Made by a program: the position numbers and the translations under genes. This document shows positions 1-45,867 of a stretch of DNA of 45,867 nucleotides, one piece after another; within the stretch, counting starts at the first letter, position 1; the number at the start of each line of letters is the position of its first letter. The notes under the pieces were generated by a model, which was not told where the DNA came from, did no database searches, and saw only the letters and a program-made list of their open reading frames with translations. The stretch is from Lactiplantibacillus dongliensis (GTDB lineage: Bacteria; Bacillota; Bacilli; Lactobacillales; Lactobacillaceae). Where the stretch lies: positions 1 to 45,867 of the forward strand of contig NZ_BJDK01000026.1 of the NCBI RefSeq assembly GCF_005405105.1, given 5' to 3'.

Positions 1-16
1 TTCTCCCCATACAAAA

Positions 17-71
17 ACTCCTCTCTAAGTAAACAAGCTTTAATTATTTGCTTGTCTACCCATAGAGGAGT
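17..71. other. Nested inverted repeat downstream of the first gene
   Basis: ACTCCTCT at 17-24 pairs with AGAGGAGT at 64-71, and inside it ACAAGC at 33-38 pairs with GCTTGT at 50-55. There is no clear T-run, so it is not a convincing terminator. It lies 3' of the minus-strand secreted-protein gene. Role unknown. Confidence 0.4.
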
Positions 72-117
72 ATAGCCTTGGCAGGTATTCTTGTATCCTG
101 ACAATGACTTTTGGGTT

Positions 118-597
118 TTAATACTTAACGATCCGGCCGTTACTCTTGAGCTTTTTAGTTAGTTTAGCTGGATTCTTTTTAATTTGCCGGTTTAAATACT
201 TATAGCCATATTTCTTGTAAGACTTGTAGGTATCTAGAGAAAGTTTGTGGCCTTTTTGGTAAACTACAGAGTCAAATTTACCCCCAAGAACCATCCCACG
301 CTTCTTTGTATGACCGACTAGTCGGTAAGTGTGCCCCTTAAGCTTCTTGTACTTAAGTTTAATGGTCTTCTCTTGTGACATGTTTGAGTATTGTTGGATG
401 AAGGATTTACTAGTCACCTTGTAGAAATAGCCAAAGCCTTCAGCAGCTGAAGTCCGCTTGCCTTGATAAGTGCCACGGATGACCTTAGGTGTACCTTTGT
501 GCCACTTAGCTGCGCTGACATTAGTAGGCACTGTCGCTACGCCCGTGGTAAGGACTGCAGCTAAGACTAATACTTTAAACCCCGTTTGTTTATTCAT
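118..597 (-). CDS. Small secreted basic protein of unknown function
   Basis: 159 residues. The N-terminus is a classical signal peptide: a short basic start, a hydrophobic core at about residues 9-22, and a probable signal peptidase I site after VSA at about residue 29. The mature part is rich in Lys, Tyr and Gly with no cysteines, and I recognise no enzyme motif. Such small cationic exported proteins are common in lactobacilli. ATG start with GGGGAG about 9 nt upstream. It stands alone, followed by about 450 bases without a gene on its upstream side. The coding call is good; the function is unknown. Confidence 0.75.
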   Translation of the reverse strand: MNKQTGFKVLVLAAVLTTGVATVPTNVSAAKWHKGTPKVIRGTYQGKRTSAAEGFGYFYKVTSKSFIQQYSNMSQEKTIKLKYKKLKGHTYRLVGHTKKRGMVLGGKFDSVVYQKGHKLSLDTYKSYKKYGYKYLNRQIKKNPAKLTKKLKSNGRIVKY

Positions 598-857
598 TAA
601 AAACGCTCCCCGTATAATCGTTTTTTAGTTAAAACTTATTTAAGCATAGCTTTAGCATCCGATAAATACAATAGATAGTTGCGTGTAGTCATAAAAACTG
701 TAGACTGACGCAAACCAAATGCAGATTGGATGAGTGCCTTAATCTTGGGCTTCAAATGCTGTAAGTATTAGCACAAAAATAGTTTCAAACTCACATTCCT
801 CATCATGACGACGTTCCTAGAATAAAATGGTGCCATACCAACTTTTCTGATTAGCCC

Positions 858-995
858 ACACTCATCGTCGCAGTGACTGAGCCGACTTGTTAGACGGAAT
901 TACGGCTAACAAACGCTTTGCAAACCGCCTTTTGGCTGCAGGTCTGCCCCACCGCGAATCGGCTGGCCAACGGAGACGATCAACCTAAAATTAAC
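858..995 (-). repeat. Highly diverged copy of the intergenic foldback repeat (arm A, inverted)
   Basis: Read on the plus strand, the order GACTGAGCC ... ACCGCCTTTTGGCT ... CCACCGCG ... ATCGGCTGGCC follows the order of inverted arm A in the good copies (for example 30011-30195), but with many differences. No terminal repeats or flanking duplication are visible. Assignment is tentative. Confidence 0.4.
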
Positions 996-1007
996 TCAGC
1001 GTAAATT

Positions 1008-1039
1008 AAAACACTTATCCCACAACAGAATAAGTGTTT
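1008..1039 (-). terminator. Intrinsic terminator of the DUF1129/ychF end
   Basis: AAACACTTAT and ATAAGTGTTT form a stem of about 10 bp. Read on the minus strand it is followed by TTTAATTT. It sits just past the DUF1129 stop codon. Confidence 0.75.
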
Positions 1040-1046
1040 AATACCT

Positions 1047-1769
1047 TTAAAACATGCTGTTAGCAATATTAAAGCGACGTTTGAGCCATAAACGAATCCC
1101 AAAGACAATGGCCGCAATTGCTAGATAAACAATTGCTGGCAAGCTTGGATTCATGCCCTTCGGTAAGGCGGCCGTCATTGTAAAGATCATCATCCACACA
1201 ATAACAGCTAAGATTGACCAGAAAATCTTGCGCCACATTGGCACTTTCTTCTTACCCTTAGCTGGTTGCAAGTATTGGAACAACTTGGCAACCCCGAGTC
1301 CACCAACGATTGAAGTGACCAAGATGGCCGTAATCCCGTTGGCACCGGCTGAACCATTCGTACCGTTCTTGCCAAAGAAACCAATGGCCCCATACATTAA
1401 GCAGAAGATCATGAATAACATCAACCCATTATCCAAGGCTGTGACCCAGTAATTTGCTTGTGCTTGTTGCGCTGGATCCTTCTTAGGACCTTCGACAATC
1501 GCTTGAACCCGTTCTTGAACGGTCCCATATAATTGACGCGCAGTTGTCCCTTTATGTTGTTCAGCCAATAGTGTTGTCAGCATTTCATCCAACGCAGCTT
1601 TTTTCTTATCACCGGTGAGGTCCGTCGCGTTTAAAGCTTTGCGCATCTGGCGCATGTACTCATCATTACGCTTCGTTAACTCACTGGCATCCCGTAATGG
1701 GTGTTCGGCCGCTTGAATCTGTTTGGCCCCCGCTTGGGCATTGCGCGGCTGTTTCGGTGCTTCACTCAC
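1047..1769 (-). CDS. DUF1129 family membrane protein
   Basis: 240 residues. The first 105 or so residues are soluble and helical, rich in Ala, Lys and Gln. The rest holds four predicted membrane segments, near residues 112-131, 145-166, 180-201 and 208-227, separated by a Lys-rich loop (KGKKKVPMWRK). This matches the DUF1129 family of Firmicutes, whose function is not established. The start is GTG, chosen because AGGAGG lies about 9 nt upstream. It begins 20 bases after the ychF stop codon on the same strand, so the two are probably co-transcribed, ending at the terminator at 1008-1039. Confidence 0.85.
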   Translation of the reverse strand: MSEAPKQPRNAQAGAKQIQAAEHPLRDASELTKRNDEYMRQMRKALNATDLTGDKKKAALDEMLTTLLAEQHKGTTARQLYGTVQERVQAIVEGPKKDPAQQAQANYWVTALDNGLMLFMIFCLMYGAIGFFGKNGTNGSAGANGITAILVTSIVGGLGVAKLFQYLQPAKGKKKVPMWRKIFWSILAVIVWMMIFTMTAALPKGMNPSLPAIVYLAIAAIVFGIRLWLKRRFNIANSMF

Positions 1770-1789
1770 GAGCAGTTCCTCCTTTATGA

Positions 1790-2890
1790 TTAAACGTTGA
1801 ACCGGAATTCAACAATATCCCCGTCTTGCATGACGTAATCTTTACCTTCAAGCCGTAACTTCCCATTTTCCTTAACTTTGGCTTCACTACCGGCTTCATT
1901 CAAGGCATCATAAGACATCACTTCAGCCCGGATAAACCCACGTTCAAAGTCAGAATGGATAATCCCAGCAGCTTGAGGCGCCTTAGTACCGCGTTTGAAG
2001 GTCCATGCCCGGGTCTCCTTGCCACCAGCCGTGAAGAAGGTTTCGAGGCCTAAGAGCTTGTAAGAAGCCCGAATTAGCTTATTCAAGCCGGGTTCTTCAA
2101 CGCCTTCAGCGGCTAAGAAATCAGCTTTATCGGCATCATCTAATTCAGCGATTTCTTCTTCAGTTTCCGCAGCAACCCCAATGGCTTGGGCGCCTTCCTT
2201 TTTCGCATAGTCGGCAACGACTTGATAATACTTCGAGTTTTCAGGATCAGCCATATCATCTTCAGCAATGTTGGCAACATATAAGACTGGCTTAGAAGTT
2301 AATAAGAATAACCCGCGTACAATGGCTTGATCATCTTCGTTAAATTCTAATGACCGAACTGGTTGACCAGCTTCTAAGGCCGGCTTGATCTTTTCTAGTA
2401 CCGCTAATTCAGCCTTGGCTTCTTTGTCGCTCCCTTTAGCAGCCCGTTGCACTTTTGCTAAGCGCTTATCAACGGCTTCTAGGTCAGCTAAGCTCAATTC
2501 CAAATTGATCGTTTCGATATCATCTTGTGGGTCGACCTTCCCAGTCACATGGGTAATGTTATCATCGTCAAATGCCCGGACAACGTGGACAATGGCATCA
2601 ACTTGGCGAATGTTTTCCAAGAATTTGTTACCAAGACCTTCACCCTTGCTGGCACCTTTAACGATCCCGGCAATATCGGTAAATTCAAACGTCGTTGGGA
2701 CAACTTTCTTAGCCGGAATGATTTCTTGAATCCGGTCTAAACGTTTGTCGGGAACCTCAACCATCCCAACGTTCGGGTCGATTGTTGCAAATGGATAGTT
2801 CGCCATTTCGGCGCCGGCCTTTGTGATTGCGTTGAACAATGTTGATTTACCAACGTTGGGCAAGCCAACGATACCTGCTGTAAGTGCCAT
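1790..2890 (-). CDS. ychF: Ribosome-associated ATPase/GTPase YchF (OLA1 family)
   Basis: 366 residues, full family length. The P-loop GLPNVGKST is at residues 9-17, and the DIAGIVKGA switch follows. The G4 position reads NIAE rather than NKxD, the known family trait linked to ATP preference. A coiled-coil insert (about 130-160) and a C-terminal TGS domain (about 280-366) follow. YchF binds ribosomes and is tied to stress responses in other bacteria. AAGGAAGAG precedes the ATG. It lies between the DUF951 and DUF1129 genes on the same strand, in the conserved parB-DUF951-ychF order of Firmicutes. Confidence 0.97.
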   Translation of the reverse strand: MALTAGIVGLPNVGKSTLFNAITKAGAEMANYPFATIDPNVGMVEVPDKRLDRIQEIIPAKKVVPTTFEFTDIAGIVKGASKGEGLGNKFLENIRQVDAIVHVVRAFDDDNITHVTGKVDPQDDIETINLELSLADLEAVDKRLAKVQRAAKGSDKEAKAELAVLEKIKPALEAGQPVRSLEFNEDDQAIVRGLFLLTSKPVLYVANIAEDDMADPENSKYYQVVADYAKKEGAQAIGVAAETEEEIAELDDADKADFLAAEGVEEPGLNKLIRASYKLLGLETFFTAGGKETRAWTFKRGTKAPQAAGIIHSDFERGFIRAEVMSYDALNEAGSEAKVKENGKLRLEGKDYVMQDGDIVEFRFNV

Positions 2891-2918
2891 ATCAGTTATT
2901 CACTCTTCCTTTTAATAA

Positions 2919-3107
2919 TTAAGCTTCAGCTTTTTTAACTAAAACCTTTTTTAACTTCTTATCAAATTCGCGGCGCGTCAGCATGACAATGTGATCGCAA
3001 CCTGTACATTTGATCTTAATATCAGCGCCCATCCGGGTAATCTCCCAACGGTTGACCCCACACGGATGCGCTTTCTTCATTTCGACAATATCACCTAAAT
3101 CATACAT
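2919..3107 (-). CDS. DUF951 family small protein
   Basis: 62 residues from the start chosen here (MYDLGDIVEMKKAHPCG). The frame is open upstream to a second ATG at 3149, but that one has no ribosome site, whereas AAGGAG lies 9 nt before 3107 and the family normally begins MYxLGDIVEMKKPHPCG. Two cysteines in a CTGCD motif and an upstream HPCG suggest a small metal-binding or nucleic-acid-binding fold, as inferred for the family; function is unproven. It probably once followed parB directly: a repeat element (3152-3549) now separates them, so its promoter or read-through must cross or lie inside that element. Confidence 0.85.
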   Translation of the reverse strand: MYDLGDIVEMKKAHPCGVNRWEITRMGADIKIKCTGCDHIVMLTRREFDKKLKKVLVKKAEA

Positions 3108-3151
3108 GCGCAACGCTCCTTCATCAATTAATTTATTTTTTGTACTCATTT

Positions 3152-3549
3152 GCCACGCTAGTTGGATTAAACTGTCACTCTGGTTGGCCCAGAATCGGCT
3201 GGAACGTGGTGGCCACGTTTGCGAGCCAAAGTTCGGTCTCGCAAGCCGGGCTTTATCTAGGCCGGAAAATCACCGACTAAGATAAACGACACCACTGAGC
3301 CAATTCTGGGCCGCCCGTCGTTAGCTAACGGGAATAAAAAAGTTAACGATTTATTTTAAGTTCAGTTAGTTAGCCGAGAGGTTGGTTCCTAAAATGCTCA
3401 GCCGTGTCGTTGGCCTTAGTTCGAGTGATTTGCTCGGACTTAGGCCAACGACAGTTTTGAAGACCTCTCTTTGGCTTCCAAATGGCCCATGGCGTTCCAG
3501 CATTTTAAAACCCAACCGGCAGGCGACAATTTCAACTAGCACCAAGCGT
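3152..3549 (+). repeat. Full-length foldback element, copy 1 (A then inverted B)
   Basis: Arm A (about 3152-3330) has outer arms GGCCCAGAATCGGCT and AGCCAATTCTGGGCC, enclosing a short hairpin (TTGCGAG/CTCGCAA) and a long hairpin (TTATCT.../...AAGATAA). Arm B (about 3372-3549) is the same layout reversed, with outer arms CCTAAAATGCT and AGCATTTTAAAA. The right end reads CTAGCACCAAGCGT. The flanks 3143-3151 (TACTCATTT) and 3550-3558 (AACTAATTT) match at 7 of 9 bases. It fills the gap between the parB and DUF951 genes. Confidence 0.85.
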
Positions 3550-3551
3550 AA

Positions 3552-4439
3552 CTAATTTAAGTCAATTTTCAAGATTTCCAAGATCCGGGTTAAATCGTCA
3601 TTCGATAAGTATGGAATCTCAATTTTACCCTGATCTTTTTTGCTAGCTTTGGTTTGAATCGAAACGGCCGTCCCAAACTTTTCTTGCAGTTGTTCTTCGC
3701 TCGCCCGAATATAAGGTGACTTTTTAACCGCAGCCTTCTTAGCTGGTTTAGCCGTATCTCCATTATAACGCGCCACGATTTGTTCGAGTTGACGCACGGT
3801 CAAATTATCTTTAACGGCCTTTTTCGCTAACGGCGCTAACTTCGACTTATCTTTTAAAGATAACAACGTCCGGGCTTGGCCCATCGATAACTTACCGCGT
3901 TGGATCAACTGCTTGACCCCGGCTGGCAACCCTAACAACCGCAAATAATTAGCGATATACGGGCGACTCTTGCCTAAACGCTTGGAAACTTCCGCTTGCG
4001 TAAGCTTTAACTTCTTCATTAAAGACTCGTAAGCTTCGGCTTCTTCTAATGGCGTTAAGTCTTCCCGCTGCAGGTTTTCCAGCACGGCAACTTCCATCAT
4101 TTGTTCTTCGGTAACGTCACGCACGATTGCTGGAATCGTCGTCTGCTTTGCGAGCTTCGAAGCCCGAAAGCGCCGTTCACCGGCAATTAATTCATACTTC
4201 TTAATTTCAGCATCTGGTTGCCGCACGATAATCGGCTGGAAAACGCCGGATTTTTCAATCGAACTAGCGAGTTCCTTTAGCGCCGCCTGGTCGAACTTAT
4301 GGCGCGGCTGATAAGGGTTAGCTCGAATATCAGTTAACGCTAGGTCAACCACCGCTGCTTCACTGGTTGGTTCATCAGCATCGGCAAACAAGGCGTCAAT
4401 CCCCCGGCCCAATGCTTTATTTTGATCTTTACTTGCCAT
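3552..4439 (-). CDS. parB: Chromosome-partitioning protein ParB (Spo0J)
   Basis: 295 residues. The N-terminal KALGRGIDALFA segment, typical of ParB, would contact ParA. A ParB/sulfiredoxin-fold domain follows, with NPYQPRHKFD and the CTP-binding GERRFRA motif (about residues 89-95). Then come a helix-turn-helix that reads parS (LTQAEVSKRLGKSRPYIANYLRLL) and a C-terminal dimerisation domain. ParB loads on parS near the origin and spreads as a CTP-dependent clamp, acting with ParA. It overlaps parA by 11 bases. The stop codon is TAG, inside the probable target duplication of repeat copy 1. No parS site is seen inside the gene. Confidence 0.97.
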   Translation of the reverse strand: MASKDQNKALGRGIDALFADADEPTSEAAVVDLALTDIRANPYQPRHKFDQAALKELASSIEKSGVFQPIIVRQPDAEIKKYELIAGERRFRASKLAKQTTIPAIVRDVTEEQMMEVAVLENLQREDLTPLEEAEAYESLMKKLKLTQAEVSKRLGKSRPYIANYLRLLGLPAGVKQLIQRGKLSMGQARTLLSLKDKSKLAPLAKKAVKDNLTVRQLEQIVARYNGDTAKPAKKAAVKKSPYIRASEEQLQEKFGTAVSIQTKASKKDQGKIEIPYLSNDDLTRILEILKIDLN

Positions 4440-5196
4440 GTGCAGCCAACACTTCCTTTGCTAATGCTAAATAAACTTGAGCACCCTTGGACCGAATATC
4501 GTAATCGATAATCGACAAGCCGTGACTCGGCGCTTCTGACAACCGAACGTTTCGAGGAATAATCGTCTGATAGACAGCATCCTTGAAGAACTTGCGAACT
4601 TCGGCATTGACTTGTTGGCCAAGGTTCGTCCGGGCATCGTACATGGTTAACAACACGCCTTCAATTTTTAATTGGCGGTTAAAGTGCTTTTGAACCAACT
4701 TAATGGTATTCAGTAACTGGCTCAACCCTTCCAATGCATAATATTCACTTTGAACTGGGATTAAGATGGAGTCACAAGCGGTAAACGCATTGATCGTCAG
4801 TAGTCCCAGCGAAGGTGGACAGTCGATTAGAATAAAATCGTAATCGCCACGAACATCATCAATGGCATCACGTAGCCGCGTCTCACGAGCCATCATCGGC
4901 GTTAGTTCGATTTCAGCCCCTGACAATTGAATCGTCGCTGGCACAATGTCCAAGCCCTGGTGAGTTGTTGGGATAATCGTTTCTTTAATCGGGGTATCAT
5001 TAATTAAAACATCATAAATTTCATGTTCGATGGCTGACTTTTGAATGCCCAGACCACTCGTGGCATTGCCTTGAGCATCCGTATCAATCAATAGTACTTT
5101 TTGGCCTTGATCGACCAGCGCCGCACCTAAGTTGATGCTCGTGGTCGTCTTGCCAACGCCACCTTTTTGGTTAGCGAGTGCAATAACGGTTCCCAT
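4429..5196 (-). CDS. parA: Chromosome-partitioning ATPase ParA (Soj)
   Basis: 255 residues, normal Soj length. The deviant Walker A KGGVGKTT is at residues 11-18 with the signature Lys, followed by DTDAQGNAT and DCPPSLG (Walker B region). MinD/ParA-type ATPases form ATP-dependent dimers on DNA and are switched off by ParB. The gene sits 3 bases after the noc stop codon and overlaps parB, so noc, parA and parB are translationally linked. Confidence 0.97.
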   Translation of the reverse strand: MGTVIALANQKGGVGKTTTSINLGAALVDQGQKVLLIDTDAQGNATSGLGIQKSAIEHEIYDVLINDTPIKETIIPTTHQGLDIVPATIQLSGAEIELTPMMARETRLRDAIDDVRGDYDFILIDCPPSLGLLTINAFTACDSILIPVQSEYYALEGLSQLLNTIKLVQKHFNRQLKIEGVLLTMYDARTNLGQQVNAEVRKFFKDAVYQTIIPRNVRLSEAPSHGLSIIDYDIRSKGAQVYLALAKEVLAAHGK

Positions 5197-5198
5197 AA

Positions 5199-6050
5199 TT
5201 ACTTACCACCCCTTGGTTTATTTTTCGGAATTTCAATCGTGATCCGATAACCGTCTTCAGTGTCTTCCTCATGAGTTTTCACCGACAGACCAGCATCAGT
5301 CACCATTTTGATCGACTGCTTAATCGTATTGACCGCGATCCGGGTATCGCCCGTTAACCCCCGTGGTCGTTTACGTTTTGGTTTAGGCGGATTATTTAGC
5401 TTTTGAACCAATTGCTCCGTCGCTTTGACCGTTAAATCATGCGCTAAGATTTGTTGCAACACATCTAACTGCTGGTCAGTAGTCAAGGTCAATAAGGCCC
5501 GGCCATGCCGTTCACTAATCTGTCGCTGTAACAACGCTTGTTGCACCGGTTGGGCCAACTTCAATAACCGTAATTTGTTAGCAACAAATGACTGACTCTT
5601 ACCGAGTTCACTGGCCATCGCAGCCTGAGTCAAGTGATTGAGCTTCATTAGCTCCTGATAGGCCGTGGCCTCTTCAATAACGGTCAAATCTTGTCGTTGT
5701 AAATTTTCAATCAACGCCATTGACGCTGTCTCACCATCATCCATCTTCTGGATAATCGCCGGAACATCCGCCCAATGTAGGGACGTGACGGCCCGGAAAC
5801 GGCGTTCGCCAGCAATAATTTCATATTTCTTATCAGCGTACTCACGTAACACGATTGGTTGCAACAACCCGTGTTCCGCAATCGTAGCCGCTAATTCCGC
5901 AATTCCCGCTTCATCAAAGACTTGGCGCGGTTGAAAACGGTTCGGAATAATGGCGGTAACCGGCACGCGAATGATTTGTTGATGCTGCGTTGCCGCTTCC
6001 GTATCCTTATTACGCTTATCGCGATTCGAGCCAAATAAGGAGAATGCCAT
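5199..6050 (-). CDS. noc: Nucleoid occlusion protein Noc (ParB paralogue)
   Basis: 283 residues. It has the ParB-fold core with the GERRFRA motif and a helix-turn-helix (LTQAAMASELGKSQSFVANKLRLL), but its N-terminus is MAFSLFGSNRDKRNK. This short amphipathic segment resembles the membrane-targeting helix of Noc rather than the ALGRGIDALF start of ParB. Noc binds its own sites and blocks division-ring assembly over the nucleoid. It lies between rsmG and parA, the usual order in Firmicutes. Confidence 0.93.
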   Translation of the reverse strand: MAFSLFGSNRDKRNKDTEAATQHQQIIRVPVTAIIPNRFQPRQVFDEAGIAELAATIAEHGLLQPIVLREYADKKYEIIAGERRFRAVTSLHWADVPAIIQKMDDGETASMALIENLQRQDLTVIEEATAYQELMKLNHLTQAAMASELGKSQSFVANKLRLLKLAQPVQQALLQRQISERHGRALLTLTTDQQLDVLQQILAHDLTVKATEQLVQKLNNPPKPKRKRPRGLTGDTRIAVNTIKQSIKMVTDAGLSVKTHEEDTEDGYRITIEIPKNKPRGGK

Positions 6051-6068
6051 TTGAATTACCTCCCAACA

Positions 6069-6803
6069 TTATTCAGGCGCTGTTAACGGCTGTTTCGCCG
6101 GCGTCCCAGGTTTACGCGGATAGCGTTTAGGTGATGGCCGCTTCTTGTCAATCACCACAATATGGCGCGCATCGCCCGTTTCCGGTAGTGTAAAGGCTTC
6201 ATCAGCACTTAATTGACCACCTAATTGTTGCACCGCATAATCGCCTTCTGCAGTCTCAGTCCGCGCATTAGCGGCCTTCAACGCCACCATCTGCCCACCA
6301 ACCTTAACCAACGGCAAGCAAAGTTCGCTCAGTACGGATAGGCGCGCTACTGCGCGAGCAGTCACTAGATCGTAGCTTTCCCGATGAACGGACTTTTTCC
6401 CCGCAAAGGTTTCAGCGCGATCGTGGAATGTCTGAACCCCCGTTAAGTCTAACGCGGTAATCAGCTCGTTCAAGAAATTAATTCGTTTATTCAACGAATC
6501 GACAATCGTCACTTGCAGTTTTGGAAAGGCAATCTTCAGTGGCAACGATGGAAAACCAGCGCCAGCACCGACATCACAAATGGTCAGCGGCTGTTCCCGT
6601 AACGCCGCTACGTAAAAAGCCGGCGTAATCGAGTCATAGAAATGTTTCAAATAAACATCCGCTTCATCGGTAATCGTCGTTAAGTTGAATTGCCGGTTAG
6701 TCTCAATCAATAATCGGTAGTAAGTTGCGAATTGGGCCATTTGGTGAGCATCAAGGGTAATCCCTTTGGCCGCCAAAGCCTGTTTAAATTCTTCTGGATT
6801 CAT
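6069..6803 (-). CDS. rsmG: 16S rRNA (guanine-N7) methyltransferase RsmG (GidB)
   Basis: 244 residues, normal length. The SAM-binding motif [15 protein letters not shown] lies at about residues 76-90, with [11 protein letters not shown] as motif II and TARAVARL further on. The C-terminal tail is unusually basic and proline-rich ([18 protein letters not shown]). RsmG methylates G527 of 16S rRNA in the 530 loop; loss gives low-level streptomycin resistance in other bacteria. It is first in the rsmG-noc-parA-parB run, and its upstream region carries the everted TGTTTCAC dyad at 6844-6866. Confidence 0.96.
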
Positions 6804-6843
6804 TTAAAACTCCTTAAATTACGGTTCTCAGATCCTGACAGTT

Positions 6844-6866
6844 GTGAAACAACGCTAATGTTTCAC
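6844..6866. promoter_or_regulatory. Dyad made of everted parS-like half-sites upstream of rsmG
   Basis: GTGAAACA (6844-6851), 7 bases, TGTTTCAC (6859-6866): a perfect 8-bp inverted repeat. The Firmicutes parS consensus, TGTTTCACGTGAAACA, is the same two halves in the opposite order. After the right half the sequence reads GTCACC, so it is not a full parS. It could be a regulatory operator or a transcript hairpin. The match in sequence and place is suggestive only. Confidence 0.45.
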
Positions 6867-6980
6867 GTCACCTCATAACTTTAACTTAAAATCGGGCTAA
6901 AATCAATGCTGATACCCGCATTATTAACCGCGGTTAACCCTTGGAAATGCTAGGTTTTCAGTCAACTTAGGCGTTCGACA

Positions 6981-7090
6981 CAAATACTAGTTCGCTGGCA
7001 CCTGCCACGCTGGTTGGCCACGGTACGAGTGGTCGGCTTGGCTTAAATCCGAGCATTTTAGCAACCAACCAGCAGACGGCAGGCAGACTC
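6981..7090. repeat. Foldback repeat remnant with internal deletion
   Basis: It keeps ACGCTGGTTGGCCACGG near the left and GAGCATTTTAGCAACCAACC plus GGCAGGCAG near the right. Both internal hairpins are reduced. It lies just past the nupC terminator. The 6804-7157 gene-free stretch holds this, the parS-like dyad and that terminator. Confidence 0.6.
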
Positions 7091-7095
7091 AAACA

Positions 7096-7135
7096 AAAAT
7101 ACGGCAATTCGAGATGACCACCTCGAATTGCCGTA
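7096..7135 (-). terminator. Strong intrinsic terminator of the nucleoside transporter
   Basis: TACGGCAATTCGAG (7100-7113) and CTCGAATTGCCGTA (7122-7135) form a perfect 14-bp stem. On the minus strand it is followed by TTTTTGTTT. Confidence 0.93.
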
Positions 7136-7157
7136 CCATATGTTTAACGTTTAAAGC

Positions 7158-8441
7158 TTACCAAACGAATAGGCCAACGACCCCGGATGATAAGAGGGAA
7201 ACTAAAATCCCAGATAATAACATGTAACCAACGTTCCGTGAAATCAAGTCATTCTTTTCACGGTTAACGATTCCTTTGAAGGCCCCGATGATCATACCGA
7301 CCGTTGAGAAGTTCGCAAAGGAGGTTAAGAAGACCGTCAAGACTGCCTTGAAATGGGGTTCAAAGCCACTAACTTTACTAGTAACTTCCCCCATGACAAC
7401 GAATTCGTTAGTCACTAACTTAGTCCCCATGTAAGACGCCATTTGGAACGCGTCGTGGGCGTTGAAGCCAAGTAACCAAGCGAATGGGAACATGACAATC
7501 CCAAAGATATTTTCAAGTGATAAGTTTGAATTGATCAAACCTAATAATTTATCGATTAATTTGGCTAAAGCCACGAAGGCAATAACATTGGCGGCGATAA
7601 TTAAAATTAACTTACCAGCCCCAAGAATTGAGTCACCTAAGAAAGAGAAGAATGGTTCGCGGGCCGGCTTAGCAGCTTTAACTTGTGCATCAGCCAAGTC
7701 TTCAGAACCACTAGTTTCAGTCGTCGTTGTATTTTCTTCAACCGCATTACTACCATTGATTTTTGCAATCGTATCTTCTTCCGGCTTAACTTCAACTGGA
7801 TTTAAGATAGCCGCAATAATCGCCGCATTCAAGACGTTCATTGGAACCGCCGTCAAAATAAATTGACCAGGCATCATTTGGATATAAGCCCCTAAGATGG
7901 AAGCCGTGACACAACTCATTGACATCATTGCAATCGTCAAGTTTCGTTGTGCTTTCATCTGCTTCAATTGTAATTGGGAAACCGCCAACGCTTCGGTGTT
8001 TCCTAAAAACATCATTTCAACAACGAAGAATGATTCGAACTTTGGTTGACCAGTGATATAAGCTAACCCACGGCCGACCCATTTAATGATCCATGGCAAA
8101 ACGCCGATGTACGTTAAAATATCGAATAATGGCACAATCAACAAAATTGGTAATAATGAACTGGTAACAAAGTCCATTTGTTTGACGTTAACCCAACTAG
8201 CCAACGCAAACCCAATCCCGTCATACGATACGTCCACGAGCCAAGTAAACCCGTCAGCCGCCGCTTTAACCGCGTCGACCCCAACTTGTGAACCGGTTAG
8301 GAACCATGCTAAAATAACTTCCAAAACTAACATGATACCAACTGAACGCCAATGAATGGCGTGCTTTTGCTTGGAGAATAAGTAGGCGATTGCGATAAAG
8401 ACCACAATCCCAATAATATTAACTACCAAGTTAAAGACCAT
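7158..8441 (-). CDS. nupC: Concentrative nucleoside transporter (NupC/CNT family)
   Basis: 427 residues with about nine hydrophobic segments. The gate-domain N-terminal part is at residues 1-60, and the core carries EMMFLGNTEALA (about 145-156), which matches the conserved substrate and ion-binding segment of CNT symporters. A second half with LGFNAHDAFQMASYMGTKLVTNEF follows. A long acidic, Thr/Ser-rich cytoplasmic loop (about 218-255) separates the halves. It imports nucleosides using an ion gradient. The gene is alone, with a perfect terminator behind it and a leader with a hairpin-T-run in front, so conditional read-through is likely. Confidence 0.92.
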   Translation of the reverse strand: MVFNLVVNIIGIVVFIAIAYLFSKQKHAIHWRSVGIMLVLEVILAWFLTGSQVGVDAVKAAADGFTWLVDVSYDGIGFALASWVNVKQMDFVTSSLLPILLIVPLFDILTYIGVLPWIIKWVGRGLAYITGQPKFESFFVVEMMFLGNTEALAVSQLQLKQMKAQRNLTIAMMSMSCVTASILGAYIQMMPGQFILTAVPMNVLNAAIIAAILNPVEVKPEEDTIAKINGSNAVEENTTTTETSGSEDLADAQVKAAKPAREPFFSFLGDSILGAGKLILIIAANVIAFVALAKLIDKLLGLINSNLSLENIFGIVMFPFAWLLGFNAHDAFQMASYMGTKLVTNEFVVMGEVTSKVSGFEPHFKAVLTVFLTSFANFSTVGMIIGAFKGIVNREKNDLISRNVGYMLLSGILVSLLSSGVVGLFVW

Positions 8442-8597
8442 GTGAATAATCCCTCTTCCCTATAAATGTTAGCAACCCAATAAAATATTAAGAAAAAACT
8501 ACCTTTATTAAGATACCATAAATAATTAACGGGAGGGAGCCTTCTTAAATAAAAACTGACCCGTTTCATTAAAAAACGAATTAAGCCCGGCTAGCTC

Positions 8598-8689
8598 AAA
8601 ATAAAAGACCGGTCAGCTTATAAAAGTCAACCGGTCCAATTAAAGCTCGTGGAATCCTTAAGACCCCCGCGCCCCTGCCAAGGAACGTT
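8598..8689 (-). ncRNA. Putative attenuator leader RNA of the nucleoside transporter
   Basis: A -10 box TATAAT (8690-8695, minus strand) opens a leader. It holds a UCCUU/AAGGA pair enclosing a G-rich segment, then a terminator hairpin GACCGGT/ACCGGTC (8607-8636) followed by TTTTATTTT. An alternative pair AGCUU/AAGCU overlaps the terminator stem and could act as an antiterminator. It lies about 160 bases before the nupC start. I could not match it to a known riboswitch class. Confidence 0.5.
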
Positions 8690-8725
8690 ATTATAGCACG
8701 TTTCACCGGTTACCGAACTAATTAA

Positions 8726-8754
8726 TTGACCCCACTGGCAAACCAGTGTAAGCT
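8726..8754 (+). promoter_or_regulatory. Promoter of the small RNA locus, with a dyad in its spacer
   Basis: TTGACC (8726-8731), 17 bases, TAAGCT (8749-8754). The spacer holds the perfect dyad CACTGG-CAAA-CCAGTG (8733-8748), placed as an operator would be between -35 and -10. The -10 match is only moderate. Confidence 0.5.
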
Positions 8755-8761
8755 ACAGACA

Positions 8762-8890
8762 ATTAATGAAAGGGGGTGATGCTTTTTGAGTACCATATCT
8801 AATCTTAAAGCATCAGTCTCTGCCCTGTACGGAGCAGTCGACTGATTGCCTTTAAGGAGACCCGGCCAAATCTTTTGGTCGGGTCTTTTG
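8762..8890 (+). ncRNA. Putative structured small RNA or remnant small-toxin transcript
   Basis: It runs from the promoter above to a clear terminator at 8858-8889. GATGCTTT and AAAGCATC form one 8-bp stem; ATCAGTC and GACTGAT form another overlapping it. A ribosome site (AAAGGGGGTG) precedes two tiny frames: ATG for 7 codons, or TTG for 19 codons (begins LSTISNLKASV). The layout resembles small holin-like type I toxin genes of lactobacilli but is shorter and not hydrophobic. RNA function, a degraded toxin or a leader peptide are all possible. Confidence 0.45.
8858..8889 (+). terminator. Intrinsic terminator of the small RNA locus
   Basis: AGACCCGGCCAAA (8858-8870) pairs with TTTGGTCGGGTCT (8874-8886), with one mismatch, and is followed by a T-run. 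Confidence 0.88.
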
Positions 8891-8993
8891 CTGTCTTCAG
8901 CACTAAAATCAGTATGCGCCACCAATGGCGACTATCGTCACAAGTTGCAACTAACACCCAATTAAGCTAAATTTAAAGTAAGTTTCATCCTAA

Positions 8994-9066
8994 TGTTAGT
9001 TAAAATCGCCACGTTCCAGCCAATTCTGGCTTAACCAGAGTGACCAGTCCAAGCTAATTAGCATTA
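8994..9066 (-). repeat. Foldback repeat remnant (end of arm A only)
   Basis: Contains CCACGTTCCAGCCAATTCTGG then AACCAGAGTGACCAG and AAGCTAATTAGCA: the terminal quarter of arm A, inverted. The rest is lost. It lies in the promoter region of the DUF915 gene. The 8442-9104 gap otherwise holds the nupC leader and the small RNA locus. Confidence 0.65.
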
Positions 9067-9104
9067 AAAAGTCTACATATTTGGAAACGAGGTAACCGAG
9101 CACG

Positions 9105-9947
9105 ATGAAGACGACCACAAAACAAGCCTTGATTACGACCGGCTGGTTCACAATCCTAATTGCTGTCATTGGTGGAACGCTACTCTGGCAGCGACAAGTG
9201 CGTCAGCCTAAACACCCGGTCAACGCGGTCACCATTACCTCAACTAATCGCGTGCCAACCGTGCTGTTATTGGGGCATAATGTTAGCCAAACTAATAGTC
9301 GTCAACTAGTCGCTGGGCTGCAACAAAACGATGGCAGCCAATCCACCATTCAAATTCAAGTCACTAAAACTGGCCATGTCACTTTCCATGGGCAGTTGCA
9401 GCCCCACGATAATCGGCCCTACTTACAGCTCAACTTGCCAACGGGGACTGCTACCCAACAGGCCCATTGGATGACGACCGTTATAACGACCGCCAAACAA
9501 CAGCTGGCTTTTAAACATTACAATTTACTAGCATACGGCGATGGCGGCTTAACGGCGACCAACTACCTCGCTCACACAACGGCTGGCCTATCACCATTAA
9601 ACTTCGTTGCCATCGCGACCCCGTTCAATGGAACCAGTCGCAAACAAAATAACGATACGGCGACTGCGGTTCATGTAACTAAGCAAACGACCCGCTTAAA
9701 ACGGCTCATCTCCCAGCGAAAAAGCATTCACTCAGCAATCAACGTGACGCTAATTGCCGGGAATGCTAAAGGGATCAAACATGGCGATGGCGTCGTGCCG
9801 GTTCAGAGTGCACTAGCTGGTCAAGCCATCTTTAAAAATCAAGTCAATCGCTACCAACATCGGATTCTGCATACTTGGCGAGCCAGTCACGCACGATTAT
9901 TCAGTAGCTGGCGTCTAGCCAATCTCATTCAAGATTCGATTAACTAA
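9105..9947 (+). CDS. DUF915-like alpha/beta-hydrolase, membrane-anchored, atypical nucleophile
   Basis: 280 residues. A Lys-rich start and one hydrophobic segment (about 10-28) act as an uncleaved anchor or signal; the rest is extracellular. The fold signs are VPTVLLLGH after the first strand and HGDGVVPVQSAL, which matches the DGVVPxxSA acid loop of DUF915 cell-surface hydrolases. A C-terminal SH (RASHARLF) could supply the histidine. At the nucleophile elbow, where GHSMG is usual, the sequence reads YGDGG, so serine is replaced by aspartate. It may be inactive or use Asp. GAGG lies upstream of the ATG. Monocistronic, followed by a bidirectional terminator. Confidence 0.8.
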   Translation: MKTTTKQALITTGWFTILIAVIGGTLLWQRQVRQPKHPVNAVTITSTNRVPTVLLLGHNVSQTNSRQLVAGLQQNDGSQSTIQIQVTKTGHVTFHGQLQPHDNRPYLQLNLPTGTATQQAHWMTTVITTAKQQLAFKHYNLLAYGDGGLTATNYLAHTTAGLSPLNFVAIATPFNGTSRKQNNDTATAVHVTKQTTRLKRLISQRKSIHSAINVTLIAGNAKGIKHGDGVVPVQSALAGQAIFKNQVNRYQHRILHTWRASHARLFSSWRLANLIQDSIN

Positions 9948-9977
9948 CACCCAAACATCACTTAAGCTATTAAGCCT

Positions 9978-10024
9978 AAAATAAGGATTCAGAAATCAAT
10001 GCGATTTTCTGAATCCTTATTTTT
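9978..10024. terminator. Bidirectional terminator between the DUF915 and lysR genes
   Basis: AAATAAGGATTCAGAAA (9978-9994) pairs with TTTTCTGAATCCTTATTT (about 10005-10022), with T-rich flanks on both strands. It serves two convergent genes. Confidence 0.92.
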
Positions 10025-10043
10025 ACACTCTCAACCTCAAACC

Positions 10044-10943
10044 CTACGCCTGCCAGAGCATCTCATCGCCATACTCATCGACTAAGAACTGCTTAATTGA
10101 GCGAATCATCATCGCGGTCGAGGGCGCGGTTGACTGCGTTTTATTCGCCACTAGCGCAATCTCACGGTTATAAGGTTCCGCAAATGGGTACGTGTTAACA
10201 TCCCCGGTTAGTTTCTTTAAGGCAAGTTTCGGCAGAATGCCCATTCCTAACCCGGACTCCACCATTGAAATAATCGATTGATCATCAATCGAGAAACGCA
10301 GGAAGTTATTGGTGACATGATAATGGTCCAGCGCTAACTTCGTATCCCGATCGTAGTCACTTTGTTGCAAGATAAAGTTTTGGTCAGCGACATCATCAAT
10401 CGTAATGTACTCGCCATTTTCAGGCACAAAGCCAGCCGGCGTTACACAATAGATGGGATCATTAATTAGTGAATGCACTAATAAGTTCTCATTAACGGGC
10501 ATGGCGGTGAAGCCAATATCAATCGTCCCAATCTTGGCCCATTTCGTAATTTCATTAAAATTGCCTTGAAATACTGAAATCTCAATATCAGGATATTCAT
10601 GATTGAAGCGTCGAATAATTCGGGGCAACCAATTGATACAAACACTGCTAAAGCCCCCAATCCGAACTGAACCAGAATGCAAGCCTTGGATGTTATCCGC
10701 AACTTGGCGTAAATTACTCTCCGTATTCAAGATTTCTTGCACATACGGTAAGACTTGGCGGCCATCACTGGTTAGTTCAACGCCCGAACGGTTACGAATA
10801 AACAACGGGAACCCCAAGTCCTTTTCTAATTGATTAACCGAGTGACTGACTGCACTGGGCGTGACATTCAAGGTCGCTGCCGCTTGATAGAAGGTTTTCT
10901 GGGCCACCACCGTGGCAAATACTTCATACGCAAAATTAGCCAT
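10044..10943 (-). CDS. LysR-family transcriptional regulator
   Basis: 299 residues, typical for the family. The N-terminal winged helix-turn-helix (about 1-60) contains QKTFYQAAATLNVTPSAVSHSVNQLEKDLGFPLF. A linker helix and a periplasmic-binding-like effector domain (about 90-290) follow. It is divergent from the aminotransferase gene, with 135 bases between starts, the usual layout for a LysR regulator acting on its neighbour. The effector cannot be told from sequence; an amino acid or keto acid is a reasonable guess. Confidence 0.93.
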   Translation of the reverse strand: MANFAYEVFATVVAQKTFYQAAATLNVTPSAVSHSVNQLEKDLGFPLFIRNRSGVELTSDGRQVLPYVQEILNTESNLRQVADNIQGLHSGSVRIGGFSSVCINWLPRIIRRFNHEYPDIEISVFQGNFNEITKWAKIGTIDIGFTAMPVNENLLVHSLINDPIYCVTPAGFVPENGEYITIDDVADQNFILQQSDYDRDTKLALDHYHVTNNFLRFSIDDQSIISMVESGLGMGILPKLALKKLTGDVNTYPFAEPYNREIALVANKTQSTAPSTAMMIRSIKQFLVDEYGDEMLWQA

Positions 10944-10971
10944 CGCTGTCTTTACTCCTTAGGTGAATGAA

Positions 10972-10989
10972 TTTCATTTATAATTGAAA
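10972..10989. promoter_or_regulatory. Candidate LysR-type binding site
   Basis: TTTCA (10972-10976), 8 bases, TGAAA (10985-10989), in the divergent lysR-aminotransferase region. It lies 10 bases before the -35 of the aminotransferase promoter, where a LysR activator would sit. Confidence 0.45.
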
Positions 10990-10998
10990 AAGTTGAGC

Positions 10999-11027
10999 TT
11001 TACTAAATACCCCCTCCATCATATCAT
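10999..11027 (+). promoter_or_regulatory. Promoter of the aminotransferase gene
   Basis: TTTACT (10999-11004), 17 bases, TATCAT (11022-11027). The spacing is ideal and the -10 matches at 5 of 6. It lies about 50 bases before the chosen ATG. Confidence 0.6.
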
Positions 11028-11078
11028 ATGGTCATCAAGAAATTAATTAGGACTTAACAGAATGTGGGGGCATTGATT

Positions 11079-12311
11079 ATGAAAGAATTATTTGCAAACC
11101 GGGTATTAGCTAACGATACATCCGACTTAGATGAAATCTTCAAGAATAGTGCAAATCCAGAAAACATTTCCTTTGCGGGCGGTTTCCCCGACATTCGTCG
11201 CTTTCCGGATGCTGACTTAAAACAAGCTTACCAAACCGCGATCGACCAGCAAGGACCAGCAATCTTCCAGTATTCAGCAACGGAAGGCCCACAAAACTTA
11301 CGGCAAAAGTTAGCTGACCGCATGGCATCACATGCCGGCGTCACGGCAACCGCCGATAACATCATGTTGACACAAGGTGGCCAACAAGCGATTGATCTGG
11401 TGGCTAAACTATTATTAAACCACGGTGACGCGATGGTTGTAGAAGGCCCAACTTACATGGGGGCCCTCGCTGCCTTTGATACGTACGAACCGACTTATTA
11501 TGAAGTCCCGGTTGACCAAAACGGAATGAATATCCGAGCCTTGCGCAAAACCTTACAGGCCCATCCAGAAATCAAACTCATTTATACGATTCCAGATTTC
11601 CACAACCCGACCGGCACCACGTTATCTGCGAAACGTCGGCAAGCGATGGTCTCCTTGGCGAACCAATATGACGTGATTATTTTGGAAGACAGTCCTTATC
11701 GTGACCTCCGTTATAGCGGTAAATCAGTCCCAGCGATTAAACACTACGATACTGAAGGCCGGGTCGTCTTTATTTCTAGCTTCTCAAAGATTTTATCACC
11801 CGCTTTACGGACCGGTTGGATCGTGGCTGACCAACCAATCATGGCGGAATTAATTGGCTTGAAATCAGCGATTGATGTGCAATCACCAAATGTCACCTTG
11901 CAAGCGATCAATAGTTATTTGGATCAGCATGACATCGACGCGCATATCGCCACGATTAACGCCGCCTATCGTCTCAAGCGCGATGCCATGTTAGCCGCCT
12001 TAGACCGGTACTTCCCCAAAAACATCACGTATACACGTCCAGCTGGTGGCTTCTTCATTTGGGTCACTTTACCCAGCGACATTGATGCTAAACAATTATT
12101 AGAAACTCAAGTACTCCCGCAAGCACATGTGGCTTATGTCCCAGCCGCTTGCCAATTCGCGAGCCGGACCGTTAAAAATGGCTTCCGCTTGAACTTTACC
12201 AGCTTAGACCCCGTCACCATTACTGCCGGAATCAAGCGGCTCGGGGTTTTACTCCAAGCTAACCAGGCCGTGGCACCGGTAGTACCATTAAAAACAGCGA
12301 TTCAATTCTAA
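11079..12311 (+). CDS. PLP-dependent aminotransferase, class I/II (2-aminoadipate/MocR-type subgroup)
   Basis: 410 residues from this ATG, chosen because GGGGG lies 8-9 nt upstream; a GTG at 11064 lacks one. Fold type I signs: the DFHNPTGTT loop (about 173-181), EDSPYRDLRYSG for cofactor binding, and SSFSKILSPALRTGW with the PLP lysine at about K237. The start, with ISFAGGFPDIRRFP, is typical of the 2-aminoadipate/aromatic aminotransferase group also found as the C-terminal half of MocR regulators. No helix-turn-helix is fused here. Probably controlled by the divergent LysR gene; the substrate is unknown. Confidence 0.9.
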   Translation: MKELFANRVLANDTSDLDEIFKNSANPENISFAGGFPDIRRFPDADLKQAYQTAIDQQGPAIFQYSATEGPQNLRQKLADRMASHAGVTATADNIMLTQGGQQAIDLVAKLLLNHGDAMVVEGPTYMGALAAFDTYEPTYYEVPVDQNGMNIRALRKTLQAHPEIKLIYTIPDFHNPTGTTLSAKRRQAMVSLANQYDVIILEDSPYRDLRYSGKSVPAIKHYDTEGRVVFISSFSKILSPALRTGWIVADQPIMAELIGLKSAIDVQSPNVTLQAINSYLDQHDIDAHIATINAAYRLKRDAMLAALDRYFPKNITYTRPAGGFFIWVTLPSDIDAKQLLETQVLPQAHVAYVPAACQFASRTVKNGFRLNFTSLDPVTITAGIKRLGVLLQANQAVAPVVPLKTAIQF

Positions 12312-12324
12312 ACAGTCTGTAATC

Positions 12325-12355
12325 AGAGTTTGGCTTAACCGCCAAACTCTTTTTT
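12325..12355 (+). terminator. Intrinsic terminator of the aminotransferase gene
   Basis: AGAGTTTGGC (12325-12334) pairs with GCCAAACTCT (12341-12350), followed by a T6 run. Confidence 0.92.
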
Positions 12356-12429
12356 GCGTCTATTGGCAAAAGTGGTTATCTAACATTGCGGTCACTGGCC
12401 GGCTCCGATAAAATAGACTTAATCCATGA

Positions 12430-12793
12430 TTAGCGCTTATCAGATCAAACTTGCCACTCTGGTTGGCCCAGCACCGGCTGGAACGTGGTGGCCACGTTTT
12501 CGAGCCACAGAACGGTCTCGAAAGCCGGGCTTTATCTAAGTCGAAAACCACGACTAAGATAAACGACACCACTGAGCCAATGCTGGCCGCCCGGCGTTAA
12601 TTATCAGATGGGTTGTCTATGTACGTTATTTTTAATTAGTTACCTTAGCCGTGCCGTTGATCTCAGTGCAAGTGGCTTCTTGAACTTAGACCAAGATCAG
12701 TTTTGAAGACCCAGCTTGGCTTCAAAATAGCCCACAGCGTTCCAACATTTTAGCAACCAACCGGCAGACGATAATTTTGACTAGCACAAGCGA
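12430..12793 (+). repeat. Full-length foldback element, copy 2 (A then inverted B)
   Basis: Arm A (about 12430-12600) has the short hairpin in the TTTCGAG/CTCGAAA form. Arm B (about 12640-12793) keeps CAGTTTTGAAGACC and AACATTTTAGCAACCAACC. The long hairpin of B has changed in both arms compared with other copies (TCAAG/CTTG in place of CCGAG/CTCG). The right end is CTAGCACAAGCGA. No convincing flanking duplication. It fills most of the 12312-12903 gap, together with the promoter at 12837-12865. Confidence 0.8.
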
Positions 12794-12836
12794 CCCAATT
12801 AATAACTAGACAACCATTAATATAAGCACTTATTTT

Positions 12837-12865
12837 TTGTCAGTTAGTGACTTTTCATTTATGAT
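12837..12865 (+). promoter_or_regulatory. Promoter of the amino-acid ABC importer operon
   Basis: TTGTCA (12837-12842), 17 bases, TATGAT (12860-12865); each box matches the consensus at 5 of 6. It lies just outside repeat copy 2 and about 38 bases before the ATG. Confidence 0.7.
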
Positions 12866-12903
12866 AGGTAGGTGTCAAAAAAATTAGGGAGTGTTCTTAC
12901 TTT

Positions 12904-13716
12904 ATGAAACGTTTAGTTAAAAAATTAAGTATTGCGTTATTCGGGGTCGCTTTAGCCGTGGTCTTAACGGCTTGCGGGAATAACTCAAGCAGTAAAAGTA
13001 GTGCCGCTAAGTCGAATTTAGACTTACAAACTTCCGGCACGTTAACGGTCGGGTTGGAGGGTACCTTCCAACCTTATAGCTACCGTAAAGACGGTAAATT
13101 AACTGGATACGAAGTCGATCTAGCGCGCGATGTCGCTAAAAAGATGGGCTTAAAAGTTAAGTTTGTCCCCACTAAGTTCGATTCTTTAATCGCTGGTTTA
13201 GACGTTAATAAATATGATGTCGTGTTCAACAATATCGCAGAAAACAAGGCACGGAAACAAAAATACCTGTTCTCAACACCTTACATCTACTCTAAATCAC
13301 AATTAGCGGTTAAAAAGTCTAACAAATCGATCAAAAAGATTACCGATATCAAAGGCAAGAAGGTTGCGGAAGCTACCACGACTAACAATGCCAAAGATGC
13401 CAAGCGTTTAGGCGCAACAATTACCCCAACTGATGGTTTCCAACAATCCATTGATCTGGTCAATCAAGGCCGCGTGGACGGCACGATTAACTCACGTGAA
13501 GCATTCTATGCTTACTTAAAACAAAAGCCCAATGCCAGCATCAAGTTAATCGACAGTGGTGATGCCATTGCCAGTCAAAAGATTGGCGCCATTGTCACTA
13601 AGAAACATGCCAAATTACAAAAACAGATTACTAAAGCCATTAATGAATTGAAAAAAGATGGTACTTTGACTAAGCTATCGAAGCACTATTTTGGTGGCGA
13701 TGTTACCAAAGAATAA
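12904..13716 (+). CDS. Amino-acid ABC transporter substrate-binding lipoprotein
   Basis: 270 residues. The lipoprotein signal ends in LTAC, with the lipidated Cys at residue 24, then a Ser/Lys-rich tether. The mature part is a family 3 solute-binding protein: GTLTVGLEGTFQPYSYRKDGKLTGYEVDLARDVAKKMG, then FNNIAENKARKQKYLFSTPY and GKKVAEATTTNNA. It resembles polar amino acid and cystine binders (TcyA type), but the ligand is not certain. It captures substrate outside the cell for the permease and ATPase encoded downstream. A repeat element now sits between it and the permease gene. Confidence 0.92.
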   Translation: MKRLVKKLSIALFGVALAVVLTACGNNSSSKSSAAKSNLDLQTSGTLTVGLEGTFQPYSYRKDGKLTGYEVDLARDVAKKMGLKVKFVPTKFDSLIAGLDVNKYDVVFNNIAENKARKQKYLFSTPYIYSKSQLAVKKSNKSIKKITDIKGKKVAEATTTNNAKDAKRLGATITPTDGFQQSIDLVNQGRVDGTINSREAFYAYLKQKPNASIKLIDSGDAIASQKIGAIVTKKHAKLQKQITKAINELKKDGTLTKLSKHYFGGDVTKE

Positions 13717-13722
13717 TTTACG

Positions 13723-13739
13723 CCCGTCAATTTGACGGG
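13723..13739 (+). other. Hairpin without T-run after the binding-protein gene
   Basis: CCCGTCAA-T-TTGACGGG directly follows the stop codon, with no T-run. Such stems often mark differential expression in ABC importer operons, protecting the upstream message or thinning read-through. The repeat element is inserted 11 bases later. Confidence 0.5.
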
Positions 13740-13750
13740 ATACATAGTAT

Positions 13751-14020
13751 ACGTTTGGTGCTAGTTGGATTAAAATGTCACTCTGGTTGGCCCAGCATCG
13801 GCTGGAACGTGGTGACCGCGTTTGGAAGCCAAAGGTCGGTCTTCCAAGCCGGGGGTTATCTAAGTCGGAAAATCACCGACCAAGATAAACGACACCACTG
13901 AGCCAATGCTGGGCCGCCCGACGTTAACTAACAGCACTTAAAAAATTAACAATTAGTGATTTTCAGCTCAGCCATTTAGCATCCAACTGGCAGGCGGCAA
14001 TTTCAACTAACATCAAGCGT
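13751..14020 (+). repeat. Foldback element copy 3, with exact 9-bp target duplication
   Basis: Arm A is complete (about 13751-13935), with the TTGGAAG/CTTCCAA short hairpin. Arm B has lost both hairpins and keeps only its outer end (about 13965-14020). The left end reads ACGTTTGGTGCTAGTTG and the right end, inverted, ACGCTTGATGTTAGTTG. ACATAGTAT occurs at 13742-13750 and again at 14021-14029, directly abutting the ends. It lies inside the ABC importer operon. Confidence 0.92.
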
Positions 14021-14064
14021 ACATAGTATGACCCATTACGCGTTATAGGAGGCCCTTTACACTT

Positions 14065-14772
14065 ATGAATTCTATCTGGCATATCATTGTCACAGCGATC
14101 CCGCAAATTGCTTTAGCGGGGCTTAAATACACGATTCCCATTGCAATTGTATCCTTTATTATTGGCTTAATCTTAGCGGTCTTGACGGCTTTAGTGAAGC
14201 TATCACCACGCCACGGTTGGTTCTCAATCCTCAAAGCAATTGCTTATTTCTACGTTTGGCTGTTCCGCAGTACCCCGCTATTAGTCCAATTATTCATCGT
14301 CTATTTTGGGTTACCGTATCTCAAAATCAAAGGGGTCTTCCCCAACGGTATTCAATTAGACCCCTGGACCGCTGGGATTATGACTTTCTCACTTAACACT
14401 GGGGCTTACTGTGCTGAAACCATTCGGGCTTCGATCCTGTCGATTCCTGAAGGCCAATGGGAAGCCGCCTACTCGATTGGCATGACAAAACCGCAAGTCT
14501 TGCGCCGAATTATCCTGCCCCAAGCGGCGCGAGTCTCGTTACCACCGTTATCCAACAGCTTTATCAGCTTAGTGAAAGATACCTCTTTGGCGGCCTCGAT
14601 TACGATCATCGAAATGTTTGAAGTCAGTCAACAGATTGCGGCCGAAAACTACCAGCCGCTAGTGATGTATACGTTAGTCGCGGCACTGTATGCGATCCTC
14701 TGCTCAATTCTCAGTTGGCTACAAGGCTACTTAGAGAAACGGAGCTCGCGTTACATTAAAACGGCCAATTAG
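14065..14772 (+). CDS. Amino-acid ABC transporter permease
   Basis: 235 residues with five hydrophobic segments. It has the HisM/GlnP-type inner-membrane component signature: the FRSTPLLVQLFIVYFGLP motif (about 71-88) and the EAA loop EAAYSIGMTKPQVLRRIILPQAARVSLPP (about 132-160), which contacts the ATPase. It forms the pore of the importer with the flanking genes. AGGAGG lies 12 nt upstream of the ATG. It is 11 bases from the ATPase gene, but 348 bases from the binding-protein gene because of the inserted repeat. Confidence 0.94.
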   Translation: MNSIWHIIVTAIPQIALAGLKYTIPIAIVSFIIGLILAVLTALVKLSPRHGWFSILKAIAYFYVWLFRSTPLLVQLFIVYFGLPYLKIKGVFPNGIQLDPWTAGIMTFSLNTGAYCAETIRASILSIPEGQWEAAYSIGMTKPQVLRRIILPQAARVSLPPLSNSFISLVKDTSLAASITIIEMFEVSQQIAAENYQPLVMYTLVAALYAILCSILSWLQGYLEKRSSRYIKTAN

Positions 14773-14783
14773 GAGGGGTTCCC

Positions 14784-15545
14784 GTGATTAAATTAGAACA
14801 TGTTAATAAAACGTTCGGCGATCATCAAGCCTTAATTGATATCAATACCGAATTTAAAGAACAACAAACCACGGTCATTGTCGGGCCTTCCGGTTCCGGT
14901 AAATCAACCTTATTACGCTCGCTCAACTTATTAGAGCGACCTGAAAGCGGCCGTTATACCTTTAACGACCAACTTATTGATTTTACAAAACCGTTAAGTA
15001 GCAAAGACATCTTAACGTTACGCCGTAAAACGGGGATGGTCTTTCAAGGCTACAACCTCTTCCCACATTTAACAGTTGTTAAAAACGTGATGGAAGGTCC
15101 AGTTCAAGTCTTAAAGCAAACTCCCGCTGTCGCTAAAAAGACGGCGTTGGAACTCTTAACTAAAGTTGGCTTAGCCGATAAAGCTGAAGCTTATCCTAGC
15201 CAACTTTCCGGTGGCCAGCAGCAACGCGTGGCTATTGCCCGCTCATTAGCTATGAATCCAGAATACATCTTGTTAGACGAACCTACTAGCGCTCTAGATC
15301 CCGAGTTAGAAGCGGGGGTCCTACGTGTCTTACTAGAACTCGCCCAGGAAAAAGATTCGATGATTATCGTGACACATAACTTAGAGTTCGCCCGTTCCGT
15401 CGCTGATAAGATTTTATTTGTTGAAGCCGGCAAGATCTTATTCGATGGCACACCGGCTGAGTTCTTCAAACAGCCGACCCAGCGGATTGCTGACTTCTTA
15501 GCCGCGATGACATTCACCACCATCTCTGACAAAGCTAATAACTAA
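14784..15545 (+). CDS. Amino-acid ABC transporter ATP-binding protein
   Basis: 253 residues. Walker [10 protein letters not shown] (about 33-41), Q-loop [14 protein letters not shown], signature [19 protein letters not shown], Walker [15 protein letters not shown] and the H-loop THN. It is a GlnQ/TcyC-type nucleotide-binding subunit that powers the importer from the cytoplasmic side. The start is GTG, with AGGAGGGG 4-5 nt upstream. Last gene of the operon, followed by an intrinsic terminator. Confidence 0.95.
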
Positions 15546-15550
15546 ACCAC

Positions 15551-15582
15551 AACGCTCACCTATTTGGTGGGCGTTTTTTTGG
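15551..15582 (+). terminator. Intrinsic terminator of the amino-acid ABC operon
   Basis: AACGCTCACC (15551-15560) pairs with GGTGGGCGTT (15566-15575), followed by a long T-run. Confidence 0.93.
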
Positions 15583-15645
15583 TCCGATTACCATTTTGAA
15601 GCCAATAACGATCCTCAAGATTTAAAAATAATCAACCATTAATTT

Positions 15646-16040
15646 ACGCTTAGCGCCAGTTGAAATTGCCGCCTGCCGGTTGGTTTCTAAAATGCTAGAA
15701 CGCCATGGACCATTTTGAAGCCAAAGCCTGGTCTTCAAAACTGGCCTTGGCCTAAGTCCGAGCAGATCACTCGCACTAAGACCAACGACACGGCCGAGCG
15801 TTTTAGGAACCAACCTCTCGGCTAAATTTGAGGTCGATAATAGATAATCATTAATTCCCGTTAACTAACGCCGGGCGGGCCAGAATTGGCTCAGTGGTGT
15901 CGTTTATCTTAGTCGGTGATTTTCCGACTTAGATAAAGCCCGGCTTTCGAGACCGTACTGTGGCTCGAAAACGCGGCCACCACGTTCCAGCCGATTCTGG
16001 CCCAACCAGAGTGGCAAGTTAAGCCAACTAGCACTAAACA
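15646..16040 (-). repeat. Full-length foldback element copy 4, with 9-bp target duplication
   Basis: Inverted order: B (about 15646-15830) then A (about 15857-16040), 395 bp. The left end is ACGCTTAGCGCCAGTTG; the right end is CCAACTAGCACTAAACA. Flanks CATTAATTT (15637-15645) and CATTAATAT (16041-16049) match at 8 of 9 and abut the ends exactly. Its edge is only 14 bases from the padR -35 box. It fills the 15546-16132 gap. Confidence 0.92.
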
Positions 16041-16054
16041 CATTAATATATAAA

Positions 16055-16083
16055 TTGACATTCATTAATAAACTTATTATACT
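16055..16083 (+). promoter_or_regulatory. Strong promoter of the padR operon
   Basis: TTGACA (16055-16060, exact consensus), 17 bases, TATACT (16078-16083). The spacer is AT-rich. Confidence 0.85.
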
Positions 16084-16087
16084 TTAG

Positions 16088-16107
16088 GTCATACAATACT
16101 ATATGAC
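16088..16107. promoter_or_regulatory. Candidate PadR operator
   Basis: GTCATA (16088-16093), 8 bases, TATGAC (16102-16107), with another ATATGAC 5 bases further on. It lies around the transcription start of the padR operon, fitting autorepression. Confidence 0.6.
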
Positions 16108-16132
16108 GTATAATATGACAGGAGGAATAGTG

Positions 16133-16450
16133 ATGGCCATTCAAATCAGCTCAGAACTGCTTGACGGTTGCGTGTTAGCGTTGCTGCAAACGGAAGATTA
16201 TTACGGTTATGCCCTCACCCAAAAGTTGCAAGCTTCCATCTCTGTCTCAGAATCCACACTTTACCCGGTCTTACGCCGGTTAAAGAAGAATGGCTGGGTC
16301 ACAACTTACGACCAAGCCTATCAAGGCCGAAATCGCCGTTATTACCAACTAACCGCGGCCGGTACCGATCAGTTGACCAACGTACAGCACGATTGGCAGA
16401 CTTATTTTCAAGCTATTAATACGTTATTAAAGGGGGACGCACCATCATGA
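16133..16450 (+). CDS. PadR-family transcriptional regulator
   Basis: 105 residues from this ATG, chosen for the AGGAGG 7-8 nt before it; the frame is open to 16103. It is a short PadR-s1 type protein: a winged helix with ALLQTEDYYGYALTQKLQ and SESTLYPVLRRLKKNGWVTT, then RRYYQLTAAG in the wing, and a short C-terminal dimer helix. Members repress their own operons and are relieved by envelope or phenolic stress. It overlaps the DUF1700 gene by 4 bases and has a matching dyad in its promoter. Confidence 0.95.
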   Translation: MAIQISSELLDGCVLALLQTEDYYGYALTQKLQASISVSESTLYPVLRRLKKNGWVTTYDQAYQGRNRRYYQLTAAGTDQLTNVQHDWQTYFQAINTLLKGDAPS

Positions 16451-17085
16451 CAGACTACTTAGATAAATTTGCCGCCCTGCTCGTGCAATTGCAATCAGAT
16501 GAACGCGATGAAGTCTTAGAATTTTATCGTGAATATTTACTCGACGCCGGCATCGACTCATTTGATGCTTGTGTCGCGGAATTAGGGACACCCAAGCAAT
16601 TAGCCCGTAAAATTCTGGCAGATTATTCAATTCGCTTTAACGAAAACCTGAACAGCACTTCAACGCATCAGCAACGTTCCAAAGCTAACGTTCGTAGTAT
16701 TTGGCTCGTAGGATTAGCGATTCTATCCACACCCATTACGATCCCCGCCTTACTTGCCATTTTGGCTGTGATGTTTGCCTTATTCGTGGCCGTCATCGCC
16801 ATTGGCCTGTCAGTTTTAGCGATTATTGCCGCTGTAACCATCATGGCATTGATTGCGATCACTGCCGGGGTGGGCTTATTCACGCAATCATTATGGGTCA
16901 GCTTATTTTACTTAGGGGCGGGACTCGCCACCATTGGGCTTGAGTTATTAGTTCTCCCATTAGTCGTTTGGTTCGTTGGCCTGATTATCCAAGGTGTCGC
17001 CACGATTACCCAACGACTCTATCACCGCTTCGTTAAACGCAATCGAGCAGAAATAGGAGGTCGTCATCATGAAAAAAACCGTTAA
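16447..17085 (+). CDS. DUF1700 (HAAS-domain) membrane protein
   Basis: 212 residues. The N-terminal soluble helical domain (about 1-65) has LVQLQSDERDEVLEFYREYLLDAGIDSFDACVAELGTPKQLARKIL, the HAAS signature. Three or four membrane segments follow (about 83-190). Such proteins are encoded between a PadR regulator and a DUF4097 protein in Firmicutes and are thought to work in cell-envelope stress signalling; mechanism is unknown. It overlaps padR by 4 bases and the DUF4097 gene by 17. Confidence 0.9.
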   Translation: MTDYLDKFAALLVQLQSDERDEVLEFYREYLLDAGIDSFDACVAELGTPKQLARKILADYSIRFNENLNSTSTHQQRSKANVRSIWLVGLAILSTPITIPALLAILAVMFALFVAVIAIGLSVLAIIAAVTIMALIAITAGVGLFTQSLWVSLFYLGAGLATIGLELLVLPLVVWFVGLIIQGVATITQRLYHRFVKRNRAEIGGRHHEKNR

Positions 17086-18052
17086 ATTAGGCGTTATTTT
17101 CTTAATCCTCGGCCTGATTCTCGTCATCTTCGGGATTGCAAATAACGGGATTCAATCCGTTTATTGGGACAAAGGGTTCCATGTGATGCATCACTATCAC
17201 AAAACGTATTATCCAAACAAGCTTAAGTCATTAACCTTAGGCGCAGACGCCGATGTGATCGTCGTTCGTGGCAACACCGCCAGCATTAAAATCAGCGCCG
17301 CTAGAGTCAAGCCAGTCGTTACCAACACGAACGGCCACATTACCATCAAGTCACCACGGGTCCCAGAAATGGTCGGCTTTATGCTCAGTGACAATGCCAA
17401 TCGGATTGAAATTACCGTCCCCAACAAGACGACCTTAACGCGCATCAAAACAACGTCTGCTCAAACCGACTTGCAATTAAGCCACCTTACCGTTCAACAG
17501 TTACAGCTAACCAGTACCGGTCACGTCAGCTTGAATCAAGTGACCGCCAAAAAGCCGCTCACTTTATCAGCGGACAATGCACAGCTTAACCAAGTGACAG
17601 CGCCAAGCTTAAGGCTAAGTACCAGCACCACTAACGTCAACATTACGCACAGCCAATTCGCTGATGGACCATCAACGATCGACACGAATGACGGTAATAT
17701 CACGCTGGCACATTCAACCTTCAAACAGGCTAAACTACGGACTACGACGGGGAACTTGTCCGTTCACCATAACCGGTTCAAGCAAGCAAAGATTGAGACA
17801 ACCGATGGCAATATCACGCTCAGCAATAATCAACTAACCAAGTTACTCACTGCGACAACCAACGATGGCAATATTCATGTCCAAACCACTCGTCAGGTCG
17901 GGATTCAAGCTCGCACGAGTGATGGCACGCTCAATATCTTCAATCAAAAGCGCAGTGGCGATGATCAGCAAAAGATGACTTACCGTCCAAATGCCACCGT
18001 TCAATACCAGCTTAAAACTGACGATGGTAATATTAACGTCAGTGCTTCCTAA
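17069..18052 (+). CDS. DUF4097 family membrane-anchored beta-helix protein
   Basis: 327 residues. One N-terminal membrane anchor (about 5-27), then an extracellular repeat-built domain. From about 170 on, TNDGNI/TTDGNITLS-type repeats recur every 20 or so residues (SIDTNDGNITLAHS, ETTDGNITLSNN, TTNDGNIHVQTT, ARTSDGTLNIF, KTDDGNINVS). This is the DUF4097 right-handed beta-helix pattern, akin to LiaG. Last gene of the padR operon; AGGAGG precedes the ATG. Likely part of an envelope-stress sensor with the DUF1700 protein. Confidence 0.9.
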   Translation: MKKTVKLGVIFLILGLILVIFGIANNGIQSVYWDKGFHVMHHYHKTYYPNKLKSLTLGADADVIVVRGNTASIKISAARVKPVVTNTNGHITIKSPRVPEMVGFMLSDNANRIEITVPNKTTLTRIKTTSAQTDLQLSHLTVQQLQLTSTGHVSLNQVTAKKPLTLSADNAQLNQVTAPSLRLSTSTTNVNITHSQFADGPSTIDTNDGNITLAHSTFKQAKLRTTTGNLSVHHNRFKQAKIETTDGNITLSNNQLTKLLTATTNDGNIHVQTTRQVGIQARTSDGTLNIFNQKRSGDDQQKMTYRPNATVQYQLKTDDGNINVSAS

Positions 18053-18083
18053 TGGCGCCATTCTAGCTAACTTTACAATACCA

Positions 18084-18127
18084 AAAAGAACGTTCACAAC
18101 GATTTAAACCGTTGCGAGCGTTCTTTT
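18084..18127. terminator. Bidirectional terminator between the padR operon and the GGDEF gene
   Basis: AAGAACGTTCACAACG pairs with CGTTGCGAGCGTTCTT with two mismatches. A-rich left and T-rich right flanks serve both strands. Confidence 0.9.
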
Positions 18128-18137
18128 ATTAACTGAA

Positions 18138-19316
18138 TTATAATTTCTGGGTGTCACCTTCGACCGTAATGCGATCACGGCCAGCTTCTTTAGCCAAGTA
18201 TAAATAATGATCAACCCGTTTGAACCAACTATCGAAGTTTAAATCCGTGGTCTGTAACGCGGAAATCCCGATTGAGACCGTGACATTCAGCTTCTTACCA
18301 TTGAGGTTAACTGGTTCATGTTGTAAGGTATCCCGAATTGCCGTCACAATCCGTTGGGCTTCTAAGGGTTCAGTGTTTTCAAAGATAATGACAAACTCTT
18401 CACCACCATAGCGAAATAGCTCGCCATGATTAGTCTGCCGTAACAATTCCTGATTAAAATGCTGCGCAACATGCTTTAACACCGCATCACCCGCCAGATG
18501 GCCATAGTCGTCATTGAAGTATTTGAAATGGTCAATGTCAAACATTGCCATCGTAATCGGCATCGCGGGGTGCCGCTGATAGACGCCAAAGACCCCGACC
18601 GTCGTAGTATCAAAGTTGGCTCGGTTACGAACCCCGGTCAGCTCATCATAATTAGCCGCTTGATCTAGGCTCGCAAAATGCGCGATCACGCGATTAACCC
18701 GTGTGACAAAGAACCGGATGATCCACATATAGATAATAAAGATCACTAACACATTAACGATGTAAAATAGCCGAAATGGCCGGACCGACCAAATGATCAA
18801 ACACCACGCCAAACCGTAGAGTAGTTGTAACCCTAAGAATCGCCATTCCGACTTTAAAACCAACGCTTGATGATGACTAATATAGCCAATCACCCCAACT
18901 AACACTAAGAGCATCAGGGCAAACAGCCACCACCACTGCCAGCTTGCGCCCATATACAGCGCCTGACCGTAGAAGAACACCGGCATCGCCAGATTGACCA
19001 AGGTTACGGCAATATTTTGCATGGCGTACAAACTAAAGAGTAGGATCATCAATTGAGCAATCGCATAGCCCCAGCTCAAAACGTTGCCAGCATTCAGTAC
19101 CCAGAACGTTTGGCGCAATAAAACGACCCCACCGATGACTACGCCGGCTTCAACCAAGTCGATTACTAGTCGATAGCGTCGTGGCAATTTAGTCGACCGC
19201 GGGGCAAGCATATAAGTCAGGACCATCATAATCGCAATTAGCCCCACCGTAATTAGCGCCATGATAATTGATTTAATATTAAAAACATCGCTTAAAAAAT
19301 TTTCCAATAAGTACAT
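18138..19316 (-). CDS. Membrane diguanylate cyclase (GGDEF domain), copy 1
   Basis: 392 residues from the ATG at 19316, chosen because AGGTG lies about 6 nt upstream; the frame opens at a TTG 18 bases earlier. Six to seven membrane segments (about 10-205) form a sensor of unknown ligand. A cytosolic GGDEF domain (about 225-385) has NYDELTGVRNRANFD, FDIDHFKYFNDDYGH and the active-site GGEEF at about 304-308. All catalytic motifs look intact. The inhibitory RxxD site is absent (TNHG at that position), so product inhibition through it is not expected. It is paralogous to the next gene. Confidence 0.93.
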   Translation of the reverse strand: MYLLENFLSDVFNIKSIIMALITVGLIAIMMVLTYMLAPRSTKLPRRYRLVIDLVEAGVVIGGVVLLRQTFWVLNAGNVLSWGYAIAQLMILLFSLYAMQNIAVTLVNLAMPVFFYGQALYMGASWQWWWLFALMLLVLVGVIGYISHHQALVLKSEWRFLGLQLLYGLAWCLIIWSVRPFRLFYIVNVLVIFIIYMWIIRFFVTRVNRVIAHFASLDQAANYDELTGVRNRANFDTTTVGVFGVYQRHPAMPITMAMFDIDHFKYFNDDYGHLAGDAVLKHVAQHFNQELLRQTNHGELFRYGGEEFVIIFENTEPLEAQRIVTAIRDTLQHEPVNLNGKKLNVTVSIGISALQTTDLNFDSWFKRVDHYLYLAKEAGRDRITVEGDTQKL

Positions 19317-19462
19317 GGATTCACCTACCAACACTCACGTTCTAAAAACGTTTTTAAGCATACCATTATTTAACCCTAATGGTGATACTCATTTATAAAA
19401 ATTTTAATTCGTTTAATCCACTAATTAAGCTGGAAAAAGGGCCGGATTAGCGGGCCCTTGGA

Positions 19463-20656
19463 CTACTTCAATGCCATCGTGGCACCCTCGATAGTCAGGC
19501 GATTCCGCCCGGCCTCTTTCGATTGATACAAATAGTGATCAACTCGTTTGAACCAGCTATCAAAGTCTGAATCTTGTGCTTTCAAGGCTGAGATACCTAG
19601 CGAGACTGTAATCGTCAAAGCTTGATCATTATAGACTAACGGTTCCGCCTGCAGCGAGTTGCGAATCGTCGTCACAATCTGCCGAGCTTTTTGCGCATCG
19701 ACACCTCGGAAAATAATGACAAACTCTTCACCGCCGTAACGAAAGACTTCGCCCCGCGAGGTTTGTTTCGCCAATTCATGTTGGAAATGCTGCGCCACAT
19801 GTTTTAACACGGCATCACCCGTCATATGACCATATTGATCGTTAAAACGTTTGAAATGATCAATATCAAACATGACCATCGTAATCGGCACATTCGGATG
19901 TTTCTCGTAAAAGCCGAACACATCAACACTCGCGGTGTCAAAGCTCGCCCGATTACGAATCCCAGTCAATTCATCGTAATTGACGGCCTGATCTAAACGC
20001 GTAAACCGATCAACAAAATTACTGACACGGGTGACGAAGAACCGAATCACCGCCATATAAATAGTAAAGACCACTAGGACTGTTAAGGTGTACCACATAT
20101 CGAACGGATGCACTGACCAGATAATGAAACACCAAGTTCCACCGTAAACAATCTGCAGTGCTAGATACTTCCAAGTCGCGTCCAGCGCTGAGGCTTGATG
20201 ATGACTAACATAAATAATCGACCCGGTTAGTAATAGGCTCATCGTAATAAAGACCGCCACATACTGCCAACCACGCCCCATATACATGCCCTGACCATAG
20301 AAAAAGATCGGCATCACAATATTGACTAGCTCAACGGCTAGGTTTTGCATCATATATAGACTAAATAACAGCACCGTCAATTGAGCCGTGGCATAGCCCC
20401 AACTCAATACATCGCCTGAGTTCATCACCCAGAAAACTTGGCGTAACAAGATAATGCTGACAATCACACTGGCAGCTTCAATGCCATGAATCAGATGGGT
20501 AAACTTGGGGCGTCGTAACTTAAACGCTCGCTGTTCCAAGATATAAGTCATCGCCGTCATACTCGTAATTAGACCGACCATAATCAATGCAATAATCACC
20601 GCTCGAATATTAATAAAATCGGTCGTAAATTGTTCGATTAAATCCATTACTGGCAT
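19463..20656 (-). CDS. Membrane diguanylate cyclase (GGDEF domain), copy 2
   Basis: 397 residues from the ATG at 20656, chosen for GGGGTG 6 nt upstream and to match copy 1; the frame is open to 20695. It shares the same layout and much of its sequence with copy 1, in the membrane part (LRQVFWVMNSGDVLSWGYATAQL) and in the GGDEF domain (NYDELTGIRNRASFD, FDIDHFKRFNDQYGH, GGEEF at about 308-312, WFKRVDHYLY). The RxxD inhibitory site is missing (TSRG). A 146-base gap separates it from copy 1. Most simply an old tandem duplication whose sensors have diverged. Confidence 0.93.
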   Translation of the reverse strand: MPVMDLIEQFTTDFINIRAVIIALIMVGLITSMTAMTYILEQRAFKLRRPKFTHLIHGIEAASVIVSIILLRQVFWVMNSGDVLSWGYATAQLTVLLFSLYMMQNLAVELVNIVMPIFFYGQGMYMGRGWQYVAVFITMSLLLTGSIIYVSHHQASALDATWKYLALQIVYGGTWCFIIWSVHPFDMWYTLTVLVVFTIYMAVIRFFVTRVSNFVDRFTRLDQAVNYDELTGIRNRASFDTASVDVFGFYEKHPNVPITMVMFDIDHFKRFNDQYGHMTGDAVLKHVAQHFQHELAKQTSRGEVFRYGGEEFVIIFRGVDAQKARQIVTTIRNSLQAEPLVYNDQALTITVSLGISALKAQDSDFDSWFKRVDHYLYQSKEAGRNRLTIEGATMALK

Positions 20657-20930
20657 GTTACTCACCCCACCCATTAAGCCATTTAACGTTTTCACTTTAT
20701 CTTACCATTAATACGCGTCAAATGGTTAGGGTCAATTCCGCTAGTGGCCGGGGATTAACCCCCTTTTAGATAAATTTAATTATCAAATGTTACACGCAAA
20801 TGTTATCAAACCGCTTGCTAGTCAAGGCTTTAAATTGTTCAATATCATCTTCATTTTGACCGTTTCACTCGGCCAAAACTTTTTTTGCATCTTTAAAGGG
20901 TCGCCGGGCATATTCATAACCGTTTAGTGC

Positions 20931-21042
20931 GAGTGAAACTTGGTGCCTGCCGGTGGGGGGCTAAGTTGAAAACAATTAATCATTAATCCGTTAATTGATG
21001 TTGGCCCAACCAGCGTGGCCATTTCATTCAACTAACACCAAC
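20931..21042 (-). repeat. Foldback repeat remnant (both outer ends, core deleted)
   Basis: The left part, CGTTTAGTGCGAGTGAAACT then GCCTGCCGGTGGG, matches the outer end of inverted B. The right part, TTGGCCCAACCAGCGTGGC then TTCAACTAACACCAAC, matches the outer end of inverted A. Hairpins of both arms are gone. In the 20657-21154 gap I see otherwise only the terminator at 21080-21150 and AT-rich sequence. Confidence 0.65.
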
Positions 21043-21079
21043 TGGATGCCAATCCGCAAACAACTGGATAATTAGCCAG

Positions 21080-21150
21080 CAAAAAAGCAGTGTCCAAAAT
21101 GAGAACCCCAACCAGCTAACTACCTGGGATTCACCTTTCAAACACTGCTT
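21080..21150 (-). terminator. Terminator-like stem with large structured loop after the YdcF-like gene
   Basis: AAGCAGTGT (21085-21093) pairs with ACACTGCTT (21142-21150). Inside, GAACCCCA and TGGGATTC nearly pair. On the minus strand a T6 run follows. The loop is unusually long for a simple terminator. Confidence 0.6.
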
Positions 21151-21154
21151 CTAA

Positions 21155-22267
21155 CTACATCGCCCCATGATACACATCTAGCCAAACATACAGCAACGAT
21201 AGCAGTAACAACGCGCCTACCGCGGCCGCATGCCACCATTTATGCCGTGCGAAAATCGCAATATACTCCCGAATAATGGCATCCGGTAAGAAGAATCTCG
21301 CTGTCCGGGCCCCAATCCCATCGGCTCTGAGTCCAGCTTGTTTAGCGAATATTCCGGCCCGAAAAGTATGGTAATTATTGGTGACAAAAATGGTTCGTGG
21401 CCGTTTAATAGTGCCACGATCAATCAATTGCTTGCTAAACTGCATATTCTCTAACGTTGTCGTCGACTTAGTTTCCGCCCAGCCTGCCGTTGCCGGTAAG
21501 CCATGTTCCCGCGCATATTGCAGCATCGCCTGACCTTCGGGAACCGTTTCGTCGCCCCCTTGACCACCAGAAAAGATCATGATTGCCGGATGGCCAGTCT
21601 TCCGTTGCTGCTTCTGATAAAACCGCAAGCCGCGATTAATACGTTGCGCCAATAACGGGGAGACCTGATCACCATTTAATAACCCGGCGCCCAACACAAT
21701 GATGTAGTCTTGGCGATACCGTGGGAAGTTGAATTGATAAATCACGAGCATCGTTAAATAATTGTAAAACCAAAAAGCAACGTACATCACGACCATCGTT
21801 GGAAAAGTCGTCATGAAATAACTGACCGGTTTCGGTAAGTTACCAATCAGATTCGCAAAGAATGGTAGCAATAAAATGGCTAAGCCTAAAAATAACGTCA
21901 GCATATTCGCTAACGTATGACTCTCACGCTTCCACACAATCCACGCATTCCACAACAGCAAGAAGGCCTGTAACGCAAAAACCAAGCCAATCGCCATCAT
22001 CAATACCACAAAAATCGCCACGCTAATAATGATTAACGGGTGATTATTCGTCCCTAAAATCGTCATCGCCAGTAACGCCATTAATGAATAGAAAAATAGC
22101 GAAAACCAAATGCCGTTACTTAAGCGAACTTTATCATGCTGATACCGCCAGCCGAAGATGATACCAAATGTGATTGGTACCAGCCAGGCCCAGTAAGCCA
22201 CGGCTGGTATCGGTACCCATACTGCACTATTAGTCAAAGCCAGCCCCCCTAAAATCTTTTCTATCAT
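21155..22267 (-). CDS. YdcF/SanA-like DUF218 membrane protein
   Basis: 370 residues. Six or so membrane segments fill residues 1-185, and one more sits at the C-terminus (about 345-365). Between them is a DUF218 domain: DYIIVLGAGLLNGDQVSPLLAQRINRGL, IMIFSGGQGGDETVPEGQAM, ETKSTTTLENMQFSK and FVTNNYHTFRAGIFAKQAGL, the conserved family blocks. E. coli relatives (SanA, ElyC, YdcF) are linked to envelope integrity and peptidoglycan or lipid-carrier metabolism; the reaction is not settled. The gene stands alone. Confidence 0.88.
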   Translation of the reverse strand: MIEKILGGLALTNSAVWVPIPAVAYWAWLVPITFGIIFGWRYQHDKVRLSNGIWFSLFFYSLMALLAMTILGTNNHPLIIISVAIFVVLMMAIGLVFALQAFLLLWNAWIVWKRESHTLANMLTLFLGLAILLLPFFANLIGNLPKPVSYFMTTFPTMVVMYVAFWFYNYLTMLVIYQFNFPRYRQDYIIVLGAGLLNGDQVSPLLAQRINRGLRFYQKQQRKTGHPAIMIFSGGQGGDETVPEGQAMLQYAREHGLPATAGWAETKSTTTLENMQFSKQLIDRGTIKRPRTIFVTNNYHTFRAGIFAKQAGLRADGIGARTARFFLPDAIIREYIAIFARHKWWHAAAVGALLLLSLLYVWLDVYHGAM

Positions 22268-22302
22268 AGCATAGTTAACCCATGCTATACATCGCCTGGA
22301 CG

Positions 22303-22412
22303 CCTAACTAATACTAGTCGGTCTAATCCGCCACTCTGGTTGGCCCAGAAGCCAGCTGAAACGTGGTGGCCGATCGGTTTACGACTAAAATAAGCGACCA
22401 CCCCTGAGCGAT
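22303..22412 (+). repeat. Diverged foldback repeat remnant (arm A)
   Basis: It carries CCGCCACTCTGGTTGGCCCAG, then AAACGTGGTGGCC, and a decayed tail CGACCACCCCTGAGC. The short hairpin and arm B are missing. It lies between the YdcF-like and fetB genes. Confidence 0.65.
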
Positions 22413-22425
22413 AATTTGTCTCCAA

Positions 22426-23181
22426 TCACTTAAGTTGCTTTTGGGCATTATAAAAGTTGCGATAAGCCAAGTAACACGCAATAATCGCCCCTAAGCTAGT
22501 CGCTGACATCAACATAAATGTCACCATGATCTGGTACTTAATCGCCCGAACCGGATCAACCCCCGCAAAGATCAGCCCGGACATCATCCCCGGCAAGCTC
22601 ACTAACCCGACCGTCTTCGCTGAATCAATTGTCGGTGCCATCCCCGTTCGAATGGCTTCACGCACAATCGCAATCGATGCGTCCATCAAGCCAGCCCCCA
22701 AGGCCAAACGTTCCAATACCCCCTGACGCTGGTCATGGAACTGGGTCTTCAAGCTGCGATAAGCTAAGCCAATCGCCACCATCGCATTTGAGGCAATCAT
22801 CCCCGAAATGGGAATCATCTGCGATGGTATAAACTTAATGGCGCCTGATAACACGAGTACGCTTAAAGTCACTCCGGTACTCACGAAAATTGCCACAAAC
22901 GAAATCGGTAAGGCATGATCAATCCCAGCCCCACGCTTTTTCGCGTTCCAAGCAGCGTTAAAAACAATAAACATGATCATTGCCAGTGTCAGCCAGAAAT
23001 GATTAACGCGGAAAATATACTTCAAGACGTACCCAACCACAAACAACTGGATGACCGCCCGCACAACCCCAATCACAATATCGCGGTCCAGCCCCAACTG
23101 CTGCCACAAACTAATCGCCAAAGCCACCAAAACTAAAAACGCGGCTAAGAATAACGAAGTATTGTTCACTGCTAAATTCAT
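22426..23181 (-). CDS. fetB: FetB-like ABC exporter permease (UPF0014, iron/metal export)
   Basis: 251 residues with about seven membrane segments. The UPF0014 signature blocks are seen: RAVIQLFVVGYVLKYIF (about 41-57), ISGMIASNAMVAIGLAYR, then EAIRTGMAPTIDSAKTVGLVSLPGMMSGLIFAG. In E. coli FetA and FetB lower cellular iron and protect against oxidative stress. It overlaps the ATPase gene by 4 bases (ATGA), so the two are translationally coupled. The substrate here is inferred by family only. Confidence 0.9.
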   Translation of the reverse strand: MNLAVNNTSLFLAAFLVLVALAISLWQQLGLDRDIVIGVVRAVIQLFVVGYVLKYIFRVNHFWLTLAMIMFIVFNAAWNAKKRGAGIDHALPISFVAIFVSTGVTLSVLVLSGAIKFIPSQMIPISGMIASNAMVAIGLAYRSLKTQFHDQRQGVLERLALGAGLMDASIAIVREAIRTGMAPTIDSAKTVGLVSLPGMMSGLIFAGVDPVRAIKYQIMVTFMLMSATSLGAIIACYLAYRNFYNAQKQLK

Positions 23182-23828
23182 GCTGGCACCTCCAATTGGC
23201 CATCCGTAACCCGGACTAACTGCTGCGCGGCTTGAATTTCTTCGGCATCATGCGTAATCATGATCGTCGTCACTTGCCGGTCACGATTCAGATGCGTCAG
23301 CCAACGGTGAATGATCGCCTTATTATCCGCATCCAAACCAGCGGTGACTTCATCCAGTAGTAAAATTTTAGGCAAAAATAAAATATTACGAATCAGCGCG
23401 ACCCGTTGTCGTTCACCACCAGACAAGTCATCGATGGCCTCGGTCAATAGATTGGCAGATAGTCCCACATATTCTAATGCCGCTTCAACATGCCGTTGAT
23501 CCATTGGCAGTTTACGAATCTGGTACGGAAACGCCAGATTATCTGCGACCGTCTGACCAAAGAGCGTCGGTTGCTGGAAACAATACGAGACTTGCCGGCG
23601 ATACGCAGTCGGTTCATAGCTTTCAATCGGTTGCCCCTCAAACTGCAAGTCACCACTAGTTTTAGAAATCATACCCGCCATCACGCGCAACAACGTGCTT
23701 TTACCACCGCCAGATGGGCCGGTCACCGTTAATTGCGCTTGGGCCGGCACGGTTAAATTAATATCATTTAGGATTAACTTATCACCAACTTGATAATTCA
23801 CATGGTGCAGGCGCATTAATGTCGTCAT
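23178..23828 (-). CDS. fetA: FetA-like ABC exporter ATP-binding protein
   Basis: 216 residues from the ATG at 23828, chosen because GGAGGAAG is 6 nt upstream; an in-frame ATG at 23843 overlaps that ribosome site. Walker A GPSGGGKST, Q-loop YCFQQPTLFG, signature DLSGGERQRVALIRNI, Walker B ILLLDEVTAGLD with Val instead of Pro after the Glu, and H-loop THD. It drives the FetB permease. Confidence 0.92.
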   Translation of the reverse strand: MTTLMRLHHVNYQVGDKLILNDINLTVPAQAQLTVTGPSGGGKSTLLRVMAGMISKTSGDLQFEGQPIESYEPTAYRRQVSYCFQQPTLFGQTVADNLAFPYQIRKLPMDQRHVEAALEYVGLSANLLTEAIDDLSGGERQRVALIRNILFLPKILLLDEVTAGLDADNKAIIHRWLTHLNRDRQVTTIMITHDAEEIQAAQQLVRVTDGQLEVPA

Positions 23829-23902
23829 CGCGACTTCCTCCATTGGATTTTATTAGTCTTATTTTAGCATGAAAGCGAGTCAGTTTAGAACTATTATTAC
23901 TT

Positions 23903-24136
23903 GTGTTTGGTGCTAGTTAGATCAAGCTGCTACTCTGGTTGGCCCAGAATCGGCTGGAACGTGGTGACCACGTTTTCGAGCCACAGAACGGTCTCGAAAG
24001 TCGGGCTTTATCTAAGTCGGAAAATCATCGACCAAGATAAACGACAGTTTTGAAGATTGGGCTTCCAAATGACACATGGCGTGCCAGCGTTCTAGGAACC
24101 AACCGGCAGGCGGCAAGTTCAACTAGCACCAATCAT
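23903..24136 (+). repeat. Chimeric foldback element: left half of A joined to right half of B
   Basis: It runs as normal arm A through the long hairpin to ACGACA, then continues as arm B from ACAGTTTTGAAGA. ACGACA occurs at the matching place in both arms, so this looks like a deletion by recombination or slippage at shared sequence. The ends are GTTTGGTGCTAGTTAG and AACTAGCACCAATCAT. Flanks TTATTACTT (23894-23902) and CTATTACCT (24138-24146) match at 7 of 9, with one base of offset. It fills most of the 23829-24252 gap. Confidence 0.82.
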
Positions 24137-24200
24137 ACTATTACCTACATTGATCTTAACAGCATTCACCATGATAGTTGCGACGTGCCAGCCGCCGCCA

Positions 24201-24209
24201 TGCTATAAT
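24201..24209 (+). promoter_or_regulatory. Extended -10 promoter of the rlmD-type gene
   Basis: TGCTATAAT: a consensus -10 (24204-24209) with the TGn extension and no good -35. It lies about 43 bases before the ATG. Confidence 0.6.
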
Positions 24210-24252
24210 GGTTTGAACTCAGTTCACAGAAAACGAGGTTAGTTAAACTAAA

Positions 24253-25698
24253 ATGACACAATCTAATCATTATCCAAATCAGCAGCGTGGTGGCCGGTAC
24301 CGTACCCAACGCCAACCCGCTGAAAAGGTTCAAACGGACGTCACTCTAGGTCAACGCTTTCCATTGACCATCAAACGACTCGGCATTAATGGCGAAGGGA
24401 TTGGCTACTACAAACACGTCATCACGTTCGTCAAAGGCGCCTTACCGGAAGAAGTGGTCGTCGCTGAAGTTACCGCGGTTCATCCCCGCTACTTAGAAGC
24501 GAAGATTCGGACATTACGGAAGCCTAGTCCTGACCGGGTCGACCCCCGTGATGCTTACGCCGGTGAAGTCGGTGGTTTCGAACTCGAACATCTCGACTAT
24601 CCAGCTCAACTCAAGTTCAAACAAGACTTGATTCGCCAAGCCTTAGAAAAATACCGGCCAACCGGTTATCAACATTACGATGTCCGGCCAACGATTGGCA
24701 TGACCGACCCTTATGAATACCGCAATAAAGCGCAATTCCAAGTACGGGTCATTGATGGTCACGTCGCTGCTGGGCTATATAAGGAAAACAGCCATGACTT
24801 AGTCGACTTACCAACTTGCTCTGTCCAGATGCCGGTTACGATGACCGTGATGCGCCAAGTTGTCCAATGGCTAGAAGAACTAAATGTCCCCATCTATGAT
24901 GAAGAACACAACTCTGGGATCGTTAAAACCGTCGTCGTTCGGGCTGCGGCCGCCACTGGCGAAGTCCAACTAGTCTTTATCACGCATACACCCAAGTTCC
25001 CAAAGAAACATCAATTACTCATGAAGATTGCCGAAAAGTTACCAATGGTCGTCTCCGTGATGCAAAACGTGAATGTTGATAAGACTTCTTTGATTTGGGG
25101 TGACCAAACAACTTTACTAGCTGGTAAGCCAACCATCACTGAAGAACTCGATGGCTTAGCCTTTGATTTATCAGCCCGGGCCTTCTTCCAGTTGAATCCC
25201 GAACAAACGAAGAAATTGTACCGTCTTGCCCGCGAAGCGCTGGACTTAGCGCCTAATGAAACGTTAGTCGATGCTTATTCCGGGGTTGGGACGATTGGGT
25301 TGTCCTTAGCCGATGTTGCCAAGGAAGTCCGCGGCATGGATACCATTCCAGCCGCTGTCATGGATGCCAACGAAAATGCTAAACGCAACGGAATCACCAA
25401 TGCAAAATACGAAGTCGGTGAAGCTGAGACCTTGTTACCACAATGGTTAGCAGCCGGCTTTGATCCGGATGCCATGATTGTTGATCCACCACGGACTGGC
25501 TTAGATGACGTCTTGATCAATGCCATCTTGCAAAATGCCCCCGAAAAGTTGGTCTACATCTCATGTAACCCATCGACCTTAGCGCAAGACTTGCGTGAAT
25601 TAACCCGCGGCTACCAAGTCGACTATATTCAGTCAATCGACATGTTCCCACAAACCGCCCGTTGTGAAGCGGTCGTGCGGTTCACTAAGCGTCATTAA
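24253..25698 (+). CDS. rlmD: 23S rRNA (uracil-5-)-methyltransferase, RlmD/RlmCD (RumA) type
   Basis: 481 residues. A Gln/Arg-rich tail (1-27) is followed by a TRAM RNA-binding domain (about 30-90, IKRLGINGEGIGYYKHVITFVKGALPEE). A central domain and a SAM-binding domain follow, with LVDAYSGVGTIGLSLA, MIVDPPRTGLD and the catalytic cysteine C438 in YISCNPSTLAQDL. The iron-sulfur cysteines of E. coli RlmD are not present, as in many Gram-positive homologues, where one enzyme may modify both U747 and U1939. The next gene starts 31 bases later and is probably co-transcribed. Confidence 0.95.
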   Translation: MTQSNHYPNQQRGGRYRTQRQPAEKVQTDVTLGQRFPLTIKRLGINGEGIGYYKHVITFVKGALPEEVVVAEVTAVHPRYLEAKIRTLRKPSPDRVDPRDAYAGEVGGFELEHLDYPAQLKFKQDLIRQALEKYRPTGYQHYDVRPTIGMTDPYEYRNKAQFQVRVIDGHVAAGLYKENSHDLVDLPTCSVQMPVTMTVMRQVVQWLEELNVPIYDEEHNSGIVKTVVVRAAAATGEVQLVFITHTPKFPKKHQLLMKIAEKLPMVVSVMQNVNVDKTSLIWGDQTTLLAGKPTITEELDGLAFDLSARAFFQLNPEQTKKLYRLAREALDLAPNETLVDAYSGVGTIGLSLADVAKEVRGMDTIPAAVMDANENAKRNGITNAKYEVGEAETLLPQWLAAGFDPDAMIVDPPRTGLDDVLINAILQNAPEKLVYISCNPSTLAQDLRELTRGYQVDYIQSIDMFPQTARCEAVVRFTKRH

Positions 25699-25729
25699 AC
25701 ATTGTTGATTTTTACAAGGAGGTTTTTTA

Positions 25730-26167
25730 ATGGCAGTAACGAATAGCCAGATTGCCTTGGCGATGACCTTCACCTTACGGCCACCGTTTAAAACGCACTT
25801 CTTATTGTTAAAAGATTATGTGGCCGACGTTCGAATTCCTGCTCGTGATGGGATGCTGACCACTCTAATTGCCAAAAACATTCCGTTATCACCCGCACTT
25901 GACCAGTTATTAACGATTTTTGACGACGTTCAAAATCCGTTATATTGGCAATTGCATGATAAGGCCGTGCAAGCCTTTTTCGATCAGTTCCCTGAAAAAC
26001 GGCCAATCTTACCCTTAGACTTATTACAAGCCGTCATCAACACCTTGGCGGAACAGGGCTTGACCGACGATCAACTGCGCCAGATCATGACCCAAGTCTT
26101 CCAGCGACTCCAAACCAATCAGTTTAACGGTCGTGCGGCCCAACGGCTACTAACTCAATTTCGTTAA
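25730..26167 (+). CDS. Unrecognised 145-residue soluble protein
   Basis: A real gene by its ribosome site (AGGAGG 7 nt before the ATG), length and coding character. It has no signal peptide or membrane segment. It seems largely helical, with Leu/Gln-rich stretches (LDLLQAVINTLAEQGLTDDQLRQIMTQVFQRLQ) and a basic C-terminus. Motifs such as MTFTLRPPFKTHFLLLKDYV are not familiar to me. Placed 31 bases after the rRNA methyltransferase and before a strong terminator, it is probably the last gene of that transcript, but this does not fix its role. Confidence 0.75.
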   Translation: MAVTNSQIALAMTFTLRPPFKTHFLLLKDYVADVRIPARDGMLTTLIAKNIPLSPALDQLLTIFDDVQNPLYWQLHDKAVQAFFDQFPEKRPILPLDLLQAVINTLAEQGLTDDQLRQIMTQVFQRLQTNQFNGRAAQRLLTQFR

Positions 26168-26170
26168 TCT

Positions 26171-26219
26171 AAAAGGTCATTACAACCATCCATTGCGGAG
26201 GCTTGTAATGACCTTTTTT
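26171..26219 (+). terminator. Intrinsic terminator of the rlmD-orphan transcript
   Basis: AAAAGGTCATTACAA (26171-26185) pairs with TTGTAATGACCTTTT (26203-26217). The T-run merges with the left edge of the next repeat. Confidence 0.93.
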
Positions 26220-26410
26220 ATTGGTGTTAGTTAGATTTAACTTGCCACTCTGGTTGGGACAGCATTGGCTGGAACGTGGTGGCCGCGCTGAGCCAATTTG
26301 GGCCCGACCGGCGTTAATTAACGGGCAGTCATAAATTAATGATTGCATACTTTTAACTTAGCATTTTAGCATTCAACCGGTAGGCGGCAATTTAACCTAA
26401 CGCGAACCGT
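26217..26410 (+). repeat. Foldback element with both hairpin cores deleted
   Basis: Outer arms of A remain (GTTGGGACAGCATTGGCTGG ... GCTGAGCCAATTTGGGCCCG), directly joined across the lost hairpins. B is reduced to its outer end (TAGCATTCAACCGGTAGGCGG). The left end TTGGTGTTAGTTAG abuts the T-run of the terminator; the right end is CTAACGCGAACCGT. Confidence 0.78.
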
Positions 26411-26419
26411 CTTTTACGA

Positions 26420-27235
26420 CTAAAAATACCGATTTAGCACTTGTTGAATCCCATTATGGTTATTGTCGGTCGTCACCAGGTCAGCGCCCTGTTGCACGGC
26501 TTTAGGGGCATTCCCCATCGCAACCCCGACACCAACAAGTTCTAGCATCGCCAAGTCATTAAAGTTATCGCCAAACGCAATCGCGTCAGCCGATGACAGC
26601 TGATCATCAGCGATCAACGTCTCTAAGGCCACCGCCTTAGACACCCCGGTGGCCACAATCTCCAAGTAAGTATCCTTTGACCGATACGCGTCGATGCCGT
26701 TAAAAGCCGGTGCCTGTAAGTGCTGGTCAATTGCCGTAATCACACTTGGGTCAGCCATCACTAACATTTTGTGGACCGGGGCTTTTGCTTGCGCTAACCA
26801 AGGCGCCAAGGCCGTAACTTGTGGCTGATAACCAATGCCGGCTGCTTCTTGTTGCTCCCACGCTCCCAGCTGACTCACCAACCACTGATTATTACTGTAA
26901 ATATTAATCGAGGCTTGCGGCCACTGTTCGGCAATTAACGCTTGAATTTGTTGTGTTAACGTCGGCTTAATCGGGCGTTCTTCAAAGACTTGTAGCTGAT
27001 CATCCGCCGTCGTCTTGGCCGTTAACGCACCATTATACGCAATCATCGTTGAATCGATGCCGAGTTGCTGTGCTAATCCCCACATACCTTTGGGTGAGCG
27101 GGCCGAGGCCAAGACCATCGTCGCGCCTTGCTGCACAGCGGCTTGAACGCCCGTAATGGTGGCAGGCAAAATCGTCGCTTCATCAGTTAATAAGGTTCCA
27201 TCAATATCACTTAAAATCAATTTTGGTTGCGTCAT
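26420..27235 (-). CDS. HAD-superfamily Cof-type sugar/phosphate phosphatase
   Basis: 271 residues. Motif I is DIDGTLL (residues 9-15, nucleophile Asp and acid Asp), motif II is the Ser in LASARSPKG, motif III the Lys in GVSKAVALETL (about 200), and motif IV GDNFNDLAML (about 222-231). The C2-type cap lies between about 85 and 190. Cof-type phosphatases act on phosphosugars, FMN or similar metabolites; the substrate cannot be told. The ATG starts right after the DeoR stop codon, with GGAGG inside the upstream gene, so both are co-transcribed. Confidence 0.92.
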   Translation of the reverse strand: MTQPKLILSDIDGTLLTDEATILPATITGVQAAVQQGATMVLASARSPKGMWGLAQQLGIDSTMIAYNGALTAKTTADDQLQVFEERPIKPTLTQQIQALIAEQWPQASINIYSNNQWLVSQLGAWEQQEAAGIGYQPQVTALAPWLAQAKAPVHKMLVMADPSVITAIDQHLQAPAFNGIDAYRSKDTYLEIVATGVSKAVALETLIADDQLSSADAIAFGDNFNDLAMLELVGVGVAMGNAPKAVQQGADLVTTDNNHNGIQQVLNRYF

Positions 27236-27236
27236 T

Positions 27237-27998
27237 TTACTTATCCTCCGTTAAGCTAATTAACGTCGTCTGCGGCTCGAACCAGGCTTGTTCAGCCGGT
27301 GTCAGTGGTTCATCCGTCACGACGACTTGTATTTGTGTTAGGCGCCCACCGCAGTAATGGGCTGCTTGACCGAACTTGCGATGTTCACACACTAAGATTC
27401 CTCGTTTGGTTTGACTTAGTGCTTGGCGTTTCAACGCTGCATCGGCTGCATCGCGATAAAACAAGCCTTGGGCAGTTACCGTTGCGGCGCCAACGATTAC
27501 TTGGTCAAAAGCCACCGTCTGTAATTCGCCTAGTCCAGCCGGTCCCGCCATAAACCGATTATGTTGATTCAACTGACCGCCCAAAACATGCAAGTCGATA
27601 GCCGGTTTCGTCGCCAAGCTAATCGCGTTATCAAGCGAATGCGTATAAATCGTTGCTGGCATCGTCAATAGTTGTGTCAACTTAAGTAAGGTCGTGGAAA
27701 CATCGATAAATAAATATTGATCCGGTTGAATCAATGGTAAGACCCGTTTAGCCAGTGCCGTTTTAATCTCGGTAAACTGTTGTAGCCGGTCTTGATAACT
27801 AGGAATACCGACCCCGAAATTCAAGACCTGTAGCCCACCGTGAATCCGTTGGGCTAAACCCTGTTGTGTGACCGCGACAATATCACGCCGCGCGGTATCA
27901 CGGGAAACTTGCAATTGGCTCATCACATCCGCCACACTCAGTTGTCGTCGTTGATCTAGCAATTTTAATAAGTGCTGTTGTCGTTGTTTTGGTTGCAT
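27237..27998 (-). CDS. DeoR-family transcriptional regulator
   Basis: 253 residues. The N-terminal helix-turn-helix RQLSVADVMSQLQVSRDTARRDIVAVTQQGLAQRIHGGL (about 17-55) fits the DeoR signature. The C-terminal DeoRC sensor domain (about 75-235) has IGAATVTAQGLFYRD and VLGGQLNQHNRFMAGP, which bind phosphorylated sugars in the family. It is encoded directly before a HAD phosphatase, so it may sense a sugar phosphate that the phosphatase acts on (inference). Good promoter upstream. Confidence 0.93.
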   Translation of the reverse strand: MQPKQRQQHLLKLLDQRRQLSVADVMSQLQVSRDTARRDIVAVTQQGLAQRIHGGLQVLNFGVGIPSYQDRLQQFTEIKTALAKRVLPLIQPDQYLFIDVSTTLLKLTQLLTMPATIYTHSLDNAISLATKPAIDLHVLGGQLNQHNRFMAGPAGLGELQTVAFDQVIVGAATVTAQGLFYRDAADAALKRQALSQTKRGILVCEHRKFGQAAHYCGGRLTQIQVVVTDEPLTPAEQAWFEPQTTLISLTEDK

Positions 27999-28027
27999 CG
28001 CTAAGCCCCCCTGCTTTATTTGACTTC

Positions 28028-28056
28028 AGTATAATTTGAATTTAAGCGTTTTTCAA
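28028..28056 (-). promoter_or_regulatory. Promoter of the deoR-HAD operon
   Basis: On the minus strand: TTGAAA (28056-28051), 17 bases, TATACT (28033-28028). Confidence 0.75.
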
Positions 28057-28099
28057 GCATTTATAAGTATTAAAAACTAAGTAGTAAGTATTCAAGCCG

Positions 28100-28131
28100 T
28101 AAAAAAACCGATATCCCCGCGAATATCGGTT
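28100..28131 (-). terminator. Intrinsic terminator of the merR gene
   Basis: AACCGATAT (28106-28114) and ATATCGGTT (28123-28131) pair perfectly. On the minus strand a T7 run follows. Confidence 0.92.
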
Positions 28132-28136
28132 AAAAC

Positions 28137-28583
28137 TTAAGCTTTGGGTTTTAAAATAAATACCGGCCGTTCATCGACTAACTTTGCAAATAGGTCCTGA
28201 GTGGGATCCGGGTCAAACGTCCCTAAATCCACAATAATCTCGCCATCGTCATTGACTTGAAAGCCTTGATACCGATCAAATAAAACATGATACATCGTTT
28301 GCGCCGGTCGCATCCGTTCATCAACTTGCGCCGCGGCGGCTTTCAACGTATAGCCCGTTTGCAGCAGATTACTCATCGCAGCGGCTTTAATGACCATTTT
28401 CAATGTATATATCCGTGCCCGACCAGGTTCATCCTGATTCTTCGGAATAATGTACCCTTTTTTTTGCCAGTATCGTAGCTGTCGTGGCGAGACACCAGTC
28501 ATTTTACTAAGCTCGCTAATCCCAATGGTTAATTGACCCCGATGAAATAGCTCCCGAAAATCCCCCGTTGCTGCTTCAGCCAT
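28137..28583 (-). CDS. MerR-family transcriptional regulator
   Basis: 148 residues. A helix-turn-helix begins unusually late: ISELSKMTGVSPRQLRYWQKKGYI at about residues 23-46, then the wing RIYTLKMVIKAAAMSNLLQTGYTL. The C-terminal third has no obvious metal-binding cysteines, so it is not a metal sensor of the classic type. It lies 98 bases behind the NmrA-like oxidoreductase, whose promoter has the long spacer that MerR proteins act on. It also has its own extended -10 (TGCTATAAT, 28619-28627 on the minus strand). Confidence 0.88.
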   Translation of the reverse strand: MAEAATGDFRELFHRGQLTIGISELSKMTGVSPRQLRYWQKKGYIIPKNQDEPGRARIYTLKMVIKAAAMSNLLQTGYTLKAAAAQVDERMRPAQTMYHVLFDRYQGFQVNDDGEIIVDLGTFDPDPTQDLFAKLVDERPVFILKPKA

Positions 28584-28680
28584 CCTGATGCCCCCTTCCT
28601 ACATCATTTATCCTTTAAATTATAGCATGGAATCCGATAGGGGCGGGCCAGACGACCTGAATTTTCAAACAATCACTGGC

Positions 28681-29538
28681 TTAAGCCCAGTTAGTTTGTA
28701 AGAACGCGGGCAATGACTGGGCGGGGTGACCCATAATCGTCGCATAGTCATCACTTACCGCTGACAACAAGCCCAACGCCCCACCGGCATACATTGACGC
28801 CAGCATGTGACCTTCATTGCCTTGGTTATACATCGTCGCAAATTCGGCCAAAGTCACTGGTTGATACCCAATCTGATGACCGCTAACTTGCGTTAAGACC
28901 GCCGCCAATTCCGGCATCGTATACGCTTGGGATTGCGTCAACGTATAAATGCGACCATCAATTAATAAATCCGGGGTCGTGGCAACTTTAGCAAACGCCG
29001 CCGCACTGTCCGCCTGGCTAATAAAGCTCAACGCTTGATCTCCCATGGGATAGATCACATGCTGGCGTTCAATTAATTCCGGCAGGTACGGGACCAACGG
29101 ATCAGCATACAGCGCATTGCGGATAATCGTATAATGCAAGCTGGATGCTGCCAGCCGCCGCGGTACATACCCATAAAAGGCTGATAACGCAAACGGATTA
29201 TTAACCTGGTCCGCAATAAAGCCCATCACTAAAATATGCTTAACCCGACTCGCTTCCGCCGCCGCAATCACATTTTCAAATTCACTGACCCGACTATAAC
29301 TATCGTGACTCTTACTAGGCACATAAATAAAGACATCGCTATCCGCCAACACTGGCCGCAAGCTTGCTTGATCATGATAGTCCATCGCGGTGACCGTCAT
29401 CCCCTGCGCCGCAAACGTCGCTGCTTTACTTGGCGTATGCACGCCTAAATTCAAGGTTTGTGCTGATACTAGCTTAGTCAACGCTTTAACAATCTGCGTG
29501 CCTAAATGTCCAGTCGCCCCGGTAATGGTAATTTTCAT
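28681..29538 (-). CDS. NmrA-like NAD(P)-binding oxidoreductase / SDR-type protein
   Basis: 285 residues from the ATG at 29538, chosen over the in-frame ATG at 29568 because GAGGGAGC lies about 10 nt upstream. The Rossmann motif ITGATGHLGTQIV is at about 4-16, and further conserved blocks are IYVPSKSHDSYSRVSEFENVI and LVMGF. There is no clear YxxxK pair, so it is an atypical SDR, related to NmrA sensors and quinone or azoreductase-like proteins. It may reduce a small electrophile or sense the NADP state. Probably regulated by the MerR gene downstream. Confidence 0.88.
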   Translation of the reverse strand: MKITITGATGHLGTQIVKALTKLVSAQTLNLGVHTPSKAATFAAQGMTVTAMDYHDQASLRPVLADSDVFIYVPSKSHDSYSRVSEFENVIAAAEASRVKHILVMGFIADQVNNPFALSAFYGYVPRRLAASSLHYTIIRNALYADPLVPYLPELIERQHVIYPMGDQALSFISQADSAAAFAKVATTPDLLIDGRIYTLTQSQAYTMPELAAVLTQVSGHQIGYQPVTLAEFATMYNQGNEGHMLASMYAGGALGLLSAVSDDYATIMGHPAQSLPAFLQTNWA

Positions 29539-29558
29539 TTTATCAGTCGCTCCCTCTT

Positions 29559-29575
29559 GTAACTTCATTAGTTAC
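29559..29575. promoter_or_regulatory. Dyad GTAACT-N5-AGTTAC between the -10 box and the oxidoreductase start
   Basis: A perfect 6-bp inverted repeat whose right arm touches the -10 box of the promoter at 29574-29604. It could be an operator or a 5' hairpin. Confidence 0.45.
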
Positions 29576-29604
29576 ATTAAACCTTGTGATTGAGATTTTG
29601 TCAA
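29574..29604 (-). promoter_or_regulatory. Long-spacer (19 bp) promoter of the NmrA-like gene
   Basis: On the minus strand: TTGACA (29604-29599, exact), 19 bases, TAATGT (29579-29574). A 19-bp spacer is the hallmark of promoters activated by MerR proteins through DNA twisting, and a merR gene lies next in line. Confidence 0.6.
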
Positions 29605-29610
29605 GGGAAC

Positions 29611-30195
29611 ACACATTGTGAGTTGTTACTTGCCGCCTACCGGTTGGTTTCTAAAATGCTGGAACGCCGTGGGCCATTTTGAAGCCAAAGAACGGTCTTC
29701 AAAGCTGTCCTTGGCCTAAGTCCGAGCAGACCACTCGCACTAAGGCCAACGACACGGCTGAGCATTTTAGAAACCAACCTCACGGCTAAACTCACGAAAC
29801 TTCCAACGAACTAAATTATTAATAATCACCACCAACACCCACATCTGTTTGACGACATTCTATATTTGAGCAATCCATTATTAATATCAAATCATATCTA
29901 AAACCGTCGTCTACCAACCAGGAAGTCCCCTGACAATCCTGCCGGTAAATTCCAACAACGGGCTGGCGCAAAGTCAACTTACTAATACAACATCATCCAT
30001 TTACAATTACCCGGTAATTAACACCGGGCGGGCCAGAATTGGCTCAGTGGTGTCGTTGTGCTTAGTTGCCTGGGTTATGGCGACTTAGCACAAGCCCGGC
30101 TTGCGAGACCGCCCTTTGGCTCGCAAACGCGGCCACCACGTTCCAGCCGATTCTGGCCCAACCAGAGTGGCAACTTTAAACCAACCTAATCCTTG
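29611..30195 (-). repeat. Foldback element copy with an expanded spacer (B ... A, inverted)
   Basis: Inverted B (about 29611-29790) keeps full hairpins. Inverted A (about 30011-30195) has a variant long hairpin, TTGTGC/GCACAA in place of TTTATC/GATAAA. Between the arms lie about 220 bases (29791-30010) instead of the usual 35-45; I see no gene there. It may be an insertion into the spacer or a longer ancestral form. No flanking duplication was seen. It occupies most of the 29539-30248 gap. Confidence 0.82.
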
Positions 30196-30205
30196 AGCCA
30201 CAACA

Positions 30206-30236
30206 AAAGCCGCCACCAATTGGTAGCGGCTTTAAT
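30206..30236 (-). terminator. Intrinsic terminator of the trehalose operon
   Basis: AAAGCCGCCACC and GGTAGCGGCTTT pair with one mismatch. On the minus strand TTTTGTTG follows. Confidence 0.85.
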
Positions 30237-30248
30237 CAAGCTTTACTA

Positions 30249-32243
30249 TTAAGCAGCTTGTTCACCAAGATGCTTCTTCTTTGGTGCAGTCTTCACGTTC
30301 TTAACATCCGCGTCCGAGAAGCCGAACATGTACGTTAAGGTGAAAGCCACAATAATATCAACCAATGAGGCAATCAAGAAGCCCCAGAAACTAAAGTCGA
30401 TACCCTTAGGATTGACGAAGGACGTAAAGCCAATTAATGACCCGGCAAAGCCCCACATATTAACATTCATCAAACCAGTCAAGAAGCCCCCAACGGCGCC
30501 CCCGATGCTGGCAGTGACAAAGGCCCGGCCATACTTCAAGTTAATCCCGTACATCGCAGGTTCAGTAACCCCGCAAAAGGCTGAAATCGTTGCTGGCCAT
30601 GCTAATTCTTTCATGCTGGCAACTTTGGACTTCATCGCAATGGCTAAGACGGCCCCACCTTGGGCAACCATGGTTGCGGAAACAATGGCGTTCAAGTAAC
30701 TGTGACCCGTCGTCGCAATATCGTTGGCCACGATTGGAATAATCGCCCAATGTAAGCCGAAAATAACCAAGACTTGGTAGAAGCCCCCAATAATCAAGCC
30801 AGAAATAGCCGGACTGAGTTGGTAAATCTTCACAATTCCGGCGGCTAATGCCCCTGACAAAGCCGTGATAATTGGTCCTAAGAAGAGTAAGATAGCGCCA
30901 GAAATAATGACAACTTCAAGCAATGGCACAAAAATCATCCGTAAGACGGTTGGAATCACCCGTTTGAGCCATGGTTCCAACTTGCTAGCTAACCAAGCCC
31001 CGGCAATCATTGGGAAGATGGAGTAAGTGTAAGAGGCCACGTGCACTGGCAGACCAAAGAAGTCCGCGTTAATGCCCATACCGAGCAAATGACTCGTTAC
31101 TTTTCCAGTTGTGGCAATCGCAACAATCGCTGGATACGTCAGTACCCCACCGACAATCCCCATGATAATCGGGTCGGATCCCAGCTTCTTAGCGGCCGTA
31201 AATCCGACAAAGATTGGTAGGAAGTAGAAGACTGAGTCACCCATCGCATTAATAATCACGTAAGTTGGCGCGGTCGCTGACACGATCTTGAAGGAAGTCA
31301 GTAATGCTAAGACCCCTTTTAAGATCCCGGAAGCAGCTAACAAACCGATTACTGGAATCATGGACCCGGTAATGACCCCAATCAACGCACTAAAGCTATG
31401 TTTAACCTTTTGCCAAGGCGTCATCTTTTGCCAAGCGGCTTTGTTGGCTTCTTTTTCCATGGCAACCATCGAGGCATCGTCGTCACCGAAACCAGGACCG
31501 AGTTGCTTAACCACGGCATCATAGACATCGTTAACAGCCGGACCAATGACCACTTGATATTGGCCCCCGGCTTTAGCCACGTCGATCACACCTTTTAAGT
31601 CGCGAATCGTATCATCGTTGGCTTTCGCTTCATCTTTCAGATAGAAGCGAACCCGCGTAATACAATGAATCACACTCTTAACGTTCGCCACACCACCGAT
31701 ATTATTGATAATTTGGGTCGCTAACTGATCGTACTTATTGCCACTAGCCGCAACGGGTTGTTTGGTAGCGGCTGCGGCCTCTTTGAGGTCCACATCGGCC
31801 CCAATGGCGCCAGCTTTGACAATCCCAATCTTGGCGTTAATCGCATCCACTTTATCAGCACTGTTCGTGACGGCTAGAATCACCGTCTTTTGCTTACCGG
31901 CCGCCTTGATGGCCGCTAAGTCCATCCGGCCAATCTCATCGCCAGCTTGAACCTCGTCGCCGACTTGGACGTTAATCTTGAATGGCGGATTGTCCTTTAG
32001 TTCAACGGTATCGATTCCCAAATGAACGAGCACTTCCAAACCATCCTTAGTCGTAAACCCAATCGCATGGAGCGTTGCCGCTACCATCGTAATTTTCCCG
32101 CTAACGGGTGCGACCACTTGGCCATTGTCCGGTTCCACGCCGAAGCCTTGGCCCATCATGCCTTGTGAAAAGACTGGATCTTGCACGTCACTTAAAGCGA
32201 TTAATTGGCCCGTGACGGGTGATAATAATTGCACTTGTTTCAT
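30249..32243 (-). CDS. treP: Trehalose-type PTS permease, EIIABC fusion
   Basis: 664 residues, domain order A-B-C. The glucose-type EIIA (about 1-150) has phospho-accepting His74 in VLVHLGIDTV. An Ala-rich linker follows; EIIB (about 168-250) has the phosphocysteine C194 in SVIHCITRVRFYL. EIIC (about 275-640) has eight to ten membrane segments. It imports a disaccharide while phosphorylating it. Trehalose is inferred because the next gene upstream in the operon is a phosphotrehalase; a sucrose or beta-glucoside role is less likely. It starts 16 bases after the treA stop codon. Confidence 0.92.
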   Translation of the reverse strand: MKQVQLLSPVTGQLIALSDVQDPVFSQGMMGQGFGVEPDNGQVVAPVSGKITMVAATLHAIGFTTKDGLEVLVHLGIDTVELKDNPPFKINVQVGDEVQAGDEIGRMDLAAIKAAGKQKTVILAVTNSADKVDAINAKIGIVKAGAIGADVDLKEAAAATKQPVAASGNKYDQLATQIINNIGGVANVKSVIHCITRVRFYLKDEAKANDDTIRDLKGVIDVAKAGGQYQVVIGPAVNDVYDAVVKQLGPGFGDDDASMVAMEKEANKAAWQKMTPWQKVKHSFSALIGVITGSMIPVIGLLAASGILKGVLALLTSFKIVSATAPTYVIINAMGDSVFYFLPIFVGFTAAKKLGSDPIIMGIVGGVLTYPAIVAIATTGKVTSHLLGMGINADFFGLPVHVASYTYSIFPMIAGAWLASKLEPWLKRVIPTVLRMIFVPLLEVVIISGAILLFLGPIITALSGALAAGIVKIYQLSPAISGLIIGGFYQVLVIFGLHWAIIPIVANDIATTGHSYLNAIVSATMVAQGGAVLAIAMKSKVASMKELAWPATISAFCGVTEPAMYGINLKYGRAFVTASIGGAVGGFLTGLMNVNMWGFAGSLIGFTSFVNPKGIDFSFWGFLIASLVDIIVAFTLTYMFGFSDADVKNVKTAPKKKHLGEQAA

Positions 32244-32258
32244 CGCGATGCTCCCCCT

Positions 32259-33908
32259 TTATTTGTCGCGTAATAAGGCAATTGATTGATAAGGTTGTAA
32301 GATGACAGCGTTGCCCGCGACCTCCCGCTGATAGTTTGAAATCAGCACGTGGGCGCCGATAAACTCGGCTGGAATCTCAACCGTCGTCTTACGGCCATAA
32401 AAATTATTCAAAACAGCTAATTCTTGGGTGTCAGTCCCCCGTAAATAAGCCAACACTTGGGGATGATCTAGCAATAATGGTTGATAATCCCCATCAGAAA
32501 TCACATCATAAGTCTTCCGTAACTGAATTAAACGCTGATAATAATTAAAAATCTCACCATGATCAAGTTCAGCAGCGACATTAATAGCCGCTTGATTCGT
32601 GGGTCGTAGCCACGGCGTCCCCGCCGTAAATCCGGCCGTCGTGGGCTCAGCCGTCCACTGCATTGGTGTCCGCGCGTTATCGCGGGATTTCACATGTACC
32701 AAGTGAAAAGCCGCCCGATCCGAATGACCTTGTGCGCGCAACGCGCGGTACGCATTGTGTGACTCAACATCCACATAGTCATCAATCTGATGATAATGCG
32801 GGTCCGTCATCCCAATCTCTTCGCCCATATAGATAAACGGCGTGCCTCGCAATAAATGCATCACGGTCGCCAGCATCTCCGCTGACTTAACACGATAATG
32901 ATCCACGTCGCCGAACCGATTAACGGCCCGCGGTTGGTCGTGATTATTCCAAAATAACGCTTGCCAACCGCCAGCATCCGCCATGCCTTGCGCCCAGTCA
33001 TTGATAATCTTCTTCAACGCCATAAAGTCAAAGGGCCGGTCTGTCCACTTATTCCCATGGTCATAATCAGTCTTTAAATGATGAAAATTGAAGACCATCG
33101 ATAATTCATGATTTTCCGGTTTCGTGTAGGCCACGCTATTGGCTAAAGTCGCTGATGACAGTTCACCGACCGTAATATCATGCGCATGCTGGCCAAAACT
33201 AGCGGCATTTAACTCACGTAAATAGTCGTGCACAATCGGGCGATCCGTGTACAAGAACTTGCTACTAATGTCCGGTGGGGCATCCACTAATTGCTGGTCC
33301 TTGCCAATCACATTAATCACATCAAACCGAAAGCCACGGACCCCTTTGTGTTGCCAATAATTGACAATATCTACTGCCGCTTGCCGAACAGCGGGATTAT
33401 GCCAATCCAAGTCGGCCTGGGACGGATCGTACAAATGTAAATAATACTGATCCGTATCACCAAAAGGTGCCCAAGCTGAACCGCCAAATTTCGACTGCCA
33501 ATTAGTTGGTGGTTCGCCATTCGCCTTACCCGGTCGCAGATAATAATATTGCTGATACGTTGAATCACCGGCTAACGCTTTTTGGAACCACTCGTGCTGA
33601 GTCGACGTGTGATTAAAGACCATGTCAAGCATCACATCGATGCCAACCGCCCGTAGTCCTTGCACCAACTCATCGAAATCGGCCATCGTGCCAAACAATG
33701 GATCGATTTGATAGTAATCCTCAATATCATACCCATTGTCATGCTGTGGCGAAACAAAGAACGGATTGAACCAAATCATATCGATATTCAAACGTGCTAA
33801 GTACGGAATTTTCTCAATGATGCCACGCAAATCCCCGATGCCATCCCCATTGCTGTCATAAAATGACTTCGGGTAAATCTGATAGATTACTTTTTTTGAA
33901 AGTCGCAC
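32259..33908 (-). CDS. treA: Alpha,alpha-phosphotrehalase (GH13)
   Basis: 549 residues from a GTG at 33908 (begins MRLSKKVIYQIYPKSF). It was preferred over the in-frame TTG at 33923 because that overlaps the ribosome site GGAGGGG. The GH13 motifs are DMVFNHTS (region I), GFRFDVINV with nucleophile Asp (II), TVGELS with the acid Glu (III) and FWNNHDQPR (IV). It matches trehalose-6-phosphate hydrolases in length and start; oligo-1,6-glucosidase is a close alternative, weighed against by the linked PTS. It splits imported trehalose-6-phosphate into glucose and glucose-6-phosphate. No treR gene is in the window. Confidence 0.92.
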   Translation of the reverse strand: MRLSKKVIYQIYPKSFYDSNGDGIGDLRGIIEKIPYLARLNIDMIWFNPFFVSPQHDNGYDIEDYYQIDPLFGTMADFDELVQGLRAVGIDVMLDMVFNHTSTQHEWFQKALAGDSTYQQYYYLRPGKANGEPPTNWQSKFGGSAWAPFGDTDQYYLHLYDPSQADLDWHNPAVRQAAVDIVNYWQHKGVRGFRFDVINVIGKDQQLVDAPPDISSKFLYTDRPIVHDYLRELNAASFGQHAHDITVGELSSATLANSVAYTKPENHELSMVFNFHHLKTDYDHGNKWTDRPFDFMALKKIINDWAQGMADAGGWQALFWNNHDQPRAVNRFGDVDHYRVKSAEMLATVMHLLRGTPFIYMGEEIGMTDPHYHQIDDYVDVESHNAYRALRAQGHSDRAAFHLVHVKSRDNARTPMQWTAEPTTAGFTAGTPWLRPTNQAAINVAAELDHGEIFNYYQRLIQLRKTYDVISDGDYQPLLLDHPQVLAYLRGTDTQELAVLNNFYGRKTTVEIPAEFIGAHVLISNYQREVAGNAVILQPYQSIALLRDK

Positions 33909-33955
33909 CACATTCCCCTCCAAACCTGACTGACTTAAACCTAACCTTAGTTTTT

Positions 33956-33978
33956 AGCGGTTATAAAAATAAACCGCT
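33956..33978. promoter_or_regulatory. Dyad AGCGGTT-N9-AACCGCT in the treA leader
   Basis: A perfect 7-bp inverted repeat that overlaps the cre-like site. It could be part of an operator for a regulator encoded elsewhere. Confidence 0.45.
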
Positions 33979-33983
33979 TTCAT
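33969..33983 (-). promoter_or_regulatory. cre-like site (CcpA) downstream of the treA promoter
   Basis: Minus strand ATGAAAGCGGTTTAT fits the cre consensus WTGNAANCGNWNNCW except for one base near the end. It lies about 12 bases past the -10, so bound CcpA-HPr(Ser-P) would block the promoter. This fits carbon catabolite repression of trehalose use. Confidence 0.65.
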
Positions 33984-33995
33984 TTACTCGTGATA

Positions 33996-34024
33996 ATCAT
34001 AACCGGCTACTAACAATCAGTCAA
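33996..34024 (-). promoter_or_regulatory. Promoter of the treA-PTS operon
   Basis: Minus strand TTGACT (34024-34019), 17 bases, TATGAT (34001-33996). Each box matches at 5 of 6. Confidence 0.75.
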
Positions 34025-34041
34025 ATAAAAATTGATAATTT

Positions 34042-34068
34042 GTTCGTTCATATCTACACTAAACGAAC
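34042..34068. promoter_or_regulatory. Dyad GTTCGTT-N13-AACGAAC upstream of the treA promoter
   Basis: A perfect 7-bp inverted repeat centred about 33 bases upstream of the -35. Candidate regulator site; the cognate protein is unknown. Confidence 0.45.
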
Positions 34069-34087
34069 TGATTTATTAGGTTAATTG

Positions 34088-34181
34088 CCTAACATTAGTT
34101 TGGTTGATTCAGAATCGGCTAGAACTTAGGGCCAGTCAGTTTAGGACCTAACCGGCAGACAACAACTTTAACTAACCCTTA
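34088..34181 (+). repeat. Foldback repeat remnant (outer ends only)
   Basis: TTCAGAATCGGCTAGAAC from arm A runs straight into CAGTTTAGGACCTAACCGGC from the outer end of B. Everything between is lost. The remaining bases to 34300 are AT-rich, with a weak GCCGCT/AGCGGC stem that may serve as terminator of the glycosylase gene. Confidence 0.6.
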
Positions 34182-34300
34182 ATTCAAGAAAATAGGCCGC
34201 TTTTAGGGGTACTGTTAGACTATAAAAATAGCGGCGCAGAAATTTTCAATCCATTTCTACCCCACTATCTTTGATACTGTTGTTATTAAAACCTTTAGTC

Positions 34301-34960
34301 CTAACGTTGTGGCAATAACTGTAAGTGCTGACCAGCTAACGTCGACGCCTCAAACGAAGCGGTCGTCTTAACTTGCTTGCCATAATCCACAATTAACGCG
34401 TGTAACTCCCGCGCATGGGCAAAATCATACGTCCAAGCACCTTCAATTAAAGCTTGTGCCTTCAGATAACTGCTAGGCAAGTCTTGGCCCAACCAAGCAA
34501 ATAATCGCCGTAAGTAGGTATCAACAATGATGGTTGGCTTATCAAACACATACATCGAAAAGTAATCCGCCGTTTCATCACCGATCCCTTTTAACGCCTT
34601 TAACTCCCGTCGCAATTGCGCAGCTGGTAATTGCCGCATGGTCGTTAGCTTAAAGTCATACTGCCCTGCCCAAGCCGCCAAGCCTTGTAACGTCGGCACC
34701 TTGCGCGTATAAAAGCCCGCGGGTTTGACTAGTGCAGTTAACGCCGCCGTTGACAATGCCAAAAGTTGTTGCGGTTCAAATTGCGTCGCTGCTTTTAAGT
34801 TCGCTAATGCATAGTCAACATTGCGCCAATTCGTATTTTGAACCAATACACCGCCCCATAAGATCTCCCAAGGCGTTTCCGCCGGTGGCACGCCGGGTTC
34901 TAGCCAATGCCGCGGTCCCAGATCAGTGAGCAGCGCTTGATATAAATCATCGATAGTCAT
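34301..34960 (-). CDS. HhH-GPD DNA glycosylase (endonuclease III-like, no iron-sulfur cluster)
   Basis: 219 residues from the ATG at 34960, chosen for GGAGGG 6 nt before it; the frame opens at 34996. The helix-hairpin-helix LKALKGIGDETADYF (about 124-138) is followed by IIVDTYLRRL with the catalytic Asp. The Lys that gives endonuclease III its lyase activity is replaced (GDETA in place of GRKTA), so it is probably a monofunctional glycosylase. The C-terminal four-cysteine cluster is absent. PWEILWGGVLVQNTNWRNV is the usual N-terminal block. It would remove damaged bases; the lesion is unknown. Confidence 0.88.
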   Translation of the reverse strand: MTIDDLYQALLTDLGPRHWLEPGVPPAETPWEILWGGVLVQNTNWRNVDYALANLKAATQFEPQQLLALSTAALTALVKPAGFYTRKVPTLQGLAAWAGQYDFKLTTMRQLPAAQLRRELKALKGIGDETADYFSMYVFDKPTIIVDTYLRRLFAWLGQDLPSSYLKAQALIEGAWTYDFAHARELHALIVDYGKQVKTTASFEASTLAGQHLQLLPQR

Positions 34961-34977
34961 CGTTTTCCCTCCTATAA

Positions 34978-35018
34978 ACAAAAAGAGCCAAGACACACAT
35001 CGTATGTCTGACCCTTTG
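34978..35018 (-). terminator. Terminator of the small acidic protein gene
   Basis: On the minus strand an imperfect stem around AGACA/TGTCT, extended by AGGGTC/GGCTCT, is followed by TTTTTG. It sits just upstream of the glycosylase start. Confidence 0.6.
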
Positions 35019-35059
35019 ATTTTTCAACTATTTGAATTAGTCGAAACCAATTCCGCAAA

Positions 35060-35302
35060 CTAGCTGCGTTGAACCGTTAAGACGATATCCGCTTTCTTAT
35101 CATCGGACTTAACGCTTTCATCATAGTTCAAGTCAGCGTCATCGAATAATTGCTTAATTTCTTTGCTGACCAAGTTCAATTCCCGTGAATCACCTTTTTG
35201 ACGACGAATATAAACCACATATTGGGTATCTTGTTCTTCAAGTTCATAATCGACATCTTCATCATTCAAAATCACATAAATCAACTTACGTTCTCTGTTC
35301 AT
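35060..35302 (-). CDS. Small acidic protein of unknown function
   Basis: 80 residues, strongly acidic (many Asp and Glu), with alternating strand-like segments (KLIYVILNDEDVDYELEEQ, TQYVVYIRRQKG) and a C-terminal ADIVLTVQR. No cysteine, signal or membrane segment. AGGAGCGG lies upstream of the ATG. It has a terminator behind it and a 56-base gap before the FMN reductase gene, which it may follow on one transcript. I do not recognise the family. Confidence 0.75.
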   Translation of the reverse strand: MNRERKLIYVILNDEDVDYELEEQDTQYVVYIRRQKGDSRELNLVSKEIKQLFDDADLNYDESVKSDDKKADIVLTVQRS

Positions 35303-35358
35303 AGTTTCCGCTCCTCAAATTAATTAAGATTAATCGTCGTCATTAGCGGCGAGTTGGC

Positions 35359-35910
35359 TTACTTTTCAGTAGCTAACGCTTGGGCAAAGCTCAGATAATT
35401 CTTCATGCAGTGATCCAACCAATCAATCGATGCTTGATCTGTTAACTGGCCCGCATTATCAAACTTATTCTGGACAGCTCCCATTAAATATTCGTTGCCT
35501 GGCAAAACTCGGGCGGCCACACCTGGTGAATCCAAGATTTGCCGCAAAGTCCCCTGTGCGCGCACTGTCCCCAGCGGACCCATTGTCGCACCTAAAATCA
35601 TCACTGGTTTACCTTTTAAGGGATGCTCAACCCGTGATAACCAATCAATCGCATTTTCTAGCACGCCGGGAATACTATGGTTATATTCGGGCGTTACAAA
35701 AATGACCCCATCTGCCTGCATAACAGCCTTTTTGAGGGCCGTTACCGTTTGGGGTGCTTCAAGTTCAATATCTTGGTCATAAAAGGGCAACTCTCGCAAA
35801 GCTGGGATCGTCATATCGAACTGGTCACTATACCGCTTTTGAACAAACTCCGCTAATTTCTGATTATAGGATGCATGTCGGATACTACCGACGAGGGCCA
35901 CAATTTTCAT
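35359..35910 (-). CDS. NADPH-dependent FMN reductase / quinone reductase-like flavoprotein
   Basis: 183 residues. Flavodoxin-like fold: GSIRHASYNQKLAEFV near the N-terminus (FMN phosphate loop, residues 8-23), then GVIFVTPEYNHSIPGVLENAIDWLSR (about 90-115), the family signature, and LGATMGPLGTVRAQ. Members reduce quinones, azo dyes, chromate or free flavins in the cytoplasm using NADPH. AAAGGAGC precedes the ATG and a TATACT -10 box lies upstream. Confidence 0.93.
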   Translation of the reverse strand: MKIVALVGSIRHASYNQKLAEFVQKRYSDQFDMTIPALRELPFYDQDIELEAPQTVTALKKAVMQADGVIFVTPEYNHSIPGVLENAIDWLSRVEHPLKGKPVMILGATMGPLGTVRAQGTLRQILDSPGVAARVLPGNEYLMGAVQNKFDNAGQLTDQASIDWLDHCMKNYLSFAQALATEK

Positions 35911-36019
35911 GTTAATTAAAGCTCCTTTAAATGTATTTACTTTTAGTATACGCCTTTTTTTACCCTCAGGCGGAACCGGTTACAAGTTTGAGTTAATTTT
36001 TTCAAGCTCGCTGACAAGT

Positions 36020-36096
36020 TTTCACTTCAAAATGCCCCCTAGTGTGCCAGCGTTTTAGCACCTAATCGGTCGGCGGTAATCTCAACTAGCTCCGAA
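36020..36096 (+). repeat. Foldback repeat remnant (outer end of arm B)
   Basis: ACTTCAAAATG, then GTGCCAGCGTTTTAGCACC, GTCGGCGGTAATCTC and AACTAGCTCC follow the outer part of arm B. Arm A is absent. In the 35911-36217 gap the rest is promoter sequence for the flanking divergent genes. Confidence 0.6.
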
Positions 36097-36217
36097 CAAC
36101 TCCACTCACAAAAGTCAGCATGTTTCTTAACTTTTTTCAAAGCTAAGTATCCCACCCATCCCCCGCATAACCAGTCTGTTATACTAGCTGATAGAGAATT
36201 GGATCGGGGGTTTTAAC

Positions 36218-37468
36218 GTGTATTATCGTGGTGAAGTACTAGACTTTGTGAATATGCTCATGACAGATACCACCGTGCCTTTAATGCGGTCGCGAATCGT
36301 CTTTTCTAGTAAAATCGATGTCGAACGACTTAAAGCTGCGGTCTTAGCTTCTGCGCAAATCGTCCCCGAGATTTTTGCCCAGTATCAAGCTGACCATAAC
36401 CGCTTTGAAGTCACCTCGCAACAAGTGGATAACCTCGTAGTCGAGGCCCAAAGTCCTTACAGTCCAGAAAATTTTGATTTTAATTTAACCACCGGACCAC
36501 AGCTCCAACTGTTTATTATCCATCACGATCAATATGATGTTTTACAAGCATTTATGAGCCATCTCCTCACCGATGGCATCGGGTTTAAAGAATACCTATA
36601 CTTACTGGCTCAGGCATATAACCATGATGATCTGGCGGCTATCAGCAATGAACGTCGATTACGTCCCGTGATCACCAAGTTGCAACGCCAATTTCGCCGG
36701 CCCCACGCCCACGCGGATTTACCGTTGAACACAGTGCAACTACCGCACTATCAAGGCATCAACCTGCGCCACATCGGTCATATCATGTTAACAAGCAAGC
36801 AATTTATGCGCGTACGACAAGTTGCCAAGGCTCAAGATGTCGGCATTAGTGAAGCCATCTTAGCAGCCTACGCCAAAGCATTGCAGGTCTTAACTGGGCA
36901 CACCACCATCACCTTGCCTTGTCCCATTAACTTCCGCCACTTCACGGCAGCAGAAGCCAATGTCACCCGGATTGCGAATTTGACCGGCACCGTTTATTTG
37001 AATATCAAAGTCGATGTCGATGCTCCCTTTACAGCACTGGTTCAGCATGTGCACGACTTGCTAGCAACGGAACGCGCCCATGCCGCTTTCTTATACCGGC
37101 TGACCAACTTGCAAAAGATGAATCATGCGATGCCAGTCGGGGTCATGCGTAAAGTGGCCAATCGTTGGCTGGCGCATCAGCCGTTGACGTATACGAACTT
37201 TGGTGTCGTTGACCAAGCAAAGCTACAGTTCCACGGGCTCAACGTGGTCAACTGTGTTTTCTCAGGGGCCTTTCGACCGACCCCCGCTATGGAGATCGCC
37301 GCTAGTACCTTTGCCGGAACTTGTACGTTAAGCTTTAACAGCATCGGTTCCGAACGCGATTATCAGCTTGGCATGAAAATTCTAGAAAATATTCAAGCCC
37401 AACTCTTAGTTTGGTCACAAACGGCCATCGTCGCTAACAAGCTCAGTGCAGCAACTGAAGAAAAATAA
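36218..37468 (+). CDS. Stand-alone condensation-domain-like acyltransferase
   Basis: 416 residues, one domain of the CAT/BAHD/condensation fold. The HxxxDG active-site motif is seen as SHLLTDG (about 114-120), with Ser where condensation domains have the first His. A later YTNFGVVDQ segment (about 325-333) stands where DFGW-like residues lie. No adenylation or carrier domain is fused or nearby. Relatives include PapA5, wax-ester synthases and alcohol acetyltransferases, so it may transfer an acyl group from CoA or a carrier to an alcohol or amine. The start is GTG with a G-rich site upstream; it ends at a 12-bp stem terminator. Confidence 0.8.
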   Translation: MYYRGEVLDFVNMLMTDTTVPLMRSRIVFSSKIDVERLKAAVLASAQIVPEIFAQYQADHNRFEVTSQQVDNLVVEAQSPYSPENFDFNLTTGPQLQLFIIHHDQYDVLQAFMSHLLTDGIGFKEYLYLLAQAYNHDDLAAISNERRLRPVITKLQRQFRRPHAHADLPLNTVQLPHYQGINLRHIGHIMLTSKQFMRVRQVAKAQDVGISEAILAAYAKALQVLTGHTTITLPCPINFRHFTAAEANVTRIANLTGTVYLNIKVDVDAPFTALVQHVHDLLATERAHAAFLYRLTNLQKMNHAMPVGVMRKVANRWLAHQPLTYTNFGVVDQAKLQFHGLNVVNCVFSGAFRPTPAMEIAASTFAGTCTLSFNSIGSERDYQLGMKILENIQAQLLVWSQTAIVANKLSAATEEK

Positions 37469-37476
37469 GCCCATTA

Positions 37477-37518
37477 AAAGCAGCTCACCGGATGATGAAA
37501 TCAAGTGAGCTGCTTTAA
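37477..37518 (+). terminator. Intrinsic terminator of the condensation-like gene
   Basis: AAAGCAGCTCAC (37477-37488) pairs perfectly with GTGAGCTGCTTT (37505-37516). Confidence 0.85.
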
Positions 37519-37547
37519 TTATCTCAATCGTCTAAAACCATTCTAAA

Positions 37548-37949
37548 CCGCTTGGTGCTAGTTGGTTTAAATTGCCACTCTGGTTGGTCCAGAATCGGCT
37601 GGAACGTGGTGGCCGCGTTTGGAAGCCAAAAATCGGTCTTCCAAGCCGGGCTTTATCTAAGTCGGAAAATCACCGACTAAGATAAACGACACCACTGAGC
37701 CAATTCTGGCCCGCCCGGCGTTAACTAACGAGTATTAAAAAATTAACGATTGATTATTTTAAGTTCAGTCATTTAGTCGAGAGATAGGTTACTAAAATGC
37801 TCAGCCGTGTCGTTGGCCTTAGTGCGAGTGGTCTGCTCGGACTTAGGCCAAGACCAGTTTTGAAGACCGGACTTACTTCAAAATGGCCCATGGCATTCCG
37901 CGTTTTAGGAACCAACTGGTAGCCGGCAATTCCAACTAGCACCAAGGAC
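37548..37949 (+). repeat. Full-length foldback element copy 5 (A then inverted B)
   Basis: 402 bp. Arm A (about 37548-37730) has the TTGGAAG/CTTCCAA short hairpin. Arm B (about 37770-37949) has full hairpins. The left end is CCGCTTGGTGCTAGTTGG; the right end is CAACTAGCACCAAGGAC. The 9-base flanks match poorly, so a target duplication is not claimed here. It lies between two convergent genes and fills the 37469-38017 gap. Confidence 0.88.
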
Positions 37950-38017
37950 ATTGACTATATAGAATGGCGTTTTTTCTAGGCACACTGTCAACGCTATTGC
38001 CAAACGTAGTCTTATTT

Positions 38018-38698
38018 TCAAGAACATGCACGCGATCCTTTTGGAAACGGAATGATCTTATGATTGTTAGGCTGACCACACAATTCTTCGGCTTCGTCAC
38101 CGGCATAGCCTTGTGCTTGGAGTAAGCCATTGGGTCTGGATTGCCACTGTAAGGCTGGCGCAACGACAACGCTCAATAAGCCACCCGCAGCTAAGTCAAC
38201 ACCATAATTATGAAAGTTCGGTTGAACGCCAATCCGAGCCGGGGCTTGCGTGCTAGGTTGCAATCGAGCCGTAGCCAAATCATTAACTGTAACTTGCATC
38301 GCAGTGATCGGTTGAAATGGCGTTCCTAGCAGATTCGTCAGCAGCCCATCATACAAATGCAAGACGCGCGCATCAGTCGGTTGCCAGACCGGTAGCCCAG
38401 CTTGTAGCCAGTTCAGCCCAAAGGTCAAGGCTACTTGATCATGACTAATATCAACTTCAATCGGCACGACTTTTAAGGCCAATGCGGCTTGCTTAATTGC
38501 CGTAACCCGGTCGTTGCCACACTGAACAGCGCAAAAAATCGTAAACCGTGGAAAGGCACTAATCTGACTCGTTACACTGGCAGCCTGAATTTGTTTCAAC
38601 CTAGTCGTTGCGGTCAAGACCGCCTGTAAACCTAACTGATACCAGCGCTCATATTGAATCCGGGCTGCTGGCAATGCTGGTACAATTGATTGTGTCAT
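38018..38698 (-). CDS. Unrecognised 226-residue soluble protein
   Basis: The start at 38698 was chosen for GGGAGGGATT 7 nt upstream; the frame is open to 38713. No signal peptide or membrane segment. It is Ala/Leu-rich, with VVPIEVDISHDQVALTFGLNWLQAGLPVW and GVQPNFHNYGVDLAAGGLLSVVVAPALQW as its more distinctive stretches. The second is vaguely like the catalytic segment of CoA-dependent acyltransferases, but the HxxxDG motif is absent, so no function is claimed. It is divergent from perR, 190 bases away, and could be a PerR target. Confidence 0.7.
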   Translation of the reverse strand: MTQSIVPALPAARIQYERWYQLGLQAVLTATTRLKQIQAASVTSQISAFPRFTIFCAVQCGNDRVTAIKQAALALKVVPIEVDISHDQVALTFGLNWLQAGLPVWQPTDARVLHLYDGLLTNLLGTPFQPITAMQVTVNDLATARLQPSTQAPARIGVQPNFHNYGVDLAAGGLLSVVVAPALQWQSRPNGLLQAQGYAGDEAEELCGQPNNHKIIPFPKGSRACS

Positions 38699-38834
38699 CT
38701 TAATCCCTCCCAATCACCGTTATTACGACGCTAGTTTACCGACTTTCAACGGCACATCGCAACCCCAAATACCGAAGTCGTTATTTAATTTTGTCAAAAG
38801 TTTAATTTGGTAACGTTTCTAAATTGGAATCCTT

Positions 38835-38870
38835 CTAAAAAGTGTGGTTTAATAAGGGTGAATAAATCGG
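38835..38870 (+). promoter_or_regulatory. Candidate perR promoter
   Basis: TTGGAA, 18 bases, TTTAAT, in the region about 25-55 bases before the GTG start. Moderate match; no clear PerR box was found. Confidence 0.4.
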
Positions 38871-38888
38871 TAAAGGAGGAACCGCATC

Positions 38889-39371
38889 GTGGCAGCAGAT
38901 ATGTTAACCCAAGCAATTCAAGAACTCAAAGACCATAAGATTCGGGTCACCCCACAACGTCAGATCATCTTGACGTATCTGGTCACCCATCACAATCATC
39001 CATCCGTTGAAACGATCTACCAAGCCTTAGATACCCAATTACCTAATCTAAGCCTGGCAACCGTTTATAACACTTTAAAACTATTTGTTGATTTAGGGAT
39101 CGTCATCGAACTGCAGAATGGTGACGCCGGAACGCATTATGACTTCTTCGGGCGCCCGCACTATCACGTTGTCTGTGAAAACTGCGGTAAGATTACTGAT
39201 GTCTTCGAACCGGATCTCTCCGGTGTTGAAGCTAAAGCCGCCGAACTTTCTGGCTATTTAGTAACAAGTCATAATATGGAAGTCTACGGCCTATGCCCTG
39301 ATTGTCAAAAGAAACTCGGCGTCACGCGAACGGCGGAACTCCGTCGCTTAAACTTATCGCATGTCGACTAG
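38889..39371 (+). CDS. perR: Fur-family peroxide regulator PerR
   Basis: 160 residues. The winged helix holds IRVTPQRQIILTYL and LSLATVYNTLKLFVDLGIV. The metal-sensing part reads GDAGTHYDFFGRPHYHVVCENCG: an Asp in GDA, then HYH, matching the PerR iron/manganese site more than Fur or Zur. The structural zinc uses CENC and CPDC. PerR senses peroxide by metal-catalysed oxidation of its histidines. The start is GTG with AAAGGAGG 9 nt upstream. It is followed by its own terminator, next to an iron uptake system. Confidence 0.88.
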   Translation: MAADMLTQAIQELKDHKIRVTPQRQIILTYLVTHHNHPSVETIYQALDTQLPNLSLATVYNTLKLFVDLGIVIELQNGDAGTHYDFFGRPHYHVVCENCGKITDVFEPDLSGVEAKAAELSGYLVTSHNMEVYGLCPDCQKKLGVTRTAELRRLNLSHVD

Positions 39372-39385
39372 TCAAATCGCACGCT

Positions 39386-39424
39386 AAAAAGCCATCCAGG
39401 CACAATTACTGGATGGCTTTTCTA
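39386..39424 (+). terminator. Intrinsic terminator of perR
   Basis: AAAAAGCCATCCAG (39386-39399) pairs with CTGGATGGCTTTT (39409-39421). It has A- and T-rich flanks, so it may also stop convergent transcription. Confidence 0.92.
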
Positions 39425-39479
39425 TTGGGCACAAAATTGTTTAATAGACCTAGGATAAGATGTTAGCAAAGTTGCCGAG

Positions 39480-40418
39480 CTAAGCTGATAACGCTTTTAG
39501 CACCATCTCAATCATTTGTGAATACGCAATTGGCCCCGAATACTGCCAACTGCTGGCATCGCCATATTGATACAGATGCTGCTGTTTAACGGCTTTAATA
39601 TTTTCCCATAATGGATCCTTGAATAAAGATGCACTCTTTTGACTATTCACTAAGAAGATATCATCGGCTTTGAGTTTAGCTAGCTTCTCCAATGAAACCG
39701 CGGACCAATCAGCGGTCGCCGTCTTTGAGACTTGCTTCACTAGGCTGGGTTCCCCCAACTTTAAATCGCCATATAATAAGGCGCCACTAGCGGACTTGTC
39801 ACTAACCATATAGGCCGTATTATTGGTCACCCACAAAACAGCGACTGAATGTCGGCCGTTAGTTTTAAGTTGTTGGCGGGCTTGTTTAACTTTCTGATCA
39901 TACTGTCTTAAGACCGTCTTAGCCTTACTTGTCCGATTAACCGCTTTAGCAACGTCCATAAAGGTCGCCCGCCACGTGACCTTGGGACCATTCTTCACCA
40001 CATACGTCGGCGCAATCTTGTTATATTGCGCGTACTTGCCGTTAGCGACCGCACTACTGGTCCCCATTAGAATCAAATCGGGCTGCGCTTTGGTCACCGC
40101 TTCATACGGCAACGAATAATCAATCAACGGGACGCCTTTAAGCTGTTTTTTCAAATAAGCTTGCGTGCCACTGCCGTTTTTTACGGACCACTGTACCACG
40201 GGCTTAATCCCCAAGGCCACCAGTTCATCTTCCAAATAACTCCCAATCACCCGCTTAGGTTGACTAGGGACCTTAACTTGATGCTGCAGGGTATCCGTTA
40301 ACGTCCGCGTGCCATTTGCCGCACTGGACGTCGACTTTGGGCTCCCACAGGCACTCAATAATCCTACACAAACTAGGCCTAACACCACGGCCACCTTCAC
40401 ACTTCGCCAACGTTTCAA
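39480..40418 (-). CDS. Iron-siderophore ABC transporter substrate-binding lipoprotein (FecB/FhuD type)
   Basis: 312 residues. The lipoprotein signal ends in LLSAC, with Cys24. The mature part is a cluster A-II (helical-backbone) binding protein: LTDTLQHQVKVPSQPKRVIGSYLEDELVALGIKPV, then LPYEAVTKAQPDLILMGTSS and DDIFLVNSQ. It binds ferric siderophore, iron-citrate or haem outside the cell; which one is not visible. It is divergent from the ATPase-permease genes 250 bases away, an unusual split of one transporter onto two transcripts. Confidence 0.92.
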   Translation of the reverse strand: MKRWRSVKVAVVLGLVCVGLLSACGSPKSTSSAANGTRTLTDTLQHQVKVPSQPKRVIGSYLEDELVALGIKPVVQWSVKNGSGTQAYLKKQLKGVPLIDYSLPYEAVTKAQPDLILMGTSSAVANGKYAQYNKIAPTYVVKNGPKVTWRATFMDVAKAVNRTSKAKTVLRQYDQKVKQARQQLKTNGRHSVAVLWVTNNTAYMVSDKSASGALLYGDLKLGEPSLVKQVSKTATADWSAVSLEKLAKLKADDIFLVNSQKSASLFKDPLWENIKAVKQQHLYQYGDASSWQYSGPIAYSQMIEMVLKALSA

Positions 40419-40456
40419 ATTTTCTTCCTCCCAGTCTCAATCTCAAAACTAGCTAA

Positions 40457-40486
40457 ATTATCATTGAAATCGCTATCAATTGTCAA
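40457..40486 (-). promoter_or_regulatory. Promoter of the iron-binding lipoprotein gene
   Basis: Minus strand TTGACA (40486-40481), 18 bases, GATAAT (40462-40457). The spacer holds GATAGCGATTTCAATGATAA, with loosely Fur-like GATAAT-type hexamers. Iron control is plausible but the box is weak. Confidence 0.65.
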
Positions 40487-40537
40487 CAAAAACATTTAAG
40501 ATAACTATACGTGCGTGGAAAGCACCCCTGCCTTTTA

Positions 40538-40633
40538 CCTCAGTTTTGAAAACCGGGCTGGGCTTCAAGATGGCCCACAGCGTGCCAGCATTTTAGAAAC
40601 CAACTGGCAGGCAGCAATTTTAACTAGCAACCG
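40538..40633 (+). repeat. Foldback repeat remnant (right half of arm B)
   Basis: CAGTTTTGAAAACCGGGCTG, then GGCTTCAAGATGGCCCACAG, GTGCCAGCATTTTAGAAACC, AACTGGCAGGCAGC and AACTAGCAACCGT. Arm A is lost. It separates the two divergent halves of the iron transporter and lies in the leader of the ATPase gene. Confidence 0.75.
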
Positions 40634-40668
40634 TATCAACCCTATTTTCTTAGAAAGGACCAGTCGTT

Positions 40669-41469
40669 TTGAATTTAATTGAAACTAAAGCCGTCAGTAT
40701 CGGCTATGCGCAAAAGACGATTGTGGATCAGCTCTCCATTCAGATCCCCAAAGGCAAGATCACCACGTTGATTGGTCCCAACGGTAGTGGTAAATCAACC
40801 ATTATTCGGGCTTTAGCCCACTTATTGACTCCCACGACTGGAGCCATTTTGCTCGACCAGCAAAACATTCAAACAATCAAAGCTAAAGCCTTAGCTAAAA
40901 AACTTGCCGTCTTACCGCAAACGAATGCCACGGCTAGTGACCTGACTGTCGATGAACTTGTTAGCTTTGGCCGACTGCCTTATCGCCGGCCACTAGCTGG
41001 CTTAACGGCGACCGACCATCAAAAAATCGAATGGGCCTTAACCCAAGCTAAGTTACAAGACTTACGGCACCGCGCGCTGAGCACCTTATCTGGTGGACAA
41101 CGCCAACGGGCTTGGATTGCGATGGCAATTGCTCAAGATACCGAAACCATTATTTTAGATGAGCCCACGACTTACTTAGACTTAACTCACCAACTCGATG
41201 TAATGGTGTTAATTAAGCAATTAAACCAACAAGCTCATCGGACGATTATCATGGCTTTGCACGACTTGAACCACGCGGCTCGTTTTTCCGATCAACTCAT
41301 CGCCATCAAAGCTGGTCAGGTCCAGATTCAAGGTGATGTAAATACGGTTATGACAGCCGCTAATTTACGGCACATTTTCCAAATTGATGCCGAACTCGTC
41401 GACTATCACGGGACCCCGCTGATTCTCACGTATAATCATTGCGCGCCAACGGTAGGTGATTCCGTATGA
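40669..41469 (+). CDS. Iron-siderophore ABC transporter ATP-binding protein (FecE type)
   Basis: 266 residues. Walker A GPNGSGKST (about 35-43), Q-loop LPQTNATASDLTV, signature LSGGQRQRAWIAMAIAQ, Walker B IILDEPTTYLDL and H-loop LHD, all as in FecE/FhuC. The start is TTG, with AAAGGACC about 8 nt before it. It overlaps the first permease gene by 4 bases. It powers uptake with the two FecCD permeases. Confidence 0.94.
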   Translation: MNLIETKAVSIGYAQKTIVDQLSIQIPKGKITTLIGPNGSGKSTIIRALAHLLTPTTGAILLDQQNIQTIKAKALAKKLAVLPQTNATASDLTVDELVSFGRLPYRRPLAGLTATDHQKIEWALTQAKLQDLRHRALSTLSGGQRQRAWIAMAIAQDTETIILDEPTTYLDLTHQLDVMVLIKQLNQQAHRTIIMALHDLNHAARFSDQLIAIKAGQVQIQGDVNTVMTAANLRHIFQIDAELVDYHGTPLILTYNHCAPTVGDSV

Positions 41470-42464
41470 AATCAATGACTCGGGTCACCAGCCTTTTATG
41501 TTTGAGTGGCGTACTCTTAATTCTCGTCACTCTCGCCAGTTTACGTTGGGGCGCAGATCAGGTGTCCTTCAACACGGTCTGGCAAGCATTAAGGTCGACG
41601 CATCCGCAGAGTTTAGACCAACAAATCATCCGCACCATTCGCCTGCCGCGGGTCTTGGGCGCTGCTTTAATTGGTGCTGGTTTAGCTGGTAGCGGGGCCT
41701 TGATGCAAAGTGTCACCAAAAATCCGCTGGCCGATTCTGGCTTACTGGGTATCAATGCGGGGGCCGGCTTAATGTTGACGTTATGCTTGGCCTTTTTCCC
41801 CAAGCTTTCGACCTTACAAACAACGATTGGGGCCGTTGTGGGTGCGGCCATCAGTGCCGGCTTGATCTTCGCCATTAGTTCGCTGAAGCAAGTCCAGCTC
41901 AATCCAACGACCTTAGTCCTCGCTGGGATTGCAATTAGCGGGTTATTCACCGCATTAAGTGAAGGCTTAGCGCTCGTCTCACAATTAAAACAAGACTTGG
42001 CTTTTTGGTACTTCGGTGGCCTCGGTGCAGTCAGTTGGTCACAATTACGGGTCTTAGGACCAATTCTGCTCATTGGTCTGGTATTGACCTTACTCCTGGC
42101 ACCACAACTAAACTTAGGCTACTTAACCGACGATGCCGTTCAAAGCTTAGGTAAAAGTCTGCCGTTATTACGTTTAGGCGCCTTAGGTTGTGTCGTTATC
42201 TTATCCGGTATTTCCGTTGCCTTGGTGGGCACGATTACCTTTGTCGGCTTAATGGTCCCCCACATTGCCCGCTGGCTGATTGGCACCAACTATCGCCATA
42301 TCATGCCACTAACGCTACTACTGGGCGCGACTTTAACCGTTAGCGCAGATTTAATTGCTCGTTTAATTAATCCGCCGCAAGAAACCCCGTTTGGGATTGT
42401 GATTTCATTGATTGGGGTGCCCTTCTTCATTTATTTAGCCCGAAAGGAGCCCGGCAACTTATGA
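41466..42464 (+). CDS. Iron-siderophore ABC transporter permease 1 (FecCD family)
   Basis: 332 residues with nine or ten membrane segments. FecCD signature blocks: RTIRLPRVLGAALIGAGLAGSGALMQSVTKNPLADSGLLGINAGA (about 53-98) and GTITFVGLMVPHIARWLIG (about 254-272), the latter being the ATPase-contacting loop. It pairs with permease 2 as a heterodimer. Its start overlaps the ATPase gene and its end overlaps permease 2, each by 4 bases. Confidence 0.95.
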   Translation: MKSMTRVTSLLCLSGVLLILVTLASLRWGADQVSFNTVWQALRSTHPQSLDQQIIRTIRLPRVLGAALIGAGLAGSGALMQSVTKNPLADSGLLGINAGAGLMLTLCLAFFPKLSTLQTTIGAVVGAAISAGLIFAISSLKQVQLNPTTLVLAGIAISGLFTALSEGLALVSQLKQDLAFWYFGGLGAVSWSQLRVLGPILLIGLVLTLLLAPQLNLGYLTDDAVQSLGKSLPLLRLGALGCVVILSGISVALVGTITFVGLMVPHIARWLIGTNYRHIMPLTLLLGATLTVSADLIARLINPPQETPFGIVISLIGVPFFIYLARKEPGNL

Positions 42465-43459
42465 GTAAAACCAGTCGTTTCACCAGTTGGATGCTTGGGC
42501 TCTTGGGATTGACCCTAATCTTAATCATCATTAATCTCAACACCGGTAGTATGGCGCTAGGGCCGCAAGCCTTACTCGCTTGGCTCACTGGCCATGGTAC
42601 CGCGACCCAAACGTTAGTCCTGCTTAACTTTCGCTTACCACGAATTGTCTTGGCCCTATTAGTCGGTTGCGCTTTAGCCGTCGCTGGTAGTGTTATCCAA
42701 ACCGTCACGCAAAACCCCATGGCTGATTCTAGCCTACTGGGCATTAACAATGGCGCTGGTCTGGCCGTCATGGCTTTGATGGTCACTGCTGGGGGCGCTA
42801 CCAGCTTAGGCATGCGTCTGCCAATTATTGCCTTAATTGGGGCGTGGCTAAGCACCCTATTGGTCTTTCTCCTAGCTTATAAGCCCACCCAAGGGATTCC
42901 TCCAAAACGCCTGCTGCTAATCGGCGTGGCCTTATCTGGTTGCTTCTCAGCGGTGATGGTCCTAATGACCTTGAAACTATCCCCAGATAATTACCAATTC
43001 GTCATGAATTGGCTCGCTGGTAGTCTGTGGGGCACCAATTGGGCCTACATCGGTTGGGCCCTGCCATGGCTGCTCATTGGCTTAGGCCTGATTGCCTGGC
43101 AACTGCCCGTACTGGATGCGTTCAACCTTGGTAATGAACGCGCCCAAGCCCTCGGCGTTAACTTAAAGCATCAGCAATTATTATTGATCGGTGTCGCCGC
43201 CATGCTGGCTGGGGTGAGCGTCGCCATTAGTGGTGGCATCAGCTTCATTGGGTTGATTACGCCCAACTTAGCGCGCCGTTTAATCGGATCACGCCAACAC
43301 TTTCAATTACCACTGGCGGCCGTCTTGGGTAGTTGTCTGTTACTAGCCGCCGATACGGTCGGTAAACTCATTACCACAACGACTGAATTGCCAGTTGGGG
43401 TGCTAGTGGCCTTGATTGGAGCGCCATACTTTATCTATATGTTAATTCGCTCGCATTAA
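42461..43459 (+). CDS. Iron-siderophore ABC transporter permease 2 (FecCD family)
   Basis: 332 residues, a paralogue of permease 1. RLPRIVLALLVGCALAVAGSVIQTVTQNPMADSSLLGINNGAGL (about 50-93) and GGISFIGLITPNLARRLIG (about 258-276) are the FecCD blocks. Last gene of the operon, ending at a bidirectional terminator. Confidence 0.95.
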   Translation: MSKTSRFTSWMLGLLGLTLILIIINLNTGSMALGPQALLAWLTGHGTATQTLVLLNFRLPRIVLALLVGCALAVAGSVIQTVTQNPMADSSLLGINNGAGLAVMALMVTAGGATSLGMRLPIIALIGAWLSTLLVFLLAYKPTQGIPPKRLLLIGVALSGCFSAVMVLMTLKLSPDNYQFVMNWLAGSLWGTNWAYIGWALPWLLIGLGLIAWQLPVLDAFNLGNERAQALGVNLKHQQLLLIGVAAMLAGVSVAISGGISFIGLITPNLARRLIGSRQHFQLPLAAVLGSCLLLAADTVGKLITTTTELPVGVLVALIGAPYFIYMLIRSH

Positions 43460-43500
43460 AAAAACGATTTTGGCTAAAGTTAACCAAAATCGTTTTTTTG
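43458..43500. terminator. Bidirectional terminator between permease 2 and the small membrane protein
   Basis: AAAAAAACGATTTTGG (43458-43473) and CCAAAATCGTTTTTTT (43484-43499) form a perfect 16-bp stem, with runs on both strands. Confidence 0.95.
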
Positions 43501-43508
43501 ATAGGAGA

Positions 43509-43736
43509 CTAGTCACGGGTCTGGCCAAAGGCAAAATAAAGCCACGGGCCAATCGGTTGCACAAACGTTAATAACAACCAGCCCAACTTATGTCCACGCC
43601 GGACTGACTTAGCACGCAGAATGTCTGCAATCGCAATACTAGTCGCTGTAAATTCAAACGCCGCAAATGGTGCAATTCGTTGCCGAACGCGCCGTGACAA
43701 CTTGGCATGGTGCTGGAAACGACAATGTGTTGCCAT
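43509..43736 (-). CDS. Small membrane protein with a PLDc_N-type domain
   Basis: 75 residues. A basic N-terminal part (RRVRQRIAPF) is followed by two hydrophobic segments: FAAFEFTATSIAIADIL and HKLGWLLLTFVQPIGPWLYFAFG. The second ends in the P-I-G-P-x-x-Y-x-x-F-G pattern of the phospholipase D N-terminal domain, found alone in many small Firmicutes proteins. The function of the single-domain form is unknown. GAGGGGG lies 8 nt before the ATG and a TATAAT box upstream. Confidence 0.8.
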   Translation of the reverse strand: MATHCRFQHHAKLSRRVRQRIAPFAAFEFTATSIAIADILRAKSVRRGHKLGWLLLTFVQPIGPWLYFAFGQTRD

Positions 43737-43794
43737 GTTATCGACCCCCTCATCTGATAGCTACCATTATACGCCGTTCATGTTGTAAACGCTA

Positions 43795-44649
43795 TCAAGC
43801 GAAGATTTCCGGTGGCCGTTTCGTTAAGAACTTGATTGAGGGCACTTGGATCGTATCAATCACGGCTGGCAGCTGCAATAATTGCCGCACCGTAACCCCG
43901 ACTTGACCTCGATCAACCGTAATAATCTGATAACTGCTGCTCTCGCGAACTTCATGTAATTGTGGATCGGTGCAATCAATATCGTACGCCGCCGAACCGG
44001 CTACCACATTGAGCACATGGTCGCCAATCAAATATTCGGTCGGAAAGTGGACGTGCCCGGCAAAGACGCCCCCGATATTGTGACCGCGCAAAACTGATAA
44101 CAATTCGGAAGTGTTCTGTAAAATCGCGTAATGCATATTACTCATCGTCGGTCCATCGAGCGGATGATGTAAGAAGATAAAGGCGCGTTTCGTGGGAGCC
44201 TGGCGTAAATGTTTCCCCAGCCATTGTAGTTGTGACGCGGACACCCAACCAGCTTCATAACCGCTGACTTTGGAATCTAAAAAGTAAAAATCATTATTAC
44301 CAATCCGCATCCGATTAGCATAATACGGTCCCGGATCGGCTGGTAGATACCCATCATAAAAGGCTTGGCGATTATCATGATTACCGAGTAAGACCCGGAC
44401 ATGGCAGTTGAACTCGGCCTTCATCATATGCACGACACCATGTAGCCGCTGATAGTCATCCGCAGAACCGCCATGCATCAAGTCCCCCGTAAACACGATC
44501 AAGTCTGGTTCATACGGCAACGTTCGAATATCTTGGATAATTGCCGTTAGTTTGGACCACGGATCAGTCTGCTGCTGATGCGCCGGCACGTCGCCATGCG
44601 GGGTTAAGTGGGTATCTGAAATTTGAACAATATGCAAACGTTGCACCAT
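43795..44649 (-). CDS. Calcineurin-like metallophosphoesterase (CpdA-like, class III)
   Basis: 284 residues from the ATG at 44649; the frame opens at a GTG six bases earlier. Metal-site motifs in order: QISDTHL (DxH), FTGDLMHGG (GD), LLGNHDNRQ (GNHD), LHHPLDG and FAGHVHFP (GHxH). This set fits the CpdA/3',5'-cyclic nucleotide phosphodiesterase class. Lactobacilli use little cAMP, so other phosphodiesters or nucleotides are likelier substrates. It is predicted to be cytoplasmic. Confidence 0.92.
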   Translation of the reverse strand: MVQRLHIVQISDTHLTPHGDVPAHQQQTDPWSKLTAIIQDIRTLPYEPDLIVFTGDLMHGGSADDYQRLHGVVHMMKAEFNCHVRVLLGNHDNRQAFYDGYLPADPGPYYANRMRIGNNDFYFLDSKVSGYEAGWVSASQLQWLGKHLRQAPTKRAFIFLHHPLDGPTMSNMHYAILQNTSELLSVLRGHNIGGVFAGHVHFPTEYLIGDHVLNVVAGSAAYDIDCTDPQLHEVRESSSYQIITVDRGQVGVTVRQLLQLPAVIDTIQVPSIKFLTKRPPEIFA

Positions 44650-44772
44650 AATCACTTCTCTACTCTAGGATTCACCAAATGGTTAACTTCAGCATACTAA
44701 TCGGACGTAAATTTTTAACAAGCTATCCTGTAAAATAATTGTAAATTTTACGTTTTGCTAATCTAAAGATAA

Positions 44773-44873
44773 CCAAGATTAGTTAAACTTGCCATCTACC
44801 AGTTGATTTCTAACCGTAGCTACCACGTTTTAACCGATTCTAGCCCAACCAGCGTGGCAATCATTACTAGTAG
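44773..44873 (-). repeat. Diverged foldback repeat remnant
   Basis: CCAAGATTAGTTAAACTTGCC, then CTACCAGTTGATTTCTAA matches the outer end of inverted B. ACCACGTTTTAACCGATTCT, then AGCCCAACCAGCGTGGCAA matches the outer end of inverted A. Hairpins are deleted. Confidence 0.65.
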
Positions 44874-44932
44874 CGATTTAAAACTGAGTGGGCTATGATA
44901 GGTCTAATTAGTAAAACAAGTGAGGGATTATT

Positions 44933-45484
44933 TTGAAAAATATTTTTGTTGGCCCACGCGTCGCTTTGACCGTGCCGCAGCCAGAAGATTTCGATGAGAT
45001 TAGCGATTGGTATACGGATGGGACGTTCGTCCGTAATCTGGATACCTTGCCAGCCCGGCCACTATCCGGGGAAGCCTTGGAACAAACTTACCGTAACCTG
45101 AACCAGGATACTGAATTTTACTTTCACATTCGGGCTTTGGATGACGACCGTCTGTTAGGATTTGTGACATTATTCAACATCGACTGGCACAACCAAATTT
45201 GTCAGTTGGGGCTGGCGATTGGGGATGCCGACGACCGGGGGCATGGTTATGGTACCGAAGCCTTAAATTTGATGCTTAATTATGGTTTTAATGAGTTAAA
45301 TCTATACAAGGTTTGTTTGGACGTCATTTCAACTAACCAAGCGGCAATTTCTGTTTATCAGAATAGCGGCTTCGAATTTGAAGGCACGAATCAGCGTGCT
45401 ATCAAGCGTGACGGCCAACGTCTAGACCTATATAGCATGGGGCTATTTGCCGAAGATTTCCAACCACGCATAAAATTTAACTAA
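44933..45484 (+). CDS. GNAT-family N-acetyltransferase (RimJ/RimL-like)
   Basis: 183 residues. The GNAT fold shows in LGFVTLFNIDWHNQICQLGLAIGDADDRGHGYGTEALNLMLNYGFNELNLYKVCLDV, where the acetyl-CoA loop DRGHGYGTEA (about 101-110) is the key motif, and NQAAISVYQNSGFEFEG closes the domain. It resembles enzymes acetylating protein N-termini, polyamines or amino sugars; the substrate is unknown. The start is TTG, with GAGGGA 6 nt upstream. Monocistronic. Confidence 0.92.
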   Translation: MKNIFVGPRVALTVPQPEDFDEISDWYTDGTFVRNLDTLPARPLSGEALEQTYRNLNQDTEFYFHIRALDDDRLLGFVTLFNIDWHNQICQLGLAIGDADDRGHGYGTEALNLMLNYGFNELNLYKVCLDVISTNQAAISVYQNSGFEFEGTNQRAIKRDGQRLDLYSMGLFAEDFQPRIKFN

Positions 45485-45624
45485 TCAATCAGCGCAATTA
45501 GTTGCAGCCGGTAGCGTTTGCAATTATAATAGTCGCAGATTGATAGAAAGTGTCAAACTGACTATCAATCCTTAATATTCTTTAGTTTTTAGATCACAGC
45601 CGGTGTTGCTGCCATAATGCCGGT

Positions 45625-45740
45625 GCGATCACTTTCATTCATAGACTCCCCCAAGCCTTATGAATGGGGTTCATCAAAGCCCCCACTTTGATGTTTCCTA
45701 CTCCTTGACCACTGCATCCCCTGATGTGGTGGCTTTTTTT
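45625..45740 (+). ncRNA. Putative small RNA with three C-rich hairpin loops
   Basis: Three stems in a row: CATTCATA/TATGAATG (45636-45666) with loop GACTCCCCCAAGCC plus T; CATCAAAG/CTTTGATG (45672-45693) with loop CCCCCA; and CCACTGCATC/GATGTGGTGG (45709-45732) with loop CCCT and a T7 run. Between stems 2 and 3 is ACTCCTT, complementary to a ribosome site. C-rich loops and single-stranded CUCC are hallmarks of Firmicutes regulatory RNAs that bind G-rich ribosome sites. The 5' end is not defined. It could instead be the leader of a gene beyond the window. Confidence 0.55.
45709..45740 (+). terminator. Intrinsic terminator of the putative small RNA
   Basis: A 10-bp stem with two G-U pairs, a CCCT loop and a following T-run. 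Confidence 0.85.
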
Positions 45741-45745
45741 GTAGA

Positions 45746-45859
45746 GTGGTCACTCAGACGGGTTGCCAGTGAGCATTGCCTAGTTAAGACAAGTACTCGG
45801 TGAACTTTCCGAGTGGTTGGCTTAGCGTAGCAAGCGGAACTGGCAGTCTGAGTGAGCAC
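45746..45859. repeat. Large branched palindrome at the window edge
   Basis: Outer arms TCACTCAGAC (45750-45759) with GTCTGAGTGA (45846-45855), and TGCCAGT (45764-45770) with ACTGGCA (45839-45845), interrupted by a GGGT bulge. GTG/CAC extends it by 3 bp. Inside, ACTCGG/CCGAGT (45795-45814) forms a hairpin, and GCTTAGCGTAGCAAGC may form another. The three-way layout echoes the foldback elements, but the sequence is different. It may be another repeat family or part of a structured RNA. Confidence 0.55.
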
Positions 45860-45867
45860 GTTTCAGC

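What the first reader, a model, noticed from the sequence alone, without database searches (positions are those of the whole stretch)
3152..44873. A dense, apparently undescribed foldback MITE family between the genes
Seen: about 17 intergenic loci share two related arm types. Full copies lie at 3152-3549, 12430-12793, 15646-16040 and 37548-37949, with a longer form at 29611-30195. Each is arm A followed by an inverted arm B, about 395-400 bp, with inverted ends near ACGYTTGGTGCTAGTTG. None contains a plausible gene. Inference: a non-autonomous transposable element of foldback type, mobilised by a transposase elsewhere. That is roughly one copy per 2.7 kb, very high for bacteria.
Basis: partly seen in the sequence, partly recalled or inferred. 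Interest (0 to 1): 0.9.

Follow-up and report, generated by a model that had tools for sequence, protein, structure and literature searches.

The report
IS982-driven foldback MITE with structured core
These repeats between genes are small jumping DNA pieces that carry no genes and borrow the ends of a known insertion sequence, and their interior is a folded DNA motif that also recurs in many other lactobacilli, which looks new.

Summary
The repeats are real: blastn with the five full copies gives 17 places in the window, one of them weak. They are an IS982-type MITE family. The 17-bp ends (ACGCTTGGTGCTAGTTG) match a complete 958-bp IS982 element in a genus-mate, and identical IS ends stop at four contig ends of this genome. 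Target duplications of 7-12 bp are significant (16 of 33 copies; shuffled mean 0.56). One copy (13751-14020) has an empty site in L. songbeiensis; others are old and shared with a sister species.

The interior is not IS982. It is two inverted copies of a ~158-nt structured motif, found by a covariance model in 87 of 301 Lactobacillaceae genomes, often as inverted pairs, with no Rfam match. In arms of other species 44 of 46 stem pairs show two-sided compensatory changes. G.U pairs do not dominate over A.C mismatches as they do in an RNase P control, so pairing seems kept mainly at DNA level. In one species the motif sits between different inverted ends.

Best reading: new variant of a known kind, a structured DNA passenger moved through IS982 ends. 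The structure's role is unknown; template switching is not excluded.

The parts
3152..3549 (+). full MITE copy; arm A 3172-3326 (+), arm B 3368-3526 (-); right terminal repeat 3533-3549 perfect, left end degenerate; ends 2 bp from the stop codon of the next gene
12430..12793 (+). full MITE copy; arm A 12451-12602 (+), arm B 12624-12771 (-); internally deleted in L. songbeiensis
13751..14020 (+). recent insertion: terminal repeats 13751-13767 and 14004-14020, arm A 13775-13929, arm B mostly deleted; site empty in L. songbeiensis
13742..13750 (.). left copy of the 9-bp target duplication ACATAGTAT
14021..14029 (.). right copy of the 9-bp target duplication ACATAGTAT
15646..16040 (-). full MITE copy in reverse orientation; arm B 15669-15827 (+), arm A 15863-16017 (-)
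23904..24136 (+). internally deleted copy, same site occupied in sister genome G017
26221..26410 (+). degenerate copy, shared with G017
29611..30195 (.). long form; arm B 29633-29791 (+), long spacer, arm A 30016-30173 (-); shared site, internally deleted in G017
37548..37949 (+). full MITE copy; arm A 37572-37726 (+), arm B 37771-37926 (-)
7049..7081 (.). fragment
9009..9068 (.). fragment, also present in L. songbeiensis
21002..21041 (.). fragment; sister genome G017 has a larger copy here
22314..22435 (.). fragment; short copy with both terminal repeats here in G017
34101..34174 (.). fragment (E 0.001)
36024..36093 (.). fragment of arm B
40540..40629 (.). fragment of arm B
44787..44861 (.). 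fragment

Best explanation
The family is a MITE moved by an IS982-type DDE transposase that recognises its 17-bp ends and leaves target duplications of 7-12 bp (modal 9). Its ~395-bp body does not come from the IS. It is two inverted copies of a ~158-nt motif that folds, as single-stranded DNA, into a stem with a conserved internal loop and two inner hairpins. This motif occurs, alone or as inverted pairs, across Lactobacillaceae; it was probably captured between IS982 ends in the window's lineage and then amplified, most strongly in G000 and G017. Shown: the ends, the IS in a genus-mate and its ends in this genome, the target duplications, one empty site, the structure and its compensatory changes, and its wide distribution. 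Inferred: that the IS982 transposase does the moving, the order of capture, and that structure is kept while copies are active (fixed copies mostly decay one-sidedly).
For: Ends and IS: 256 TIR sites against 4 in the control; an IS end with the same TIR breaks off at contig ends C16, C42, C45 and C46; complete 958-bp elements with the TIR at both ends in G013 (three copies, two with an intact ~287-aa frame) and in G300; the G013 protein scores 219 bits to the IS982 model (cut-off 130); [quoted passage not shown] Target duplications: 16 of 33 copies, shuffled mean 0.56, maximum 4. Empty site. Body: beyond 13-26 bp at the ends only matches with E 0.8 or worse to the IS. Structure: 46 pairs; in 85 distinct arms from species outside the IS982-ended lineage 44 have two-sided changes and 95.3% of cells are paired, against 70.1% shuffled and 32-47% slid; in 104 arms of G000, G017, G013, G008, G010 and G020, 26 of 46 and 96.4% against 81.6%. 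Distribution: 87 of 301 genomes, 14 of 40 genera.
Against: No intact transposase of this type was seen in the searchable contigs of the window's own genome: its best relatives there are 54% identical with stops, or 33% identical. Half of the copies tested have no good target duplication (17 of 33). Several window copies are shared with G017. G017 has as many TIRs (254) but only a decayed related transposase, and G008 has a few MITE copies and no transposase hit.
Confidence: 0.85

Rival explanations
1. The compensatory changes in the arms come from a mutational process, template switching or conversion between the two sides of a hairpin, and not from selection on the structure.
For: Changes can come in blocks (at one shared site TTCGAG/CTCGAA in the window faces TGGAAG/CTTCCA in G017) and wobble intermediates are few once fixed non-Watson-Crick columns are set aside, which is what copying one side from the other would give.
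Against: At 15 pairs of arms treated as orthologous, changed pairs were broken in 46 cells and changed on both sides in 21; 11 of the 21 come from one pair of loci whose orthology is presumed. A strong in-place process should give mostly two-sided changes. A few unpaired or internal-loop letters (GGA, CTG) are conserved, though mean entropy of unpaired columns is no lower than that of paired ones (1.02 against 0.98 bits).
Confidence: 0.35
2. The arms are structured RNAs (3' UTR elements or small RNAs) and the IS ends are incidental.
For: Strong covariation. If no column is dropped, A arms hold 128 G.U and 23 A.C cells, because two columns are fixed as G.U. In the arms of other species A.C mismatches exceed G.U (113 against 56 after dropping one column), and refolding the reverse complement of A1 gives G.U 50 against A.C 9, which would fit an RNA of the opposite strand.
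Against: The RNase P control of 30 genomes gives G.U to A.C of 128 to 10 after the same dropping and 348 to 16 without it. Arms give 25/22 (A) and 24/29 (B) after dropping 2 and 3 of 46 columns; without dropping B arms give 64/74 and other species 137/113. Numbers of distinct G.U and A.C column states are about equal (30 and 34 in A4). Gene context is mixed: 15 tandem, 11 convergent, 4 divergent of 30. No Rfam family.
Confidence: 0.15
3. The paired arms are REPIN-like units moved by a dedicated single-strand (HUH/Y1, RAYT-type) transposase, and IS982 only sometimes takes them over.
For: Structured motifs, often in inverted pairs, in many genera without the IS982 ends; conserved internal-loop letters; by eye about 7 of 9 G310 copies lie next to a terminator-like hairpin.
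Against: No transposase was recognised by eye among the ORFs in the seven stretches read; I did not search for RAYT genes. The motif is several times longer than REPs (REP length from a listing).
Confidence: 0.15
4. Fixed chromosomal repeats, no longer or never mobile.
For: Copies at the same sites in G000 and G017 and in pairs of species of another genus.
Against: Target duplications, the empty site and large differences in copy number between genus-mates, 1 to 403 arm cores.
Confidence: 0.05

Closest known systems
MITECca01 of Cardinium cOegib (PMC9769881; passages read)
   Same: IS982-type ends, no transposase gene, 169 copies and 3.5% of the chromosome, mostly intergenic, parental IS982 element in the same genome
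   Different: About 240 bp; the passages read describe it as derived from a defective parental IS copy, whereas here the body is unrelated to the IS and made of two inverted structured motifs
IS982 family insertion sequences, e.g. ISLpl4 of L. plantarum (PMC7335449; passages read)
   Same: End rule AC(N)6T(N)5TT, variable direct repeats, ~1 kb parent, ~290-aa transposase
   Different: The MITE has no transposase gene
REP/BIME/REPIN elements and RAYT transposases (recalled; search listing and abstract starts only)
   Same: Many intergenic palindromic units, often in alternating orientation
   Different: The unit here is ~158 nt with a three-way junction; no RAYT link tested
RUP and BOX of pneumococcus, EFAR of Enterococcus (recalled; RUP and BOX also named in passages of PMC2267715)
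   Same: Gene-less intergenic repeats able to fold; RUP said to be moved by an IS (recalled)
   Different: Not compared by computation here; recalled sequences and ends differ

Membership tests
MITE | terminal inverted repeats, no transposase gene, short | tested here: met
   no full copy holds a plausible gene
MITE | target site duplication | tested here: met
   16 of 33 copies at score >= 6, shuffled mean 0.56, maximum 4; 5 of 38 copies dropped beforehand for poor ends
MITE | presence/absence polymorphism (empty site) | tested here: met
   one clean case, 13751-14020, against L. songbeiensis; other sites shared; between species, not strains
IS982-derived MITE | ends match an IS982 element | tested here: met
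   18 bp identical at the best end, weaker similarity to about 26 bp; NF033520 219 bits
IS982-derived MITE | intact partner transposase in the same genome | tested here: inconclusive
   IS ends at contig ends, body not seen; seven small contigs of the genome read N
IS982-derived MITE | interior derived by deletion from the IS | tested here: not met
   no significant similarity beyond the ends
REPIN/RAYT | associated Y1 (RAYT) transposase | not tested
   no search made
Structured RNA family | G.U pairs well above A.C mismatches | tested here: not met
   A arms without column dropping are an exception (128 against 23), owing to two fixed columns; the opposite strand is not fully excluded
Known Rfam family | match at gathering score | tested here: not met
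   window; 8 loci, E <= 1: only a sub-threshold leader hit outside the arm

The most novel reading that the evidence does not exclude
Lactobacillaceae carry a conserved DNA-folding module that outlives its transposons: the same structured core has been taken up between at least three different-looking kinds of ends (IS982 ends in the window's lineage; TAGTGYATCGTAGCYATCATATTTAT in G020; CTACGTTTAGTCAAG-type in G310 and G012) and amplified in each. The folded DNA itself, not the ends, would then be what makes a successful passenger.
Probability: 0.35. Interest if true: 0.85.

Novelty: new variant of a known kind. Interest (0 to 1): 0.66.

Why it matters
It names the likely transposase of a very abundant repeat family in a food-associated genus. 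It also exposes a structured DNA repeat found in 14 of 40 sampled genera of Lactobacillaceae that has no Rfam match. Because pairing is kept mostly as Watson-Crick pairs, with G.U not favoured over A.C as in RNA, it offers a natural test of whether DNA hairpins themselves are selected in mobile elements or are kept by template switching.

Tried and rejected
An RNA function of the strand as drawn was judged unlikely from the wobble test with an RNase P control. A search for an autonomous element with a gene between arms spaced about 2.1 kb apart showed only ordinary-looking genes between separate pairs. The IS behind the G020 ends was sought by pattern (12 sites, 0 in the control); no IS-sized inverted pair was seen. 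No match of the MITE in plasmids or phages; the IS has only 60-80% partial relatives on 20 plasmid records, and its 77-bp end none. Literature: the listings showed no description of this family; only the top rows of each were seen (for example 20 of 203), and subscription papers are mostly not held. Passages of PMC2267715 name L. johnsonii but not L. plantarum. Order-level search: 11 of 295 genomes, all in the same family; how many of the 295 lie outside that family was not counted.

The consensus was built from copies in mixed orientation; it was folded there and used as an extra blastn query. Orientation was corrected from then on. Scoring was capped per genome, so their match numbers are lower bounds.
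Full report
OBSERVATION. blastn with the five full copies finds 17 places in the window; one is weak. In the whole genome (3.107 Mb, 71 contigs) the 17-bp end occurs 256 times with up to 3 mismatches, against 4 for the reversed pattern. The arm core GCTGGAACGYSRTGG occurs 324 times with up to 1 mismatch, against 0. The window holds 12 arm cores where 4.8 are expected, so it is richer than average.

WHERE IT LIVES. Loci around a window gene in named genomes place the window in Lactiplantibacillus, nearest L. songbeiensis 398-2 (that tool may leave out the window's own genome). Among 21 genomes of the genus, arm cores number 324 in the window's genome, 403 in G017, 108 in G020, 92 in G019, 80 in G015, 77 in G013 and down to 1 in G004. 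The ACGCTTGG ends number 256 (control 4) in G000 and 254 (10) in G017; G019 (45, 10), G015 (35, 8), G013 (33, 13), G003 (29, 10) and G004 (19, 7) are somewhat raised; the rest are near their controls, G020 at 20 against 15.

MOBILITY. I took 38 copies: 30 of G000 (L001-L030), 4 of G017, 1 of G008 and 3 of G013. Of these, 33 have both ends within 5 mismatches of 17; the other 5 were dropped. Of the 33, 16 show a duplication scoring >= 6, 7-12 bp long and most often 9, where shuffled pairings give a mean of 0.56 and a maximum of 4. At 13751-14020 the window has ACATAGTAT on both sides and L. songbeiensis has the empty site. In 11 of 13 other Lactiplantibacillus loci (L062-L064, L067-L074) the gap between the two flanking genes is also short, about 70-90 bp; L065 has a longer gap without a blastn match to the element and L066 is rearranged. 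Against recent origin of all copies: five intergenic sites between 16.4 and 30.2 kb are occupied in both the window and G017, two of them only as fragments in the window, with different internal deletions; one site (18053-18137) is occupied only in G017.

THE TRANSPOSASE. Four contig ends in G000 (C16, C42, C45, C46) run into one identical sequence with the same TIR but another interior, and C59 begins with what by eye is its other end. Searching 301 family genomes with 77 bases of it found complete elements. In G013 and G300 they are 958 bp with the TIR at both ends and one ORF; of three G013 copies two are intact and one has stops. The protein belongs to IS982 (NF033520, 219 bits, cut-off 130). 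One copy has a 7-bp duplication, AATTGAT (read). The published end rule AC(N)6T(N)5TT and variable direct repeats fit (PMC7335449, passages). In G000 itself only IS ends are visible and no close intact transposase, so the partner in this genome is inferred. MITE and IS share only the ends.

THE BODY. Each half of the MITE is one copy of a motif that also occurs in other species. A model built on 31 sequences (R1) finds it in 87 of 301 Lactobacillaceae genomes and 14 of 40 genera at E <= 1e-4. In a draw of 295 genomes of the order all 11 positives are in the same family. Named examples include L. plantarum EGD-AQ4, L. mudanjiangensis, Levilactobacillus zymae and Lev. acidifarinae. Among 59 loci outside the IS982-ended lineage 22 hold two arms within 600 bp; all 25 such neighbours face each other, plus then minus. 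Among 43 loci of the MITE lineage there are 48 such neighbours and one plus-plus. G121 of another genus also shows two plus arms before a minus arm (list). Related species of another genus share pairs at what look like the same intergenic sites, with no transposase gene recognised between the arms.

THE STRUCTURE. The arm has an outer stem, an internal loop with conserved letters (GCTGGAAC / CTGAGC) and two inner hairpins. In 85 distinct arms from outside the IS982-ended lineage 44 of 46 pairs show changes on both sides, 95.3% of cells are paired (70.1% in shuffles, 32-47% when slid) and the covariation score is 0.627 (0.161 in shuffles). In 104 arms of G000, G017, G013, G008, G010 and G020 the numbers are 26 of 46, 96.4% (81.6%) and 0.379 (0.137). 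These two alignments were fitted to R1 and lean towards it; A1 was aligned by MAFFT without structure and gave 27 of 46.

WOBBLE TEST. With columns dropped whose commonest pair is not Watson-Crick, RNase P RNA of 30 Lactobacillaceae genomes has 6.0% G.U and 0.5% A.C (128 and 10). Arms have 0.4% and 1.7% in A1 (5 and 23), 25 and 22 cells in 54 A arms, 24 and 29 in 40 B arms, 56 and 118 in all 104 of A3 (ten fit neither class), and 56 and 113 in A4. Without dropping, RNase P has 348 and 16; A arms 128 and 23, B arms 64 and 74, A3 209 and 120, A4 137 and 113. The difference comes from a few fixed columns: a G.T column in all arms and a T.G column in A arms, and two A.C columns in B arms. So arms lack the strong G.U bias of an RNA in most counts, but not in every one; refolding the reverse complement of A1 gave 50 G.U and 9 A.C. 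I conclude DNA-level pairing as likelier, not as proven.

FIXED COPIES. At 15 pairs of arms treated as orthologous (678 pair cells) 46 changes break a pair, 21 keep it by changing both sides and 3 are other. Without the two L066/L197 pairs, whose orthology is presumed, it is 42 and 10. Copies at fixed sites therefore mostly decay, which suggests that structure is kept in the copies that spread.

DIFFERENT ENDS. In G020, where the ACGCTTGG end is near background, ten aligned copies show an element of roughly 570 bp with other ends, TAGTGYATCGTAGCYATCATATTTAT (12 sites with up to 3 mismatches against 0). In G310 and G012 the left flank is again different (CTACGTTTAGTCAAG...), in G310 by eye next to a terminator-like hairpin in about 7 of 9 copies. 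I read this as one core under several ends; the parents of the other ends were not found.

FUNCTION. Most likely the family is a genomic parasite moved in trans by IS982. Folded as single-stranded DNA a copy forms a terminal-repeat stem carrying two branched arms (z = -8.7). Whether the fold helps transposition, protects the DNA, binds a host protein or is a by-product of hairpin repair is open.

NOVELTY. IS982 MITEs are known (MITECca01, PMC9769881, passages). New here are the host group, the non-IS interior and the family-wide structured core. I found no description in the paper searches listed in Tried and rejected.

Noticed in passing
L061 11582-11740: In L. songbeiensis the orthologue of the 15646 copy is interrupted near the contig end by another element-like sequence.
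   Followed up: no
window 18138-19334 and 19463-20695: Two adjacent, similar genes look like a tandem duplication (74% identical DNA over 234 bp); the proteins look GGDEF-like by eye (recalled motif, not searched).
   Followed up: no
L209-L217 (G310): By eye about 7 of 9 copies of the structured element lie next to terminator-like hairpins.
   Followed up: partly
G020 C1: Six copies of a different IS982 transposase (35% identical), with a related end ACGCGTAGTGCTAGTTC listed next to at least five of them.
   Followed up: no
G000 C12:146-243 (L160 146-243): Very short derivative of 98 bp with both terminal repeats.
   Followed up: no
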